64,000 bases of DNA from Segetibacter koreensis DSM 18137. Lineage in GTDB: Bacteria; Bacteroidota; Bacteroidia; Chitinophagales; Chitinophagaceae. The translations under genes were made by a program, and so were the position numbers. Shown here in pieces: positions 1 to 64,000 of the stretch. How positions within the stretch are numbered: position 1 is the first letter of the stretch; each line of letters opens with the position of its first letter. The notes beneath the pieces were generated by a model. It was not told the DNA's origin. It ran no database searches and saw only the letters and a list, made by a program, of their open reading frames with translations. The stretch spans positions 124,001-188,000 of the forward strand of contig NZ_KB893386.1 in the NCBI RefSeq assembly GCF_000374045.1, in the 5' to 3' direction.

Positions 1-990
1 ATTCAACTGCATCGTACCATTTGTACCTACATCAAATGTATTGCCGAAATAATTGTTTTTGGTAATAGTATTGGCCTCGCAACTTGCCTGCACCCGCATG
101 GCCCAGCCGTTCGATTTAAACGTGTTATTAGAAAGCAATATCCTGCTCGTTCCTTCCATATAAATGCCCACGGTATTTCTTAAAAAAGTGTTTCCTTCAA
201 CTGCACCGCCCTGAATTTCTTTTAATAAAATACCATAAGCAGCACTACCCCAGTTTTCTTCGAAAGTGTTATATCTCATCACCACGTTTTTCGAAAACAT
301 AACTGCTACACCAGAGCCATTGGTTCTAAATGTGTTATGGATATAAGTGTCATCATTTGAAAACATAAAGTGAATGCCATAACGAAGATTTTTGAAGCTG
401 GTATTATTTTGAATCAAAGAAGCGGTTACAAACTCGAAGTACAAGCCATCTCTATGCCTTGTAAGACTATTGTTAAGTATGCGTAAGTTGTTGCTTTTCC
501 AGCAGTGAATAGCGTTGCCTGACTCAACCTCGTCTGTACTGTTACCCTGCATGGTGTTATTGCTTATTTCACTATAACTGGTATTTTGAAGATATACACC
601 TGCTGAATTATTCAGCAACCTGTTGTTACGAACAATCACATTCTTACTGTTCAAAATCTTTATAGCTGCCCAGTCATAAGAACTGGAATAACCGGCATTA
701 CATACCTCCAATCCTTCCAACACTACTCCACTTGCTTCAACCCTAATTACTTGCGATTTACTTTTTCCATCTATTACCGGGTAACCAACTCCCCTTACGC
801 TTACAGCTTTGTCAATTACAATTTCACCTTCTGCATAAACTCCTTTATTTATAAGAATGATGTCACCATCTTTTGCTGCAGCTATTGCACTTTTAATTGA
901 TTTATATTGTTTGCCTGCACCAACTTCAATAACAGATGCCGTTGCAAATAGCTGCATTAATAATAGAGTTATTGCGAGAAATACTTTCAC
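1..990 (-). CDS. nosD: NosD, periplasmic beta-helix protein of the nos cluster (3' end outside window)
   Basis: NosD-type proteins are periplasmic right-handed beta-helix proteins that help deliver copper to the CuZ centre of N2O reductase. The frame is open from a GTG at 988-990 to the window edge, 330 codons. The GTG gives a short signal peptide (MKVFLAITLLLMQLFATA), which an ATG eleven codons in would destroy. It continues with VGAGKQYKSIKSAIAAAKDGDIILI, the usual opening of the family, and then short Asn-rich turns (VIVRNNRLLNNSAGVYLQN) typical of the helix rungs. It lies 46 bp after the NosL gene, in line with nosZ. Identity rests on fold plus context; the C-terminus and any nosFY beyond it cannot be seen. 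Confidence 0.85.
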   Translation of the reverse strand, partial: MKVFLAITLLLMQLFATASVIEVGAGKQYKSIKSAIAAAKDGDIILINKGVYAEGEIVIDKAVSVRGVGYPVIDGKSKSQVIRVEASGVVLEGLEVCNAGYSSSYDWAAIKILNSKNVIVRNNRLLNNSAGVYLQNTSYSEISNNTMQGNSTDEVESGNAIHCWKSNNLRILNNSLTRHRDGLYFEFVTASLIQNNTSFKNLRYGIHFMFSNDDTYIHNTFRTNGSGVAVMFSKNVVMRYNTFEENWGSAAYGILLKEIQGGAVEGNTFLRNTVGIYMEGTSRILLSNNTFKSNGWAMRVQASCEANTITKNNYFGNTFDVGTNGTMQLN

Positions 991-1036
991 TTTCGCTTAA
1001 TTGATTTTTATAACAGCACTTTTTTATTAAGTCCTT

Positions 1037-2047
1037 TTATAGGTTTGTAGTTTTACCTTCAACTTCCTGCCAGGATAAAATTTCGCCTTTATTATTCTTT
1101 AAAAAATCGTCTGCACTGGCTTTACTTTCAAAAGCAGCGAAGTGACCTCCCATGGGCGCATTTAACTCCAGACTTTTTACAAAAAACAAATCCCCTGCTG
1201 TTAGAAGTTCTTTCTTTTCTGTAAAGTCATTTATATAAGCAGTTCCATTACTCTTATCTGTTTTTCTAAAGTTTAACAAGCAATGAACATCATCAAAGTG
1301 ATATACTTTTCCTTTATCGGTTACCCATTCATTTGCAAACTTTTTTTGCATAATCGTCATTTTGCAAAAGTCACAAGACTCTCTTCCATACCTAATAGGC
1401 TGGGGACCTGCAGAGCATGACTGCAACGCTAGTAACATAAAAACGGCAATTGCAATTTTGTTCTTTTTTAAAACAATCCATTTTGGCTTTAAGAGAAGAA
1501 GGTAAGCAAAAAGCAATAAGGTACCTGCAACAATAAACAACCAACCACCCAGGTCAGGAATTGAAAAAGCGCCAAAATTCAATAATTGTTTGTAGCCTAA
1601 TAAAGGCGGCTGGTAAAACATTCCAGGAACTTGTATAGCAGCATTAGGATCGAGGTTGTGCCCGTAGTTATATTCCCAACGGTAAAAGTCTACCATTGAG
1701 ATGATAGCCACGAACATAAACAATGCTGTATAGGTATAGTAAATGTTTTTCTTGTTAACAATTGCGGTTACTAATCCCAAAATGACAAGGGTGCTGATAA
1801 TATAAGGCAACAGTGTAAATTCCATAAAATCCTGTGAATGCAAGGTGTGCATACCAATGTAATGGTTCAAGCCATTTACCACATCAACATCTCCTGCAAG
1901 TCCTTTTGCAAAAATCTTCAGCATCAATCCTTCCGGATATTGAGGAGCACTTAACTCTATTTGCCATATCGGCAGAAATATTGCACCTGCAAGCAGCAAT
2001 GCTGCAAGTACTACTAAAAGCCGTGGCCATTTATAATCGTATTTCAT
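1037..2047 (-). CDS. nosL: NosL copper chaperone fused to an N-terminal membrane domain
   Basis: NosL binds Cu(I) and supplies it to NosZ. The 336-residue product has two parts. Residues 1-195 form a membrane domain with about four hydrophobic segments (10-28, 78-98, 105-120, 168-186). Residues 200-336 are a NosL domain: a lipobox-like LLALQSC with Cys211, the metal-binding CDFCKM (Cys225, Cys228, Met230), and a FDDVHCLL stretch. A normal NosL is a lipoprotein of about 170-200 residues, so this one is roughly doubled. The lipobox inside the chain suggests fusion of an upstream membrane gene with a NosL lipoprotein, with the old signal anchor now acting as a membrane helix. It sits between nosZ and nosD in one operon. 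Confidence 0.85.
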   Translation of the reverse strand: MKYDYKWPRLLVVLAALLLAGAIFLPIWQIELSAPQYPEGLMLKIFAKGLAGDVDVVNGLNHYIGMHTLHSQDFMEFTLLPYIISTLVILGLVTAIVNKKNIYYTYTALFMFVAIISMVDFYRWEYNYGHNLDPNAAIQVPGMFYQPPLLGYKQLLNFGAFSIPDLGGWLFIVAGTLLLFAYLLLLKPKWIVLKKNKIAIAVFMLLALQSCSAGPQPIRYGRESCDFCKMTIMQKKFANEWVTDKGKVYHFDDVHCLLNFRKTDKSNGTAYINDFTEKKELLTAGDLFFVKSLELNAPMGGHFAAFESKASADDFLKNNKGEILSWQEVEGKTTNL

Positions 2048-2152
2048 AATTAAAAACTTTTAAGAAGTTTGAAGTTGTTTCAGTACAAGAGTTGGAAGCA
2101 ACGGAAGTCTAATAAACACCGAATTCTAAGCCGAAAAAAACTTCAAACGTGA

Positions 2153-2203
2153 ATGGTGAAAAGTGAAAGACCAATAGGAAACCGTCGTTTCACTTTTCAC
2201 CAT
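2153..2203 (-). repeat. Perfect 16-bp inverted repeat between nosZ and nosL
   Basis: Bases 2153-2168 (ATGGTGAAAAGTGAAA) and 2188-2203 (TTTCACTTTTCACCAT) are exact reverse complements around a 19-base loop. It begins 15 bp past the nosZ stop and 106 bp before the nosL start. On the minus strand the first T-run lies about ten bases after the stem, so it is a poor intrinsic terminator. An mRNA-end or processing hairpin that keeps nosZ message more abundant than nosL and nosD is more likely; this is inference. Confidence 0.7.
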
Positions 2204-2218
2204 ACTTTTTAAATTACA

Positions 2219-4255
2219 TTATCTTTTCGCCTTTCCAGGTCCGCCGCCGGCAGCACCGGAGTCGGCCCCTGAAGGATTATTGGTTGCTCCGTTATTTGTA
2301 CCTATAGAAAATGTTAAGGGCACGTTTGAGCCAGAAGGGGAAACCCTTACATACCCTTGCATTTCCTGGTGCAGGGCACTGCAAAAATCAGTACAATAAA
2401 TTGGCACTATTCCTACGCGGTTTGGTATCCACTTTAAAGTTTGGGTTTCTCCAGGTAAGACTATAAGCTCTGCATTATTTGCACCTTTTATTGCAAATCC
2501 GTGGGGTATATCCCAATCCTGCTCAAGATTAGTTACATGAAAATAAACTTCATCGCCCATTCTTACTCCTTCAATATTATCAGGAGCTAAGTGAGAGCGA
2601 ATGGCAGTCATATATACATGCACTTTATTGCCTTCTCGCACTACTTTTGCCGCGCCTTGTCCCATGGTTACATGCGCACTTTTGTTTTGTTCAATGTTGA
2701 AGATTTTTAAAGAGTTTTTTGATATTAAACTTGCCGGGATAGACTGAGCATAGTGAGGCTCGCCAATGGTTGGATAGTCAAGTATCAATTGCATTTTATC
2801 TCCACTAATATCAAATAACTGAGCGCTTTGTGCAAGCTCGGGGCCCGTAGGCAGGTAGCGGTCTTTGGTTATCTTATTATAAGCCACCATGTACTTACCA
2901 TAAGGCTTTCTGCTATCACCGCCGGGAATGCTTAAGTGTCCGATTGAATAATAAGTTGGAACACGATCCAATACTTTTAAATCTTTAATATTCCATTTTA
3001 CAACTTCAGAAGAAATGAAGAAAGAAGTGTAAGCATTTCCTTTACCATCAAACTCTGTATGCAATGGTCCAAGGCCTGGCTTTTTAACTTCGCCGTATAA
3101 TGCTGCTTCATATTTTATGACAGGAATACCATCGTAGTCGCCATCAAAGGTTTTATCCTGTATGGCTTTAAGCATTTTAGTATAAGAGAATACAGGAATC
3201 AGCGCTGCCAGTTTTCCGCTGCCTACTATATATTCACCTGTTGGGTCAACATCACAACCATGTGGTGATTTAGGGCAAGGTATCATATAAACAGCATCAG
3301 GAACATCTTTCACATCAATGGTAGTAACTTCATTTTCCATAGTGGAAGTGGAAGAGTGTGTAACATCGCTATAAGTATTATGAGCATATTTTACACTTTC
3401 CTTTTTACCCTTGCCTTGTTTAATATATTCTTCTACTTTTTTCCAGTTAACAGCCATGATAAAATCTTTATCACGTTGTGATGCATTTACCTCAAGCAGA
3501 GTATTAGCCTGCTCAGAATTATAGCAACTGAAGAAGAACCAACCATGGCTTGGACCTTTACCAGCATGGCTTAAGTCAAAGTCTACACCTGGCGTTTTTA
3601 TCTGGAAAGCAATGCTCATATTACCGCTGTTAGGGTCAACTTTTACAAAGCTTAAGGTTCCTTTAAAGTTCTTTTTATAAGTATTGATAGGAACATCTCC
3701 ATTGCTATTGTCTAAAGGGACACTAAAGCGTGTACCGGCAATAACGTATTCTGTGTTTTCGGTTATAAAAGGTGAAGAGTGATTTCCGGCGCTGTTTGGT
3801 ATTTCAAGTATTTCGGCAGTGCGAAAAGTTTTTAAATCAATACGTGCAAGCCGAGGTGTGTTATTGCCATTAGCAAAAGTCCACCGTCCATCTATTTCTC
3901 CGTTTGTCTGCGATGCTTCGATATGGTGCAAATCATCCCAGGGTATAAAACCATGTGAAGTATTCAGCATTCCTTTTGTTTCTTCACTATATCCGTATCC
4001 ATCCTGTGGATCCTGGGAAAATACAGGAATAACTCTTAGCAAACGGCCTGAGGGTAAACCATACACACTCATTTGGCCGCTAAAACCACCTGAAACGAAA
4101 TTGTAAAATTCATCGTATTTGCCGGGAGCTACGTAAGCTTTCTGCGCGGCATCTGAGCTGACAGCATTACCCGCATTTTTGGGCTTGCAGGCGGCCATGC
4201 TCAGTATGAGACAAAGCGCTGCCACTGTCAACAAATTAACATTTAAATTTTTCAT
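2219..4255 (-). CDS. nosZ: Nitrous oxide reductase, clade II (Sec/lipoprotein type)
   Basis: NosZ reduces N2O to N2 in the periplasm. All copper ligands expected of the family are visible: DDLHH (His110, His111) and further CuZ histidines in GNHSSPF, PKSPHGCDVDP, GPLHTEFDG and SIGHLSIPGG, then the C-terminal CuA cupredoxin domain with His585 and CTDFCSALHQEM (Cys621, Cys625, His629, Met632). The N-terminus is a Sec signal with a lipobox-like SMAAC (Cys23) and no twin-arginine, the hallmark of clade II enzymes, as is CTDFC in place of the CSWFC of clade I. It is 678 residues long with a Gly/Ser-rich tail. It follows the cytochrome gene by 24 bp. An FNR-type site at 4841 precedes the operon. 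Confidence 0.97.
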   Translation of the reverse strand: MKNLNVNLLTVAALCLILSMAACKPKNAGNAVSSDAAQKAYVAPGKYDEFYNFVSGGFSGQMSVYGLPSGRLLRVIPVFSQDPQDGYGYSEETKGMLNTSHGFIPWDDLHHIEASQTNGEIDGRWTFANGNNTPRLARIDLKTFRTAEILEIPNSAGNHSSPFITENTEYVIAGTRFSVPLDNSNGDVPINTYKKNFKGTLSFVKVDPNSGNMSIAFQIKTPGVDFDLSHAGKGPSHGWFFFSCYNSEQANTLLEVNASQRDKDFIMAVNWKKVEEYIKQGKGKKESVKYAHNTYSDVTHSSTSTMENEVTTIDVKDVPDAVYMIPCPKSPHGCDVDPTGEYIVGSGKLAALIPVFSYTKMLKAIQDKTFDGDYDGIPVIKYEAALYGEVKKPGLGPLHTEFDGKGNAYTSFFISSEVVKWNIKDLKVLDRVPTYYSIGHLSIPGGDSRKPYGKYMVAYNKITKDRYLPTGPELAQSAQLFDISGDKMQLILDYPTIGEPHYAQSIPASLISKNSLKIFNIEQNKSAHVTMGQGAAKVVREGNKVHVYMTAIRSHLAPDNIEGVRMGDEVYFHVTNLEQDWDIPHGFAIKGANNAELIVLPGETQTLKWIPNRVGIVPIYCTDFCSALHQEMQGYVRVSPSGSNVPLTFSIGTNNGATNNPSGADSGAAGGGPGKAKR

Positions 4256-4279
4256 TCTATACTTTTTTTAAATTTTTAT

Positions 4280-4768
4280 TTATTTAACCCCATCGTTCTT
4301 ACGCATAAATTCGTAGACATTGCGGGCATCGTCATCACTAAGATTTTGATTAGGCATTCGCACCATACATATTTCTAATTGAGCCTGTGCTTTGGGGTCT
4401 TTTGTAATCATTTCGTCTGTATTAGTAACAAAATTCATTATCCATTCAGGCTTGTGGCGTTGTGTTACGCCTTTCCATCCCGGACCAACCAATTTCTCTC
4501 CGGTTGTCTTATGGCAGGAAGAACATTTTAAGTTATATATTTTTTCCCCTGCAGATGCCTTGGTCGCATCAAGCTGATTAGGGATATCGACATGGGTAAA
4601 TTTTCCGGTACCTCTCTCAGGATCATAAGAAGGATTTTGGGCGGAAGCGTCTGAACTTTGTGAAGGTGTTGCTTCATCTGTAGTCGAAGCCGGCTTTTGG
4701 CCACCACCACCACAAGAATAAATGAACAAAGTACCGGCAAGTGCAAATAATACAAATAATTTTTTCAT
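4280..4768 (-). CDS. Monohaem cytochrome c lipoprotein, likely electron donor to NosZ
   Basis: A 162-residue class I cytochrome c. It has a lipoprotein signal (LFIYSC, Cys19), a Gly/Ser/Asp-rich linker to about residue 60, the haem motif CSSCH (Cys82, Cys85, His86) and a C-terminal methionine region (MVRMPNQNLSDDDARNVYEFM) that can give the sixth ligand. It is the first gene of the nos operon, 24 bp before nosZ. Clade II nos clusters commonly carry such small cytochromes, so it probably passes electrons to the CuA centre; the partner is inferred from position. The -7 element TAATCTTG at 4811-4818 lies 22 bp from the FNR-type palindrome. Confidence 0.9.
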   Translation of the reverse strand: MKKLFVLFALAGTLFIYSCGGGGQKPASTTDEATPSQSSDASAQNPSYDPERGTGKFTHVDIPNQLDATKASAGEKIYNLKCSSCHKTTGEKLVGPGWKGVTQRHKPEWIMNFVTNTDEMITKDPKAQAQLEICMVRMPNQNLSDDDARNVYEFMRKNDGVK

Positions 4769-4840
4769 GTAGCGAAGATTTTTTTAGTAAACAACCAACT
4801 TGGTGTTATGCAAGATTAGACTGAAAATAATAGGTAATAC

Positions 4841-4854
4841 ATGATTTAAATCAT
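4841..4854. promoter_or_regulatory. FNR-type operator of the nos operon
   Basis: ATGATTTAAATCAT is a perfect palindrome, TGAT-N4-ATCA. Leftwards, TAATCTTG (4811-4818, one mismatch to TAnnTTTG) starts 22 bp from its edge: the near spacing, for cytochrome c-nosZ-nosL-nosD. Rightwards, AAACTTTG (4899-4906, one mismatch) starts 44 bp away: the far spacing, toward the membrane-protein gene at 5180, though that would leave a leader of about 270 bases. The 411-bp gap holds this site, a repeat copy at 5063 and a weak hairpin (4985-4991 with 5018-5024). Confidence 0.75.
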
Positions 4855-5062
4855 ACTTTAAAGAGGTTTTAGTCATTTATTCCAACGAGTGTATCAAAAA
4901 ACTTTGCAATAAATTCAGAAGTTACTGGAAGGAAATTATAAAAACAGGTTACAGAGAAATTTACAGTTAATGTATTAAAATGTTGAGAGTTTTAATTGTA
5001 ATCAGAAAAGAAGTGACAACTCTCTTATAAACTTTTTGAGGCAACAAAATAACTTTCTTCAA

Positions 5063-5086
5063 CATCGTTGCGTCACTCACTTGTAC
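5063..5086 (-). repeat. Interspersed GTACAAGTG...GACGCAA repeat, copy 1
   Basis: On the minus strand this reads GTACAAGTGAGTGACGCAAC followed by GATG. Related intergenic copies lie at 20841 (minus), 58845 (plus) and 62535 (plus), with a degraded one near 2081. All are outside genes. The role is unknown. Confidence 0.6.
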
Positions 5087-5179
5087 TGTTAGTTTCCGCA
5101 TTCAGCTTTTTTAAACTTTTGCTATTATGAATGTCCTTACAAGAAAAAAAGCTGCGAAGGCTTCAAATTTTAAAATATT

Positions 5180-6481
5180 ATGAATGCAAAACTTTCAGCT
5201 CGTTCATTAAAAAACTGGTACGTAATTGCGTTATTCAACCTTGCTATTTTAGCCCTGTTAGGCTTAATACTCAGGTATAAAATAAACTTTGCTTTACCCT
5301 TTATTGAACAGGAGAATTTACTGCACGCTCACTCCCACTTTGCCTTTAATGGGTGGATAGGCTTTTTATTACAGCTACTTATTCTTGATGAATTTACCGG
5401 TGATTATAAAAAATCAGCAAAGTTTTGGAACGGCTTTTTTATGGTATCTACCATTGTTAATTATGCAATGATAGTCAGCTTTGCATGGGTAGGCTATGCC
5501 GGTATATCTATTATTTTGTCTACTATCGCTTTATGGCTTTCTTATGTTTTTGCTTATAAAATCTATAAAGCTCTTCACCCTTTTAAAAATAGGCAAATAA
5601 GTACTCTTTTTGTAAAAGCTTCTTTATTTTTCCTGTTGGTATCTTCTCTTGGGCCTTATGCACTGGGGATAATAATGGCAACAAAAATAACACATCCTTA
5701 CTGGTCTCATAACGCATTGTTTTTCTTTCTTCACTTTCAGTACAACGGCTGGTTCACCTTTGCTGTGCTGGCTTTCCTGTTTAAAAAACTGGAAACGAGT
5801 GCCTTGTTTAATGTAAAGGATGCACGTATTTTTTATATCCTCCTCGCCGGAACGTGTATCCCTTCATACTTATTTACTTCGTTGTGGCAGCACAGACCCT
5901 TTAGCATTACAATAATCATTGTAATTACCGCCATTCTTCAAACAGCTGCTTTATATTTTTTGTGGAAGTTGCTTTATAAAAACATGAAAAATGTTTATTC
6001 AAACCTGCCTGCTATTTGCCGATGGTTATACTCGTTGGCAATCAGTGCATTTATTTTAAAAGTTTTACTGCAGTTCTTCTCTGTTCATCCGGCAGTGACA
6101 CAACTATCCTTTGGTTTCCGTCCAATTATTATAGGTTACCTGCATTTGATTTTTCTGGCGTTTATCAGCATGTTTTTACTGGGGCTGATGACCGATAAGA
6201 AAATTCTTTCCCTTAATTATAACGTGACTCCAATGGGGCTAATAACTTTTGCAGCAGGAATTATTTTAAATGAACTATTATTGGCGATACAAGGCTTTGC
6301 GGCAATCCACAATTTGTTTTTACCAAAACTGAACATCCTTCTTTTTGCAAATACTTTTATTTTAGTTGCAGGGGCAATACTATTATTTATTGCTGCGAGA
6401 AAGCCAACTGTACATTCATTTAATGCTGGTTATAAACTTTCAAATACAGAACAAGGCAAATTTAGAGCAGGCAAGTTATAA
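5180..6481 (+). CDS. Polytopic membrane protein with a haem-copper-oxidase-like histidine pattern
   Basis: A 433-residue integral membrane protein with about 12 hydrophobic helices and a basic C-terminus. Conserved-looking polar features lie in the helices: LLHAHSHFAFNGW (His49, His51, His53), HNALFFFLHFQYNGWF near residue 175, and RPIIIGYLHLIFLAF near residue 315. Paired His/Trp positions in helices recall haem-copper oxidase or NO reductase subunit I, or NnrS-like proteins, but I cannot assign it to any of them. It is divergent from the nos operon and shares the gap that holds the FNR-type site. A role in nitrogen-oxide or haem/copper metabolism is inference from position only. The ATG at 5180 overlaps the TGA of an 18-codon frame starting at 5127. 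Confidence 0.6.
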   Translation: MNAKLSARSLKNWYVIALFNLAILALLGLILRYKINFALPFIEQENLLHAHSHFAFNGWIGFLLQLLILDEFTGDYKKSAKFWNGFFMVSTIVNYAMIVSFAWVGYAGISIILSTIALWLSYVFAYKIYKALHPFKNRQISTLFVKASLFFLLVSSLGPYALGIIMATKITHPYWSHNALFFFLHFQYNGWFTFAVLAFLFKKLETSALFNVKDARIFYILLAGTCIPSYLFTSLWQHRPFSITIIIVITAILQTAALYFLWKLLYKNMKNVYSNLPAICRWLYSLAISAFILKVLLQFFSVHPAVTQLSFGFRPIIIGYLHLIFLAFISMFLLGLMTDKKILSLNYNVTPMGLITFAAGIILNELLLAIQGFAAIHNLFLPKLNILLFANTFILVAGAILLFIAARKPTVHSFNAGYKLSNTEQGKFRAGKL

Positions 6482-6637
6482 GGAATAGAAATTTAATATT
6501 CTATAGCAATTTACAATACATCTTATACATGAATTGCAACAGAATATTTAAACCAAAAAAACTTACTTTTTGTAAATTATATAAAACTGATAATTAACGT
6601 CCAACGCACAAGTAGCCCAGAAGCAATAAAATAACTA

Positions 6638-7693
6638 TTAATAAGGTAAATTTCTCAATTTCTTTTCATCTAAAATAATCACCTTACCCGTTTGAATATC
6701 TATAAGCTTTTCATCTTTAAAATCTCCCAGGGTTCTTATAAGCGACTCCGTTGCAATTCCGATTGATTGCGCCATATTCTCTCTTGACAAATTCAAAATA
6801 GGTTTTTCGTCTTCTTTTAATTTGTATTTATCATACAACTGAATAAGCCCGTAAGCTACTTTTCTACGCAAAGAATTATAAGCAAGATTGACAAGACTTT
6901 CTTCTTTTTCAATAATATTTTGGGTTATTATCTTAATGAAACTTTGTGCTATTTGCATATCGTTTGATAGCAGTTGCATAAAATCGTCCCGGGGTATCAG
7001 CATTAGTTGGGTTTCTTCTAATACCTGGGCTTCTTCTTTATAATTTACATCTTCTAAAATGGCAGTATAACCAAAAAAATCCCCGGGACCGAAAATGTTG
7101 GTGATAAGTTCTTTACCATCCTGGTTAGTCTTCGATATTTTTACTTTACCACTTATTACATGATATACGACTCTTGGCCGTTGGCCTTCTTTGTATAAAA
7201 CATGTTTTTTATTATAAGTATAAATGTCTCTTTCATCTGATGTTAATTGAACTTTACCGGTTTGTTGAGCATTTGCGATAAATTCATTGATCGCTTCGTG
7301 ACCTGTATATTGCTGTTTTAGCAAATCGGTTTTTTTCAATCTAACTTCAATAGCATTTAACAGCTCAATACCATCAAATGGTTTTGTTATATAATCATCT
7401 GCACCCATTTCCATTCCTTTTCTAAAGTCTGATTTTTCTGATTTTGCCGTTAAAAAAATAAATGGAATCGAAGCAGTTTCTTTATGCTTGCTTAACAGGT
7501 GGCATACCCCATAACCGTCAAGTACAGGCATCATAATATCGCAAACAATAAGATCAGGTCGCTCTTTTATAGCAAGCTCTACACCGACTTTGCCGTTTTC
7601 TGCGGTAATTACTTTATAATTTGAAAGTTCAATTATTTCGGCTGTATTTTCTCTGACTTCTAAATTATCTTCTATTATCAATATTTTTTTCAT
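6638..7693 (-). CDS. Response regulator with CRP/FNR output (REC-cNMP-HTH)
   Basis: The 351-residue protein joins an N-terminal receiver domain (about 1-120; acidic pocket Glu8/Asp9, phospho-acceptor Asp52, Thr82, Lys104) to a full CRP-type sensor barrel (about 155-270) and a winged helix at the C-terminus. The recognition helix ATESLIRTL has Glu316 and Arg320 at the positions that contact TGA in FNR and CRP, with Ile319 where FNR has Ser212. Only Cys51 and Cys64 are present, both in the receiver, so there is no FNR iron-sulfur cluster; control should come by phosphorylation. The gene overlaps the kinase gene by 29 bp, so they are translated together. It is the best candidate in this window to bind the TGAT-N4-ATCA sites. 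Confidence 0.92.
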   Translation of the reverse strand: MKKILIIEDNLEVRENTAEIIELSNYKVITAENGKVGVELAIKERPDLIVCDIMMPVLDGYGVCHLLSKHKETASIPFIFLTAKSEKSDFRKGMEMGADDYITKPFDGIELLNAIEVRLKKTDLLKQQYTGHEAINEFIANAQQTGKVQLTSDERDIYTYNKKHVLYKEGQRPRVVYHVISGKVKISKTNQDGKELITNIFGPGDFFGYTAILEDVNYKEEAQVLEETQLMLIPRDDFMQLLSNDMQIAQSFIKIITQNIIEKEESLVNLAYNSLRRKVAYGLIQLYDKYKLKEDEKPILNLSRENMAQSIGIATESLIRTLGDFKDEKLIDIQTGKVIILDEKKLRNLPY

Positions 7694-8984
7694 AAATTTC
7701 TTTAAGATGATTGTTCTGTGGAATGTGAATTGTCACCGTAGTACCTTCATTAAGTTTACTTCTCAGTTCTATTCTTCCGTTCATTAATTCCAGGTATTTA
7801 CTTACAATGTGCAAACCCAAACCTGTTCCCTGTATATTACTTGCATTTTTGGCACGGAAGAAGCGCTCGAACAAATGTTGCTGGTCCTCTTGCGATATGC
7901 CAATGCCATTATCTATAACAGCAATAACCAAATTGTCATTTGTAAGATAGGCAGAAACGGTAATCGTCGAATTTTCGTTTGTAAATTTTATCGAATTTGA
8001 AATTAAATTTATTAAAACGTTTTTAAGTAAATTTCTATCAACCCAAACCGGTGTATTTATAGTATTATTAAAATGTATTTTTTGACCTGGTCTTAATAAT
8101 GCATCCATTTCCTGAAGTAAGGCATGTATGTCTTCCAGGAATGCACTGGTGCTGATCGTTTCCATTTTTGTCTGCACCAATCCCTCTTCCAGTTTACCAA
8201 GAGATAGAAAATCTTCAAGTATTCCCTTCATTACACCTACCGCTCCTTTTATGCGATGAATGTGTTTTTCAAACTTCTCGTTTGGGTTAGCCTGGTTGTA
8301 TTTTTCCATCAGGTAGGCTGACGAAAGAATAGTGCTTAAAGGAGTTCTGAATTCATGTGAAGCCATTGTAACAAACCTCGATTTCAACTCGCTCAGCTCT
8401 TTTTCATTTTCAAAAGCTTCGCTCAGTTCCTCTTTAGACTTCTCCAATTCGGCTAATGCTTCGCGCAGCATTTTTGTACGATCACTGACCTTCTGTTCCA
8501 ACTCACTATTCATACTTTTAATTTCACCAGTCACAATTTCAAGTTCCTGCTTTTGTTCTAAAACAACTTCTTCCTGCTTTTTTCTTACAGTTATATCAAC
8601 TACAAACGCAATTACAAAATTGTGACCATTAATAGTATAATTGCTGAGGCTTACCTCAACCGGAAAAGTGCTTCCATCTTTTTTCTGGCCAAAAAGATCT
8701 CTTCCATGGCCCATAGCCCTTACTTCCGGGCTGGAGTTGTAATCCTGGCGGTATTGTACATGTTTTTCGCGAGCCGAAGGCGGGATGAGCACTTCAACGG
8801 TCTTTTCAAGCACTTCATCCTTAGAAAATCCAAACTGTTTTTCTGCAAATTTGTTGAAATTTATAATTCTCCCTTCGCTGTTTGTTACTATAATACCTAT
8901 AGTAGCGTAATTGAATAGAGCTTCAAACTGCTCGATATTACTTACCTGTTTTTGCTCCCTACCTGCTATATTTACAGACATCAT
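7665..8984 (-). CDS. PAS-domain sensor histidine kinase, possible haem/oxygen sensor
   Basis: A 439-residue soluble kinase with no membrane helix. It has a PAS domain (about 15-132), a coiled coil rich in Glu/Lys (about 134-200), HisKA with phospho-acceptor His210 (SHEFRTPLS), then HATPase_c with the N box (NLISNSIKF), DNGIGI and GTGLGL. Aligned by eye with FixL, His75 (EKHVQY) falls on the haem-ligand His200 and Arg95 (GHGRDLFG) on the oxygen-sensing Arg220, and the following GQKKDGSTFP also matches. Many PAS domains keep these residues without haem, so oxygen sensing is a hypothesis. The start is ATGATG; no FNR-type box is visible upstream. Confidence 0.93.
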   Translation of the reverse strand: MMSVNIAGREQKQVSNIEQFEALFNYATIGIIVTNSEGRIINFNKFAEKQFGFSKDEVLEKTVEVLIPPSAREKHVQYRQDYNSSPEVRAMGHGRDLFGQKKDGSTFPVEVSLSNYTINGHNFVIAFVVDITVRKKQEEVVLEQKQELEIVTGEIKSMNSELEQKVSDRTKMLREALAELEKSKEELSEAFENEKELSELKSRFVTMASHEFRTPLSTILSSAYLMEKYNQANPNEKFEKHIHRIKGAVGVMKGILEDFLSLGKLEEGLVQTKMETISTSAFLEDIHALLQEMDALLRPGQKIHFNNTINTPVWVDRNLLKNVLINLISNSIKFTNENSTITVSAYLTNDNLVIAVIDNGIGISQEDQQHLFERFFRAKNASNIQGTGLGLHIVSKYLELMNGRIELRSKLNEGTTVTIHIPQNNHLKEIYEKNIDNRR

Positions 8985-9259
8985 TTATCGTTTACGTTTC
9001 ACAACTATTACTATTACTTAGGCCTTCTTTTTTCTGCTAAAAATTAAATTTTATAAAATTAAGCAAGTCTTTATCAATAACGGTTAGTCAAATATTATAA
9101 ATCGTATCCTAAATTGGTCTGGTACAATTTTTCTACATGCTAATAAGCAAGCTTCAGTATTTTTTAAAGAATATTGTTTTTTGGCAGCCAACAGGAGGAA
9201 AAATTTGCATCTTCTGTTGCCACGCTCGGTTCAAATAAAGGTTTCCATAGCAGCATTTC

Positions 9260-10141
9260 TCAGGCAGCCGATATAACTTCCGAACCGTCAATTTCTTTCC
9301 CGGGTTCTTCCTTAATCGTATCCTTTTTTTCAGGAAGTATTAGCAAAGGTACCGGTGTACGAAAAATCATGTTTTTTGTTACACTTTTTGTAAATAGCCG
9401 TTCAAACAATGTGTGTTCGTGGGGAATAACAGCTACCAAATCTACGGCATATTGTTTTACAAACGCAATCATAGCTTTAGCCACATTTCTTGCTTTTGGA
9501 AAAACATAAGAAGGATACAAGCTTGTTAGAAACCAAATTAATTTTTTTGACTTTATAACCCTTGATGCCACCTCATCCATAGAATTTTTAATCACTCTTA
9601 CAACAAAAAGCCTGGATTCAAATTTCTCTACGATCTTCTTCAAAGGCTCTAAAATCTGTATATCCGTATCATCGGTAATGTCGCTGGCAAGAGCAATTGT
9701 TTTTGGAATAGAAAATACAGCATCTGCCGGAACAACAATTAAGGGAACCTGGGAGTGTTTACACAAATCAGTAACAGCACTTCCAAAATATTTTCTTATT
9801 TCCTTTCCCCGTTCTTTCATTCCTACAATGATGTAAGAGGCTTTGTATTCCAGAGCGGCGGAAAGAATAGAACTACTGACAGGCCCCTGCCTGCTTTGGG
9901 TCTCTAATGCAATTGTTCTGCGCGGATCAATCGTTTCAGCCTCATCCAGCAATTGCTTGTAACTGTTTCTCTCCAGTTCTTTAGAAGTCAGATAAAGCGA
10001 ACTTTCAGGTAAAGCTGCTGGCATTGTGAAGGCGGTAAACAAAATAACTTTTGCCCTAATTAATCGTGCAAGTTCAAATCCGTAAATTGTCGCATTTCGC
10101 GCTGCAGAAGAAAAGTCCGTAGCAATAAGAATAGTTTTCAT
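9260..10141 (-). CDS. Tandem universal stress protein, type A
   Basis: A 293-residue protein with two UspA folds. The first begins MKTILIATDFSSAARN and ends in a nucleotide loop near residues 107-121 that departs from G2XG9XGS at one glycine (GMKERGKEIRKYFGS). The second ends HEHTLFERLFTKSVTKNMIF...PLLILPEK. It is a full-length paralogue of the protein at 61247, same length, which has the exact loop. UspA proteins bind ATP or other ligands and support survival in stasis, hypoxia and stress. Its FNR-type box at 10208 has a perfect -7 element at the far spacing. Confidence 0.9.
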   Translation of the reverse strand: MKTILIATDFSSAARNATIYGFELARLIRAKVILFTAFTMPAALPESSLYLTSKELERNSYKQLLDEAETIDPRRTIALETQSRQGPVSSSILSAALEYKASYIIVGMKERGKEIRKYFGSAVTDLCKHSQVPLIVVPADAVFSIPKTIALASDITDDTDIQILEPLKKIVEKFESRLFVVRVIKNSMDEVASRVIKSKKLIWFLTSLYPSYVFPKARNVAKAMIAFVKQYAVDLVAVIPHEHTLFERLFTKSVTKNMIFRTPVPLLILPEKKDTIKEEPGKEIDGSEVISAA

Positions 10142-10207
10142 TAAGACCTTTTTCTCAAAGCTAACTTTCAGGTATTTTGTTTAGTATGTCTTATAACAGG
10201 CTAACTA

Positions 10208-10221
10208 ATGATTTTAATCAC
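10208..10221 (-). promoter_or_regulatory. FNR-type operator of the type A uspA
   Basis: ATGATTTTAATCAC contains an exact TGAT-N4-ATCA. On the minus strand a perfect TAGCTTTG (10156-10163) starts 44 bp from its edge, 15 bp before the ATG at 10141. This far-spacing layout is identical to the two promoters around 61162. Confidence 0.75.
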
Positions 10222-10416
10222 TTTTTTATACAATGGTATTTTTTAGAAAGGCGCAGTTGTAAAAATCTAAATGGAAAATTTAATAAAACAACCAGGGTTT
10301 TCTTATTTCAAGTATTGATAAAGATCGATTTGGCAATTGCCTAGAAATAAAATTTTAGCATCAGGTATAAGATAAACGTGAATTGGTTTTTTAATGATTT
10401 CAGGAAAAGTGAGCTG

Positions 10417-11097
10417 TTATTGTTTAATAATCCTTCCGTCCTCCATTTCAATTATTCTGTTTGTATTTGCAGCAAAACCCTGGTCGTGGGTAACTATTAA
10501 TAAGCTTTGATTAAACTCAACAGATATCTCTTTAAATATCTCAAATACAATTTCGCTATTTTTTTTATCAAGGTTGCCTGTCGGCTCATCTCCCATAATT
10601 ATAAGTGGATCATTGATCAACGCCCGTGCAATGGCCACCCGCTGTTTCTCTCCACCCGAAAGCAGGTTTGCCTTTTTATTTGCCTGGCTATCTATTCCTA
10701 ACTTTTTCAACCGCTGCATTGCCCTTTCTTCCACCTCCTGCTCACTATATTTCTGCAGTTTAAGACCGGGTAACATCACATTTTTAAGTACCGTAAACTC
10801 ATTGATTAGGTAATGAAACTGGAAAACAAACCCGATTTTTTCATTTCTGATTTTTGCAAGTTGTGCTCCATTTTTTCTAACCATAGATTCATTGTCTATC
10901 AGTAGCTCACCTTCGTAATCAGTATCCATTGTTGATAAAATATATAGCAACGTAGACTTGCCGCAGCCAGACTTTCCCACCACCGACACAAACTCTCCCT
11001 TTCTTATTGAAAAAGTTATATTCTGCAGAACCTGTACTGTTACAGGATCGCGAAAGCTTTTACCAATGTTCTTTGCTTCGAGAATTGTGTCGTTCAT
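10417..11097 (-). CDS. ABC transporter ATPase, MacB/LolD type
   Basis: A 226-residue ATPase with Walker [10 protein letters not shown], the Q-loop in GFVFQFHYL, signature LSGGEKQR, and Walker [14 protein letters not shown], followed by the switch histidine in VTHD. The [15 protein letters not shown] and EPTGNLD combination is typical of the MacB/LolD/FtsE group, which drive mechanotransmission rather than classic transport. It is the last gene of a three-gene operon, starting one base after the permease stop. With the permease and the adaptor it should form a tripartite exporter. Confidence 0.92.
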
Positions 11098-11098
11098 A

Positions 11099-12358
11099 CT
11101 ACTTTCCTCTTATAATAATTACCGGGTCTACCTTGCTTGCCCTGCGTGCCGGAAATAATCCTGCTAAATAAGTAGTGAACAATGAAAATGCAATGGCTAT
11201 AAAATAATAAACAGGATTGTAATTTACAGGGTATGTTTTCACTGCCGGCAGGCCACTCATATTAAAAGGAATATTGTCAACGCCAACCGATAACAGGTAT
11301 CCAAAAAAAAGACCGGCCAAACCTCCAAAAAGCCCAATACTAAGCGCAATGGTTATAAATACCAGGTTAACATCTTTGCCTGAAAAACCGGTAGCTTTTA
11401 AAATAGCTATGGTATCCATTTTTTCATAGATCATCATGTTGAGAATATTATAAATACCAAAGCCTGCTACAATTAAAAGAGTTATACCGACCACATAAGA
11501 AATTAATGTTCTTACTGAGCTGCCTGTTTCAAACTGTGAGTTAGCCGTCTGGATATCTTCGGCATCAGTATCAAACAATGCGACATACTCTTTAGCTACC
11601 GCTGGAGCCTGGGTTATATCCTTTAGATTAATCTGGATATCGGTTATATAACTATTGGTTTTCCCGAGCAACTTTTGTGCAGTGGCAATAGACGTGTAGC
11701 TTTGAACTTTGTCTATATCCAAAATTCCCGATTGAAAAAATCCCACAACCTTTAGTGACATGCGGTCGCCTTTTGATGAAGTCACCTGTACAACATCTCC
11801 AATGTCGGCAAGTAACTTTTGGGCTATTGCTTTTCCTAAAATAATACTGTTACTTACATTGTTAAGATCTGTGGCCCGGCCGGCAGTGATATAATCATTA
11901 AAATGATACCATTTGCTTTCTCCCGCTACGTCTATACCGTCTATAAGACCGGAAAAATCAATTGAGCCATCATTGTAAAAAACCTGTGTTTTTATTTTAG
12001 GCACAAACCCAAGAACACGATTGTCTGCTTTTATGGCTTGAATAATTGTTGCGCTGTTATGAATCTCAGACCTGCTCTGCGCGGATTTTACGGACTGAAT
12101 AAAATTGTGAAAATGTTTATATTCTTTAGCAGTATTTATGGGCTGATTTTTATTTGGCTCTACGTCGTTAAACAACCTTACATGCGGCAATCTGTTTAAA
12201 ATCAAACCGTCGAGCAGTTTATTTAAACCTGTCATAAAACCAAGCATGGCGATAAACATGGTAATACTAAAAGTTACCCCTATTGCAGCTACCAGTGTCT
12301 GCCTCCACCGTGCGAGTAACAGTGCTCTCGCTATTCCTGCTATTAGTTTGTAATTCAT
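11099..12358 (-). CDS. ABC transporter permease, MacB/FtsX type
   Basis: A 419-residue permease with one N-terminal helix (about 22-45), a large periplasmic domain (about 50-275), and three C-terminal helices (about 285-305, 330-355, 385-405), the MacB/LolC topology. It ends in LFPARRASKVDPVIIIRGK, the standard C-terminal motif of the family. Its ATG overlaps the adaptor stop by 4 bp, so the genes are coupled. The substrate is unknown; lipids, peptides or an outer membrane precursor are possible. Confidence 0.9.
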   Translation of the reverse strand: MNYKLIAGIARALLLARWRQTLVAAIGVTFSITMFIAMLGFMTGLNKLLDGLILNRLPHVRLFNDVEPNKNQPINTAKEYKHFHNFIQSVKSAQSRSEIHNSATIIQAIKADNRVLGFVPKIKTQVFYNDGSIDFSGLIDGIDVAGESKWYHFNDYITAGRATDLNNVSNSIILGKAIAQKLLADIGDVVQVTSSKGDRMSLKVVGFFQSGILDIDKVQSYTSIATAQKLLGKTNSYITDIQINLKDITQAPAVAKEYVALFDTDAEDIQTANSQFETGSSVRTLISYVVGITLLIVAGFGIYNILNMMIYEKMDTIAILKATGFSGKDVNLVFITIALSIGLFGGLAGLFFGYLLSVGVDNIPFNMSGLPAVKTYPVNYNPVYYFIAIAFSLFTTYLAGLFPARRASKVDPVIIIRGK

Positions 12359-13431
12359 GGCTTACGTATAATATCGGCTGCAGTGAGTCCACTTAGTATT
12401 TCTACTTTCTGATAATCTTTTAACCCCGTAACAACTTTTCTTCTTTGCTTATCATTTGTAATTACGTAATCATCGTCTGTTACATAATCTCTTGGAATGG
12501 TTAAAGCTTTTTCTTTTGTTTGAATAACTATATTAGCCTCTGCAGTCAAATTAGGATAGAGTACAGGAGGCTTTGATATGAACCCCGCTTCTATGGTAAA
12601 AGACCTCGTTCTGTCATTCATGATCGGGTCAATTTTCTGAACCATGGCTTCAAAAACTTTTCCTTTATAACTGTCCATGCTTACCATGATTTTTTGCCCG
12701 ATTCTTATTTTCGCTATATCAAATTCATCTATCTGCAATTCAAGAATAAAATTGGCGGCATCTCCAATAACAGCTACCGGTGATTGAGGAGTTACAATCT
12801 CCCCCTGTTCTTTCAAAATGCTGTAAACCCGTCCGTTTACCTCGCTTCGGATTGTATAATCTTTGGCCAGCGTACTAGTTATCTCCAAATTTTTCTTTGA
12901 TTGTGATGACGAAAAATTCAATTGTTTTTTTAAATCATTATATCTCAGAACCGACGACTCAAGAGCCGTTTTTGAATTTATATAGGCAAGTTCTCTTTGT
13001 TCCAAATCTATTTTTGTCCCTATTTGCTGAGACCAAAGATTTCGTTGCCTCACCATCAGCAATGAATCATTCATCAATTTTGACCTCGCCAGGTCAATGT
13101 TTATTTTAAGTTCATTTAACTTGTCACGGTTAGTGTTTATATCAGAATATTCTGCGGCCAGCTTTGCATTTTCTACATTTAGCTTAGATGCTTCATTTAC
13201 AAGTACAATTAATGGCTCGCCTTTTTTTACCACATCGCCTTCCTTCACTACTATTTTTTGTATTAATCCACTTACGGTTGAAAATACCTCATACTGGTTT
13301 TTGCTTTTTACTATACCAGACGCGTATACTGACTCTGTAATGCTTTCAACAAGCGGCTGTACTTTTTCCACCCTCTCTTTGCACGCAGCAAAATATGACA
13401 GGAAAAGTACCAGGTAAAAAATAAATTTCAT
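12355..13431 (-). CDS. Membrane fusion protein (HlyD/MacA-type efflux adaptor)
   Basis: A 358-residue periplasmic adaptor. A signal sequence is followed by a possible lipoprotein cysteine (FAAC, about residue 17). A split lipoyl domain begins at VFSTVSGLIQKIVVKEGDVVKKGEPL and closes with RSEVNGRVYSILKEQGEIVTPQSP. Between them lies an alpha-helical hairpin (about 90-185). A beta-barrel and membrane-proximal part follow. It is the first gene of the operon with the permease and ATPase. No outer membrane TolC partner is adjacent. The FNR-type site at 13499 is 68 bp upstream. Confidence 0.9.
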   Translation of the reverse strand: MKFIFYLVLFLSYFAACKERVEKVQPLVESITESVYASGIVKSKNQYEVFSTVSGLIQKIVVKEGDVVKKGEPLIVLVNEASKLNVENAKLAAEYSDINTNRDKLNELKINIDLARSKLMNDSLLMVRQRNLWSQQIGTKIDLEQRELAYINSKTALESSVLRYNDLKKQLNFSSSQSKKNLEITSTLAKDYTIRSEVNGRVYSILKEQGEIVTPQSPVAVIGDAANFILELQIDEFDIAKIRIGQKIMVSMDSYKGKVFEAMVQKIDPIMNDRTRSFTIEAGFISKPPVLYPNLTAEANIVIQTKEKALTIPRDYVTDDDYVITNDKQRRKVVTGLKDYQKVEILSGLTAADIIRKP

Positions 13432-13498
13432 TGTATAATTAGATTTCTAAATTACCATCAGGAAAATAATAGCAGCTTGTTTACAGCTACATGCACTA

Positions 13499-13512
13499 AT
13501 GATTTTGATCAT
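13499..13512 (-). promoter_or_regulatory. FNR-type operator of the MacAB-like operon
   Basis: ATGATTTTGATCAT holds an exact TGAT-N4-ATCA with outer A/T pair. On the minus strand TAATTTAG (13447-13454), one mismatch to TAnnTTTG, starts 44 bp from the box edge, the far spacing. The only gene that can be served is the exporter operon, starting at 13431. Confidence 0.65.
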
Positions 13513-13666
13513 GGTTTATTTAAAATCTTTTATCTATTTCAATGCCTGATCGCATTTTAAAACAAGATTATCACGATGAAGTTTTAGAATTGAATATAGC
13601 AGAATGAAAGGATACAATATAATTAGTGCCAGTGGGCATAAAGAAATTTGAGCTTTCGCTTTATTA

Positions 13667-16231
13667 TCACTTTTCTAACTTTCGCCTGATCCACTTTTCT
13701 ATTTCTACTGCGTGAAATACTATAGCGGAAGCAACAACACAGATAAATAATTCGACCAGGCTTAAGGGTTGTGTTTTAAAAAGCTGGTTAGCATAAGGCA
13801 AATAAATAACTGTTAACTGAAGTATGAATGTTAGCAATACGGCACCTAACAGTGGCAAATTTGAAAACAATCCTTGTCGAAGCAGAAACTCCTTCTCACT
13901 TCTTATTGCGAGCACATGGCCCAGTTGAGAAAGTGATAAAACAGTGAACACCATTGTTTGCCAATGAACATCATTGTTATGTAAAGCCCAGGCCTGAACT
14001 CCTAATGTTACACCGGCCATTAATAAACCCACCCACACAATATGTAAACCTATGCCTCCTGCAAAAAGGCTTTCATTGGCAGCACGTGGCGGCCTGTTCA
14101 TTACATCTTTTTCTGCTTTTTCACTCGATAAGGCTAAACCCGGAAGTCCATCAGTAACCAGGTTTATCCAAAGAATATGTATGGGCAATAACGGGATAGG
14201 CAAACCAATAATTGGTGCAAGGAAAATCGTCCATATTTCTGCACCGTTGCAGGTCATAATATATTTCACAAATTTCCTGATGTTATCATAAATACGCCTG
14301 CCTTCTTTTACTGCCTTTACGATAGTGGCAAAATTGTCGTCGAGCAAAATCATGTGGGCTGCTTCTTTACTCACGTCGGTACCATTGATACCCATTGCGA
14401 CACCTATGTTGGCTGACTTTAATGAAGGAGCATCATTTACACCATCGCCAGTCATTGACACGAAATGATTTTTATGCTGTAGTGCTTTTACAATATTTAA
14501 TTTCTGCTCTGGTGATACACGGGCATATACTCTTATTCTTTCGACTTTCTCTTCAAATTCTTCATTTGATAATGCCTGTAATTCGCTTCCTGTAATTACC
14601 AAATCATGTTCGGAGAGTATTCCGATTTGTCTCGCCACTGCTGATGCCGTTGCGGGGTGGTCACCCGTTATCATCACTACATGAATACCTGCAGCTTTAC
14701 ACTCTTCAATTGCCAGTCTTACCTCTTCCCTTGGTGGGTCGATCATACCAACGATTCCGGCAAATGTCAGGTCTTTTTCAATACTGTTATAGGAGAATGA
14801 TTCGGGCAACCGGTCTGATATTTTATAAGCATAAGCCAATACCCTCATCCCGTTTGCAGCAATAACATGAGCTTTATCTAAAATTGAATTAACATTGCCT
14901 GTATCTGACAGAGTTGTAACAATAGACTCGACGGCCCCTTTTGACACAATAAGAAATTTATTATTAAAACGATGAATAGTGGACATGCATTTACGGTCGG
15001 AGTCGAAGGGTAATTCTGCCACCCGCGGAAATTGTTGTTCCAACTCATTTAATTCATGAAAGGAGTGCTGTAAGCCGAAATAATCGACAACCGCCGTTTC
15101 TGTAGGGTCACCCAATAAGGTGTTTATTTCTGTTTTCTTTACGTCGTGGTTAAGAGCAATTGCACAGTCGAGCGGTGAAATATTTTTATAAAACACGGGA
15201 GCTCCGGAAGCTTCCGCTTGCACTACTTTCATTTTATTTTCGGTAAGGGTACCGGTTTTATCAGAACAAATAAAAGTAACTGAACCTAACGTTTCAACAG
15301 CAGGCAATTTTCGTATAAGCGCATTTTTCTTTACCAGCCGTCTCGCTCCTTTTGCAAGAGCAATAGTTATAAGAGCAGGCAAAGCCTCAGGTATCGCCGC
15401 GACTGCTAATGAAATAGAAAGTAACAGCATTTTTATCGGCTCCTCGCCCCGCAACAATCCTACTGCAAAAAGTAAAATACATATAAAAAGGATGAGGTAA
15501 GAAAGTCTTTTCCCAAAATCTCCCATTCTTTTTTGCAAAGGAGTAACGGCCTCATCTTGCTGTAACATGCGGGCAATAAGACCTATTTCCGTATTCATGC
15601 CTGGCGCCACTACAATGCCTCTTGCCCTGCCATTAGTTACCAGCGTACTTTTGTAAGCCATATTTAACCTGTCACCAATAGGAAGGTCTTTTCCTTCTAA
15701 TATTTGTTCCGCTTTATCTGCAGGAACCGATTCTCCTGTAAGTGCAGACTCATCAATTCGGAGACTATGCGTTTCTATCAACCGCAGATCTGCCGGCACG
15801 GCGTTGCCAGCCTCTAAAAGAACAATGTCGCCGGGAACAAGCTGTGCTGATGGAATGGTAGCAGGATGACCATTGCGTAAGACATGTGCCTGGATGGCTG
15901 CCATTTTCTTTAGAGCTTCCATTGCTTTTTCCGCCCTGTATTCCTGTACAAAGCCGACTACTGCATTTAGCAATACAATCACCAGAATAATTATTGTATC
16001 GGTTACATCGCCGGCAATACCTGAAATGATAGCAGCTGCGATTAATACCAATATCATGAAGTCTTTAAACTGGTTAATAAATAGCAGCCATGCAGGTTTT
16101 TTCTTTTTTTCCTCTAATTCATTTGCACCAAATTCTAAAAGCCTTTCTTCAGCAGTTTCAGTAGATAAACCCGAAACAGAAGAATTTGTAAGCTCAAAAA
16201 CTTTATTGATATCGAGCAGATGGAAGTTCAT
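13667..16231 (-). CDS. P2A-type Ca2+-transporting ATPase
   Basis: An 854-residue P-type ATPase that should pump Ca2+ out of the cell. It has the actuator motif TGES, the phosphorylation site CSDKTGTLT, and the hinge motif MTGDGVNDAP. Calcium-site residues known from SERCA are kept: PEALP in helix M4 (Glu309 equivalent), NGAE in M5 (Asn768, Glu771) and NLVTDG in M6 (Asn796, Thr799, Asp800). About ten helices, with the last four at the C-terminus. It stands alone and carries an FNR-type box 54 bp upstream with near-spaced -7 TATCTTTA. The mycobacterial hypoxia regulon also contains a P-type ATPase (CtpF). Confidence 0.92.
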   Translation of the reverse strand: MNFHLLDINKVFELTNSSVSGLSTETAEERLLEFGANELEEKKKKPAWLLFINQFKDFMILVLIAAAIISGIAGDVTDTIIILVIVLLNAVVGFVQEYRAEKAMEALKKMAAIQAHVLRNGHPATIPSAQLVPGDIVLLEAGNAVPADLRLIETHSLRIDESALTGESVPADKAEQILEGKDLPIGDRLNMAYKSTLVTNGRARGIVVAPGMNTEIGLIARMLQQDEAVTPLQKRMGDFGKRLSYLILFICILLFAVGLLRGEEPIKMLLLSISLAVAAIPEALPALITIALAKGARRLVKKNALIRKLPAVETLGSVTFICSDKTGTLTENKMKVVQAEASGAPVFYKNISPLDCAIALNHDVKKTEINTLLGDPTETAVVDYFGLQHSFHELNELEQQFPRVAELPFDSDRKCMSTIHRFNNKFLIVSKGAVESIVTTLSDTGNVNSILDKAHVIAANGMRVLAYAYKISDRLPESFSYNSIEKDLTFAGIVGMIDPPREEVRLAIEECKAAGIHVVMITGDHPATASAVARQIGILSEHDLVITGSELQALSNEEFEEKVERIRVYARVSPEQKLNIVKALQHKNHFVSMTGDGVNDAPSLKSANIGVAMGINGTDVSKEAAHMILLDDNFATIVKAVKEGRRIYDNIRKFVKYIMTCNGAEIWTIFLAPIIGLPIPLLPIHILWINLVTDGLPGLALSSEKAEKDVMNRPPRAANESLFAGGIGLHIVWVGLLMAGVTLGVQAWALHNNDVHWQTMVFTVLSLSQLGHVLAIRSEKEFLLRQGLFSNLPLLGAVLLTFILQLTVIYLPYANQLFKTQPLSLVELFICVVASAIVFHAVEIEKWIRRKLEK

Positions 16232-16284
16232 AAAATTTTAAAAAGGTCTTTTTTTAAAGATATATTTTTAAGCCCTTTAAAAGA

Positions 16285-16298
16285 ATGACAGGAGTCAC
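16285..16298 (-). promoter_or_regulatory. FNR-type operator (TGAC variant) of the Ca2+-ATPase
   Basis: ATGACAGGAGTCAC contains TGAC-N4-GTCA. On the minus strand TATCTTTA (16255-16262), one mismatch to TAnnTTTG, starts exactly 22 bp from the box edge, the near spacing. No matching element is found toward the MFS gene on the other side. Confidence 0.65.
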
Positions 16299-16512
16299 TA
16301 AAGCTTATGAGAAATAATATTGAAAAATAATGAACCAATACTTTCTTAAACAATTATCACTTTCAAAAGTTTTTCAGCCTTTTTGACAAAAAAACAAATT
16401 ATTGGCTGTGTGAATCGAATAACAGTTACCGGACGAATGAATCGAATAAATAAATTGAATTATCTTGTTACCGTTTTTTCCGGTGTTCTCACTTTAATAA
16501 CTAATACAATTT

Positions 16513-17700
16513 TTGAAATATATTACCCGCACAATTCTTGTATTATCAGTTGTCAGTTTGTTTACAGATGTGGCCAGCGAAATGCTTTACCCTGTAATGC
16601 CTGTATATTTACAAACCATCGGATTTTCGGTTGCACTTATAGGATTGCTGGAAGGGCTGGCAGAAGCGACTGCAGGTTTAAGCAAGGGATATTTTGGTAA
16701 GATGTCTGACAATATGGGACGTAGAGTTCCATTCGTTCGGGCAGGGTATGCGTTAAGCTGCATATCGAAACCTATGTTGGCAGTTTACACTTTTCCTTTG
16801 TGGGTATTTTTTGCAAGAACACTTGACCGATGTGGCAAAGGATTGCGTACAGGTGCAAGAGATGCTATACTTTCTGATGAAGCAACACCGGAAACCAAAG
16901 GAAAGGTTTTTGGCTTCCACCGGGCAATGGACACATTAGGCGCAGTAGTAGGACCGTCTTTAGCTTTGCTCTATCTCTATTTTTATCCGCTTCAATATAA
17001 AACATTATTTTTTATCGCATTTTTTCCAGGACTTGCTGCCGTATTCGCATCGCTGTTTCTTAAAGAAAAAATAAAAGAACCCCCTCCTAAAACTTCTGCA
17101 TCACTTTTTGCTTTTATGAATTATTGGAAGGAAAGTCCTTCTCTTTATAGAAAAGTTGTAACGGGACTGCTGGTTTTTACACTTTTTAATAGTTCTGACG
17201 TATTTCTTTTGCTAAGGGCAAAGCAATCCGGATTGAGTGATACATTGGTTATCGGAGTATACATATTTTACAATCTTGTGTACGCCTTGTTTTCACTTCC
17301 GGTTGGCATCGTTGCAGACAAAATAGGCTTAAAGACAATTTTCATAACCGGCCTTTGTTTGTTTGCCGCTGTATACTTTGGTATGTCTTTAAATGCCGGT
17401 ATTTATATTTATATCTTTCTGTTTTTTCTATATGGACTATATGCGGCTTCTACCGAGGGTATTTCAAAAGCATGGATAAGCAATATAACAGACCGGAAAG
17501 ATACTGCAACCGCTATAGGTCTCTTTGCCGGATTCCAAAGCATATGTGCCCTGTTTGCAAGTTCATTAGCAGGAATTATCTGGTATACATGGGGAGCTTC
17601 CACAACTTTTATTACAACGTCTGCTATAACGGTTGTAGTTATTCTTTACTTCTTGTTTGCGGTTCCTCAGCCGGCCATTAACAAAAGTAGTAACTCCTGA
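16513..17700 (+). CDS. MFS transporter
   Basis: A 395-residue major facilitator with 12 predicted helices. The cytoplasmic loop after helix 2 has the MFS signature in degenerate form (GYFGKMSDNMGRR), and after helix 4 comes RTLDRCGKGLRTGARDAILSDEATPETKGKVFGFHRAMD, typical of a broad bacterial MFS subfamily of unknown substrate. The start is TTG at 16513; the only in-frame alternatives before a stop at 16498 are near it, and the next ATG (codon 24) would remove half of helix 1. No FNR-type promoter was found for it. Confidence 0.85.
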   Translation: MKYITRTILVLSVVSLFTDVASEMLYPVMPVYLQTIGFSVALIGLLEGLAEATAGLSKGYFGKMSDNMGRRVPFVRAGYALSCISKPMLAVYTFPLWVFFARTLDRCGKGLRTGARDAILSDEATPETKGKVFGFHRAMDTLGAVVGPSLALLYLYFYPLQYKTLFFIAFFPGLAAVFASLFLKEKIKEPPPKTSASLFAFMNYWKESPSLYRKVVTGLLVFTLFNSSDVFLLLRAKQSGLSDTLVIGVYIFYNLVYALFSLPVGIVADKIGLKTIFITGLCLFAAVYFGMSLNAGIYIYIFLFFLYGLYAASTEGISKAWISNITDRKDTATAIGLFAGFQSICALFASSLAGIIWYTWGASTTFITTSAITVVVILYFLFAVPQPAINKSSNS

Positions 17701-18018
17701 AAAAGATTGTCTGTCGCCAGTAACATACATTCTTATTGCACCTAGTTTTACACGCCTTTTTACACTTCTCCCAAATCATACTCTTACCTGCTTACCGTCA
17801 TAAAAATGCCGTTAATGAAAACATAGTTTTACTTAAAAGTAAAGGCTATGAGAAAAACTAAATGCCTTTTCATTTTAAATATCTTATAAACGTACTGTTG
17901 TGCGGGCAGAAGTATCATAGACATTTTGTAAATTTTTTTTATAAGCCCTGTTTATAACTTAAGTGCGCCTTTAAATGCACAAGCGGCCTTGGAATATTCT
18001 TCAATAAAAAATACGGTT
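17701..18018. other. Gene-free gap between MFS and CPBP genes
   Basis: The 318 bp hold no convincing gene. A 12-codon frame starting at 17848 looks like the beginning of a signal peptide and stops at once. No FNR-type box, strong hairpin or repeat was seen. Confidence 0.5.
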
Positions 18019-18879
18019 ATGAGAAAGTTGAATATATATTCTGCGGTTATTTTTTACTTCATTGTAGCTTATGCGATCGCATGGGGAGGCATACTTTATT
18101 CTTTTGGAAGCGAGGGATTTAAACTTTACCAGGGCGAGGGTGTATTATCAGGAAGTATTGATCAAAAGTTTTTGTATGTATGGATAGCAATGCTGGCAGG
18201 GCCTTCTATTGCAGGCATTTTGCTCACTGCTATTACAGATGGCAAAAAGGGCGTAAGGCATTTGCTTGCATCTATATCAATTTGGAAAGTTGAAATTAAA
18301 TGGTATGCATTTGCACTTTTTATATTCCCGGTTGTGCTGCTTTTTATTTTAGCTTCATTTTCAGTTTTTTCATCTAAATTTTATCCTTCAACCATGATAA
18401 CGATAGGCTTAGCTGCCGGTCTGATCGGGGGATTTTTTGAGGAGATTGGATGGACAGGATTTGCTTTGCCAAAGCTACAGTTAATATACACCCCTTTAAA
18501 AGCAGGCATCATACTGGGAGTAGTACATGCTTTTTGGCATTTATTGGGCGATTTGTGGGGTGGGGTAATTTTCTATAAAGAATTATACGAGATACATTTT
18601 TTTCTTTGGATACTTTGCCTGACAGCTTTCCGTCTTGTTGCCAGTTGGATTTATAACAATACAGGCAGTCTTCTTTTGGCCCAATTAACACATGCAAGTT
18701 TCACCGGCAGCCAGTTAATGTTTAGTCCCTCAGCATTGAATCCAACTGAATCAATTGTATGGTATGCAGCATTTGTTATAGTTCTCTGGATAATTGTAAT
18801 AGCAGCATTTTTAGGCCGAAAAGGCAAAACAAGCATTTCTGTAGAAAACAGGATAAAATCTATAAGTCATGTTTATTAA
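18019..18879 (+). CDS. CPBP-family intramembrane metalloprotease-like protein
   Basis: About 286 residues with eight hydrophobic helices. The family's first motif appears as GGFFEEIGWTGFALP and the second as VVHAFWHLLGD, giving the Glu-Glu and the two histidines of the predicted active site. The usual Arg of EExxxR is Thr here (EEIGWTGF), so activity may be changed. The frame reaches back to a TTG at 17989, but the ATG at 18019 opens directly onto the first helix (MRKLNIYSAVIFYF) and is preferred. CPBP proteins include CAAX-type proteases and self-immunity proteins. The next gene overlaps its end by 11 bp. Confidence 0.8.
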   Translation: MRKLNIYSAVIFYFIVAYAIAWGGILYSFGSEGFKLYQGEGVLSGSIDQKFLYVWIAMLAGPSIAGILLTAITDGKKGVRHLLASISIWKVEIKWYAFALFIFPVVLLFILASFSVFSSKFYPSTMITIGLAAGLIGGFFEEIGWTGFALPKLQLIYTPLKAGIILGVVHAFWHLLGDLWGGVIFYKELYEIHFFLWILCLTAFRLVASWIYNNTGSLLLAQLTHASFTGSQLMFSPSALNPTESIVWYAAFVIVLWIIVIAAFLGRKGKTSISVENRIKSISHVY

Positions 18880-19666
18880 GTATAAAGATTTACAAAAGCT
18901 TTTTGTATCGGAGATTAATGAGGAACTATCGAGATTTCCTGTTGAAGCACCAGGTATAATTACAGAAAAAGATATTGAACATCTGCCCGAACCTGTAAAA
19001 AAATATTTTCGCTACTGTGGTCTTATTGGTAAAAACAAGATGATGAATGCAAAAATTGAATGGAAAGATGTTTATTTAAAAAGAGGTTTTAATGAAAAGT
19101 GGATGAGTATGTATTGCTCACAGTTCAACTCTGTAGCGGAGCCTACCCGCATTGTTTTTATGAAAGCAAAAATTTTGCGAATGATTCCTTTCGAGGGACG
19201 TGACAAATGTCAACACGGACACGGCAATATGTTGATAAAACTACTGAGAATGTTCACCATCGCTGATGCAAAAGGAAAAGAAATGGATGCATCCGCTTTA
19301 GTAACTGTCCTGGCAGAAGCGTTGTTGGTTCCGGGATATGCTTTACAGAAATATATTAAATGGACACCGATTGATATAAAATCTGCAAAGGCAACACTTA
19401 CGTGGAAAGAATGTGAAGTAAGCGGGATATTCTTCTTTAATGACAAAGGAGAATTCGAACGATTTGAAACAACCGACCGTTATTATTCAACAACAGGAAA
19501 AGATTACAAAAAAATAAAGTGGACAGCAACAGTAGATATATATCACGAAACAAACGGAATAAGGTGCCCTGCATATTTTAGAGCAACATGGAACACAGAA
19601 AAGGGCGACTTAGACTACTTTAAAGGAAGTCTGGCTACTATCAGGTACAACATAAGGAATTACTAA
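18869..19666 (+). CDS. DUF6544-family protein
   Basis: A 265-residue soluble protein matching the DUF6544 pattern: LPEPVKKYFRYCGLIGK near the start, a MNAKIEWKDVYLKRGF strand, a conserved central Asp/Gly part (TIADAKGKEMDASALVTVLAEALLVPGYAL), then W-T-P-I-D and a C-terminal strand pair. Function is unknown. It overlaps the CPBP gene by 11 bp and is likely translated with it. No signal peptide or membrane helix is visible. Confidence 0.75.
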   Translation: MFIKYKDLQKLFVSEINEELSRFPVEAPGIITEKDIEHLPEPVKKYFRYCGLIGKNKMMNAKIEWKDVYLKRGFNEKWMSMYCSQFNSVAEPTRIVFMKAKILRMIPFEGRDKCQHGHGNMLIKLLRMFTIADAKGKEMDASALVTVLAEALLVPGYALQKYIKWTPIDIKSAKATLTWKECEVSGIFFFNDKGEFERFETTDRYYSTTGKDYKKIKWTATVDIYHETNGIRCPAYFRATWNTEKGDLDYFKGSLATIRYNIRNY

Positions 19667-19749
19667 ATTAAGACTTAGAGTAGTTCATTATATTAACACA
19701 ACAGACCCCTATGCTAACCCGCTCACACGATTGATTTCACTATTTCTCA

Positions 19750-20754
19750 CTATTTGCGCTGTAAGTTTCTATAAAGCAGCAATCCCACAGGTATAGGCAA
19801 CCAAAACGTAAAAAAGCGATAAAGCAAGGTTACAATTAAAGCAGCGTGTAATGGTACGCCTAACGTAGTATAAAAATAGGTCATTGCACTTTCATAGGCT
19901 ATAAGAGATCCGGGAGATAGGGGCAGGGCACCTATTACAAGCGACAGTAATAATCCAAGTATAATGCGGGAAAAAGCCAAACCTACATGAAAGCCTTTCA
20001 AAAGTGCATAGGCGGTAATAACATCACAAAAGATAATAGAAAGCTGAAGGAGTATTGCAAGCACTGTCGCTTTTTTATTTCGCACAAACTCTTTCATGCT
20101 TGCTTCATGCTCATTTTTAAGAGAAGGAAGGTTTGCTTTCTCTATGTACCGCTTGATACTGCCGAAGCGGCCCAACTTATTAAGTACAAAAGATATTGTC
20201 TCTGTGCTGCTTATAACAATCATAACAATACCGAGAAAAATGTAAAACACAAAGCCAGCAATAGCGGTGTAAATAATAACATGATTAGCATGCAGAGAAT
20301 AATGAAGGTACCAGCAATAAAAAATTAACAGCAGCATGAGAAATGCTATATAATAACAAATACTTTCTAATACCAGTGCTGTAAATGCTCGTGACGCAGA
20401 AACTCCCCTTTTTACAAGTTGATTAAATACATAACCATTGCCACTAACACCACCTGTAGGCAGCGCCTGGTTAACAAACATAATAACAACTGAAATTTTA
20501 AAGAGTAAACCAAAATTTATTGTACCACGCTGCTGTGGCAGCAATGTGTGAAGTATAAGCGAGTTAAGCACATAAGTGGCGATCTGTGAACCAAGGGCAA
20601 CCAACAACCATCCCGGACTTAGTTGTAGCAAGAGAGCTTCTATATCTTCCAGTTTGCCAACGTAATGAACAGCGAGGTAGAAAACAATAAAAGACAAAAT
20701 ATAAAATACAATGCGGGAAGGTGCAAATAAAGTTTTTCGTCTTTTTGGGGTCAT
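19750..20754 (-). CDS. Lysylphosphatidylglycerol synthase-type membrane (flippase-like) protein
   Basis: A 334-residue membrane protein of the YbhN/UPF0104 group, similar to the flippase part of MprF. It has about eight helices, the family's ALPTGGVSGNGYVF segment (about 98-112), and a late LSPGSLIAYESAMTYFYTTLGVP segment. Such proteins translocate lipids or lipid-linked precursors; the substrate here is unknown. It stands alone, convergent with DUF6544, and lacks the lysyl-transferase domain of MprF. Confidence 0.8.
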   Translation of the reverse strand: MTPKRRKTLFAPSRIVFYILSFIVFYLAVHYVGKLEDIEALLLQLSPGWLLVALGSQIATYVLNSLILHTLLPQQRGTINFGLLFKISVVIMFVNQALPTGGVSGNGYVFNQLVKRGVSASRAFTALVLESICYYIAFLMLLLIFYCWYLHYSLHANHVIIYTAIAGFVFYIFLGIVMIVISSTETISFVLNKLGRFGSIKRYIEKANLPSLKNEHEASMKEFVRNKKATVLAILLQLSIIFCDVITAYALLKGFHVGLAFSRIILGLLLSLVIGALPLSPGSLIAYESAMTYFYTTLGVPLHAALIVTLLYRFFTFWLPIPVGLLLYRNLQRK

Positions 20755-20840
20755 GGTAAGAGTAGGCTATGCCCTAACCAAATATAAAAAATAATTACTA
20801 TAAAACATTTTGATTGTACATTGAGGCTGAGCAACCGACC

Positions 20841-20862
20841 TTGTTGTGTCTCAGACTTGTAC
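20841..20862 (-). repeat. Interspersed GTACAAGTG-type repeat, copy 2 (diverged)
   Basis: The minus strand reads GTACAAGTCTGAGACACAAC then AA. It differs from the copy at 5063 at a few positions. It lies in the gap between two leftward genes. Confidence 0.45.
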
Positions 20863-20975
20863 CTTTACCAGTAGTTTAAGTTGTTTAAAATTGCAGCTTT
20901 TGCTTATTGCTATAATTACGGTCAAAATTTAAGCTTGAACCCTCTAATTCGCAACTAGATATATTTCTGATCTTT

Positions 20976-21347
20976 TCATGCCTTTTTTGCCATATCCTTT
21001 TGTCCCATTTCATTCAGGTGAGCCAGGCTAAGATCGTCAGCAGATACAGACTCGACCCAATCGCCATTTTCCAGGAAAAATATCTGTACAAACAACCCAA
21101 AAAAATGCCTGAAATCTTGCTCAACTTTTCCTGTTTTATACCACGATTTTATTTCTAATGCGCCACTATTATGGTTCTTTCTTATTTCTCCTATTTTTTT
21201 GTCTGCAATTATTCGATGCTCTCTAAAAGACGATTCCTGCCATTTATGCCTTACATCATAAAACTCTATTTTTAAGAACGGGAAGCACTCATTAAATTTA
21301 TCCTGCAACTCTGAGGTAGTTTTATTATCGTCGATGCTTAAAATCAT
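20976..21347 (-). CDS. Conserved-looking hypothetical protein in the DoxX-uspA operon
   Basis: I do not recognise the family. The product is 123 residues from the ATG at 21347 (MILSIDDNKTTSELQDKFNECFPFLKIEFYD); an in-frame upstream start at 21404 would run through the preceding small gene and is rejected. It is soluble and mixed alpha/beta, with a motif HRIIADKKIGEIRKNHNSGALEIKSWYKTGKVEQDF and an acidic C-terminal part. It begins 7 bp after a 50-residue membrane ORF, downstream of uspA, so it probably belongs to the box-controlled unit starting at 22957. Confidence 0.65.
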   Translation of the reverse strand: MILSIDDNKTTSELQDKFNECFPFLKIEFYDVRHKWQESSFREHRIIADKKIGEIRKNHNSGALEIKSWYKTGKVEQDFRHFFGLFVQIFFLENGDWVESVSADDLSLAHLNEMGQKDMAKKA

Positions 21348-21354
21348 ATTCTTC

Positions 21355-21507
21355 TTAATTGTGCTGTATAAAAACTCCGTAGATTTTTGTAAAAATAAAA
21401 ACAATAAAATCTTTGAGGAATGTAAAAGCTGCTACATAAAATAAAACCGCAACAACCCAGGCTATTAATCGATGAGAAAATATTTTATGAAAGTTCCCGG
21501 TAATCAT
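21355..21507 (-). CDS. Small single-span membrane protein (50 aa)
   Basis: An ORF of 50 codons starts with ATG at 21505-21507 and ends with TAA at 21355-21357. The product has a basic N-terminus (FHKIFSHR) and one long hydrophobic span (LIAWVVAVLFYVAAFTFL), then a second hydrophobic patch and QHN at the end. It sits 67 bp after uspA and 7 bp before the next gene, with AAGAAG as a possible ribosome site for that gene. Good packing and a clean membrane span make it a likely real gene. Confidence 0.55.
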   Translation of the reverse strand: MITGNFHKIFSHRLIAWVVAVLFYVAAFTFLKDFIVFIFTKIYGVFIQHN

Positions 21508-21574
21508 AATAGTACATTTTATAAGTAAATAATTTCATACGAAGAGACTTTAAATAATTTCCTTTAGAGACTAT

Positions 21575-22414
21575 TTAATGGTTATGGGCAATAAACAGCG
21601 GAAGATTCACTTTTTCTATTAAACAATCTGCCAGGCTTCTTTTAAACAACCGCGATACCATATTTCTTTGATAAGCACCCAATACCACGAGGGCGTTCTC
21701 TTTTTGTAATTTCAGGTAAGTAGTAATTTCCTGTTCAGCGTCTCCTTTTAATACAGTAAATGTTGCGTGCGGAAAATGGCGGTGCATAAACTCCTTCATA
21801 TACTTATTGTCAGGTAAATGATACGATTCTTTTTCATCGTTTATTGACAGAACTTCAGTTTCTATATATTTAAGGGCAGGAAGCAAATAGCTAAACATTT
21901 TTATTGCATAAACCGAGGCAGGCTTACCATTGTACAGTAAAATAATTTTACTTATAGGCTTAAAAGTATGCGGGACTACCATTACAGGGCATTGTGTTTC
22001 AGCTAACAGCTCGCGCATAAACTGAGACGGCGCCTGCTCTTCAAACCGGGTAAAAGTCTCATTTTTGTAAATAACAAGTAAGTCACTATAAATTGTTTCG
22101 TGCAATAAATCAGGAAAAGCTGCATCCTTATCGCGGTGAATAGAATAATTTAGTTTAGCATTTTGTACTTCACTTTCAAATAAATGCACTGCATTCTCCC
22201 TCTTTTCCTCGTCCTCTTTATCAAGTTGTTTCAAATTGCCCTGGCTACCATTGCCGTCAAAACGAACCTGAGAAAGACGATAACTATGGTACAAAATATC
22301 GTCTAAAAAAACCCCTACAAGATGAGCATTACTATGTTTTGCAAGATAAATGGTATAATCCCTGGTACTCTCAGAAAACTTATAACCATCAAAGGCGCCT
22401 ATAATCTTCTTCAT
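21575..22414 (-). CDS. Tandem universal stress protein, type C
   Basis: A 279-residue double UspA protein. The first domain begins MKKIIGAFDGYKFSESTRDYTIYLAKHSNAHLVGVFLDD; the second ends in GAYQRNMVSRLFKRSLADCLIEKVNLPLFIAHNH, a degenerate nucleotide loop. It is a paralogue of the protein at 59404 (SESTxDYxxYxAK, GAYQR). It lies 12 bp after the DoxX-like gene, so one message carries both. The paralogous pair at 58923-60240 has the same two partners in the opposite order. Confidence 0.88.
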   Translation of the reverse strand: MKKIIGAFDGYKFSESTRDYTIYLAKHSNAHLVGVFLDDILYHSYRLSQVRFDGNGSQGNLKQLDKEDEEKRENAVHLFESEVQNAKLNYSIHRDKDAAFPDLLHETIYSDLLVIYKNETFTRFEEQAPSQFMRELLAETQCPVMVVPHTFKPISKIILLYNGKPASVYAIKMFSYLLPALKYIETEVLSINDEKESYHLPDNKYMKEFMHRHFPHATFTVLKGDAEQEITTYLKLQKENALVVLGAYQRNMVSRLFKRSLADCLIEKVNLPLFIAHNH

Positions 22415-22426
22415 TGCTGATCTATT

Positions 22427-22957
22427 TTAACTTTGATACAAAGAATGGGACGTAAATTTTCTTATGTTGAAACGCTTATTACTCTTCGTTTGCTTCTTCC
22501 AGACGTAATCAGGTTTTTCCTTTAATAACCAAACCATTGCATAAGCCATAATAAGTGTGCTTGGAAATGCTGAGGCAATGCCTAATGGCATAATAGCAAC
22601 CAGAAAAACAATGGCGCCAATAACTCCTGCTTTATAAAACCACCCTTTTAGTAGCAGCGAGACAGCAATAAAACTTTGTGCAGTTGCAATAGAGCCAACA
22701 ACCAATACTACATGTTTGCTAAACCAACCTGTAATAAACAGTCTGTATATACCTAAAGCGGCTTCAGAAGTGCGAACATAATCCTCGGGTGATTGAAGGG
22801 AAAGTTTCCAATTAATATAACTGGCTGAGGCAAACAATATAAAAAACAATACACGGGCCACCTTCGGAAAGAAAACTGAAAAAAATAGCAATATCAATGC
22901 AAAAGCATTTGAGATTAAATAACCTACTAAAAAAGTTTGATCTTCAAGGCCTTTCAT
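22427..22957 (-). CDS. DoxX-like four-helix membrane protein
   Basis: A 176-residue protein with about four to five helices. It shares with the protein at 58923 the segments SxxxxARVLFxxLF, a W-N/T-W stretch, ALGIYRLFITGWFSKHVVLVVGSIA and IxGAIVFLVAIMPLGIASAFPS. The fold resembles DoxX/DoxD-type proteins, but the exact family is uncertain. A basic tail follows. It is the first gene of a box-controlled unit with uspA, and in both places where it occurs it accompanies type C uspA. Confidence 0.7.
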   Translation of the reverse strand: MKGLEDQTFLVGYLISNAFALILLFFSVFFPKVARVLFFILFASASYINWKLSLQSPEDYVRTSEAALGIYRLFITGWFSKHVVLVVGSIATAQSFIAVSLLLKGWFYKAGVIGAIVFLVAIMPLGIASAFPSTLIMAYAMVWLLKEKPDYVWKKQTKSNKRFNIRKFTSHSLYQS

Positions 22958-23023
22958 AATAAGGCGATTTAATTGTTATCTGAGATAGGAGAACAAATTT
23001 GGATATTTCATATCTACTTTACA

Positions 23024-23037
23024 ATGACGATGGTCAA
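23024..23037 (-). promoter_or_regulatory. FNR-type operator (TGAC variant) of the DoxX-uspA unit
   Basis: ATGACGATGGTCAA contains TGAC-N4-GTCA. On the minus strand CAAATTTG (22994-23001), one mismatch to TAnnTTTG, starts exactly 22 bp from the box edge, the near spacing, 37 bp before the ATG at 22957. Confidence 0.6.
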
Positions 23038-23124
23038 GGTCTTGTATGATTGCTATCTTAATTAACCATTATCCAACTACTGGCTACACGTAATTGAAAA
23101 AACGTTTTTACAAAAACTGAAAGA

Positions 23125-23949
23125 TTATAAATTATGGGCAATAAATACTGGAATACAATGATCCTTAATAAGTTTTTCAACAAAACTTTCCCTGAATAAA
23201 TTAGACAACCCTGAACGACTAAAAGCCCCGGTAACTAATAAAGCATTCTTGCTGTAATGAACCCAATCAACAAAATGGTTTGAAGTATCAAAGTGAAGTT
23301 TTTCAATGTTTACATTTGTATAGTGTCGGCAGGCATATTCCTCCAGGTACTCAATATCGGGTATACTGTCTTTTCCATCATTGTCAATATATACAATGTT
23401 GATTTCGAGATTTGAAAAGTTTGGAAAAAGTAAGGAAAATAATTTTAAGGCAAATAAAGATTGACGTTTCCCGTCATAAGCAACCAGTATTTTTTCAATA
23501 GTTTTGTAATTTTCGGGAATAACCATAACAGGACATTCAGCATTATGAATTACCTGGCGCATAAAATGATTAGGTTGTCGCGCTTCCCAGTCTTTAAAAA
23601 ACAATTCTTCACTCATAACCAACAAGTCTGAAAACCTCGACTCCTTCACAAGATCATTTATCTCCCAAGATTTCCCTTCCTCATGTAACCGGTACTCAAT
23701 GCCATTGCTAATGCATTTTTGTTTAAATAATTCAACACTGTTCATTGCATTTACCCTTTCTTTTGCAACGAGTTCTGCTATTGGTCCCGGATCTGGATAA
23801 AGTGAAGATGGTATAAGAATTCGATAGTCAATAGAAAGAAAAAAAGCTCCGGTTAACAATATTGGTTCTGCTTCATTTAATGATTTTATAAAAGCAAAAG
23901 CAGCATTTGAAAAATTTTTACCATCACAGGCAAGAACAATTGTTTTCAT
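23125..23949 (-). CDS. Tandem universal stress protein, type B
   Basis: A 274-residue double UspA protein opening MKTIVLACDGKNFSNAAFAFIKSLNEAEPILLTGAFFLS, the signature shared with the proteins at 57868 and 60254. The second domain ends GAFSRSGLSNLFRESFVEKLIKDHCIPVFIAHN, lacking a proper G2XG9XGS loop, so ATP binding is doubtful there. A purine-rich TTGGAGG-like stretch precedes the ATG on the minus strand. It lies 90 bp after the BON gene and may be read from it; I found no box of its own. Confidence 0.88.
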   Translation of the reverse strand: MKTIVLACDGKNFSNAAFAFIKSLNEAEPILLTGAFFLSIDYRILIPSSLYPDPGPIAELVAKERVNAMNSVELFKQKCISNGIEYRLHEEGKSWEINDLVKESRFSDLLVMSEELFFKDWEARQPNHFMRQVIHNAECPVMVIPENYKTIEKILVAYDGKRQSLFALKLFSLLFPNFSNLEINIVYIDNDGKDSIPDIEYLEEYACRHYTNVNIEKLHFDTSNHFVDWVHYSKNALLVTGAFSRSGLSNLFRESFVEKLIKDHCIPVFIAHNL

Positions 23950-24039
23950 AGTATGATCTTTTAAATTACTTGGAGGTAAGCAATATCAGAATTTAAAAAA
24001 GAGAAGTCTATATCCCTTTTTAGGCTTAAACTACATTCG

Positions 24040-24711
24040 TTAAAACTCGTAAACTTCTTTTCCCACCACCTTAAGTTTGTTTTCAACCGAAGTAACTCCG
24101 GGACCTGCCCATGCAGCATATTCTGCATCATCCTTTTCGGCCAGAGAGTCTACTGTTCCTGTTAATATCACCGTAGTACCTTCTACTTCAACATTCACTT
24201 TCTGGGCATCAATTGTAGCACTGCGATGAAAAGCTGCTGATATTTTTTGCTTAATGTCTTTTGGTACCAGCGTAGGTTTTATTTTAATAAAGTTGTAGAT
24301 CTCCCGAACTCCAATCAAACCTTCTATTGCATTTCTTGCAGTTTCACGTTGAAATTTCCATTCAACTTCACCTTCGAGTGTAACAACACCATCTTCAACT
24401 TCCACTTTTATTTTGTCTTCATTTGTAAAGCCACGCCATTTAAGTGCTTGTACAACTGCTTCCGCAATTTCTGTATCAGTTTTGCGATCGTCAGAAGAAA
24501 TGCCTACCTGGATGTCCTGAGCGACAGCTTTTACGCCTGCAATCTTTTTTGCTGCCCTTTCGGCTGCAAGTTTTCTGGAATAAGTGTCAACTCTTCCAGA
24601 TAGTGTGACTATTCCGTCTTTTACCGCTACACCGATTTCTGAAGCATTTAAAGACGGCTCCCATTCCAACTCGTTCATTACATCTTTTTGAATATCTGCA
24701 TCATTTCTCAT
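24040..24711 (-). CDS. Triple BON-domain protein (OsmY-like)
   Basis: A 223-residue protein made of three BON domains (about 3-70, 75-145, 148-218), each with the pattern VxVxDGxVTLxGxVxxxxxxxxAExAAxxxxGVxxVxNxIxV. Unlike OsmY it has no signal peptide, so it is probably cytoplasmic. BON domains bind membranes or other ligands and are often induced by osmotic or general stress. It lies upstream of a type B uspA in the same direction. Confidence 0.88.
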   Translation of the reverse strand: MRNDADIQKDVMNELEWEPSLNASEIGVAVKDGIVTLSGRVDTYSRKLAAERAAKKIAGVKAVAQDIQVGISSDDRKTDTEIAEAVVQALKWRGFTNEDKIKVEVEDGVVTLEGEVEWKFQRETARNAIEGLIGVREIYNFIKIKPTLVPKDIKQKISAAFHRSATIDAQKVNVEVEGTTVILTGTVDSLAEKDDAEYAAWAGPGVTSVENKLKVVGKEVYEF

Positions 24712-25022
24712 AGAAAGAGATTTTATGTGTCTAAATCAGTTCGCACCTTTATTCCCAAATAGACTGCGTTTTCAATTTAAAAGAGGCAAGTGTAAATGTA
24801 GATAACGCACTTGCTGAAAAAAAATGATTTGAAACAGGCGAAACATTGACGTTGATTATAAAATTATTGTCGAATCTTACAGAAGAGCGCATTTTTCAAA
24901 TGATACCTTTACCAAAAAAATCTATTAAAAATATCTAAACGGGGAGACATGATGACGTTGTTCGTAGAAAAAAAATATAGGGAGATTTATTACCTGAAGA
25001 AAAACAAAATAATGTAGAAACC
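24712..25022. other. Gap upstream of the BON gene
   Basis: The 311 bp hold no gene. A degenerate TGAC-N4-ATTA at 24847-24858 resembles the FNR-type box, but no -7 element lies at 22 or 44 bp from it, so I do not count it. The sequence is AT-rich with no strong hairpin. Confidence 0.45.
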
Positions 25023-27098
25023 TTAAAAAGCTACCTCTTTCTCTCTTAGAAACACACATACAGATCGTGAACTCACATTATATTCATTTGCTGTAATAAT
25101 ATCTTTTCCGAAATCGACAAAATCGTTGGGGTGAGAAAGAGCGGTATTAATAATCCTATGCCATTTTCCAGGTATTTGGAATGTAAAGGTTAGATTCTCC
25201 CAATAAGAATTAACCATTACATATATATCATCATCATTTTCTTTCGCCCCATTTAAATAAAAAGAGACAGCTTTTGAATAGAAAGAATTATCGATGTTCC
25301 CATTTACTCCAAACCATTTTACATCCTGTCTCCAAAAACGGCTACGACATAGTGAAGAATGGGCCTTACGGAAAGTAATCATCTTTTTAAAAAACTGGAA
25401 AAAATGATTATTCTCCTTTAGTAGCCCCCAATCTATCCAGCTGGTTTCATTATCCTGGTTATATGGGTTGTTGTTGCCCTTTTGTGTTCTTAAAAATTCA
25501 TCTCCTGCTACAAACATGGGTGTTCCGTTAGAAATAAAGAGCAAAGTGCAAAAGTTTTTTGCCTGTTGCCTTCTTAATTGCATAATATCGGCAGGCACAT
25601 TTTCATCACCCTCCTTTCCACAGTTCCAGCTATAGTTTTCAGTTGCTCCATCAGTGTTATCATTACCATTAGCGAAATTGTTTTTCTGGTTATAAGATAC
25701 AAGATCATACAAAGTAAATCCATCGTGACAGGTAATATAATTTATGCTGTCACTTGCATGACAAGCATTCTGTAAATCATCAGAAAACAGATCTTCACTT
25801 CCATAAATACGGCTGATAAGACTGTCAACACATCCTTCGTCTCCTCTTACAAAACGTCTTACATCATCCCGAAAAGAGCTGTTCCACTGCATCCATTTTA
25901 CACCTGGAAATTTTTTCCCTAACTGAAATGCCCCTACCGCATCCCACGGCTCTGCAATAAATCTTGCAGTGGCTAAATCAGGGTCAGAACTTATCATGCC
26001 CAAAACGGCAGGCTCTTCATAAGAAATAGTACCATCCTCATTTCGGCAAAATATAGAAGCAAGGTCAAACCGAAAGCCGTCGATATGCATTTCACTCCTC
26101 CAGTAATGAAGGCTATCAAGAATCATTCTCCGTACATAACTGTTTCTTGTATGCAAAGTATTTCCCGTACCGGAATAATTGAAATAAGGATCAGTAATAT
26201 CTTTATTAATAAGATAATAAGTACTATTGTCGATTCCTTTATAACTGAATGTAGGCCCTTCGTGACTTCCTTCGGCAGTATGATTAAATACTACATCTAA
26301 AATCACTTCAATGCCGGCTTTATGTAACTCTCTCACCATTGTTTTAAATTCAGTCAGTTGTCCGTCAACATCCACGCGGCGTGCGTAAGCACTATGAGGA
26401 GAAAAAAAATTTAGCGTATTATATCCCCAATATTCATTGGCCTGTATATCAAATTGGTGAACTGGCATTAGCTCTATAGCGGTAATGCCTAATTCCTTTA
26501 AATAAGGAATTTTTTCAACTATGCCGTAAAAAGTTCCCTTTGTACCCTCTGAAGTTCCTGAACTGGAATGAAAAGTAAAACCTTTTACATGCAGCTCGTA
26601 GATAACCAAATCGCTTTCATGGCACACATACTTATCATTTTGCCAATCAAAATGGTTATTTTCTTTTATGATTATTCCCAGAGGTGCTTTACCATCATTT
26701 GGTCCTGGCAGGCATGCTGCCTTTCTATCGTATGCGGGCGAAAAGAAAATAGATTTCGCATAAGGATCAAACAGCACTTTTTGCTTATCAAATGCATGCC
26801 ACTCGACCTGGCTCACTGGCCCTGGTCCATCTATTTTATATGCATAGTATTTACCTTCACCAATATCAGTTGCTTTTATACGGCAATGCCAGATGCGGTT
26901 TGATTTATTAATCAAATAGTCAAAATCATATGTAAATATTGGTACAGAAAAATTTTTGTCGCTATAAATCAGCAACAATATAGAGGTAGCATTTCTTGAG
27001 TAAATAGCAAAATTAAAGGCGTCCTCTTCCTGTATATACGTTGCTCCTAAAGGATAAGGAGAACCTTCAACGCTTTCCCATAATGTTTTACTTGCCAT
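25023..27098 (-). CDS. glgX: Glycogen debranching enzyme (GlgX/isoamylase type)
   Basis: A 691-residue GH13 enzyme that cleaves alpha-1,6 branch points in glycogen. It has an N-terminal CBM48-like domain (GATYIQEEDAFNFAIYSRNA), the catalytic barrel with DVVFNHT, the nucleophile region IDGFRFDLAS, the acid/base in RFIAEPWD and YITCHDGFTLYDLVSYNQKNN, which mark GlgX and isoamylases, and a C-terminal beta domain. It overlaps the glucokinase gene by 11 bp. Together they free glucose units and phosphorylate them, a fermentable reserve. Control comes from the box at 28202. Confidence 0.92.
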   Translation of the reverse strand: MASKTLWESVEGSPYPLGATYIQEEDAFNFAIYSRNATSILLLIYSDKNFSVPIFTYDFDYLINKSNRIWHCRIKATDIGEGKYYAYKIDGPGPVSQVEWHAFDKQKVLFDPYAKSIFFSPAYDRKAACLPGPNDGKAPLGIIIKENNHFDWQNDKYVCHESDLVIYELHVKGFTFHSSSGTSEGTKGTFYGIVEKIPYLKELGITAIELMPVHQFDIQANEYWGYNTLNFFSPHSAYARRVDVDGQLTEFKTMVRELHKAGIEVILDVVFNHTAEGSHEGPTFSYKGIDNSTYYLINKDITDPYFNYSGTGNTLHTRNSYVRRMILDSLHYWRSEMHIDGFRFDLASIFCRNEDGTISYEEPAVLGMISSDPDLATARFIAEPWDAVGAFQLGKKFPGVKWMQWNSSFRDDVRRFVRGDEGCVDSLISRIYGSEDLFSDDLQNACHASDSINYITCHDGFTLYDLVSYNQKNNFANGNDNTDGATENYSWNCGKEGDENVPADIMQLRRQQAKNFCTLLFISNGTPMFVAGDEFLRTQKGNNNPYNQDNETSWIDWGLLKENNHFFQFFKKMITFRKAHSSLCRSRFWRQDVKWFGVNGNIDNSFYSKAVSFYLNGAKENDDDIYVMVNSYWENLTFTFQIPGKWHRIINTALSHPNDFVDFGKDIITANEYNVSSRSVCVFLREKEVAF

Positions 27099-28113
27099 AA
27101 GCTACATAAGAGGCGGCTCCTAAAAGAGCAGTTTTTTCATTTAAAATAATTTTTACCGGCACCTCTTTTAAAAGCGTGTCCATCCGACCACTATTACAAA
27201 AGGATTTTAGAAAATACTCTTTTTGTAATAGTCCATAGACTTCCGGCAGTATACCGCCACCGATAAATACGCCTCCGGTCGCTTTTAATTTTAATACAAG
27301 ATTGGCTGTTTCTTCAGCCAGGTACCGAAAAAAAAGATTCATTGTTTCTGTGCAGATCGCGGATTTTTTATTCAAGGCGTTCTTACTAATTGTGACTGCA
27401 AAATCTTCATCATTTTTTCTGTTTACAAGCCATTGAGGTTCGTCTATTTTCATTACATCTCTAAGAAATTCATACATATTAATAATGCCCGGACCTGATA
27501 CCACTCTTTCCCAGCTAACATGGCCAAATTTCTTTTGAAGATACCGGTAAAGCGAAATGTCTGGTTCTGTCCGCGCTGCAAAATCACAATGCCCACCTTC
27601 TGTAGCAAAAGGATGAAAATGATTTCCGTCCCAAAACATACCCGCTTCTCCTAAGCCCGTGCCCGGCGCAATAATCGCGATATTTCCAACGCTGTTTTTT
27701 CCACCCTCAAGCAAAACAAACAGGTCTTTATCATTAAGTGCTGCCAGCCCGTAGGCGGTCGCTTCCAGGTCATTGATCAGGTAAATTTTTTCAACATTCA
27801 ACTGTTGAGCGATTTGTCGTACATCAATTTGCTGCGACAGGTTGGTTATGTTTACTTTTCCCTCTTGCACCGGTCCGGCAACTCCAAGGCTGATAATGTC
27901 AGGAACTGTATCTCCACTTAAAAACGCTTGCATCATTTCTATTATACCCGTAAAATTTTTCGACATGAATGAAGCCTCTTTTATAACTGCCAGTTCATTA
28001 CCCGTCTTTTTGAAAACGGCAAGGTTCGTCTTTGTGCCACCTACATCGCCGGCCAGAACGGAACCGCCATTTCGCATTTCTAAACCCTGTATAAAAGCTA
28101 TTGGTAGCGACAT
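27088..28113 (-). CDS. glk: Glucokinase (Glk family)
   Basis: A 341-residue sugar kinase of the bacterial Glk family (not ROK, since no zinc motif is seen). It has the phosphate-binding AGDVGGTKTNLAVF (about 21-34), NDLEATAYG, APGTGLGEAG, EGGHCDFAAR with the sugar-binding Glu/His, and GGVFIGGGI. It makes glucose-6-phosphate from glucose set free by debranching or phosphorolysis. It is the first gene of a two-gene operon with glgX. On the minus strand TAATTTTT (28172-28179) lies 22 bp from the FNR-type box. Confidence 0.92.
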   Translation of the reverse strand: MSLPIAFIQGLEMRNGGSVLAGDVGGTKTNLAVFKKTGNELAVIKEASFMSKNFTGIIEMMQAFLSGDTVPDIISLGVAGPVQEGKVNITNLSQQIDVRQIAQQLNVEKIYLINDLEATAYGLAALNDKDLFVLLEGGKNSVGNIAIIAPGTGLGEAGMFWDGNHFHPFATEGGHCDFAARTEPDISLYRYLQKKFGHVSWERVVSGPGIINMYEFLRDVMKIDEPQWLVNRKNDEDFAVTISKNALNKKSAICTETMNLFFRYLAEETANLVLKLKATGGVFIGGGILPEVYGLLQKEYFLKSFCNSGRMDTLLKEVPVKIILNEKTALLGAASYVAYGK

Positions 28114-28201
28114 AAGTCTTTAAAATTTAAAATGATTTAATTACCTTTTCCTATATCTTTTATAAAACGTGAAAAATTAAAGCTCTACCATTTATTGCTT
28201 T

Positions 28202-28215
28202 ATGAGCAAAATCAC
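28202..28215. promoter_or_regulatory. Bidirectional FNR-type operator between glk-glgX and the PNPOx gene
   Basis: ATGAGCAAAATCAC is TGAG-N4-ATCA, one mismatch in the left arm. Leftwards TAATTTTT (28172-28179, one mismatch to TAnnTTTG) starts 22 bp away for glk-glgX. Rightwards TACTTTTA (28260-28267, one mismatch) starts 44 bp away for the flavoprotein gene. Fitting both spacings from one site supports a weak palindrome that I would otherwise doubt. Confidence 0.6.
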
Positions 28216-28286
28216 TATGCAGCCTGATTTTGCGCACATATAGAGCATAAGCGCTGCGATACTTTTAATCAATAAAATTATTTACA

Positions 28287-28760
28287 ATGATTGGTGAATT
28301 AAATCATACAGAAGTAGAAGAAGTATTGCAGAGCCAGCTGATTGGCCGTATTGGGTGCCATGCGGATGGCATTACTTATATTGTACCTGTAAGTTATGCC
28401 TATAATGAATCTTATGTGTATATCCACTCGCTTGAAGGAAGAAAGGTGGATATTATGCGAAAGAACCCAGAGGTTTGTTTTGAAGTTGATGTACTCAATA
28501 ATATGGCTAATTGGAAAAGTGTGATTGCGTGGGGCACTTTTGAAGAACTAAAGGGAAGCGAAGAACGTGAAAAAGGTTTGAAAATACTTTTAAACAGGTC
28601 TCTACCAATTATCTCCAGTGAAATGACTCATCTGGGAAGCGACTGGCCATTTTCCTACAACCATGCGAATGAAATCGGAGGAGTTTTTTATAGAATTAAA
28701 TTAAGAGAAAAAACAGGTAAATTCGAGACCAATTATGCATCAACATCCTTTAATGTATAA
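28287..28760 (+). CDS. Pyridoxamine 5'-phosphate oxidase-like flavin-binding protein
   Basis: A 157-residue split-barrel protein of the PNPOx-like superfamily: LIGRIGCHADGITYIVPVSYAYNESYVYIHSLEGRKVDIMRKNPEVCFEVDVL is the typical FMN-binding half, followed by WKSVIAWGTFEEL. Members bind FMN, F420 or haem; some are nitroimidazole reductases (Nim). The true substrate is unknown. It is transcribed alone, divergent from glk. Members of this superfamily recur in hypoxia-induced gene sets. Confidence 0.85.
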   Translation: MIGELNHTEVEEVLQSQLIGRIGCHADGITYIVPVSYAYNESYVYIHSLEGRKVDIMRKNPEVCFEVDVLNNMANWKSVIAWGTFEELKGSEEREKGLKILLNRSLPIISSEMTHLGSDWPFSYNHANEIGGVFYRIKLREKTGKFETNYASTSFNV

Positions 28761-28988
28761 AATAGTCAAAACGGGTTTACATTGAAATAAGTAAAAATGA
28801 AGTTGAAAATTCATTTGTGCAAAGTGATATAAAAGAGAAAATAAATACTGTTTCGCAAAAGGCTAGGCCTATAAGTAAAAACGGATAAAAGTTAAAAGAT
28901 GAATACTTATAGCGCCTGCGGGAGCAGCAATGGGCGCAATAAAAAATTTAAGAAAATTTAGAATGAAACTTTAATTACGGCAGTTTAA

Positions 28989-29996
28989 TTAGGGCATTAT
29001 TAATACTGCGGCACCCTGTATATGTCCTTTTCTTAAAGCTTCCAATGCTTCATTTGCTTGCTGTAAATTAAATAACTGCGTTTCTGTCTTCACTGGTATT
29101 GCAGGTGCAAGTTTGAGAAACTCTTCTCCATCCTTTCTCGTAAGGTTAGCCACCGAACGAATTATTCTTTCGCCCCAAAGCAAGTTATAAGGGAAGGAAG
29201 GGATATCACTCATATGAATGCCTCCACACACCACAACTCCACCCTTGTCAACATTCCTTAACGCTGCCGGTACAAGATTTCCGGCTGGAGCAAAAATAAT
29301 GGCTGCATCAAGCATACACGGCGGTGCTTCATTGGAAGCACCTGCCCATACGGCTCCAAGCTTTGTTGCAAATTTTTGTGTTTCCACATCACCCTCTCTT
29401 GTAAATGCAAATACTTTTTTGTTTTGAAAAACAGCCATTTGTATAACAATATGAGCAGCAGCGCCAAAGCCATAAAGACCTATATTACTAATGTTTTCAC
29501 CCATCATTTTATAGCAGCGGTAGCCAATAAGACCTGCACATAAAAGAGGCGCACCTGCAGCGTTTGCATAAACAGAAGAAAGCCCGAAGCAATATCTTTC
29601 GTCTGCTACTGTATATTCAGCGTATCCTCCATTTAAAGTATAACCTGTAAAGAGAGCATTCTCGCATAGGTTTTCTTTGTTTTGCAAACAATACTTACAT
29701 TTCCCGCAGGTATATCCCAGCCATGGAATTCCTATAAAATCACCTGTTTTTACAAGGCTTACGTCATCTCCTGTACTTACTACTCTACCTATTATTTCAT
29801 GTCCTGGTATAAGAGGCAGTTTGGGGTTTGATAATTCTCCATCTAAAATATGAAGATCGGTGCGGCAAACGCCACATGCAACAACTTTTACCAACACTTG
29901 TTTAGACTGTGGATAAGGCAATGGCACCTGCTTATAATATAAAGCTTCACCTTGTTTTTCCAGCACCATCGCATTCATTATATCAGGCAATATCAT
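28989..29996 (-). CDS. Zinc-dependent alcohol dehydrogenase (MDR family)
   Basis: A 335-residue medium-chain dehydrogenase. Catalytic zinc ligands are Cys44 (CRTDLH, with His49) and His66-Glu67 (PGHE); the structural zinc has Cys97, Cys100, Cys103 and Cys111 (CGKCKYCLQNKENLC). The Rossmann motif is IGLYGFGAAAHI. Close relatives are annotated AdhA-like or zinc-binding dehydrogenases and could re-oxidise NADH during fermentation. I found no convincing FNR-type promoter with correct spacing for it, although hsp20's box is 215 bp upstream. Confidence 0.88.
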   Translation of the reverse strand: MILPDIMNAMVLEKQGEALYYKQVPLPYPQSKQVLVKVVACGVCRTDLHILDGELSNPKLPLIPGHEIIGRVVSTGDDVSLVKTGDFIGIPWLGYTCGKCKYCLQNKENLCENALFTGYTLNGGYAEYTVADERYCFGLSSVYANAAGAPLLCAGLIGYRCYKMMGENISNIGLYGFGAAAHIVIQMAVFQNKKVFAFTREGDVETQKFATKLGAVWAGASNEAPPCMLDAAIIFAPAGNLVPAALRNVDKGGVVVCGGIHMSDIPSFPYNLLWGERIIRSVANLTRKDGEEFLKLAPAIPVKTETQLFNLQQANEALEALRKGHIQGAAVLIMP

Positions 29997-30210
29997 AAGT
30001 ACTCGCTTCAGGGATTCTAATTCTTAAAATCATCCTGATCCTGCCGCAACTTATTTCAGGATGCTTTAAATCATTAATGATTATAATAATTGATAAAATA
30101 AGAATAAAAAATAAAAAAAACTAACATTTTAGCTGATTTCTTTCATGTAACAGGTTAAATACTCTGCTTCATCTACCAATAATGAAGATGATTAATACAT
30201 ATATATTCTT

Positions 30211-30224
30211 ATGATAAAGATCAT
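30211..30224 (+). promoter_or_regulatory. FNR-type operator of hsp20
   Basis: ATGATAAAGATCAT is a TGAT-N4-ATCA palindrome. A perfect -7 element TACCTTTG (30247-30254) starts exactly 22 bp after it, and the ATG is 45 bp beyond that element. This is the clearest near-spaced promoter. An AAGGAGG ribosome site, unusually good for this genome, lies just before the ATG. The 302-bp gap to the dehydrogenase holds nothing else certain. Confidence 0.8.
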
Positions 30225-30298
30225 AGAATTACGACTGAAACAAGAATACCTTTGATGGAAATTCATATTATTTAATTACAAAAACCAAGGAGGTTAAC

Positions 30299-30742
30299 AT
30301 GGCTACAAATGCGTTGATGAAACCAGGATTATTTCCATCAGTATTTGATGATTTTTTCAAACCATGGAATGAGTGGTTTGACAGTGGTCGGCCCTTGGGC
30401 AGAACTCTTACTGTACCAGCAGTAAACGTAAATGAAACTGAACAAAATTATAACGTTTCAGTAGCGGCGCCAGGAATGAAAAAAGAAGACTTTAAAATTG
30501 ACCTGGAAGGAAATATGCTAACTATAAGTTCGGAAAAAGAAGAAGAAAAAGAAGAGAAAGAAGGCAAATACAACCGTAAAGAATATAATTATTCTTCTTT
30601 CTCCCGCAGTTTCACTTTACCAGAAGATGTTAACAGGGAACAAATTCAGGCGAAATACGAAGACGGCGTTTTGAAACTATCCCTTCCGAAAAAAGAAGAA
30701 GCAAAAAAGAGTGCTGAAGCCAAACATATTGCAATTCAGTAA
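30299..30742 (+). CDS. Hsp20/alpha-crystallin small heat-shock protein
   Basis: A 147-residue chaperone that holds unfolding proteins in oligomers without ATP. The alpha-crystallin domain runs about 40-135, from VPAVNVNETEQNYNVSVAAPGMKKEDFKIDLEGNMLTIS to YEDGVLKLSLPKKE. An acidic Glu/Lys-rich loop lies at about 76-92, and there is a basic tail. It is monocistronic, ended by a strong terminator, and has both the strongest ribosome site and one of the best FNR-type promoters in the window. HspX, the mycobacterial counterpart, is the classic DosR target. Confidence 0.95.
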   Translation: MATNALMKPGLFPSVFDDFFKPWNEWFDSGRPLGRTLTVPAVNVNETEQNYNVSVAAPGMKKEDFKIDLEGNMLTISSEKEEEKEEKEGKYNRKEYNYSSFSRSFTLPEDVNREQIQAKYEDGVLKLSLPKKEEAKKSAEAKHIAIQ

Positions 30743-30774
30743 AAACTTGTTGCGCTTGTGGTTTAAGAAAATGA

Positions 30775-30807
30775 AAGCCCCGTCAAAAAGTATTGACGGG
30801 GCTTTTT
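30775..30807 (+). terminator. Intrinsic terminator after hsp20
   Basis: Twelve bases AAGCCCCGTCAA (30775-30786) pair perfectly with TTGACGGGGCTT (30793-30804) around a 6-base loop, followed by more T. It lies 33 bp after the stop. As an almost symmetrical element it may also end the convergent gene stopping at 30846. Confidence 0.9.
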
Positions 30808-30845
30808 CTATGAAACACCTTATCACTTTTGGCAGTGTATTCAAA

Positions 30846-31889
30846 CTAAAGTATCAGGGCAATATGCATGTAATTGTCTAAAGCATTGCTGCTAACAAAT
30901 TCAATATTACCGCCCTCACCTAACACTCTTTCAATCGCCTCTTCTACCGGATCGGTTATTAACAAAGACCCGTTTGCCGAAACAGCGTTCGCATACATTA
31001 GTTCGGTAGTGTCGGCCACACGAAATGGGTATTGGAAATCTTTCTCTACAATTAATATCTTACCCCTTTTTTCTTTAGCAGCTTTGCAAACATTATCAAT
31101 ACCTATTTTTGCTTTTTTATTATTTAAAGCTTTATCTAATTTCATTAGAAGGTATTTTTCCTTTATCTTTTCCCAGTCCTGTATCAATGGCCTTACCAAT
31201 TGTTGAACGTAACTCATGTTTTCCTCATCGGCTTCTGCATTAACAGTTTGTATAATTTCCTTACTGTTTTTTGAGATTGATTTAAACAGTGATAGCAATG
31301 CTTCATCACCAACAGCAATAAGTGGTAAAGAATAAGTCTTTAAAATATGGGTAAGCACGTTCTCAACATGCAATAAAAATTTTTCTTTACCGGTATTGAA
31401 ACGAGATTTTATATGTTCTGCAGCATTAAAAACAATAAGACTTAGTCTTTTTCCTACACCCAGGTAAATGAAAGACTGATCGCGATGAAGGGACAACACC
31501 AAATATTTCATCTCCTCCCTTTTTGTAAGTGTTAATTCGCGGATATTTAAAGGCTCTCCAACAACCACTTTTTCTTCAATAAGAAAATTGAGATAAAAAA
31601 CTTTCTCTACAAAAGGAGATAAAAAAATGACAACACTTTTCTTATTTGCATTATAATTTAAAGTGTTCATGATCGTTCTCAACTGATTTACAGCAGGATT
31701 CACCATGTAGTCAGGAATACCATTGATCAAATTAAGATCATTTTCTACTTTATCAATTGATAATTTGATTTTTTGTTCAATTTGAGCTTTTGAAATATTT
31801 GTTGTATCAATTTGAAGAGCGATTGTAATAAATGGAAGCGCAATTGTGTTTTTAACTGCCGGGTTTTGCTGAAGGATTAAAGGCGCCAT
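30846..31889 (-). CDS. eRF1-like (baeRF/Balon-related) protein, possible ribosome-protection factor
   Basis: A 347-residue protein that I place in the bacterial relatives of archaeal-eukaryal release factor 1. The evidence is the central strand pattern MKYLVLSLHRDQSFIYLGVGKRLSLIVF and the C-terminal half ending RGKILIVEKDFQYPFRVAD...NAVSANGSLLITDPVEEAIERVLGEGGNIEFVSSNAL, an eL30-like fold. Balon, a member of this wider group, occupies the A site of hibernating ribosomes; a related protein (Rv2629) belongs to the DosR regulon. No GGQ motif is present, so peptide release is not expected. It is convergent with hsp20 and preceded by an FNR-type box at 32106. Confidence 0.62.
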   Translation of the reverse strand: MAPLILQQNPAVKNTIALPFITIALQIDTTNISKAQIEQKIKLSIDKVENDLNLINGIPDYMVNPAVNQLRTIMNTLNYNANKKSVVIFLSPFVEKVFYLNFLIEEKVVVGEPLNIRELTLTKREEMKYLVLSLHRDQSFIYLGVGKRLSLIVFNAAEHIKSRFNTGKEKFLLHVENVLTHILKTYSLPLIAVGDEALLSLFKSISKNSKEIIQTVNAEADEENMSYVQQLVRPLIQDWEKIKEKYLLMKLDKALNNKKAKIGIDNVCKAAKEKRGKILIVEKDFQYPFRVADTTELMYANAVSANGSLLITDPVEEAIERVLGEGGNIEFVSSNALDNYMHIALIL

Positions 31890-32105
31890 AACGATAGATT
31901 TTATGATGAAAGTATAATTACCAAAATCTTATTAATGCCACTATTCGAAATACTTTTCTCATTTTATTTATATAACTCGAAATAAATGAGATTGGGAAGA
32001 CTGTTTTTTCAAAAAATCAGCCGATTTGAAAAAAGGGTCTAATTAAAAAAATACAAAAAGACGTTATTTGTGACCGAATTTTTATGAGCAGAGTAAGAAA
32101 ACGTT

Positions 32106-32119
32106 ATGATTTTCGTCAT
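32106..32119 (-). promoter_or_regulatory. FNR-type operator upstream of the eRF1-like gene
   Basis: ATGATTTTCGTCAT has mixed arms (TGAT-N4-GTCA). On the minus strand TCTTTTTG (32054-32061), one mismatch to TAnnTTTG, starts 44 bp from the edge. The leader would then be about 160 bases, longer than elsewhere. The 433-bp gap 31890-32322 holds no other gene; AAATTTTTCATTTC is directly repeated near 32290-32315. Confidence 0.5.
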
Positions 32120-32322
32120 TCCAGGCCATTACAATTACAACGATTTTTAATGATCTGTTCTGTACTTTTGATTTTTGTGTCTTGTACTTACAAGGTACCT
32201 ATTTAAATTGGTAAAAAATCTTTAATATTATTGTTTCTGTTTGTTTAATACCTTGTTAAAAGGAGTTTGAAAAGACAGATAAAACACATTTTTCATTTCA
32301 AATTTTTCATTTCAAATTTTTC

Positions 32323-33345
32323 CTACATTAGATGCTTATAAAGCATGTTTATATAACTATCCATTAAGTACAAGTACTTTTTAGCCTCAGCCAATAAACC
32401 CTTTCTTTCATCATTATTAGCAGCAGACCTTGCTCTCAGACTATTAACCTTTGCCCGTATGTTTGAGCGATAACTTTTATAATAGACGAACAGCCATCGC
32501 TCGTCTTCGGTTGTTATAGAGGGGAAGACATTATTGTAAAAGGTTAGAAACAAATCAGATAAATCTTTTCTGCCAAAAGCATCAAGATCCATACATAAAA
32601 AGGCAATTTCGTTAAGCACATCGATTTGTCGGTAATCGTCGTTAAATTCTATACAGTCAAAAGGCTGAGGAGATGGTAATAAAAAAATGTTCCTTGAGTG
32701 CAAGTCCCCGTGACAATCTCTAAAAAAACCTTTCTTTAGCCGATTTGCCAAAAGTTCCCTGTTTTTCTCAATAAATGTATTAGATATCTGAATAGCCCGG
32801 ATTATAATACCGCTGCTATCGCTACCTGCGTTTTCCCTCAAATATTCCCTTTCCTCATCGAGGTCATTAAATTTATTTTGAACATCTAAAAAATCTTTTT
32901 TATAAATTATAGTTGCTGTTTTATGAAAAGCTGCTACTTTTTCAGCTAAATTTTTAATATCAGAAGTTGTGACCTGGTTACTTACTATCAGCACGTCCAT
33001 CTGCCTCGCCCTGTCTATTTTTCGCATCTTAACAGCATAATCTACAATATCTCCTTCTTCGCCATCTATGCTAATGCTTCCTGAAGTTTCCCTTACTGTT
33101 TGCACATCCAGGTATATGTCTTCGGTCAACCTCTTATTTAACTCAACCTCTCTTTCACAATAATATTTTCTTTTTTCCAAAGTAGAAAAGTCGAGAAATG
33201 AGTAAATAATCGGCTTTTTTATTTTATATACAAATTCATCACACAGTATTACCCATGAAATGTGTGTTTCAACCAATTCTGGCTGATGACGGTTTTGGGG
33301 AAATTTTCCCTTTACAATCAATTTATTTATCTGTTCTCTCGTCAT
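32323..33345 (-). CDS. Aminoglycoside-phosphotransferase-like kinase (COG2187 type)
   Basis: A 340-residue kinase-fold protein. The catalytic segment is FFRDCHGDLHSRNIFLL with HGD..N, followed by FDCIEFNDDYRQIDVLNEIAFLCMDL, the metal-binding part. The N-terminal part (FVYKIKKPIIYSFLDFSTLEKRKYYCEREVELNKRL) is characteristic of COG2187. The substrate is unknown. In many bacteria, including the DosR-regulated Rv2004c of M. tuberculosis, this domain is fused to a P-loop kinase; here the P-loop kinase is a separate gene just upstream, overlapping by 4 bp. Confidence 0.8.
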   Translation of the reverse strand: MTREQINKLIVKGKFPQNRHQPELVETHISWVILCDEFVYKIKKPIIYSFLDFSTLEKRKYYCEREVELNKRLTEDIYLDVQTVRETSGSISIDGEEGDIVDYAVKMRKIDRARQMDVLIVSNQVTTSDIKNLAEKVAAFHKTATIIYKKDFLDVQNKFNDLDEEREYLRENAGSDSSGIIIRAIQISNTFIEKNRELLANRLKKGFFRDCHGDLHSRNIFLLPSPQPFDCIEFNDDYRQIDVLNEIAFLCMDLDAFGRKDLSDLFLTFYNNVFPSITTEDERWLFVYYKSYRSNIRAKVNSLRARSAANNDERKGLLAEAKKYLYLMDSYINMLYKHLM

Positions 33346-33833
33346 TTTTGCAAATGAAGATATTCTCTTGTTTTATGCAACATTTCATCAATGTTATCAT
33401 TAGTTGATGTAAGTACAAGGTGAGGTTCATCCATCGGCTCCCACTCCTCTTTTATTTTTTTATAAACTTCAAAGTCAGCCTCACTATCTTCTCTCTTTTT
33501 TTGCATTCTTTCCCTGACTAAAGCCTCATCTGCTACCACTTCAATAAATGCAAGAAGCTCATTTTGATCAATATTGCTAATAAAATTTTCCCTGATTTCT
33601 CTTTTGTAAAAAGTGGCATCCAATACAACATTATTGTGTTTGATAACTTTAATAGCCTCTGAAAGCATCTGTTCATATACTGACAGCTTTTCTTTATCTG
33701 AATAAGTTCTTTTACTAAGCATTTCTTTTCTCACCCTGTCACTATTAATATAAACAGCGTTTACCATACTTGCCAACTTCAAAGCGAAATAGCTTTTACC
33801 CGAACCAGGTAAACCGAATACTATTAAAATCAT
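33342..33833 (-). CDS. P-loop kinase (COG0645 type), partner of the APH-like kinase
   Basis: A 163-residue nucleotide-binding protein with Walker A GLPGSGKS near the N-terminus and the family's VYINSDRVRKEMLSKRTYSDKEKLSVYEQML and VVLDATFYKREIRE segments, as in gluconate-kinase-like AAA proteins. I choose the ATG at 33833 (MILIVFGLPGSGKS). The frame opens at 33854, but that codon lies upstream of the predicted -7 element. Its stop overlaps the next gene's start by 4 bp (ATGA-type coupling), consistent with two halves of one enzyme. Confidence 0.8.
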   Translation of the reverse strand: MILIVFGLPGSGKSYFALKLASMVNAVYINSDRVRKEMLSKRTYSDKEKLSVYEQMLSEAIKVIKHNNVVLDATFYKREIRENFISNIDQNELLAFIEVVADEALVRERMQKKREDSEADFEVYKKIKEEWEPMDEPHLVLTSTNDNIDEMLHKTREYLHLQK

Positions 33834-33890
33834 AGTTATTAAAGATACTCCCATTAATGCTGATAATCGTGATGTTCCTCACCGGAGTGT

Positions 33891-33904
33891 ATGATAAACA
33901 TCAT
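33891..33904 (-). promoter_or_regulatory. FNR-type operator of the kinase pair
   Basis: ATGATAAACATCAT has exact TGAT-N4-ATCA arms. On the minus strand TATCTTTA (33840-33847), one mismatch, starts 43 bp from the edge, one base short of the far spacing. Transcription would begin very near the chosen ATG, so a leaderless message or a slightly different start is possible. Confidence 0.55.
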
Positions 33905-34025
33905 CAAAAACAATAGCTCCGGGTTTTTGCTTTATCCTTTATTCTTAAATATTTTTAAACGCCCTATAGCGATAAATGTGCAACTTGTTTGACGTTTGAT
34001 TTGTGTTCATTGAGCTCTTTTTATC

Positions 34026-34039
34026 CTGATTAGTATCAG
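34026..34039 (+). promoter_or_regulatory. FNR-type operator of the DUF4136 gene
   Basis: CTGATTAGTATCAG is a perfect palindrome with TGAT-N4-ATCA. At the near spacing the sequence is GAAATTTC (34062-34069), two mismatches to TAnnTTTG, the weakest -7 match of the set. It supports the start at 34108 over the one at 34051. Confidence 0.5.
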
Positions 34040-34107
34040 TATGCCAGCTGGTGCAGATCATGAAATTTCTATTTACTAAAAGCAAACTTTACTCAATAAA
34101 ACCTATT

Positions 34108-34647
34108 ATGAGAATCAACATTCTGTGGTATGCCTTTATGTTACTGCTATTACCTGCATGCAGCCCCACCATGCGCGTTTTTTCTGACTATGATAAAGAC
34201 GCAAATATTTCTAATTATAAAACTTACAGTTGGCCGACAGAAGAAGAGATTGAAAAAAAAGGAACCAACCCGCTCTACTATAATGAGCTGAATGATAAAC
34301 GGATAAAAAACGCGGTGTACGAGCAAATGAAAAGCAGAGGCTTTACCTATCAAAATGAAAAACAGCCCCTTGAAATGCATTACCACATTATTGTTGAAGA
34401 CAAAACTTTTATAGCAACCGAACCGGGAGGATATGTATACCCTGAGTTTTGGCAGTTAAAAAGAACGCAGGCATATCCATATCAACAAGGAACTCTTATA
34501 ATAGATCTCATGGATACAAGGACCAAAATGTTGGTGTGGCGAGGCTGGGCAACCGGAGCAATTGAAGACCAGGTATCGAGGAAACCCGAACAAACTATTC
34601 AAAAAGCGGTAGCCAAAATTTTTAAGCTCTTTCCTTATCAACATTAA
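34108..34647 (+). CDS. DUF4136 lipoprotein
   Basis: About 179 residues from the ATG at 34108, which opens a lipoprotein signal MRINILWYAFMLLLLPAC. Starting at 34051 would add a charged 19-residue extension before the signal. The mature protein has the DUF4136 pattern: VFSDYDKDANISNYKTYSWP, a central HYHIIVEDKTF strand and QGTLIIDLMDTRTKMLVWRGWATGAIEDQ. Members are envelope lipoproteins of unknown role. A short intergenic stretch of 62 bp separates it from the GerW-like gene. Confidence 0.8.
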   Translation: MRINILWYAFMLLLLPACSPTMRVFSDYDKDANISNYKTYSWPTEEEIEKKGTNPLYYNELNDKRIKNAVYEQMKSRGFTYQNEKQPLEMHYHIIVEDKTFIATEPGGYVYPEFWQLKRTQAYPYQQGTLIIDLMDTRTKMLVWRGWATGAIEDQVSRKPEQTIQKAVAKIFKLFPYQH

Positions 34648-34709
34648 AATTAAAAAACAATTTAAGCTTTATACCAAAAACTATTTTTTAAACTTTAAAC
34701 TATTAAATA

Positions 34710-35120
34710 ATGGAAAATAATGCTTTTTTAGAAACGCTTGCTGCGCGTTTTGGACAAAATGCTTCAGTTAAAAATGTATATGGAGAACCTATAACCACTC
34801 AAGGCAAAACTATTATTCCGGTGGCGCAAATTGCCATGGGACTAGGCGGCGGCTACGGCCATAAAAATGGCAAAGTCAAGCAAATGGTAAATAGTAGCAC
34901 AGGGGCCGACGATAATAAGCAAGGCGAAGGTGCAGGTGCTGGCGGCGGCATGTACGCTACAGCAAAAGGTGTATATGAAGTAACAGATAAATGCACACGT
35001 TTTATACCTGCAAATGCAACAAAACAGTTACTTACCATGGCCGCACTTGCGTTTGTAACAGGCCGCTGGATGGGCCGGAGAAAAAGAAGAAAAGAACAAT
35101 ACAAAGGATTAAAGGCGTAG
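34710..35120 (+). CDS. GerW/YtfJ-like protein
   Basis: A 136-residue protein with VYGEPITTQGKTIIPVAQIAMGLGGGYG, a Gly-rich middle (GEGAGAGGGM) and AKGVYEVTDKCTRFIP, the pattern of the GerW (YtfJ) family. It ends in one possible membrane segment (LLTMAALAFVTGRWMG) and a very basic tail. GerW was named in spore formers, but the family is wider; no sporulation is implied here. It probably follows DUF4136 in one message and ends at a hairpin. Confidence 0.75.
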   Translation: MENNAFLETLAARFGQNASVKNVYGEPITTQGKTIIPVAQIAMGLGGGYGHKNGKVKQMVNSSTGADDNKQGEGAGAGGGMYATAKGVYEVTDKCTRFIPANATKQLLTMAALAFVTGRWMGRRKRRKEQYKGLKA

Positions 35121-35137
35121 TACAAAAAAAAGGAATT

Positions 35138-35170
35138 AAGGATATTTTTTCAATCCAAAAATATCCTTTT
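35138..35170 (+). terminator. Intrinsic terminator after the GerW-like gene
   Basis: AAGGATATTTTT (35138-35149) pairs with AAAAATATCCTT (35157-35168), loop of about seven bases, then TT. It lies 17 bp past the stop at 35120. Confidence 0.65.
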
Positions 35171-35268
35171 GCACTTTTTGTTGTAACGATTCTTGAATCT
35201 GCTAAAACACTTTTTGTTTTCATAAAACCTTTATCCTTTTATAGAAATTTTAAAAAGCTTTTTATAAA

Positions 35269-35733
35269 ATGAAAACCAAAAGAACATGGAAGGAAAAATT
35301 ATTGGATAGCAAAGACCTTCCGAAAGTAAAAGCAATAACGGAAAAACAGGAAAAGCGATGGGGCAAAGGAACCATCGCTATTCCTTCTCCATTGGAAGTG
35401 GATTCAATAATGAAAACAGTTCCAAAAGGAAAAGTCATCACTATTAATCAAATACGAGACCGAATAGCCAAAGCTCATGATGCTACAATAGGATGTCCTA
35501 TTACGACCGGCATTTTTTCCTGGATCGCAGCTAATGCTGCCCAGGAAGATTTGAAGGCGGGGCAAAAAGTTACTCCTTATTGGAGAACGTTAAAAGAAGG
35601 TGGTATAATAAATGAAAAATACCCGGGAGGCCTAGAAAAGCAAGCAATGCTGCTAGAGCAAGAAGGACACGATATAATACAAAAAGGGAAAAACTGGGTA
35701 GTGGCTGACTGGGTAAAAGCAAAAATTGATTAA
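35269..35733 (+). CDS. MGMT-family (alkyltransferase-like) protein
   Basis: A 154-residue protein with the winged-helix part of the MGMT family: IPSPLEVDSIMKTVPKGKVITINQIRDRIAKAHDATIGCPITTGIFSWIAANAA, then TPYWRTLKEGGIINEKYPGGLEKQAMLLEQEGHDI. The alkyl-accepting PCHR motif of true methyltransferases is absent; the only cysteine is in IGCPIT. It may bind damaged DNA without repairing it, or do something else. It stands alone after the GerW-like gene and its terminator. Confidence 0.75.
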   Translation: MKTKRTWKEKLLDSKDLPKVKAITEKQEKRWGKGTIAIPSPLEVDSIMKTVPKGKVITINQIRDRIAKAHDATIGCPITTGIFSWIAANAAQEDLKAGQKVTPYWRTLKEGGIINEKYPGGLEKQAMLLEQEGHDIIQKGKNWVVADWVKAKID

Positions 35734-35788
35734 GCATTACCCCTTGCTATAGTAATTGAATTACAAAACCGGCTTACAAAAAAAGTTT

Positions 35789-36446
35789 ATGAAAATCCCA
35801 TTTTCATTGCAGGAGTTTTTAGAAGTGTTTGAAAAATACAACAAACAGGTATGGCCAATGCAGATTGTTTTATACCTTTTAGCAACTGTATTAGTCTTTT
35901 TATTATTGAGCAAAAGAAGAAATGCCGGGTAAAATTGTATCCGTTATCCTTTCCTTTTTGTGGATCTGATCAGGACTCATTTATCATATCGTTTTCTTTA
36001 CAGCAATTAATAAGGCCGCGTATTTATTTGGGGGCTTATTTATATTACAAGGATTCTTATTTCTAATAGCCGGAGTTATAAAAAATAATTTGTCATTTAA
36101 AACAGACGAGGCAATGGCTAGAGTGATTGCAGTTTGCATGATGGCATTTGCATTAATAATTTATCCTGTACTTAGTTATTATTCAGGTCATATTTATCCT
36201 CAAACTCCCACTTTTGGCTTACCCTGCCCACTTACCATTTTTACTTTCGGTTGTTTTCTTGTGATTAAAAATCATTTTCCTCTTTACCTGTTAATTATAC
36301 CCTTCATTTGGTCAATAATCGGATTTACTGCCAGCATTCATTTTGGATTTACAGAAGATATAAGTTTGCCACTGTCTTCGCTTGCAGCAATTGGTCTTAT
36401 CTTAAAGGAAAAACAACAAATTCATATTTTTCATCCTTCTTCTTAA
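35789..36446 (+). pseudogene. Broken DUF6064-family membrane protein gene
   Basis: From the ATG at 35789 one frame reads MKIPFSLQEFLEVFEKYN then KQVWPMQIVLYLLATVLVFLL, the usual DUF6064 beginning, and stops at TAA 35930-35932. The next frame continues from there (KIVSVILSFLWI), meets TGA at 35967-35969 where relatives would have a Trp codon, and goes on without break as SGLIYHIVFFTAINKAAYLFGG through GHIYPQTPTFGLPCPLTIFTFG to 36446. So one frameshift and one nonsense change split an otherwise complete membrane protein of about 218 residues. The last part has an ATG at 36090 but no reason to be expressed alone. It could also be two sequence errors. Confidence 0.8.
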
Positions 36447-36503
36447 TTTTTTTCAATCCTTTTTCTTTCAAGCAAAATCCTGTGAGGAGTATCAACCTGT
36501 TGT

Positions 36504-36517
36504 ATGACCTATGTCAT
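36504..36517 (+). promoter_or_regulatory. FNR-type operator (TGAC variant) of the 36565 gene
   Basis: ATGACCTATGTCAT contains TGAC-N4-GTCA. A perfect -7 element TACTTTTG (36541-36548) starts 23 bp after it, one base off the near spacing, and the ATG follows 16 bp later. Confidence 0.65.
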
Positions 36518-36564
36518 AGGCGAACATTTGGAATGAAATATACTTTTGATAAAATTTCAAAATC

Positions 36565-36966
36565 ATGAAAGAGCATTCCCTTGAACGAAAAAGTTCACTG
36601 TCACATGAAAATGAGAGAAGAGACCTTGTAAATCTTGATTTTTATAATAACGAAATAATGATAATGCAGCATAACCTGGATGAAGTGGCGATAACGTCTG
36701 CTTCTCCTGAGATAAAAAAGAAAGTGGAGCATTTGAAACACCAGCTTAACCATCAAGAGCAAAACCTGGCTGAGTTTCGTAAAAATTTCGATTTGGATGA
36801 AATAGTTTTAACGGGTAAACAAGATCGAAAAAATAAAAATGAAACAAATGGAATAAAAAATGGAGAAAACTTCTTTCAACATTTGCAATCATTTGAAGAC
36901 AATTTTAAAGATATACGACAGGAAGTACTGGAATTTATAAACAACCAGGTAGCGAAAGGAGAATAG
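36565..36966 (+). CDS. Small helical hypothetical protein under an FNR-type promoter
   Basis: I do not recognise the family. The product is 133 residues, highly charged and almost wholly helical, with a likely coiled coil at about 20-75 (DFYNNEIMIMQHNLDEV...KKKVEHLKHQLNHQEQNLAEFRKNFDLDE) and an Asn/Lys-rich linker before a second helix. No signal peptide or membrane span is visible. The promoter is one of the best of the set, so it is probably a real stress-induced protein. Confidence 0.65.
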   Translation: MKEHSLERKSSLSHENERRDLVNLDFYNNEIMIMQHNLDEVAITSASPEIKKKVEHLKHQLNHQEQNLAEFRKNFDLDEIVLTGKQDRKNKNETNGIKNGENFFQHLQSFEDNFKDIRQEVLEFINNQVAKGE

Positions 36967-37035
36967 AAGACAACTGACTACCTGCCAAAGCGATTCATTT
37001 CTGAAAAACCATTTCTATTATTTATTTTATAAAAG

Positions 37036-39531
37036 CTAAAGAGGCTGTTTATTTCTTCTCCTTGTCCATTTAAATATTTCGACCCAGCAGGTAGAAAATA
37101 ACGCAACCATTACACATGCGGCCAGGTTTTCTATTGATAATGGATGTAAATTAAATAATTCTCTTCCAAACGGAAGATAAAGCGAAGATGCAATCAGCAA
37201 TACAGTTAAGATAATGATTACCGGAACGAGGTTATTTTTATACCTGACAGTAGTTATTATAGAAAAATAAAAAGACCGGTTAACAAGTGTAAGAAAAATA
37301 TTGCTGAACAACAAGGTAATAAAAACCACTGTGCGTACTGTCGTTTCATCACTTTGCCGCATAAAATAATAGCCGATAAAGAGGCAACCTGCAGCTATTA
37401 CCAATCCCTGTATAATACTCATCGAAAGCTGCCTGAAAGATAAGAATACTGACGTAAGCTTTCTTGGCGGACGAAACATAATACCTTTCTCCATTTCTTC
37501 ATTTTCATAAATAATGGAACAGGTAGGGCCCATAATAATTTCTAAAAATATAACATGTACAGGTGTAAAAATATTAGGATACTTCCACATTAAAATCAAT
37601 GGTGCTGTTACAATAAGTATGATAGGGATATGAATGGAAACAATGTATTGTATAGCCTTATGAAGATTATCATAAATTTTTCTGCCTAAGGCAACTGCTT
37701 CCGTCATGTGAAAAAGATCATCATCTGTAATGATAAGCGAAGCAGCTCCGCGTGCTACTTCACTGCCATGCTTTCCCATCGCAATTCCAATTTGAGAGGC
37801 CTTTAGAGCAGGTGCATCGTTTACTCCATCACCTGTCATTGCCACCACTTCACCATTGCTTTTTAATGCCTCAATTATTTTCAGCTTGGCTTCGGGAAAC
37901 ATACGCGCTAAGATATTAACTGTCTTTACTTTTTCCCGAAGTTCATCAGCAGAAAAGCTTACAATTTCTTGTCCTGTTAAACAATTTTCATATCCCTGAA
38001 AATGGACCTGACGAGCTATAGCCTGTGCTGTTGCCGCATAGTCGCCTGTTATCATTTTTACTTTTATGCCTGCTTTATAGAATATATCGAGTGTCTCTTT
38101 TATATTTTCCTTAGGCGGATCATAAAAAGCAATCAGACCCAAAAATTCATACCTAAACTCTTCCTGGGTCAAAGGAAGATTGTTATCCTTAAAAATGCCT
38201 TTCCCCACTCCCAATACACGAAAACCTTGTTCTGCATACAGTTTAGCCTGGTTTGCAATTAATTCCCTATCATCTTCCAACAATGTTGACTGTCTTAAAA
38301 TGCCTTCAGGAGCACCTTTACAAGCAATTATAACGTCCTCGTGCTTGTTTTTAAAAATATGGGTCATTATGGGAGGCGTGCCTTCCAGCGAATACTCGTG
38401 CACCTGCTGATACTCAGGTCGTTTATCTATCGAAAACATTTTTTCATAATAATTATGAATCTCTTTTTCCATCGGGTCAAATGGTTGCGTTTCGCTTGCC
38501 CACATGGCATACTCAAGTACACGATTAGGAAATACAGTGGCAGAACTTAAGTCATAAGAAGCCTTAGTATCCGCATCATAAATAAAGGCAATCTCCATTC
38601 TGTTTTCGGTAAGCGTACCTGTTTTATCAACACAAATAACAGTTGCTGAACCTAGAGTTTCAACATATTGAGGTTGCTTTACAATAATATTTTTTTTTAA
38701 TAGACGGAAGGCCCCAAGCGCCTGGAATGTACTAAATGCAACAGGTATTTCTTCCGGCAATATAGACATGGCCAACGTAAGACCATGTACTAACCCGTGC
38801 AGTAAACTTTTTGATTCGATTGTGTTGTAAGTTACGACCAGTAAGAACGCTACCGCTCCAATCCAAACCATGTACTTAACAAATGATTTTATCTGAACCT
38901 GTAGCGGTGTTTTTTCCACTTCGATTTGCTCTAATGATAAGCCTATCTTTCCAAACGTGGTGGCAATTCCAACCGCCAAAACTCTGATGTAAGCGGAGCC
39001 ACTTGTAACCAGGGTGCCTTTGTAAACATTGTTGCTGCCATCATTACTTTTATAAACAGAAAGAGATTCCCCGGTAATAATAGATTCATTTACCGAAAAA
39101 TCATTAGAAGATAAAATAACCCCGTCTGCAGGTATCACTTCGCCTTCTTCAGCCAGCAATACATCATCCACCACAATTTCTTCAATCACGATTTGCATCT
39201 GTCCTCCGTCTCTTATCACAGTTGCTTTTGGAGAAGAAAGCTTTCTTAATGCGTGTATAGCATTGCGACTACGATACTCCTGGAAAAAAGAAATGCCGGC
39301 AACAATGAAGATGGAAGTAAGCATAATCAACCCTTCACGCTGCTCATGCAACATGAAGTAAACAGTACATGAAACAACGAGCAAAATAAACATTGGTTCC
39401 AGCACCACTTCCTTTATTACATGCAAAAAAACCCTATCCTCACTTAACTCAAGAACGTTTTTTCCATTCTTTATTCTCGAAGCACTCACTTCTTCTGATC
39501 GCAATCCTTTGAAATCGTAGACATTTTGCAT
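37036..39531 (-). CDS. P-type cation ATPase of the PEE(F/I)P subgroup, ion unknown
   Basis: An 831-residue P-type ATPase with TGES, CVDKTGTLT and MTGDGVNDAP. Helix M4 reads LPEEIPVAF rather than PEGLP or PELLP, and M6 reads VIFLEIIMGPTCSIIYENEE where Ca2+ pumps have NLVTDG. This marks an uncharacterised subgroup in which FLE-x3-D-P-x-CS is usual; here Gly replaces the Asp. The transported ion cannot be told from sequence. It carries a near-spaced FNR-type box, and MgtA is encoded divergently nearby. Confidence 0.85.
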   Translation of the reverse strand: MQNVYDFKGLRSEEVSASRIKNGKNVLELSEDRVFLHVIKEVVLEPMFILLVVSCTVYFMLHEQREGLIMLTSIFIVAGISFFQEYRSRNAIHALRKLSSPKATVIRDGGQMQIVIEEIVVDDVLLAEEGEVIPADGVILSSNDFSVNESIITGESLSVYKSNDGSNNVYKGTLVTSGSAYIRVLAVGIATTFGKIGLSLEQIEVEKTPLQVQIKSFVKYMVWIGAVAFLLVVTYNTIESKSLLHGLVHGLTLAMSILPEEIPVAFSTFQALGAFRLLKKNIIVKQPQYVETLGSATVICVDKTGTLTENRMEIAFIYDADTKASYDLSSATVFPNRVLEYAMWASETQPFDPMEKEIHNYYEKMFSIDKRPEYQQVHEYSLEGTPPIMTHIFKNKHEDVIIACKGAPEGILRQSTLLEDDRELIANQAKLYAEQGFRVLGVGKGIFKDNNLPLTQEEFRYEFLGLIAFYDPPKENIKETLDIFYKAGIKVKMITGDYAATAQAIARQVHFQGYENCLTGQEIVSFSADELREKVKTVNILARMFPEAKLKIIEALKSNGEVVAMTGDGVNDAPALKASQIGIAMGKHGSEVARGAASLIITDDDLFHMTEAVALGRKIYDNLHKAIQYIVSIHIPIILIVTAPLILMWKYPNIFTPVHVIFLEIIMGPTCSIIYENEEMEKGIMFRPPRKLTSVFLSFRQLSMSIIQGLVIAAGCLFIGYYFMRQSDETTVRTVVFITLLFSNIFLTLVNRSFYFSIITTVRYKNNLVPVIIILTVLLIASSLYLPFGRELFNLHPLSIENLAACVMVALFSTCWVEIFKWTRRRNKQPL

Positions 39532-39622
39532 ACTGAAAGTATTAGCTAATATAGCCTCTAAAGCAACGGCGTGCAGGAGAAAAATTTGTAGGCTAAACTA
39601 GGTTTAGGCGATTGAATCCCCG

Positions 39623-39636
39623 ATGATGTACATCAT
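39623..39636 (-). promoter_or_regulatory. FNR-type operator of the PEEIP ATPase
   Basis: ATGATGTACATCAT is a perfect 14-bp palindrome. On the minus strand TAGTTTAG (39593-39600), one mismatch, starts exactly 22 bp from the edge. Toward the right-hand genes (39797 onward) no -7 element fits either spacing. Confidence 0.7.
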
Positions 39637-39796
39637 CTTCTTGTGTGCTGTTAGTCATTTTTTTACTGCCTGTTTATTACAACCTTAGATAAAAATATTA
39701 CGAATAATCAAGAATTATGAATAAGCTTTTCCAAATACAAAAATATTCGTTTCACGGCAGTCATAAAGGAATCAAGTCTCCTCTAAAATTATTGTT

Positions 39797-40477
39797 ATGA
39801 AAAAGATTATTACTTTTTTATTAATTATAGCAATGTCAATTACTATAACAGATGCACAAATTAAAGGTGGTGCAGCTTTTTTTAAAACAGGTTATCTATA
39901 TGCCCCACGGTCTTCAAACATTTTTAAAAAAATAGCCCTCGGTGGCACACCTCATTTCAACAACAATTACTTGATAATGGGTGTAGAAGCATATTACCGC
40001 ACAGGTAATCTTATTCTTGGCTGGGACGGATATTCAGGCGAGCAGCCTGATTATTCTTTTGCAACCAATTCTTACGCAGAACCTTTTATAGGGTCGACCC
40101 ATATCAGATTGGGCCGGATAGTGAAGGAAAACAAACAATACTGGGTTTATCCTTCTATTGGGATGGGAGCTACAGGAATTGTGTTGGCGACCTATAATAA
40201 AGTTAATGGAAAATCTCTAAATACTATAAATCAGATATTGCTTAGCCCAACGCTGGATATAGGAATTAACGAAGATATTATTGTTACAAAAGTAAACCCC
40301 AATGAAAAAAGATATGGAGGTTTAATACTTGGAATAAGAGCAGGCTATCGAACTTCTTACAGCAGTAATAACTGGAGAAATGATGATTGGGTAAGATTAT
40401 ATAACAAGCCTTTTTATTCAAATAATTGCTTTTACCTGTCAGTCAGTATCGGTGCTGGTGGATTTGTGAGCAAGTAA
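39797..40477 (+). CDS. Secreted or outer-membrane beta-barrel-like protein
   Basis: A 226-residue protein with a clear signal peptide (MKKIITFLLIIAMSITITDA, cut before QIKGG). The rest alternates polar and aromatic residues with many Gly/Tyr/Asn, as in small outer membrane barrels, and ends FYLSVSIGAGGFVSK, near a terminal barrel strand. The family was not recognised. It precedes mgtA by 36 bp in the same direction and may share its message. Confidence 0.6.
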   Translation: MKKIITFLLIIAMSITITDAQIKGGAAFFKTGYLYAPRSSNIFKKIALGGTPHFNNNYLIMGVEAYYRTGNLILGWDGYSGEQPDYSFATNSYAEPFIGSTHIRLGRIVKENKQYWVYPSIGMGATGIVLATYNKVNGKSLNTINQILLSPTLDIGINEDIIVTKVNPNEKRYGGLILGIRAGYRTSYSSNNWRNDDWVRLYNKPFYSNNCFYLSVSIGAGGFVSK

Positions 40478-40513
40478 TGCAGGAGTAGTTTAAATATCAG
40501 CTAAACAAATATT

Positions 40514-43033
40514 GTGTTACTACAACCAATAGAAAAATTCTGGAGTATAGAAAAGGGCAAATTACTGCCACAACTAAATACGACACCAGATGGCCTAACC
40601 AATAAAGAGGCATTAATTCGATTGCGGCAACAACAACAAAAAACTTTCAATATTTATCCATGGCAAAAGGATATTTTACTATTATTAGCCCAGTATAAAA
40701 ATCCCCTTGTTTTACTGCTCATATTTGCGGTTATTCTTTCTCTTATATTAGGTGAATACTCCGATAGTTTCATTGTACTTTCAATACTTTTTCTTACAGG
40801 CATATTTGGTTTTATTCAGGAACGAAATGCAGGCCATGCGGTAGAGAAATTAAAAGAACTGGTACATAGCAAGTCAATTGTAAAACGAGACAACATTGAA
40901 AAGGAAATAAAGATAGAAGAAGTAGTTCCCGGAGATATTATTGTGTTGAATGCCGGTGACATTATTCCGGCAGATTCGCTTATCCTCAATGAAAATGACC
41001 TGCATGTAAATGAATCTGCATTAACAGGAGAATCATTTCCTGCGGAAAAATTTGCGGGCCGATGCAAAGCAGATGTTACGTTAGCAGAAGTAAACAATTC
41101 GGTTTTTAAAGGTACCAATGTTATCAACGGCTCGGCTACCGTGCTTGCTGTAAATACCGGTGACAATACAGAACTTGGCAAAATAGCCACTTCTCTGGCT
41201 CATACAGTTAATGAAACATCTTTTGAAAAAGGTATTAAAAAGTTCGGTTACTTACTGCTGCGCCTGAGCATAGTCTTCGTTATCCTGATTCTTATTTTCA
41301 ACATCCTGTTTCATAAACCATTAATAGATTCTCTTTTATTTTCCCTTGCTTTGGCTGTTGGCTTAACACCCGAATTACTTCCACCCATTGTTACCATTAC
41401 TTTGGCAGCAGGCGCAAAACGGCTAGCTGCAAAAAAGGTCATTGTAAAAAAGCTAAGCGCTATTCAAAACCTGGGAGAAATGACCGTCTTCTGCTCCGAC
41501 AAAACAGGTACTTTAACAGAGGGAGTAGTAAAAATAAACAACGCTTTGGGTATTGAAGGAACACCTTCGGATAGAGTGTTATTATTTGCCCGACTAAATG
41601 CTGTTTTTGAAACAGGTTTTTTTAATATCATAGATGACGCATTGAGAAACGTAACAACGGCAGACATCAGTGGTTATGCTAAAGTAGATGAGGTTCCTTA
41701 TGACTTTATCCGTAAGCGGCTAAGTATTGTTGTAAACAAAAATGGCAGGCACATTATGATTACAAAAGGAGCTGTAAAAAATATATTGGAAGTGTGTGTA
41801 AATGCAGAAAAAAACAGTGAAACCATTATTGATATTATTACAGTAAAAGAAAACATTGACAGCAATTTTGAAAAATATAGCAGCCAGGGGTTCAGAACCA
41901 TTGCTGTTGCTTATAAAGATGTAACCAGCGACCCTGTTATAACAAAAGACGATGAAACAGGTATGACATTCTTAGGTTTCATTCTTTTATCCGATCCACC
42001 TAAAAAGGGCATTATCCCTTCTATTTCAGCATTAAGAAATCTTGGGATAACATTAAAGATAATTAGCGGGGATAATAGCCTTATTGTAAAACACCTCTCT
42101 ACTCAAATTGGCCTTAATGTAACAGAGATACTTACAGGAGCACAAATGCTTAAAATGTCAAATGAAGCGCTTTCACGCAAAGTAACTTCAGTAGATGTGT
42201 ATGCAGAGGTAGAACCTTCCCAGAAAGAGCGTATCATAAAAGCATTACAAAAAGCAGGTTATGCGGTAGGATACCTTGGCGATGGAATAAATGATGCCAA
42301 TGCGCTGCATGCCGCAGATGTCGGCATTTCTATTGACAACGCAGTAGATGTTGCCAAAGAAGCTGCCGACATAGTGTTATTAGAAAACAACTTAAACGTT
42401 ATTAGTGAAGGAGTGCAGGAAGGCCGAAATACATTTATGAATACAATGAAATACATATTTGTCAGTACGAGCGCTAACTTTGGAAACATGTTCAGCATGG
42501 CTATCGCATCAACAATGTTACCTTTTTTGCCATTGCTTGCTACACAGGTTTTGCTTAATAATTTCTTATCTGATGTACCCGCGCTTACAATAGCTACAGA
42601 CCACGTAGATGCAGAGTTAACAACTGCACCTAAGAAATGGGACCTCAAGTACATCAGGCGTTTTATGATTATTTTCGGCTTACAAAGTTCGGTGTTTGAC
42701 GTAATTACATTTGTAGTATTGCTACATGTTTTTCACTCCGGTCCCGAGCAATTTCGTTCCGGCTGGTTTATGGAAAGCCTTTTTACCGAAACGCTTATTC
42801 TTTTAATCATTCGTACACAAAGGCCATTCTTTAAAAGCAAACCCTCAAAATATTTATTAGCAGCAACAACGACTATGTTAATTATAGCAGCGTTAATGCC
42901 TTACATGCCATTTGCATCTGTTTTTGACCTGCAGCCCTTACCTGCAAGGGTGTTTATAACTATTACGGGCATAGCATTAACATATGCATTGGTCGCCGAG
43001 GTTACGAAGCGATACTTAATGAAGAAATTATAG
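40514..43033 (+). CDS. mgtA: Mg2+-importing P-type ATPase (P3B)
   Basis: An 839-residue pump with TGES, CSDKTGTLT and the hinge in LGDGINDANAL. The P3B group is shown by PELLP in M4 (VGLTPELLPPIVTITLAAGAKRLA) and the C-terminal FGNMFSMAIASTMLPFLPLLATQVLLNNFLSDVPALTIATDHVD. Such pumps bring Mg2+ into the cell when it is scarce. The start is GTG at 40514, 36 bp after the barrel-like gene. No Mg2+-sensing leader of the enteric type is visible in that short gap. Confidence 0.92.
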   Translation: MLLQPIEKFWSIEKGKLLPQLNTTPDGLTNKEALIRLRQQQQKTFNIYPWQKDILLLLAQYKNPLVLLLIFAVILSLILGEYSDSFIVLSILFLTGIFGFIQERNAGHAVEKLKELVHSKSIVKRDNIEKEIKIEEVVPGDIIVLNAGDIIPADSLILNENDLHVNESALTGESFPAEKFAGRCKADVTLAEVNNSVFKGTNVINGSATVLAVNTGDNTELGKIATSLAHTVNETSFEKGIKKFGYLLLRLSIVFVILILIFNILFHKPLIDSLLFSLALAVGLTPELLPPIVTITLAAGAKRLAAKKVIVKKLSAIQNLGEMTVFCSDKTGTLTEGVVKINNALGIEGTPSDRVLLFARLNAVFETGFFNIIDDALRNVTTADISGYAKVDEVPYDFIRKRLSIVVNKNGRHIMITKGAVKNILEVCVNAEKNSETIIDIITVKENIDSNFEKYSSQGFRTIAVAYKDVTSDPVITKDDETGMTFLGFILLSDPPKKGIIPSISALRNLGITLKIISGDNSLIVKHLSTQIGLNVTEILTGAQMLKMSNEALSRKVTSVDVYAEVEPSQKERIIKALQKAGYAVGYLGDGINDANALHAADVGISIDNAVDVAKEAADIVLLENNLNVISEGVQEGRNTFMNTMKYIFVSTSANFGNMFSMAIASTMLPFLPLLATQVLLNNFLSDVPALTIATDHVDAELTTAPKKWDLKYIRRFMIIFGLQSSVFDVITFVVLLHVFHSGPEQFRSGWFMESLFTETLILLIIRTQRPFFKSKPSKYLLAATTTMLIIAALMPYMPFASVFDLQPLPARVFITITGIALTYALVAEVTKRYLMKKL

Positions 43034-43125
43034 AATGTAGGTAAAAACTAACAGAATTCCTTTGGGTTGTCCCGTTATTATTAATGGCCGCTGTCATGAC
43101 CTATATAGAGAAGTCAAAACAATGT

Positions 43126-44013
43126 TTATGTAAATCGTTTGCTCACTACCAGGTCTTTGCTTCCCTGGGAGTATTTATAAAACCCTTCGCCTGACTTCAT
43201 GCCTTTGTAGCCGGCAGCAACCATATTTACAAGCAGCGGGCAGGGAGCATATTTCTGATTTCCAAACCCCTTGTATAAAACATTGAGAATACTCAGACAA
43301 ACATCAAGACCAATAAAATCCGCTAGCTGCAACGGGCCCATCGGATGTGCCATTCCCAATTTCATTACTGTGTCTATTTCTTCCACTCCCGCAACGCCTT
43401 CATACAAACTATAAACTGCTTCGTTTACCATAGGCATTAATATTCGGTTGGCAATAAACCCGGGATAATCGTTCACCACGCACGCAACCTTGCCGAGGGA
43501 TTTACTTAATTCAACAATATTCGCTGTCACTTCTGGTTTAGTTGTATATCCGCTTATGATTTCAACCAGCTTCATTACGGGAACTGGATTCATAAAGTGC
43601 ATTCCGATCACTAATTCTGGCCGTCGCGTTGCTGCGGCAATGGCGGTGATGGAAATTGATGAAGTGTTTGTCGCGAGAATGCAGTCAGCAGGTGCAGCTT
43701 GGTCTAATTGCCGAAAAATATCGAGTTTTAATCCAAGGTTCTCTGTTGCCGCTTCTACTACGAGTTCTGCATCTTTTACCCCTTCGACTATGGAAGTTGT
43801 AGTAGTAAGATTAGTAAGAGTGAAACTTTTTGCCTCTTCAGAAAGTGCACCTTTCGCTATCTGCCTGTCAAGGTTTTTGCTTATCGTTGATAAAGCTTTA
43901 TCTAATTGCGCCTGCGAAATATCTGCAAGATTTACTTTAAAACCATTTTGAGCAAAAACATGAGCAATACCATTACCCATAGTGCCAGCGCCGACTACTG
44001 ATATGTTTTTCAT
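43126..44013 (-). CDS. 3-hydroxybutyryl-CoA dehydrogenase
   Basis: A 295-residue NAD-dependent dehydrogenase, of the Hbd/PaaH type. It has the Rossmann start VVGAGTMGNGIAHVFAQNG (Gly-x-Gly-x2-Gly), ATNTSSISI with the conserved Asn, GMHFMNPVPVMKLVEII carrying the catalytic His, and the C-terminal domain NRILMPMVNEA...MGPLQLADFIGLD. It converts 3-hydroxyacyl-CoA and acetoacyl-CoA in butyrate or fatty acid metabolism. It stands alone, convergent with mgtA. Confidence 0.93.
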   Translation of the reverse strand: MKNISVVGAGTMGNGIAHVFAQNGFKVNLADISQAQLDKALSTISKNLDRQIAKGALSEEAKSFTLTNLTTTTSIVEGVKDAELVVEAATENLGLKLDIFRQLDQAAPADCILATNTSSISITAIAAATRRPELVIGMHFMNPVPVMKLVEIISGYTTKPEVTANIVELSKSLGKVACVVNDYPGFIANRILMPMVNEAVYSLYEGVAGVEEIDTVMKLGMAHPMGPLQLADFIGLDVCLSILNVLYKGFGNQKYAPCPLLVNMVAAGYKGMKSGEGFYKYSQGSKDLVVSKRFT

Positions 44014-44395
44014 TGACGAAATTTAAATAGGAGTAATCTAAAGATACATTGCAAAGTTATAAAGTGGTTTTCCAATGCTCGGGAGAATTACTTACGTCAA
44101 AACGGAGCGTCCCAACAAAAGCTAAATGCGCGTGTAATGGTTGAATCCAAAAAATGTATAATTAAATAAGTTCCTGGAATAATAAAATGATAAGAAAAAA
44201 GAAAAATAGCTATAACTTTTTTACAGTACAGAAAGTTTTAATCATCTCTTTTTGAAGAGTTATATAAAGCAATTGAATTGGGCAAGAAAATTATTATTGA
44301 GGCATCTACAAAAAAAGAGATGCTTTTTGTTAGCATCTCTTTCTCAAATAATGTCGATAAATTCTTATTACGTTTTATAAGAAAGATTTCAAAAT
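44014..44395. other. Gap with a terminator and a possible gene remnant
   Basis: The 382 bp hold the terminator at 44314. A stretch near 44245-44310 reads, on the plus strand, FEELYKAIELGKKIIIEAST, which looks like a piece of a protein but has no start nearby; a remnant is possible. The segment CAATGCTCGGG near 44072 recurs near 45509. Confidence 0.35.
44314..44342 (-). terminator. Intrinsic terminator of the 44396 gene
   Basis: AAAGAGATGCT (44314-44324) pairs with AGCATCTCTTT (44332-44342). On the minus strand the hairpin is followed by a run of seven or eight T, as expected for the leftward gene ending at 44396. Confidence 0.8.
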
Positions 44396-45427
44396 TTATT
44401 GATATTGTATATAAATAGGTTTTGGGGTAAATTTCAATAGTTCTTGCGGTGTATATAGTTGATCAGCACCTGTTTTAGTATCGTTATGATAAAACAATTT
44501 AAACCCGGTAAACTGAACTGGTTCTTTATAGATATAACGGAGATAGGTTGACCTTTTTAATATTTTATCGCCCCAACCATCCATATCCATCACTACCTGC
44601 ACTTCTGGTAATTTTTTTATATTTTCATACCCTCTGACCATTCCCTGGGTAAAGCGATGGACAATTAAAATTTTTGGTGGAAGGTTATTTTTCCTTACTA
44701 TATCAGCCAGGTAATCAACAGCGTGATTTATATCATCAGCGTTAAATGTTCCGATCTTAGTTCCTGGCACTTCCCCGTTCTTCAATGAAAATTCGGGGTC
44801 GATTCCAAGATTTACATTTGGCATCTGTAAATATTTTTCTAATTGTGGCACCTCTTCCTTTATAGTGCTATGTGCAACTTGTATGTCTACAAATACCAAT
44901 GCATTTATTTCCTTTGCCCAATTTACTATCGTATCTATTTGATTAAAAGGCATACGGTAGCGATATTTGCCATCTTTGCCACCACTTCCCTGTGCGGTAA
45001 CGGCTATATAATGCAACGCCGGAATAACGGGAAGTGAAGTATCAGCCGCCTGCCATTTGGCAACTTCTCCCTGTAGTTTTTTTAGCATTTCTTTTTTAGG
45101 TAACTCGCCCAAAATGCCCATTTTTTTCGAATAAAGATTGCCATAAAAAGCGACAATCCGGTTATAAGGCAAAATTGCGCCGGGCAACGGGTAAGGAGCT
45201 TTAACTGGCCATTTACCAGTAGTGTCACTGTTGGCCAATGCATTGATAATTTTATCGTAAGCAGCCGTGTCAAGTACTTTTTTTACCGGTTCACTTTTTA
45301 CGATAGCACTATCATTACTAATAAGCGCTTTTTTCTCTTCGCCTGAACGTGCCTGGATGCAGGAAGCAAATAGTGAAATTAAAAATGGAATTGTTGAAAT
45401 AATTGAATAGCGGTGTTGTTTTTTCAT
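44396..45427 (-). CDS. Lipoprotein of unknown function
   Basis: A 343-residue lipoprotein: signal and lipobox LISLFASC (Cys about residue 23), a Ser/Lys linker to about 70, then a globular domain. The sequence alternates strands and helices (VIPALHYIAVTAQG, INALVFVDIQVAHS, NVNLGIDPEFSL, PPKILIVHRFTQGMVRGYENI, VQVVMDMDGWGDKI), which suggests a TIM-barrel-like fold with acidic residues at strand ends, as in glycoside hydrolases or phosphodiesterases. I cannot name the family. It is monocistronic with its own terminator. Confidence 0.6.
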   Translation of the reverse strand: MKKQHRYSIISTIPFLISLFASCIQARSGEEKKALISNDSAIVKSEPVKKVLDTAAYDKIINALANSDTTGKWPVKAPYPLPGAILPYNRIVAFYGNLYSKKMGILGELPKKEMLKKLQGEVAKWQAADTSLPVIPALHYIAVTAQGSGGKDGKYRYRMPFNQIDTIVNWAKEINALVFVDIQVAHSTIKEEVPQLEKYLQMPNVNLGIDPEFSLKNGEVPGTKIGTFNADDINHAVDYLADIVRKNNLPPKILIVHRFTQGMVRGYENIKKLPEVQVVMDMDGWGDKILKRSTYLRYIYKEPVQFTGFKLFYHNDTKTGADQLYTPQELLKFTPKPIYIQYQ

Positions 45428-45817
45428 AAGGCTTCAAATATATTCTAAAATATTTCTCCGGTTATTTTTGTTTATCAACGTTTTGATAAAGTTTTTCTTA
45501 AAATATCAATGCTCGGGCTAACTCTCCCATAGAGGGACAGGCCGGCAAAAAATCATCAGACTTTTGGTTAATATAGAAGTTCGGGCTAATATCAGAAATA
45601 TTGAATGCTATTTTTAAAAACAGCTATTGCCATCACAGGAGTTGGAGATTTTCTCTAATTCAGCAAGAACACAAATTCTATTCCGAAAAATATTATTTCT
45701 ATAAAGAAAAATCAGAAAATAGATCGGGATTAAAAAAAACTTTAATTAGAGGTGCAAGCATTATATTTATTAATCCGTTTTATCTAACCCTGACGAAAAC
45801 ATAAAGAATCAACTACA
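45428..45817. other. Gap upstream of the esterase/SMP-30 gene
   Basis: The 390 bp hold no supported gene. A 67-codon frame at 45601 starts with TTG and has no family features. The segment GCTCGGG with CTAACTCTCCC near 45511 partly repeats one near 44074. Confidence 0.4.
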
Positions 45818-47569
45818 ATGAAAAATGCGTTGCTGATAATTTTACTCCTTGCTAAAATTACAACCTTTGCACAAACATCCTCGGAAACCTATCCCGAAGA
45901 CTCTGCGTCAGTGGAACATGCCGGTGTTCCAAAGGGTGAAGTGCTGCAGTTTACATTCTCCAATTCAAAAATTTTTCCGGGTACATCACGTGACTATTGG
46001 GTGTATATTCCTGCACAATACCGGCCCGAAAAACCTGCTTGTGTTTATATAAACCAGGATGGTGTGCAGTGGAAAGCTCCTGTAGTGTTTGATAATCTCA
46101 TTTATAATAAAGAGATGCCGGTAACTATCGGTGTCTTTATAAATCCCGGCATAGTAAAAGCTTTAGACTCTTCAACTGCACCGGATCGTTTTAACCGCAG
46201 TTTTGAATACGATGGATTGGGCGATTCTTACGCCCGTTTTGTGTTAGAGGAAATCTTACCAGAAGTCGAAAAACAAAAAGCAAGCGATGGCCGGGTAATA
46301 AAACTTTCTAAAAGTGGGAATGACAGGGCAATCGGTGGATCTAGCAGTGGAGCCGTTTGTGCCTTTACTGCAGCATGGGAACGGCCAACTGAGTTCTCAA
46401 GAGTTTTCAGTGCAATAGGAACGTATGTAGGACTACGTGGAGCAAATGATTACCCTACGCTTATTCGAAAATATGCACCAAAACCAGTAAGAGTATTTTT
46501 GCAGGATGGCAAAAATGATCTGAATATTTATGGCGGAGATTGGTGGAAAGCGAATGAGACAATGGAGCGGGCTTTATCATTTTCAGGTTACGAGGTACAA
46601 CATGTGTGGGGTGAAGGGCAACACAACGGGAAGCACGGCACGGCAATTTTTCCTTCGGCCATGCGGTGGTTGTGGAAAGACTGGCCAAAACCTGTTAATG
46701 CGGGAAATTCTAAAAATCAATTTTTAAACGACATTTTAATTCCTGGCAATGATTGGGAACTTGTAGGCCAGGGATATACTTTTACGGAAGGCACAGCAAC
46801 AAATGCAGCAGGTGAAGTCTTTTACCACGATATTCCCAATTCAAAAACTTACAAAATTGGTTTGAATGGAAAATTGACTGCATTACCTCTTAATGCTAAA
46901 AAAGCAAGTGGAACAGCATTCGGCGGGGATGGAAGGCGGTATGTTGTCGCAGGTGAAACGAAACAAATCCTTAGCTACGATGCAGCGGGAAAGGAACACG
47001 TGGTGACAGACGACATAAGCGGGAATGATCTTGTTGTTGCCAATAATGGAAACATTTATGTTACAGCACCTGATGGATCTGAAAAGCCATCTAAGCTATA
47101 CTTAATAAAGCCAAATGAACCCAAAAAAGAAGTGGATGCAGGATTAAAATTTGCTAATGGCATTGCCCTTTCACCTGATCAAACACAATTATATGTTACA
47201 GAGTCTGCAACTCACTGGGTGTGGGTTTACCAGGTACAGCCTGATGGCATGCTGGTAAATAAGCAACGGTACGGCTGGCTTCACCCTTCAGATATTGAAG
47301 TAAACGCCTGGGGTGATGGTGTTAAGTGTGACAGGGAAGGACGAGTATATGTTGCCTCGCGGTTAGGCATACAAGTACTTGATCAGATGGGAAGGGTGAA
47401 CGCTATTTTACCTGTGCCTTCAGGTCAAGCTTCTAATCTTTGCTTTGGCGGAACTGATTTTGATACGATGTATGTATCATGTGGCCAAAAGGTTTACCGC
47501 AGAAAACTAAAAGTGCATGGAGCAAATGCCTTTGATAAACCGTTTAAACCGGCACCTCCAAAACTCTAA
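45818..47569 (+). CDS. Secreted esterase fused to an SMP-30/gluconolactonase-like beta-propeller
   Basis: A 583-residue two-domain enzyme with a signal peptide (to about 19, cut after TTFAQ). Residues about 30-290 are an alpha/beta hydrolase of the enterochelin-esterase type: RDYWVYIPAQY, the nucleophile in IGGSSSGAVCAF, DGKNDLN, and the late histidines in GEGQHNGKHG. Residues about 305-583 are a propeller of the SMP-30/gluconolaconase group (FTEGTATNAAGEVFYHDIPNSK, NGIALSPDQTQLYVTES, GDGVKCDREGRVYVASRLGIQVL). Such fusions probably act in turn on sugar esters and lactones in the periplasm. The substrate is unknown. Confidence 0.82.
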   Translation: MKNALLIILLLAKITTFAQTSSETYPEDSASVEHAGVPKGEVLQFTFSNSKIFPGTSRDYWVYIPAQYRPEKPACVYINQDGVQWKAPVVFDNLIYNKEMPVTIGVFINPGIVKALDSSTAPDRFNRSFEYDGLGDSYARFVLEEILPEVEKQKASDGRVIKLSKSGNDRAIGGSSSGAVCAFTAAWERPTEFSRVFSAIGTYVGLRGANDYPTLIRKYAPKPVRVFLQDGKNDLNIYGGDWWKANETMERALSFSGYEVQHVWGEGQHNGKHGTAIFPSAMRWLWKDWPKPVNAGNSKNQFLNDILIPGNDWELVGQGYTFTEGTATNAAGEVFYHDIPNSKTYKIGLNGKLTALPLNAKKASGTAFGGDGRRYVVAGETKQILSYDAAGKEHVVTDDISGNDLVVANNGNIYVTAPDGSEKPSKLYLIKPNEPKKEVDAGLKFANGIALSPDQTQLYVTESATHWVWVYQVQPDGMLVNKQRYGWLHPSDIEVNAWGDGVKCDREGRVYVASRLGIQVLDQMGRVNAILPVPSGQASNLCFGGTDFDTMYVSCGQKVYRRKLKVHGANAFDKPFKPAPPKL

Positions 47570-47710
47570 ACTGGCAAAGCACTGCCTTTCCAAAAAGAAA
47601 AAAAGTATTTTTATAATAAAATGAATGTAAAACAATAAAGCTTGTTGAAAGAACCTTTTTTAGGTATTTATCAAAAGCATAATCTCCTGAAAGAATTTCT
47701 TCGTCAATTA

Positions 47711-48178
47711 TTAAAAAGGATAATTAGAAGTAAGTGCAACAAATAGTTCCGATCTTGTTTTCCAGACACCGTTCCGCTTACACCACATGGCGGCATAATT
47801 TCCACCGGAAGAACTGCGTATTTTACGATCAGTTCTGAAACCCTTCCAGGTTCCTTTTTCCCAGGCAAGCGTATCATTATTGCTTATTCGTATAACAAAA
47901 GGATTGCGTACAAAAACAAGATCCGGCATAGTGTCAAAACGTTGTTTCAAAATAGAAATAGTACTGTCTTTTCCAATATACGTATGACCATTTCCGAAAA
48001 TGCATACCATGTCTTCAATCATCGGATGGGCAATCCCGGCCAGGTCATGCTTTTGAATTGCCTCATTAGATGCTTTTCTGGCTGCTTTTATCTGTTCTAT
48101 ATCTTTATCTTTATTGGTTTGTGCTAACAGATTTTGTAAGACAAATACAAGAAGCAGAAAGGAAATAAGTTTGTACAT
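47711..48178 (-). CDS. Secreted DUF4440/SnoaL-like protein
   Basis: About 155 residues. The ATG at 48178 gives a good signal peptide (MYKLISFLLLVFVLQNLLAQ); a TTG four codons earlier is less likely. The mature part is a cone-shaped NTF2-like fold: IKAARKASNEAIQKHDLAGIAHPMIEDMVCIFGNGHTYIGKDSTISILKQRF, then WEKGTWKGF and NYAAMWCKRNGVWKTRSELFVAL, the DUF4440 pattern. It is a small ligand-binding or enzyme fold with unknown substrate. Confidence 0.78.
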   Translation of the reverse strand: MYKLISFLLLVFVLQNLLAQTNKDKDIEQIKAARKASNEAIQKHDLAGIAHPMIEDMVCIFGNGHTYIGKDSTISILKQRFDTMPDLVFVRNPFVIRISNNDTLAWEKGTWKGFRTDRKIRSSSGGNYAAMWCKRNGVWKTRSELFVALTSNYPF

Positions 48179-48397
48179 CACGGGGTTCAAAATTTTGAGT
48201 GCAAAATCGGCTTTAATTTACAATGTTTTATATTCAAATTGTTATAATAGTCCCTCTTTTAGGTTTTTGTTATATTAAAACTGTTAAAATAATGCATACA
48301 TCATACCTTACCACTTTAAACTGTTCATCATTTTTTTATAAACTAAACGCAATAAAACAATTAAAATTATCTATTACTCAATAACTTTTTATTTCAC

Positions 48398-49057
48398 ATG
48401 AAAGTACATATGACAACAAAAGAAACACTTGCTTTAGCCAAAAAATTATGGAATTATCATCACGTAAATAATACAATAGAAAAAGCAGATTGCATACTTG
48501 TACTAGGCAGCCATGATACGAGAGTGGCAGAACGGGCAGCAGAATTATATCTTGAAGGGTGGGCTCCCAGGATAATTTTTTCAGGAGGCCTGGGTCGGTT
48601 AACAGAAGGGCTGTGGAGCGAAACTGAGGCAGACTTGTTTGCCGGAATTGCTATAAAAAAAGGTGTTCCGAAAAAAGATATCCTGATCGAAAATAAATCA
48701 ACCAATACAGGAGAAAATATTTTATTTACCCAACAACTTCTTCAAAAGAATAATCTTCATCCTGATTCTTTTATTGTTGTACAGAAGCCTTATATGGAAC
48801 GACGAAGTTTTGCAACTTTTAAAAAGCACTGGCCTGATAAAAAGCTGATCGTCACTTCTCCGCAAATATCTTTTGAAGATTATGCAACCAATGAAATACC
48901 ACAAGAACAGGTTATTAATATAATGGTAGGAGACCTGCAGAGAATTAAGTTGTATGCGGATAAGGGCTTCCAGGTTTACCAAGAAATTCCTTCAGACGTA
49001 TGGGAAGCGTACAAGCAACTTGTTGAAGCAGGATTTGATGAACATTTGATCACATAA
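48398..49057 (+). CDS. YdcF/DUF218-family protein
   Basis: A 219-residue cytoplasmic protein with CILVLGSHDTRVAERAAELYLEGWAPRIIFSGG, ETEADLFAGIAIKKGVPKKDILIENKSTNTGENILFTQQLL and IVVQKPYMERRSFATFKKHWPDKKLIVTSPQISF, all typical of YdcF. The fold binds nucleotide-like ligands; the reaction is unknown. It lacks the membrane helices of SanA-like relatives. Confidence 0.85.
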   Translation: MKVHMTTKETLALAKKLWNYHHVNNTIEKADCILVLGSHDTRVAERAAELYLEGWAPRIIFSGGLGRLTEGLWSETEADLFAGIAIKKGVPKKDILIENKSTNTGENILFTQQLLQKNNLHPDSFIVVQKPYMERRSFATFKKHWPDKKLIVTSPQISFEDYATNEIPQEQVINIMVGDLQRIKLYADKGFQVYQEIPSDVWEAYKQLVEAGFDEHLIT

Positions 49058-49217
49058 TTTTCTTACCACTTAAAAGGTTTATGCAATAAAAACAATTTTG
49101 TTAAAACTAATTATTTTTACCGTTTTCGCTTTTTCACTCACTGTTATTCTTAACTTTCAAATTTCTAACGAAAAAAATTAATAATAATAATCAACATCAC
49201 TTGTCAAACGAACATGC

Positions 49218-50630
49218 ATGGCTAACAAAAGTTTATCCTCGAGAAGAAAATTTTTACAACAAATCGGAAGTACAGGTTTATTATTTACAGCAGGACCGCT
49301 GGCAGCCCTTGCCTCAGCAGAAAAGGCAGAAGAAAGAATTCTTTTATATGATAAAACAATATCGCCTAATGACAAGATAAGGGTCGGTGTTATTGGCTTT
49401 GGCATCCAGGGACATGCAGATGTAAACTCTGCTTTGCAGGTTCCGGGAGTTGAATTGGCGGGAGTTTGTGACCTTTACAGTGGCAGGCTGGAAAATGCAA
49501 AAGAATTGTATGGAAAAGACATTTATACCACCAAAGAATACCGCGATCTTCTCGGCAGAAAAGATATAGATGCAGTCATTATTGCCACATCAGATAACTG
49601 GCACGCACGCATAACAAAGGATGCGCTGCAAAAAGGTAAGGCAGTATATTGTGAAAAGCCGATGGTGCACAAGATTAGCGAAGGTTTAGAGGTCGTGGAA
49701 GCACAACGTGCAAGCAAAAAAACAATGCAGGTTGGCAGCCAGAGGGTAAGCAGCATTGTATATGCAAAAGCGCATGAATTATATAAAGCAGGTGAAATAG
49801 GAAAGCTGAATATGGTGAATGCAGTGTATGACCGGCAGAGCGCACTCGGTGCGTGGGAGTACACAATGCCATTGGATGAATCTCCTGAAACTGTAGACTG
49901 GGATCGATATATAGCAGGTATGCATAAAATTCCGTACGATCCTAAAAAGTTCTTCTGGTGGCGCAACTATCGCGATTTTGGAACCGGTGTTGCAGGTGAT
50001 CTTTTTGTACACCTGCTCTCAGGCACTCATGTTATTACAGATTCTCTGGGACCAACAAAAATCTTTTCATCGGGCCAGCTCTCTTACTGGAAAGACGGAC
50101 GCGATGTGCCTGATGTTATGACTGGCATACTCCAATATCCTGAAACAACAACTCATCCAGCCTTTCAGCTAACCTTGCAGGTAAATTTTGTAAGCGGAAC
50201 AGGCGGACAGGAAATGATTAAACTGGTCGGTGAAGAAGGAACAATGGAATTGACAAATGATGGACTAAAGGTTCATCACAGTATTATGTCAAAGGCACCT
50301 GGCATTGGCGGATGGGACGCGCTAGGCACTTATCCGAAAGCAATGCAGGATGCACTCGAGGCTCGCTATAAACAGAAATGGTCTGCAGAAGATATGAAAA
50401 GACCCACCAAACCCGATATTGATTACAAACAACCTCAAGGTTACAACGAGCATTTGGCACACGTTACCAACTTTTTCGACTCTATGAGAACGGGTAAACC
50501 TGTTGTTGAAGACGCTGTTTTTGGCTTCCGGGCTGCGGCTCCCGCCCTGGCTTGTAATGATAGCTATTTCCAAAAGAAAATTATTTCATGGGATCCTGAA
50601 AATATGAAAGTGGTTAAGGAAAATGTGTGA
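49218..50630 (+). CDS. Gfo/Idh/MocA-family oxidoreductase with Tat signal
   Basis: A 470-residue NAD(P)-dependent sugar-type dehydrogenase. The N-terminus has a twin-arginine signal (SSRRKFLQQIGSTG) and the Rossmann domain follows (RVGVIGFGIQGHADVNSAL, DAVIIATSDNWHA, YCEKPMVHKISEG). EKP is the conserved catalytic motif. The C-terminal part contains FFWWRNYRDFGTGVAGDLFVHLL. Exported members in Bacteroidota often act on sugars or glycosides. It is monocistronic and ends at a strong hairpin. Confidence 0.88.
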   Translation: MANKSLSSRRKFLQQIGSTGLLFTAGPLAALASAEKAEERILLYDKTISPNDKIRVGVIGFGIQGHADVNSALQVPGVELAGVCDLYSGRLENAKELYGKDIYTTKEYRDLLGRKDIDAVIIATSDNWHARITKDALQKGKAVYCEKPMVHKISEGLEVVEAQRASKKTMQVGSQRVSSIVYAKAHELYKAGEIGKLNMVNAVYDRQSALGAWEYTMPLDESPETVDWDRYIAGMHKIPYDPKKFFWWRNYRDFGTGVAGDLFVHLLSGTHVITDSLGPTKIFSSGQLSYWKDGRDVPDVMTGILQYPETTTHPAFQLTLQVNFVSGTGGQEMIKLVGEEGTMELTNDGLKVHHSIMSKAPGIGGWDALGTYPKAMQDALEARYKQKWSAEDMKRPTKPDIDYKQPQGYNEHLAHVTNFFDSMRTGKPVVEDAVFGFRAAAPALACNDSYFQKKIISWDPENMKVVKENV

Positions 50631-50684
50631 TCTGCACCTAAGCTTCCTTCAATTAAAAAGCAGGAGAATTTTAAAAATGATGTT

Positions 50685-50716
50685 AAGCTATAAGTTTTGA
50701 ACTTATAGCTTTTTTT
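50685..50716 (+). terminator. Intrinsic terminator of the Gfo/Idh/MocA gene
   Basis: AAGCTATAAGTT (50685-50696) pairs with AACTTATAGCTT (50700-50711) across a 3-base loop, followed by TTTTT. It lies 55 bp past the stop. Confidence 0.88.
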
Positions 50717-50807
50717 GTATTTATCAACCCATCAATTATTGCCAAGCCAAACCAGAACTTTATGATAACGGGCATAATTTTTTCCATAATTTGTAGTAAA
50801 AGAGGTT

Positions 50808-51488
50808 ATGATTCAAAATCTTAAAGATCTGTTCATCTATCAGCTGCAAAATTTATATGCATCTGAAAATTACATGTTGACAGAATTGCCGGTTATGATA
50901 GAAAAAGCTCAACATGGTTCATTGAAAAATGCACTTGATCATCATTTAAGGGTCACAAAAGAGCAAAAAGAGCGACTTGAAAAAGTGGTCTCACTCATTA
51001 ACAAAAATGATAGTGAACAACAAGTACAATTAAACAAGGAACATGTTTGTAAAGGAATGAATGGCCTTATTGAGGAAGCTAATAATACTTTTGAGGCAGG
51101 AGTTGAAAAAGATGTAACAGACCGGGCTATAATAGCTTTCATACAAAAAATGGAGCACTATGAAATAAGTAGTTATGGTACAGCCATAGCCTACGCCCAT
51201 CAGTTACATATGCCAAAGGCCGCAGAACTGCTGCGTGAGACGCTTAACGAAGAATATGAAGCAGACGATTTGCTTACAGCCCTAGCTACTGCAGGCTTCA
51301 ATAAAGAAGCAATACCTGAAGACGCAAAACTGATTGATGAAACAAGCAGCGGTCCTGGCACAGATAATAACGAACCAACAGAAAGTTCATCGCAAATTCA
51401 TATAACCGAACGAACTATAAATTCCCCTGGCGGAAGAGCAGGAACATCACACAGAAGTTATGGAAGCGGAGAGTCACGAGGACATTGA
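50808..51488 (+). CDS. DUF892 (YciE/YciF-like) ferritin-like protein
   Basis: A 226-residue protein with the four-helix DUF892 domain at about 1-165: LKDLFIYQLQNLYASENYMLTELPVMIEKAQHGSLKNALDHHLRVTKEQKERLEKV, then MEHYEISSYGTAIAYAHQLHMPKAAELLRETLNEE, giving the Glu and His of a di-iron-like site. The tail (about 180-226) is Ser/Gly/Thr-rich and disordered. Relatives are induced by general stress. I found no FNR-type promoter with correct spacing. Confidence 0.88.
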   Translation: MIQNLKDLFIYQLQNLYASENYMLTELPVMIEKAQHGSLKNALDHHLRVTKEQKERLEKVVSLINKNDSEQQVQLNKEHVCKGMNGLIEEANNTFEAGVEKDVTDRAIIAFIQKMEHYEISSYGTAIAYAHQLHMPKAAELLRETLNEEYEADDLLTALATAGFNKEAIPEDAKLIDETSSGPGTDNNEPTESSSQIHITERTINSPGGRAGTSHRSYGSGESRGH

Positions 51489-51790
51489 TAAGATTGATTT
51501 TACGTCTTAACCTTTGGACAAACATAAGAAGTCGTAGTAACGCGTTAACTTTTATATAGTCACACCTTTGCCCTGTTTTACAATAATTTCATAACAAGAA
51601 AAGGACTATGAGGGATAGTAGCAATGTTGTACTTTTTAATTTCTTATAAACGATAGAACTTTCTTTTTCAATATACCAACAATCATAATCCGCCGGCCGC
51701 TACTTATTTAGGCAATGTCGAAATAAATTTCCTATTTTTTTGTATTTTTATACGTTAGTTCTTTTATACTTTTCTCAACCAAAACAAATT
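51489..51790. other. Gene-free gap upstream of the DsrE-like gene
   Basis: The 302 bp are AT-rich with no supported ORF, repeat or strong hairpin. A T-rich stretch near 51730 could hold a promoter, but no element is clear. Confidence 0.4.
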
Positions 51791-52510
51791 ATGATGAAAA
51801 AACAATTTGTTAAGCGAGACGCAGTTATGCGGGAAACATCGCGACGTCATTTTTTTGGTACTCTCGCAACCGGCGCTGCTGCCATCAGTGCGGCTTCTCT
51901 CACTTCACTCAACGCCGGGGCAGAAACTTTTTCTAATGAATTTTATGATGCAGAAGATCCTGATCAGTGGTTTAAACAAATAAAAGGAAAACACAGGATC
52001 GTATTTGATGCAACAAGACCAAATGAAATGTTGCCATTTGCGTGGCCGAAAGTTTTTTTACTTACCAACGAGAAGACAGGCACTCCTGAAAAGGAAAATA
52101 GTGTGGTAGTGGTTTTGCGCCATGATGCTATTCCTTTTGCGATGGAAGATAATCTGTGGGCAAAATATAAATTTGGCGATGCTTTTAAAGTAACTGATCC
52201 TGTTTCTCAGGCATCTTCTGTTCGCAATCCATTCTGGAAACCGAAACCCGGTGATTTTAAAGTGCCTGGTATTGGCAATGTTGCTATAGGTATTAATGAA
52301 TTACAGGCTAGCGGTGTTCTTTTTTGCGTTTGCGATATGGCGATAACAGTACATAGCGCAGTGTTTGCTGAAAAAATGAATCAAAATGCTGCGGAAATTA
52401 AAAAAGAATGGACCGCTGGTATATTGCCGGGGATACAAATAGTTCCATCTGGTGTGTGGGCTGTAGGCCGGGCACAAGAACAAGGCTGTGCTTATTGCTT
52501 TGCCGGATAA
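51791..52510 (+). CDS. Tat-exported DsrE-like protein
   Basis: About 239 residues from ATGATG at 51791; the frame opens earlier only through a non-ATG codon. The N-terminus has a twin-arginine signal (ETSRRHFFGTLATGAAAISAAS). The mature part (VVVVLRHDAIPFAMEDNLWAKYKFG, GVLFCVCDMAITVHS, and AGILPGIQIVPSGVWAVGRAQEQGCAYCFAG) resembles the DsrE/F fold used in sulfur chemistry, with several cysteines (CVCD, CAYC). The function is not known. Confidence 0.7.
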   Translation: MMKKQFVKRDAVMRETSRRHFFGTLATGAAAISAASLTSLNAGAETFSNEFYDAEDPDQWFKQIKGKHRIVFDATRPNEMLPFAWPKVFLLTNEKTGTPEKENSVVVVLRHDAIPFAMEDNLWAKYKFGDAFKVTDPVSQASSVRNPFWKPKPGDFKVPGIGNVAIGINELQASGVLFCVCDMAITVHSAVFAEKMNQNAAEIKKEWTAGILPGIQIVPSGVWAVGRAQEQGCAYCFAG

Positions 52511-52867
52511 CTCTAACTACAATTAATACTTTGGATGGATTTTACAGATAAAGGAAAATAAAACATTTTTACCATTTTGCCACTTCACGTCCTTCTTCTT
52601 TTTAATCAGTCCAACTAACCCAATATTAACTTGTTGTTTCATGCCTCGTGCAAGTAAGACAATCAACAGGATTGATGGATGTCTTTGACCCGCAATAAGT
52701 CCAAAAATTTTTCACTAAACTAAAAAGTCAGTCTGTTTAAAAAATATAACTCTTCAGTTTCTTGTAAGCTTCATCTTTTTTTGACACATTTTGCCTACAT
52801 ATTTAATATTGGCTGCCTTTGCTTATAAAATACTAAAAACTCTTTCTGTTAAATGTTAACTTCAAGA
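52511..52867. other. Gene-free gap upstream of the cupin-like gene
   Basis: The 357 bp show no supported ORF, box, strong hairpin or repeat. Confidence 0.4.
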
Positions 52868-53536
52868 ATGAAAAAATGCATTCTGTTCTTTTATTTGCCG
52901 TTGCTAACTTTTTATGTAAAGGCGCAAGTGCCGGTAAGCAAAGAGCCGCGCCACCATGTCGTGTTTGAAAACGATAAGGTTAGACTGTTGAACGTGCTGT
53001 TGCCGCCCGGGGACACCACGCAATATCATTTACATTCAACACCGTCTGTTTTTATCTGTTTTACAAAAACCAATACAACATCACAACTCATTCATCGAGA
53101 GCCGGTGGAAGGTGCGTCAAGTGCAGGTAGTATATGGTTTGAAAATCTGAAGGAACCGCATACTAAAATTCACCGGGTTTGGAATAATGATAGTACAACC
53201 TTTCACGTTATGGATGTTGAGCTCCTATCTGAAGATTCGGGATTTGGGCGAAAACCTTTAGTACTACCCTACGCTAAGTTAGTAGTAGATGAACCATGGG
53301 CAAGAACGTATAAAATAGAACTACAAAAGTCTGGGAAGGTCGCCATCAAAGAACATCCGTCTGCTTTTGTATTGACTGCAATTAATAAAGGAATGATATC
53401 GATGACAAAGAAAGGTGCAGAACAAAGTTTTTCATTAGACCCAGGTTCATTTTTTTGGATAGAACCAGATGAACCATTTACACTTTCAAACAAATCTGGT
53501 ACTGTTATGCAATTTGCTCTTATTGAGGTGAGATAA
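52868..53536 (+). CDS. Secreted cupin-like protein
   Basis: About 222 residues from the ATG at 52868, which opens a signal peptide (MKKCILFFYLPLLTFYVKAQ). It looks like two beta-barrel halves: VFENDKVRLLNVLLPPGDTTQYHLHSTPSVFICF, with the His-x-His of a cupin metal site, and KEHPSAFVLTAINKGMISMTKKGAEQSFSLDPGSFFWIEPDEPFTL. The second barrel lacks the metal residues. Function is unknown. Confidence 0.7.
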   Translation: MKKCILFFYLPLLTFYVKAQVPVSKEPRHHVVFENDKVRLLNVLLPPGDTTQYHLHSTPSVFICFTKTNTTSQLIHREPVEGASSAGSIWFENLKEPHTKIHRVWNNDSTTFHVMDVELLSEDSGFGRKPLVLPYAKLVVDEPWARTYKIELQKSGKVAIKEHPSAFVLTAINKGMISMTKKGAEQSFSLDPGSFFWIEPDEPFTLSNKSGTVMQFALIEVR

Positions 53537-53638
53537 GTTTTTTTTAAAACTATTATTTTCCTACTAGCAATTTTAATTGTCAATCAATTCAAAAATGGGT
53601 GCCGTGTTGTCAGGAGCAGTAACACACCGCAAGTACTC

Positions 53639-55186
53639 TCACTTCAACTTTCTAATTTTATGATACTCATCATCATGCCATTGCAGCTCACCATTAACGA
53701 CGTCTATCGTGGCGTATATCACGAACACGGCAACGGCCTTTGGTAACGGTATTATTTCAGGTTTTTTATCTTCCAAGCATTCTGACAAATCTATTTTTTC
53801 AGGCGGCACACCTAATGCAACCGCTAATTCAAATGGCTTTTCAACTCTCATGCAGCCATGACTAAAAAACCTTCTTTTTGCAAGAAAACCCAGCTTCACA
53901 TTCGTATCATGAATATAGACATGATATGGATTGTCAAAATCAAATTTTAAACGGCCCAGGGAATTATTACAACCAGGCCTTTGCCTTAATCGAAAAGGAA
54001 AATTTGAAACACTATATGCGCTCCAGTTAATGCCACTGCTGGCAATAACATTACCCTTATACAATACTTCAAGGTCCAGTACCTGAAGGTAGCCCCTATT
54101 CCTTTTTAACACGGGCAATATTTCCTTTGTAGCTATACTATATGGAACATTCCAATAGGGGTAATAAATAACGTTTTTAATTTCACTTATTAAGGTTGGG
54201 GTTGGGGTAGACGTTTTTCCCACCACCATCCTGCTTTCTAGCTTTGTAATACCACTATCAAAAAAAGTTAAACGGTTTGCAGGTATGTTTATAGAAATGA
54301 ATTTCCTGTCTTTCATCAAATTAAGCCACCTGTACCAGCGTATGTTCCACCTAAGGGCTTCGAGCTTGTGCTCGATAGGTTCATTTAAAATTTTAAGACT
54401 ATAATCTTTAATTGAAGATTGTACCGGAAGTAAATATTGTCGTTGAAATTTTTCTAAAGCAGCCGCTAAACCTTTAATCGTAGTGTCTGCTTCATTAAGA
54501 TAACCAAGTTGCCGCAGCTTAATTACAAGATTTACGTTAGATAACTTTACTTCTTTACTCCTTATCACAACATCCTTAAAATCCTGGCGCTTATACAAGG
54601 CAAGCATACGCACGTATTCCTGTTTTAGGCAATTGTACTTATCCCCCGTTGGTTCAACTCTTATTAAGTTACCGACAAAATTTTTACTGGTTAAGGCAAG
54701 GCGCAAAGCAGAAATAAGGTCAAGGTTATCAGGATGATATTTAACCGCGTTGTATTGCACAAAATTATAGTCACCACCATACGCAAGGTCATGCATAAAA
54801 GAAAGTGCTGCATCTGTATAAAATAATTCTGCATTAATCGTATCTTCTATATTGGTCAATACTTTTTTCGCTTCTAAAAAGGTATAGTGATAAGAACCGG
54901 GATTTAAAGCATATAAGTCAGCGTTTGCCAGAAGATTAAGTAAATTATTTCTGTTAGCAGAATTTGAATAGGAGGAAAACCATTTCAATTCATTTTCCTC
55001 ATAAAACTCATATACCATTTTGCCATGGTAAAAGTTATTGGTACCTATTTTGTTTAGTTGGTCCCTTAGACTAATAGTATAGCCGGCATAGTTTGTAACT
55101 GTATTTTGAGCTATAATCTGAAATGGATTAATGATGACTGTGTTCATTAAAAGAAGCAGCATGAAAAAACTTCTTCCGGCCGGCAT
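53639..55186 (-). CDS. L,D-transpeptidase (YcbB/LdtD-like)
   Basis: A 515-residue periplasmic enzyme that makes 3-3 cross-links in peptidoglycan. A hydrophobic N-terminus (FFMLLLLMNTVII) is followed by a helical scaffold, a peptidoglycan-binding-like part near 235-260 (LRQLGYLNEADTTIKGLAAALEKFQRQYLLP), and the YkuD catalytic domain with HDT near 424 and SHGCMRVEKP (Ser442, catalytic Cys445). It lies 170 bp past the PEP synthase stop and may or may not share its message. L,D-crosslinks favour stationary-phase walls. Confidence 0.9.
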   Translation of the reverse strand: MPAGRSFFMLLLLMNTVIINPFQIIAQNTVTNYAGYTISLRDQLNKIGTNNFYHGKMVYEFYEENELKWFSSYSNSANRNNLLNLLANADLYALNPGSYHYTFLEAKKVLTNIEDTINAELFYTDAALSFMHDLAYGGDYNFVQYNAVKYHPDNLDLISALRLALTSKNFVGNLIRVEPTGDKYNCLKQEYVRMLALYKRQDFKDVVIRSKEVKLSNVNLVIKLRQLGYLNEADTTIKGLAAALEKFQRQYLLPVQSSIKDYSLKILNEPIEHKLEALRWNIRWYRWLNLMKDRKFISINIPANRLTFFDSGITKLESRMVVGKTSTPTPTLISEIKNVIYYPYWNVPYSIATKEILPVLKRNRGYLQVLDLEVLYKGNVIASSGINWSAYSVSNFPFRLRQRPGCNNSLGRLKFDFDNPYHVYIHDTNVKLGFLAKRRFFSHGCMRVEKPFELAVALGVPPEKIDLSECLEDKKPEIIPLPKAVAVFVIYATIDVVNGELQWHDDEYHKIRKLK

Positions 55187-55355
55187 TATTTAATTATTCT
55201 GTTTAAAGCGTTTGGAGTGAATCTGCTATTAAAAAATCAATATTACAAAGTCGTTTGTTTTATGATCTTTGCAGCTTAGTTTGTCTTACGTACGCCCTAT
55301 ATGTACCATTACTATCAAGGTCTTTTTTAAAAGAAAGCATTTGGAAAATAAATGT

Positions 55356-57791
55356 TTAAGCATGCAAACCGACAGGTTGCAATAAAGGCTCTTCTTTTCG
55401 CTTTCTATTTATTTTATCTTCTGCCTTCAGCATATTGTCAATACCGGTAAGCAGGGCATCGGGATTAAATGAAATACTGTTAATGCCTTCTTCAATTAAA
55501 AATTCAGCAAAATCAGGCATGTCACTAGGCGCTTGTCCACAAAGGCCTATTTTAATTTTATTATTTCTTGCTGATTTTATTGCCTTAGAAATAAGTTGCT
55601 TGACTGCAGGATCTTTCTCTGAAAATATATCTCTTACCAAATTGGAGTCTCGATCGAGCCCGAGTGTAAGCTGAGTTAGATCATTTGAACCAATTGAGAA
55701 ACCGTCGAAAACTTTTGCAAACTGGTCGGCTAATAAAACGTTACTTGGTATTTCGACCATCATATATATTTCAAGATCATTTGCTCTTTGCTTAAGCCCA
55801 AAACCTTCCATTACGGCAATTACCTTTTTACCTTCATCTACTGTTCGGCAAAATGGTATCATCAGTTTTACGTTTGTAAATCCCATTTCTTCCCTAACCT
55901 TTTTCATGGCAGCACATTCCAATTCAAACCCATCTTTGTACATGGGGTTGTAATACCGGGAAGCGCCCCTGAAACCTAGCATCGGGTTTTCCTCAGCAGG
56001 TTCAAATTGCTTTCCCCCTATTAGGTTGCTATATTCATTTGTTTTAAAATCAGACATTCTGACAATCACATCTTTCGGATAAAAAGCCGCAGCGATAGTA
56101 GCAACTCCCTGTGCAAGTTTTTCAATAAAATATTCCTTTTTGTTGCTATAACCAAAAGTTAGTTCACTAATCTCTCCTTTTACTTTTTCATCATTAATTT
56201 GTTCAAACCGCGTTAAAGCCAATGGATGAATTTTAATATCGTGCATTATCAGAAATTCCATTCGTAACAAACCAACACCTTTATTAGGTAAAAATGATAA
56301 ATGAAATGCCTGCGAAGGGTCTCCTAATATAAACATAGGGCTGGCATCAGGCATAGTTTCATAAGAAATACTTTCTTTTGAAACTGTCCATTCTGCTTTA
56401 CCATCATAAATAAAACCTGTAACGCCTTCGGCACAACTTACTGTTATCTCCTGGCCGTCTTTTATTACCTCAGTTGCATTGCCACAACCTACTACTGCAA
56501 CAGTGCCAAGTTCACGTGCAACTATAGCTGCATGACTCGTTCTGCCTCCTTTGTTGGTAATAATTGCGCCTGCCTTTTTCATTATAGGATCCCAGTCGGG
56601 AGTAGTTATGTCAGTTACCAATACTTCACCCTGCTGTAATAAATCGGCATCTTTTGGAGATTTTATAATTCTTGCTTTTCCTGCACTTATTTTTTCGCCT
56701 AATGCTATTCCTTCGGTTAACTTTCGTCCCTTCTTTAAAATGACATAATTATTTATAAAAACCTGGTTTTTATTTTTTGCCTGTACTGTTTCCGGTCTTG
56801 CCTGCACAATAAACAGCTCGCCGGTAATTCCATCTTTTGCCCATTCAATATCCATTGGCTTGTCATAGTGTTTTTCTATTGTGACGCACCATGAAGCAAG
56901 TTTTTTTACATCGTTCTCATTTACCGAAAACGATTTTCTTTTATCGTCGGCAGTAGCAATGTTTACAACGGGTTTATTGTAATTTGAACTATCTGAGGGA
57001 TAAATCATGGTCCATTCTTTTCCACCAATTTTTTTGTTGATAATGGGATTGAAAGCAGTATCAATATGTGGCTTAAAAAGGATAAACTCATCGGGAGTTG
57101 ATTGTCCCTGTACAATATTTTCGCCCAATCCGTAAATACTGTTTATCACTACCACATTGTCAAAGCCGGTATCAGGATCAAGAGTAAATGCTACGCCAGA
57201 TGAAGAAAGATCTGACCTCACCATTTTTTGAACACCTACAGATATTGCAATATCCACATTTCCAAAGCCATTCTCGTGCCTGTAATAAATCGCTCTGTCG
57301 GTAAATAATGAAGTAAAGCACTTATGAACCGCATTTACCAGCGCATCTTCTCCCCTGATATTTAAAAAGCTTTCAAGTTGGCCCGCAAAGCTGGCCGAAG
57401 GCAGATCCTCGGCTGTCGCACTGCTTCGTACCGCAACGGAAATATTTTCATCCTCACCGCAAAGCTGGTAATGGGCATTTTTTATTGCTACAACCAGTTT
57501 ATGTGGCAGAGGATTTTCAAGTATCAATTGCCTCGCAGCCTTTCCTGTTTCGGCTAAATTTGAAAAATTCCTGGTGTCAAGTTTTTCGAAAATCTTTGAT
57601 AGAGGGCTTTGAATATTATTCTCATTAAGAAAAATTCTGTACGCTTCAGCAGTAATAGCAAAACCATCAGGAATATGAACGCCTTTACTACTCAGGTTGC
57701 TATACATTTCACCCAAAGAAGCATTTTTACCGCCAACCAAGGCAATATCATTTATTGAAATCTCAGAAAACGTTTTTATTACAGGTATCAT
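55356..57791 (-). CDS. ppsA: Phosphoenolpyruvate synthase
   Basis: An 811-residue enzyme that makes PEP from pyruvate and ATP. It has an N-terminal ATP-grasp domain (VGGKNASLGEMYSNL; AVRSSATAEDLPSASFAGQ), the swivelling phospho-His domain (NKGGRTSHAAIVARELG), and a C-terminal barrel ending KIGLCGQAPSDMPDFAEFLIEEGINSISFNPDALL with the catalytic cysteine. Length and order fit PpsA, not PPDK. It begins 76 bp after a type B uspA and should be read from that gene's FNR-type promoter. Confidence 0.93.
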   Translation of the reverse strand: MIPVIKTFSEISINDIALVGGKNASLGEMYSNLSSKGVHIPDGFAITAEAYRIFLNENNIQSPLSKIFEKLDTRNFSNLAETGKAARQLILENPLPHKLVVAIKNAHYQLCGEDENISVAVRSSATAEDLPSASFAGQLESFLNIRGEDALVNAVHKCFTSLFTDRAIYYRHENGFGNVDIAISVGVQKMVRSDLSSSGVAFTLDPDTGFDNVVVINSIYGLGENIVQGQSTPDEFILFKPHIDTAFNPIINKKIGGKEWTMIYPSDSSNYNKPVVNIATADDKRKSFSVNENDVKKLASWCVTIEKHYDKPMDIEWAKDGITGELFIVQARPETVQAKNKNQVFINNYVILKKGRKLTEGIALGEKISAGKARIIKSPKDADLLQQGEVLVTDITTPDWDPIMKKAGAIITNKGGRTSHAAIVARELGTVAVVGCGNATEVIKDGQEITVSCAEGVTGFIYDGKAEWTVSKESISYETMPDASPMFILGDPSQAFHLSFLPNKGVGLLRMEFLIMHDIKIHPLALTRFEQINDEKVKGEISELTFGYSNKKEYFIEKLAQGVATIAAAFYPKDVIVRMSDFKTNEYSNLIGGKQFEPAEENPMLGFRGASRYYNPMYKDGFELECAAMKKVREEMGFTNVKLMIPFCRTVDEGKKVIAVMEGFGLKQRANDLEIYMMVEIPSNVLLADQFAKVFDGFSIGSNDLTQLTLGLDRDSNLVRDIFSEKDPAVKQLISKAIKSARNNKIKIGLCGQAPSDMPDFAEFLIEEGINSISFNPDALLTGIDNMLKAEDKINRKRKEEPLLQPVGLHA

Positions 57792-57867
57792 AAAAACTCG
57801 GTTTATATATGTAAGTTATTGGTACAATTCTGCCATCTACAGCAAAGGAAGATTTGCTGTTTTATTG

Positions 57868-58686
57868 TTATAGATGACTAATGAAAATGGGAATAGTATG
57901 GCTATTAATGATATCGTCTGCAAAACTTTTTTTGAAGGCCATAGATAAACCAGGCCGGTCATAAGCGCCTGTAATAACCATGGCATTTTTATGTGTATTT
58001 ATCCAAAAAGAAAAAGTCTTCTTTGAAAAGTTTAAATGTTCAAAATTCAATAGTTTAAAATGCCTTGCCGCAAATTCTTCAATGTACTCCAGGTCAGGTA
58101 TTTCCTTATCGGCTTCATCATTAAAGTATACAATTGTTGTTTCTAATTCGCAGTACTGTGGAAAAAGATAAATAAACTGCTTAAGGGCATAAACACTGTC
58201 TTTTTTTCCATCGTATGCAAATACAATTTCATTAATTGGTTCCACCTTATCAGGAACTACAATTATCGGACACTCTGCTGCATGAAGCGTTTGCTGAAGA
58301 ACAGATTTTGCTTCACTGTCGCTCAAATTAGAGAAAAATGCTGCGCCACCTATTACCATAAAATCGGCAAACCGCGATTCTTTTACGAGATCAGAAATAT
58401 CCCACGTATCACTTTCCTCATGAATTCTGTATTCGATCTGATTTTTTTCACAGTATTCTTTAAATTCTTTTATTCCTTGTAGAAATGCATCGTTTTCTTC
58501 CTCTGTATAAGACAAATAAGGACCTGCATCAGGAGCAAAGGTGTTGGGAATGACAAGACCATAATTAAGAGAATGAAAAAAAGCTCCGGTCAATAAAAAA
58601 GGTTCATTTTCAGAAAGAGAACTTACAAATTGAAAAGCCGCCTTTGAAAAATTTTTACCATCACAGACAAATAGGATCTTTTTCAT
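57868..58686 (-). CDS. Tandem universal stress protein, type B
   Basis: A 272-residue double UspA protein (MKKILFVCDGKNFSKAAFQFVSSLSENEPFLLTGAFFHS) closely related to those at 23125 and 60254. The second domain ends GAYDRPGLSMAFKKSFADDIINSHTIPIFISHL, without the classic ATP loop. It is the first gene of a likely operon with ppsA, under an FNR-type box at 58770. Confidence 0.88.
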   Translation of the reverse strand: MKKILFVCDGKNFSKAAFQFVSSLSENEPFLLTGAFFHSLNYGLVIPNTFAPDAGPYLSYTEEENDAFLQGIKEFKEYCEKNQIEYRIHEESDTWDISDLVKESRFADFMVIGGAAFFSNLSDSEAKSVLQQTLHAAECPIIVVPDKVEPINEIVFAYDGKKDSVYALKQFIYLFPQYCELETTIVYFNDEADKEIPDLEYIEEFAARHFKLLNFEHLNFSKKTFSFWINTHKNAMVITGAYDRPGLSMAFKKSFADDIINSHTIPIFISHL

Positions 58687-58769
58687 AACCTGTATTTTAT
58701 TGTTTAAATGTTTGCTTCAAAACTATCGTTTCATGCAATTTTTTATTATGACACGGAAAAAGATGTTTT

Positions 58770-58783
58770 ATGACATTCGTCAG
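58770..58783 (-). promoter_or_regulatory. FNR-type operator (TGAC variant) of uspA-ppsA
   Basis: ATGACATTCGTCAG contains TGAC-N4-GTCA. On the minus strand a perfect TAGTTTTG (58718-58725) starts exactly 44 bp from the edge, the far spacing. Confidence 0.72.
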
Positions 58784-58844
58784 CTTTTCGTTGATTCTAT
58801 AAGAGAAAGGAAGTGAGGAAAAAAAGAGGCGCTAAGATTTGAAA

Positions 58845-58864
58845 GTACAAGTGTAAGACGCAAG
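58845..58864 (+). repeat. Interspersed GTACAAGTG-type repeat, copy 3
   Basis: GTACAAGTGTAAGACGCAAG, in the gap between the uspA promoter and the DoxX-like gene end. Confidence 0.5.
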
Positions 58865-58922
58865 AAAAGCTCAAAATAATAATTGCATCGCCACGTCCAA
58901 AATCGATTTTTATATACACCAA

Positions 58923-59396
58923 TTACACAACCCAATTATTATGAAAAATATTTTTATTAAAGGGGTATTTGTAAAGAACCAGCAAACCCGCTGCCCAGAT
59001 TATACCACTTGGAAAAGCGGATGCAATGCCAAGTGGGGAAATAGCAACAAGGAAAATCACTCCCCCTAAGCAGGCAATTTTAAAGATAACGCCGCGCGAA
59101 AGGAGTCCCAGCCCAATAAAGAGTTGGCAAACAGCAATAAAGGATACAATAGGGGTAATGTAATTCGAAAAAATGCCGTTGATGATATCGCGGTAAAATC
59201 CTATAGCATATTGGCTAAAGCCAAGATAAAAGTCTGGAGTTTTGCGAACACCGGTCCAGTTCGTCCAGGCAGCCCAAATGAATAACGCCGCAAATAAAAC
59301 CCGTGCAAGTTCTTTCCACTTAAGGCTTATGAAAAAAAATGTAATAGCAACAAGGTTTGAAATAAAATATGCTATTAGTATTTGAGCAGGGTTCAT
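58923..59396 (-). CDS. DoxX-like four-helix membrane protein
   Basis: A 157-residue paralogue of the protein at 22427, sharing ARVLFAALFIWAAWTNW, QYAIGFYRDIINGIFSNYITPIVSFIA and GGVIFLVAISPLGIASAFPSGI. It is the last gene of the unit uspA (61078) - uspA (60240) - this gene, 7 bp after uspA. A role in membrane energetics or sulfur/redox work, as proposed for DoxX proteins, is a guess. Confidence 0.7.
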   Translation of the reverse strand: MNPAQILIAYFISNLVAITFFFISLKWKELARVLFAALFIWAAWTNWTGVRKTPDFYLGFSQYAIGFYRDIINGIFSNYITPIVSFIAVCQLFIGLGLLSRGVIFKIACLGGVIFLVAISPLGIASAFPSGIIWAAGLLVLYKYPFNKNIFHNNWVV

Positions 59397-59403
59397 AATA
59401 AAT

Positions 59404-60240
59404 TTATTTATGTGCTATGAACAAAGGAATTTCAACTTCTGCTATCAGCAAATCAGCGATACTCTGGTAGAGCCATCTTGAGAAAGAACTGCGCTGGTAA
59501 GCGCCGAGTATAAGCATGCAGTTTTTATTTTCTGCCTGCAGATGTTTTACTAATGCTTCATCGGTATGGTCGCTTTTAATAATTGACTGAAGAACTGTAG
59601 CATACTTTCTCTTCAGTAATTCTTTTAGCAAATGTTGATTTGGAAAATGGTTTGAATGCTTATCATCTGTAATCATTAGTATTTCTACCTCCTTCAACGG
59701 TGTAGCCGGAAAAAGATAACTGAATTGCCTGATAGCGTAAACAGATGAAGGGCTGCCATCATAAGCAAAAACAAACTTTTCAATGGGTTTAAACTCTGCA
59801 GGAACAACAATCACAGGACAATCAGCATCTGATAATAGATTTTTCATAAACAAACTGGGTTTTGAAGAATCCCAGTTAGAAAATTTTTCATTTTCATCTA
59901 TCAATATCATATCAGAATAATGACTCTCACGCAGTAAAGATTTAAGTGCGAATGTTTTATCACGATGAATATTATAATTTACTCCTTCAGCCTCAAACCT
60001 TGTTTGAACATTTTTTTTAGACACAGCCCGTAACTGTTCTTCTTTCTTCACAAGCGTATCCATTTGCGACCAATCAGTAAATACGTAATCCTCATCCGCC
60101 TCTGGTCTTGCATGATATACCATCTCTTCCAGGAAAGCTGCAACAATATGTGCATTAAATTCTTTAGCGAAGTAAACAGAATAATCAACTGTACTTTCTG
60201 ACAATTTTAGAGCATCTAAGGCGGCTATTACTTTGATCAT
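59404..60240 (-). CDS. Tandem universal stress protein, type C
   Basis: A 278-residue double UspA protein, paralogue of the one at 21575. I choose the ATG at 60240 (MIKVIAALDALKLSESTVDYSVYFAKEFNAH), because it aligns with the paralogue's start and leaves a 13-bp gap; the longer frame to 60270 would overlap the upstream gene. It ends GAYQRSSFSRWLYQSIADLLIAEVEIPLFIAHK. It pairs with the DoxX-like gene, as at 21575-22957. Confidence 0.88.
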   Translation of the reverse strand: MIKVIAALDALKLSESTVDYSVYFAKEFNAHIVAAFLEEMVYHARPEADEDYVFTDWSQMDTLVKKEEQLRAVSKKNVQTRFEAEGVNYNIHRDKTFALKSLLRESHYSDMILIDENEKFSNWDSSKPSLFMKNLLSDADCPVIVVPAEFKPIEKFVFAYDGSPSSVYAIRQFSYLFPATPLKEVEILMITDDKHSNHFPNQHLLKELLKRKYATVLQSIIKSDHTDEALVKHLQAENKNCMLILGAYQRSSFSRWLYQSIADLLIAEVEIPLFIAHK

Positions 60241-60253
60241 ACAATAAACGGTT

Positions 60254-61078
60254 TTAGCGATTATGTGCAATAAATAGTATTGCAGACGGGTGTTTTATCA
60301 TATCCTCAACAAAATTTTTCTTTAAGATCGACGACAGACCAGACCTTTTGTAGGAGCCTGAGATAAAGATGGTGTTTTTGTTTTTGCGTGACCAGTCCGC
60401 TATATATTGTTTCGGGTCAAAAAAGAGCTCTTTAAAATTAAGGTTTGAGAAATGCCGACCGGCAAATTCTTCCAGGTAGTCTAGGTCTGGTATTTCATCA
60501 TCTGTTTTGTCAACCCAATATACTATATCAGTTGGCAATTGGGTATATTGAGGAAACAGGTAACAAAACTGTTTTATAGCAAACATAATTTCCTTTTTTC
60601 CATCATAAGCAATAGTAATATGCGTAACGGGGCTATAATCTTCAGGTATTACCAGCAATGGACATTCGGAACAATGCAAAACATCCTTCATAAAACTATT
60701 TGGCTGATCAACATCTATATGACTAAAAAAAAGTTGTTCACTCATTACAACAGCATCTGCAAATCGTGTCTCCTTTATAAAGTCATCGAGTTTAAATACG
60801 TCACTCTCCTCATGTACACGATACTCGATTCCATTTTGCTTGCATTTTTGTTCAAATTTTTCAATGCTGCTATTGACAGCTTTAATGTCTGTATCTGTAA
60901 AAGCAAGTATAGGTTCAGGGGCAAATTCAACAGTTGCAGGGGCTACCACATCAAAATTGGCGGAGTGAAAAAAAGCGCCTGTCAATAAAAGAGCCTCAGT
61001 TTCATTTAAGTTTTCTACAAATTTAAAAGCACCTGATGGAAAATTATTAACGTCGCACACAAATACTATTTTTTTCAT
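60254..61078 (-). CDS. Tandem universal stress protein, type B
   Basis: A 274-residue double UspA protein (MKKIVFVCDVNNFPSGAFKFVENLNETEALLLTGAFFHS), related to those at 23125 and 57868. The second domain ends GSYKRSGLSSILKKNFVEDMIKHPSAILFIAHNR. It leads a three-gene unit (type B, type C, DoxX-like). The perfect far-spaced -7 TAGCTTTG at 61110-61117 belongs to the box at 61162. Confidence 0.88.
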   Translation of the reverse strand: MKKIVFVCDVNNFPSGAFKFVENLNETEALLLTGAFFHSANFDVVAPATVEFAPEPILAFTDTDIKAVNSSIEKFEQKCKQNGIEYRVHEESDVFKLDDFIKETRFADAVVMSEQLFFSHIDVDQPNSFMKDVLHCSECPLLVIPEDYSPVTHITIAYDGKKEIMFAIKQFCYLFPQYTQLPTDIVYWVDKTDDEIPDLDYLEEFAGRHFSNLNFKELFFDPKQYIADWSRKNKNTIFISGSYKRSGLSSILKKNFVEDMIKHPSAILFIAHNR

Positions 61079-61161
61079 ATCAAGAAAAATTGAGAAGTTA
61101 AATTGTAATCAAAGCTAAAAAGTCTCTTTTAGTGTATTTATGATGCGTGGTATGAGTTCTT

Positions 61162-61175
61162 ATGATTTAAATCAG
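61162..61175. promoter_or_regulatory. Bidirectional FNR-type operator between two uspA genes
   Basis: ATGATTTAAATCAG has the same TGATTTAAATCA core as the nos site. A perfect TAGCTTTG lies 44 bp away on each side: 61110-61117 (minus, toward 61078) and 61220-61227 (plus, toward 61247). The mirror symmetry is exact. Confidence 0.82.
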
Positions 61176-61246
61176 CTTTCGGACTAACGGGAGTTAGTTA
61201 AAAAAATGTCGGGTAATAATAGCTTTGAAATTAAAATCATTCTGTA

Positions 61247-62128
61247 ATGGAAACTATATTAATTGCAACAGATTTTTCCCCCGCTTCACACAATGCAATG
61301 GTATATGGAGTAGAACTGGCTAAATTTCTTCAGGCAAAACTGGCACTTCTTCATGTCTGCGAACCTATATTATCAGCAACAGATACGGTTGTAGTAATGA
61401 CGGGGGAAGAATTGAAGGAACAAAGTAACCAGCTTTTGCATAAGGAAATACAGGACCTACAGGGTGCAGAAACGCTTAATGTAGAATATTTTGTTGAAGA
61501 AGGACTGCCCTCAGAAACTATTAAATGGGTTGCAAAGAGAGTTAAGGCAAAGTGGATCGTGACCGGCATGAGAGGTGGTGGTGGCATTGCACGAAAAATA
61601 TTTGGCAGTACTGCTATTTCACTAAGTCGCAAACCCTGCGTGCCATTAATAATTGTACCCGAACATGCACGTTTCGCCCCTCCTAAAAGCATTGCTCTTG
61701 CAAGCGATATAGGCGATGAGACTGATGTACGTATAATAGACCCATTAGAAGAGTTTGGCATAAAATGCAACGCGACCATGTACGTAGTAAGAGTTATAAA
61801 AAAAGGAATGGATGAATTTCTCGAAAGGTTAATGCGGCCAACCCGGGTAAAATGGCATTGTCGGGAATTACATCCTTCTTTCGAATTTGTAAGTAACAAC
61901 GACGTTGCACATGCTATGAATGAATTTGTAAAAGAACATAATGTTGATTTGATTGCGATGGTTGCGCATGAACATAATATTTTTGAAAGGCTTTTTGTAA
62001 AAAGCGACATTAAGGAAATGATGTTCCGTACACATGTGCCTGTTGTTATTCTTCCCGAAAAACCAGCTGCCCAGTCTAACAAAGTAGATGATGAGGTGGA
62101 TGACAGCGTGGCTCAAGGTCATGCATAA
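61247..62128 (+). CDS. Tandem universal stress protein, type A
   Basis: A 293-residue double UspA protein, paralogue of the one at 9260 with the same length and the same C-terminal HEHNIFERLFVKSDIKEMMF...VVILPEK. Its first domain has the exact ATP-binding loop G2XG9XGS (GMRGGGGIARKIFGS, residues 107-121), so this one probably binds ATP. It ends in an acidic tail. It is divergent from the 61078 unit and shares its operator. Confidence 0.9.
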   Translation: METILIATDFSPASHNAMVYGVELAKFLQAKLALLHVCEPILSATDTVVVMTGEELKEQSNQLLHKEIQDLQGAETLNVEYFVEEGLPSETIKWVAKRVKAKWIVTGMRGGGGIARKIFGSTAISLSRKPCVPLIIVPEHARFAPPKSIALASDIGDETDVRIIDPLEEFGIKCNATMYVVRVIKKGMDEFLERLMRPTRVKWHCRELHPSFEFVSNNDVAHAMNEFVKEHNVDLIAMVAHEHNIFERLFVKSDIKEMMFRTHVPVVILPEKPAAQSNKVDDEVDDSVAQGHA

Positions 62129-62660
62129 CCCATAACGTAAAAATAATAGTAGTGTTACAACAGTAATGCCATCCTATTTAAATAGCGATCTCCACTGTTA
62201 ATTATTTTTTCAGTTGTCATATAATTTATAGACGCATTTAATTTAGGTAATTTTATTGCCAGACAAGAATATATTTAAAATATTTTCACTTTAATAATAA
62301 ATTGCACAAAAAATCATTCATGATGATAATCTGCGGTTTAAGCTATAAAAAAAATTAAGGTAACCGAGACCAATTATTTTTCATTTAGAACTTTAATTCG
62401 CAGGTTTAGTAACTGCGACTGCTGGTGCTTAAGGTCAAGTATATAAACTATTATGAATTTTTATTGTTACTTAGCAGATAATTGTAGTGGAAAGGCTTTT
62501 GCATATAATAAAAATTGATGCAATCGATTCTACGGTACAAGTGTGCGACGCAAGGATGCAGGGTAGGAATTCTATTGCCGGATAAAAAAATCCGGCAGGA
62601 TTAGTACAACATCTGGAAACAGCCGACTTCTACCGGTAACTTTAAAAAATCAACCTCTAA
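62129..62660. other. Long gap before bshA, with a repeat copy and a hairpin
   Basis: The 532 bp hold no gene that I can support. At 62535-62558 is copy 4 of the interspersed repeat (GTACAAGTGTGCGACGCAAG then GATG). At 62576-62597 a perfect 8-bp stem, TGCCGGAT with ATCCGGCA, encloses six A; with no T-run after it, it is not a normal terminator. Confidence 0.5.
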
Positions 62661-63806
62661 ATGCGTATAGGTATTGTATGTTACCCCACTTTTGGGGGAA
62701 GTGGCGTTCTCGCCACAGAATTAGGAAAGGCACTTGCAGATAAGGGACATTCTGTTCATTTTATTACATATCAGCAGCCTGTCAGGCTAAATGTTTTTAG
62801 TGCTAATATTTATTATCACGAGGTGCGTGTTCCTACATATCCCCTCTTCGATTATCCCCCGTATGAGGTGGCACTGTCAAGTACAATGGTGGATGTAATA
62901 TTACATCACAATCTCGACCTTTTGCATGTGCATTATGCTATTCCGCATGCCTCTGCCGCATATATGGCAAAGCAAATTGTTGCAAAAGTGGGTAAGAACA
63001 TTCCTGTTATTACTACGCTTCATGGTACGGATATAACGCTTGTTGGGAGAGACAAAACGTATGCACCTGTAGTAACATTTAGTATAAACGAAAGTGATGC
63101 GATTACTGCGGTAAGCGATAACCTGAGAATGGAAACTTACAGGTCTTTTGCCATAGAAAAAGAAATAGATGTAATACACAATTTTGTAGATGTGGCCAGG
63201 TTTAGCAAAAAACCCATTGATGCATTCAGGCAGGTAATTGCTCCAAACGGAGAAAAAATTCTGGTGCATGCGTCTAACTTCAGAAAAATAAAAAGGGTGC
63301 AGGACGTAGTAAAAATTTTTGCAGAAGTGCGGAAACAAATGGGTGCAAAATTGCTGATGGTGGGTGATGGACCGGAACGTCCGCCAATGGAAGATTTGGT
63401 GAAAGATTATGGACTTACTGATGACGTACGTTTTTTGGGCAAACAAGAGCAGATGGAAGAAATTTTGGTAGTCAGTGACTTATTTGTTTTGCCTTCTGAG
63501 TATGAAAGTTTTGGCCTGGCCGCACTTGAAGCAATGGCAGCAAGAATGCCTGTTATAAGTACTAATGCGGGCGGCCTGCCTGAAATAAACATTCATGGCA
63601 AGACAGGTTACCTATCAAACATAGGTGATGTGGAAGACATGAGCAGAAATGCAATAGCAATTCTTAGTAATGATGAAATGCTTTCCGATTTTAAAAAGAA
63701 CGCTTATGAGCAGGCGTGCAAGTTTGACATACATAACATTGTTCCTGTTTACGAGAAATTGTACAGCCGTTTTTGCAGTATGATTTGTAGCAAATTGCCT
63801 GCCTGA
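62661..63806 (+). CDS. bshA: BshA, bacillithiol biosynthesis glycosyltransferase
   Basis: A 381-residue GT4 glycosyltransferase that joins UDP-N-acetylglucosamine and L-malate in the first step of bacillithiol synthesis. The N-terminus MRIGIVCYPTFGGSGVLATELGKALADKGHSVHFITYQQPVRL is characteristic of BshA. HVHYAIPHA, TLHGTDITLVG, and the C-terminal FVLPSEYESFGLAALEAMA with its E-x7-E motif follow. Bacteroidota use bacillithiol as a main low-molecular thiol. It is followed by a strong terminator. Confidence 0.92.
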   Translation: MRIGIVCYPTFGGSGVLATELGKALADKGHSVHFITYQQPVRLNVFSANIYYHEVRVPTYPLFDYPPYEVALSSTMVDVILHHNLDLLHVHYAIPHASAAYMAKQIVAKVGKNIPVITTLHGTDITLVGRDKTYAPVVTFSINESDAITAVSDNLRMETYRSFAIEKEIDVIHNFVDVARFSKKPIDAFRQVIAPNGEKILVHASNFRKIKRVQDVVKIFAEVRKQMGAKLLMVGDGPERPPMEDLVKDYGLTDDVRFLGKQEQMEEILVVSDLFVLPSEYESFGLAALEAMAARMPVISTNAGGLPEINIHGKTGYLSNIGDVEDMSRNAIAILSNDEMLSDFKKNAYEQACKFDIHNIVPVYEKLYSRFCSMICSKLPA

Positions 63807-63870
63807 GGCAATATTAATGCTTAATCAATGGGTGAGAATAGGTTTACTCATACTCGTCATATGATGCAAT

Positions 63871-63914
63871 AAAAAAAGAGGTTGACCCAAAACTAAGGGT
63901 CAACCTCTTTTTTT
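63871..63914. terminator. Bidirectional intrinsic terminator after bshA
   Basis: An 18-bp perfect stem: 63871-63888 (A-run, GAGGTTGACCC) with 63897-63914 (GGGTCAACCTC, T-run), 8-base loop. It has T-runs on both strands and lies between convergent genes, 65 bp after bshA. Confidence 0.92.
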
Positions 63915-63933
63915 ATTGTGGTCACTGAAAGTC

Positions 63934-63999
63934 TTACTTTTTCTTAAGCCATTGTTCCGGGTTCAAAAAAACACTTTTATCATTAATTACCATAAACAA
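63934..63999 (-). CDS. C-terminal end of a leftward gene cut by the window edge
   Basis: An open frame runs from the edge to TAA at 63934-63936 and reads LFMVINDKSVFLNPEQWLKKK. The position just past a bidirectional terminator, convergent with bshA, supports a real gene. Too short to name. Confidence 0.5.
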   Translation of the reverse strand: MFMVINDKSVFLNPEQWLKKK

Positions 64000-64000
64000 T

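Follow-up and report, generated by a model that had tools for sequence, protein, structure and literature searches.

Which protein would read the palindromes that stand before stress genes in this 64,000-nucleotide stretch of the Segetibacter koreensis DSM 18137 genome (hereafter the window), and how are their binding sites built? The reading favoured here, to which we give a probability of roughly 0.7, is that they are operators of a low-oxygen survival regulon in which a FixL-like kinase acts on a receiver-CRP fusion that occupies tandem boxes.

The initial annotation had listed 14 intergenic palindromes, all of which are present, its coordinates lying one base to the left of the T of TGA. 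Perfect TGAT-N4-ATCA or TGAC-N4-GTCA is found in 12 of these; the palindrome at 28203 (TGAGCAAAATCA) has one mismatch and that at 32107 (TGATTTTCGTCA) is a mix of both forms. When the 10,322 intergenic bases of our own gene set were dinucleotide-shuffled 300 times, perfect palindromes averaged 0.27 and reached a maximum of 3, as against 12 observed, and three further perfect palindromes lie in coding sequence of the window. TGAY-N4-RTCA reaches 2.5 per 10 kb across the window, compared with 0.475 per 10 kb in 400 kb of control DNA, taken as 20 stretches from this genome (G000).

It had also been proposed that a -7 element, TAnnTTTG, begins at one of two distances from the box, and this was borne out in 14 of 22 site orientations. 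Distances were measured here starting at the last A of TCA, so that 23 and 45 correspond to the earlier 22 and 44, for which the edge of a 14-bp box was the origin. Matches of at least 5/6 letters were found at offset 23 in six orientations and at offset 45 in eight, with single cases at offsets 24 (36505) and 44 (33892) and at most two at every other offset. The best two offsets summed to 14, compared with no more than 8 in 2000 shuffles, and phased hits are thus not equally frequent in shuffled sequence. The six perfect -7 matches reported before were found again, and the two mismatches ascribed to the site now at 34027 agree with the 4/6 letters seen by eye at its offset 23.

The two distances had been explained as two promoter classes, with near boxes serving class II and far boxes class I activation. 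What had been overlooked is a second box, often a weaker one, at a distance of 22 bp (Table 1). In 80 relatives' loci, chosen by the fusion alone as the best 80 of at least 576 and related to one another, a partner (at least 6/8) lies exactly 22 bp downstream, in the near position, for 139 of 154 far boxes, as it does for 15 of the 17 in a second sample of fusion loci and for 6 of 7 in the window, whereas the background rate of such a partner is 1.3% (range 0 to 2%). Because far boxes nearly always have a near-position partner, the near and far boxes are, judged by their geometry, the two halves of a single tandem operator suited to two dimers. Two observations suit separate classes, namely that one box of a pair is usually the stronger in the window and that the hsp20 site at 30212 has a near box alone; its far box scores only 2/8 and it would therefore be a single-box promoter. 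Set against the partner counts, these leave a division into two classes very improbable, and we reject it, while the wider proposal of a phased CRP/FNR-type regulon on stress genes has good support both here and in relatives.

Table 1. Predicted operators and associated genes in the window. D, far box and P, near box (each scored out of 8); -7, TAnnTTTG element (out of 6).
Feature	Position	Strand	D	P	-7	Basis or remark
Operator of nos/cytochrome c gene ending at 4768	4811..4875	-	4864-4875 (6/8)	4842-4853 (8/8)	4811-4818 (5/6)	Composite scan
Weak operator towards 5180	4842..4906	+	8/8	6/8	5/6	
Receiver (REC) + cNMP-binding + HTH_Crp_2 fusion, 351 aa, candidate regulator	6638..7693	-				Pfam
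PAS histidine kinase, FixL-like PAS	7665..8984	-				Pfam, alignment to FixL
Operator of usp 9260-10141	10156..10220	-	10209-10220 (8/8)	10187-10198 (6/8)		
Operator of HlyD/FtsX/ABC exporter	13447..13511	-	8/8	5/8		
Operator of cation (Ca2+-type) ATPase 13667-16231	16255..16319	-	5/8	8/8		
Operator of gene 22427-22957, and of usp 21575-22414 if an operon	22994..23058	-	7/8	8/8		
Operator of glk-glgX	28172..28236	-	6/8	7/8		
Operator of PNPOx-like 28287-28760	28203..28267	+	7/8	6/8		
Operator of hsp20 30299-30742	30190..30254	+	2/8	30212-30223 (8/8)		
Operator of baeRF 30846-31889	32054..32118	-	8/8 (mixed score)	6/8		
Operator of AAA_33 gene 33342-33854 and gene 32323-33345	33840..33903	-	8/8	7/8		-7 one base closer
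Perfect palindrome	34027..34038	.				No phased -7 with at least 5 letters (palindrome and offset scans)
Operator of 36565-36966	36483..36548	+	7/8	8/8		-7 one base further
Operator of P-type ATPase 37036-39531	39593..39657	-	7/8	8/8		
Operator of usp 57868-58686, and of PPDK/ppsA 55356-57791 if an operon	58718..58782	-	8/8	6/8		
Operator of usp-like gene 60254-61078	61110..61174	-	8/8	6/8		D box common with next row
Operator of usp 61247-62128	61163..61227	+	8/8	6/8		D box common with previous row

The composite pattern is found 12 times in the window and 26 times in 389 kb of other G000 stretches, which were chosen mostly around pattern hits, and not once in the 400 kb of control DNA; reversed sequences gave 0, 1 and 0, respectively. 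Across the 80 fusion loci, a box spacing of 22 was counted 197 times and the next spacing 8 times (with at least 7/8 required of the second box, and a pair counted twice when both its boxes are perfect), and the -7 element was met 154 times at offset 45 and 102 times at offset 23, compared with 6.6 elsewhere. Shuffles, reversed sequence, control stretches and relatives together rule out a chance origin of the boxes. A profile of 179 operators is without a -33 TTG and has the same core consensus in both boxes, with an A in the box middle preferred by D alone. Seen from the near box, a far partner is present in 78 of 102 cases across those 80 loci, and in a lower proportion (12 of 32) of cases in the second fusion sample.

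The best candidate for the protein that binds these boxes is likely the receiver-CRP fusion encoded in the window itself. Both PF00027 and PF13545 score above the Pfam cut-off, which places it in the CRP/FNR superfamily, and its receiver has the phospho-acceptor aspartate and catalytic residues of a response regulator, with D9, D52 and K104 present in 81 of 81 sequences and T82 in 79 (S in the other 2). Its recognition helix, T-E-S/T-x-I-R, is conserved in the same 81 (T in 77, E in all, S or T in all, I in 80, R in all), and among five G000 CRP-type proteins compared it is the only one with this helix. The output is Crp-type by Pfam, with no NarL-type HTH. The initial annotation had spoken of an FNR/CRP-type regulon. 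Since the best candidate is the fusion, and since the outer bases of the FNR/FixK box, TTGAT-N4-ATCAA, are not preferred in the 179 operators (T before TGA in 12% of D and 27% of P boxes, A after TCA in 15% and 7%), FNR itself is an improbable reader of the boxes; the N-terminal Fe-S cysteines of FNR are absent from the fusion, which has its receiver domain there. When aligned to the CRP of M. tuberculosis, in which residues of the PRTSSA stretch have roles in cAMP contact, the fusion differs at this stretch, and the contact residues are not kept.

Boxes and fusion are also linked across Bacteroidota. Phased boxes occur at 74 of the best 80 of at least 576 fusion loci, among whose source organisms are culturable species such as Chitinophaga filiformis (locus L182) and Segetibacter aerophilus (L157). 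Of the 43 genomes that encode a full-length fusion, 28 have perfect tandem boxes, compared with 10 of 253 without it; within the class the figures are 28 of 43 and 4 of 30 (p=1e-5, kinship ignored). The pairing is not exclusive, each being found without the other in some genomes. Perfect tandem sites occur in four fusion-less genomes of the class (G017, G150, G111 and G273) and in six from the rest of the phylum sample, they are lacking in 15 of the 43 genomes with the fusion, and 7 of 20 loci in the second fusion sample are without a composite operator by a laxer scan. In G150, G271 and G273, composite operators lie in the 20 kb surrounding a gene for a standalone FNR-like protein whose helix is similar, and the T-E-S/T-x-I-R type is seen in standalone proteins that have composite operators next to them, one of these proteins having S in place of T. 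Such operators at standalone proteins in fusion-less genomes weaken the idea of the fusion as sole user.

Could the boxes instead be read by a standalone FNR-like protein of this genome, P0003 (G000 C24:181127-181813), with the fusion a neighbour or minor partner? Core sites are similar among CRP-family proteins, P0003 has four N-terminal cysteines (C-x4-C-x2-C-x2-C) that possibly hold an Fe-S cluster, and at 20 standalone FNR-like loci the 23-base -7 phase is seen 22 times, four loci have composite operators and a near partner accompanies 7 of 8 far boxes. Standalone FNR-like Bacteroidota regulators resemble the fusion in half-sites, -7 phase and a similar helix of the GTATES-x-IR type, and are unlike it in having no receiver. 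Their loci often have just one box, the proximal one: a 6/8 far partner is missing for 17 of 22 near boxes and present for only 5 of 22, as against 78 of 102 at the 80 fusion loci, though only 12 of 32 in the second set of these. Close relatives of P0003 (E<1e-70) were found in only 6 of 74 genomes searched, all six of which also have the fusion; no such relative was found in 24 of the 28 genomes that combine fusion and perfect tandem sites, and its helix, YETVFR, is unlike T-E-S/T-x-I-R. The rarity of close relatives and the helix type disfavour P0003 as main regulator, and we consider this account unlikely. More doubtful still are shared operators, on which FNR-like protein and fusion would compete for or co-occupy the boxes, with oxygen sensed both through Fe-S and through the kinase. 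Half-sites and -7 phase are the same at both kinds of loci and two different dimers could fit the two-box layout, but the identical core consensus of D and P gives little sign of two specificities and most fusion genomes lack a close P0003 relative.

What would control the fusion is suggested by its neighbour, a PAS histidine kinase whose gene overlaps that of the fusion by 29 bases. A similar kinase adjoins the fusion upstream in 66 of the 80 relatives' loci; of the 14 without one by the criterion used, 3 are at the edge of the sequence covered and most others are not. The kinase PAS aligns with that of FixL without gaps, and the position of the FixL heme-ligand histidine, to which we take the conserved histidine to correspond, is His in every one of the 65 kinases in the alignment (that of the window plus 64 of the 66 adjacent kinases; the other two were omitted as their match starts after residue 40). 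The distal arginine of FixL is matched by R in the window kinase and in only 33 of the 65, and heme or ligand chemistry may therefore differ. With the NCBIfam FixL model the kinase scores 109.3 bits, below the cut-off of 850. An operator precedes the kinase gene in 17 relatives' loci; a scan found none before that of the window. Kinase and fusion look like an oxygen-sensing relay, with heme binding and oxygen sensing predicted from the PAS domain.

In the proposed mechanism, the FixL-like kinase, with its presumed heme in the PAS, would phosphorylate the fusion, whose output is a CRP/FNR protein, so that the FixL, FixJ and FixK steps of rhizobia would be condensed into two proteins. The phosphorylated fusion would bind boxes 22 bp apart as two adjacent dimers, the proximal one replacing the -33 element at about -41.5 (taking the first T of TAnnTTTG as position -12) and the distal one lying two helical turns upstream, at about -63.5. 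As one box of a pair is usually strong and the other weak, filling of the weak box should be cooperative. Activation would follow, as at class II promoters, from recruitment of RNA polymerase by the proximal dimer. Known FNR/CRP activation of classes II and III is similar in the class II register and in tandem CRP-family sites; the present case differs from it in receiver control, in cAMP-contact residues that are not kept and in a tandem spacing rigid at 22 bp.

The putative target families include usp, hsp20, Ca2+-ATPase, nosZ, cbb3 oxidase (ccoNO) and ribosome hibernation factors, that is, by annotation, microoxic and dormancy-type genes, and because the two-part switch on many stress genes, close to this kinase and regulator, recurs in related bacteria, the predicted low-oxygen survival programme is probably real. 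FixL-FixJ-FixK resembles it in the FixL-like PAS sequence, in cbb3 oxidase (ccoNO) and nos targets and in a CRP-type palindrome, and is unlike it in that here receiver and CRP part make up a single fused protein and the operator is a tandem at fixed 22 bp whose box lacks outer T/A.

DosR/DevR of Mycobacterium tuberculosis likewise pairs a kinase with a response regulator; its kinases are GAF heme sensors, whereas here the sensor is PAS and the output CRP-type. According to PMC3029386, DosR has a NarL-type output domain and fills an adjacent weak site cooperatively. Its targets, as given in PMC4090907 and PMC5309233, include usp, Hsp20, cation ATPase, nitroreductase, phosphoribosyltransferase and a hypoxia ribosome factor, families that are also found in G000. 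Such common families do not show common descent. We regard as evenly balanced the further proposal of a functional DosR counterpart, independently reached with a different DNA-binding fold, in which a receiver replaces the small-molecule or Fe-S switch of a CRP protein, two dimers lock on 22-bp tandem boxes and phosphorylation thereby runs an oxygen-limited dormancy programme of Bacteroidota. MalR-like CRP/FNR proteins have been proposed for Flavobacteriales and Saprospiraceae in PMC8510549, and the words receiver and tandem are absent from its main text. In titles and abstract openings from the open-licence literature, which do not prove absence, there was no report of this fusion or this tandem operator in Bacteroidota.

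If the favoured reading is true, a large environmental phylum would have an oxygen-stress circuit that is defined and whose operator can be read, together with a member of the CRP family under phosphorylation control, and the repeated origin of dormancy regulons with similar gene sets would become a testable question. The 65-base operator is specific enough, given its absence from 400 kb of control DNA, for regulons to be predicted from sequence, including Sec-dependent nosZ, the remover of nitrous oxide. The layout of the nos operator in the window is the same in a relative's locus (L124).

The 14 palindromes listed in the initial annotation are all present, with starts one base later when numbering begins at the T of TGA, and 12 of them are perfect, where 300 dinucleotide shuffles of the intergenic DNA of the window (10,322 bases by the gene set of this report) average 0.27 perfect palindromes and never exceed 3. 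On a strict two-type score, 18 intergenic palindromes with one mismatch are found in the window, against a mean of 7.06 in the shuffles; the initial annotation had listed two of the 18, so its pick from this group was selective.

The promoter element had been placed at one of two fixed distances from the box, and this phase is borne out. In 22 site orientations (each site being read towards every neighbouring gene transcribed away from it), a TAnnTTTG element matching in 5 or more of its 6 letters is found six times at 23 bases and eight times at 45 bases beyond the box, with single instances at offsets 24 and 44. The best two offsets, taken at any position, sum to 14 as observed and to at most 8 in 2000 dinucleotide shuffles. 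The perfect palindrome at 34027-34038, immediately ahead of a GTG-start DUF4136 gene, is without a good -7 element, and no TAnnTTTG of at least 5/6 letters occurs there at a phased offset.

Genome-wide, with one mismatch allowed, the near pattern is matched 54 times and the far pattern 47 times, versus 24 and 16 for the reversed patterns, and in many far-pattern matches a second box is visible 22 bp downstream. The initial annotation was right about boxes and phase and overlooked this second box. A second box scoring 6/8 or better stands exactly 22 bp from a TGAY-N4-RTCA box in 11 instances in the window, versus 0.58 per average spacing, and this peak is absent from 20 control stretches. Usually one box of an operator in the window is perfect and the other matches at 5 to 7 of 8 positions; the hsp20 operator (30212) has a single box. 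Composite operators (7/8 or better in one box, 6/8 or better in its partner, and a -7 element of 5/6 or better) number 12 in the window. Another 26 occur in 20 further stretches of the genome, 389,484 bases in all, most of them centred on pattern hits and a few beside the window or CRP genes. The 20 control stretches of 20 kb, set at round coordinates on eight other contigs and blind to hits, contain none; the same sequences reversed give 0, 1 and 0. Of the 12 in the window, the hit at 17767, which the initial annotation did not list, may be due to chance.

Candidate regulator of the composite operators and its neighbouring kinase
Feature	Position	Remark
Receiver-CRP fusion	6638-7693	Candidate reader of operators
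PAS histidine kinase	7665-8984	Upstream of fusion gene, overlapping

A search of species genomes with the fusion returned at least 576 relatives, of which the best 80 loci were taken, the boxes playing no part in the choice. In these, with a second box of 7/8 or better required and a pair of perfect boxes counting as two, the 22-bp spacing has 197 counts and the runner-up spacing 8; -7 elements number 154 at offset 45 and 102 at offset 23, versus 6.6 elsewhere; a phased box is present in 74 of the 80. The profile of 179 operators, each with an 8/8 box and a partner of 5/8 or better, from 72 loci reads TGAY-N4-RTCA, 10 bp, TGAY-N4-RTCA, 23 bp, TAnnTTTG, and holds no conserved -33 TTG. A similar kinase adjoins the fusion in 66 of the best 80 loci; 3 of the other 14 lie at a sequence edge, and most of the rest have none by the criterion used.

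Of 296 genomes of the phylum, 43 have a full-length fusion (E at most 1e-60), and perfect tandem boxes are present in 28 of these versus 10 of the 253 without; within the class the counts are 28 of 43 versus 4 of 30 (p=1e-5, uncorrected for kinship); the reversed tandem pattern has no match in this co-occurrence table. When 20-kb stretches from the same genome sample are compared, 24 composite operators are found in 13 of 20 fusion stretches versus 8 in 4 of 20 stretches with standalone FNR-like genes (p=0.006). In three genomes (G150, G271 and G273) composite operators lie near a standalone protein and the full-length fusion is absent; in the last of these, locus L223 (contig C23) carries perfect tandem boxes facing both ways close to the standalone FNR-like gene. 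The 23-base phase is present at standalone loci, where most near boxes stand alone (5 of 22 have a far partner), and far boxes there have a near partner in 7 of 8 cases. In the 20 fusion stretches just compared, which make up a second sample of fusion loci, a far partner accompanies only 12 of 32 near boxes, and the composite operator is absent from 7 of the 20. Because standalone loci share the phase and near partners, the half-site and class II register are a property of the wider clade with the helix GTATES/T-x-IR, and the second box is mainly, not only, associated with the fusion.

The PAS domain of the kinase gives a gap-free alignment with FixL (E 1.7e-18) and also matches DosP. Its His75, aligned with the heme-ligand histidine of FixL, is kept in all 65 kinases aligned, and Arg95, aligned with a FixL arginine, is R in 33 of the 65. 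In all 81 receivers compared, D9, D52 and K104 are unchanged, and T82 is replaced by S in two. In the alignment to M. tuberculosis CRP, the fusion does not conserve the cAMP-contact stretch. Elsewhere in this genome, contig C3, which also bears operators, carries at 114458-114832 a receiver stretch that shares 62% identity with that of the fusion and contains one stop within the match. A receiver-only protein of 145 aa (L087:1388-1825, contig C46) is encoded downstream of a composite operator and may serve the kinase as a phosphate sink or feedback element.

Targets in the window include a Sec-dependent nosZ (presumably clade II) and cytochrome c, usp genes, cation P-type ATPases, an HlyD-FtsX-ABC exporter, glk-glgX, a PNPOx-like protein, hsp20, baeRF, an AAA_33 gene and a PPDK-type ppsA. 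The gene at 36565-36966 has a sub-threshold Pfam match only, and the supposed DoxX (22427-22957) matches nothing in Pfam or NCBIfam. Targets elsewhere in the genome, taken as the longest ORF starting within 350 bp of an operator, comprise ccoNO (COX1 plus FixO), a metal ATPase with an ATPase-cat_bd domain, two hsp20, usp, two S30AE-type hibernation proteins (one slightly below the cut-off), a nitroreductase, a phosphoribosyltransferase, BON, PLD, an AMP-binding enzyme, a cytochrome c and a receiver-only protein, with several more assigned to no family. In the relatives, grouped by BLAST clusters with Pfam run on one member each for COX1, ATPase, ScdA and Rrf2, the commonest first genes are the COX1-type family (26 loci), P-type ATPases (18), the kinase itself (17) and an unnamed family, most members of which resemble window 20976 (17), followed by usp (14 in 13 loci), nos-type cytochrome c (8), ScdA-type (6), Rrf2 (6), other usp (5) and hsp20 (4). 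Members of the unnamed family (window 20976-21404; L102:12578-12988) are about 135-142 aa long; the three scanned against Pfam gave no match, nor did the one in the window against NCBIfam. The layout of the cytochrome c operator is kept in the closest relative (L124), and orthologues of window genes lie nearby in only some of the six nearest loci checked.

In passages of three sources, DosR is described as a two-component system in which strong and weak neighbouring sites are filled cooperatively, with targets including usp, Hsp20, a cation ATPase, a nitroreductase, a phosphoribosyltransferase and a ribosome factor (PMC3029386, PMC5309233, PMC4090907). The likeness to what these passages describe is one of regulatory logic and target gene families; descent is not claimed. 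None of the 25 best NCBIfam models (of 110 matched) reaches its cut-off for the fusion, and a search of open-licence papers found nothing on a receiver-CRP fusion. The component parts are already known; judged against the open-licence literature, both their combination and the tandem operator with its rigid spacing look new.
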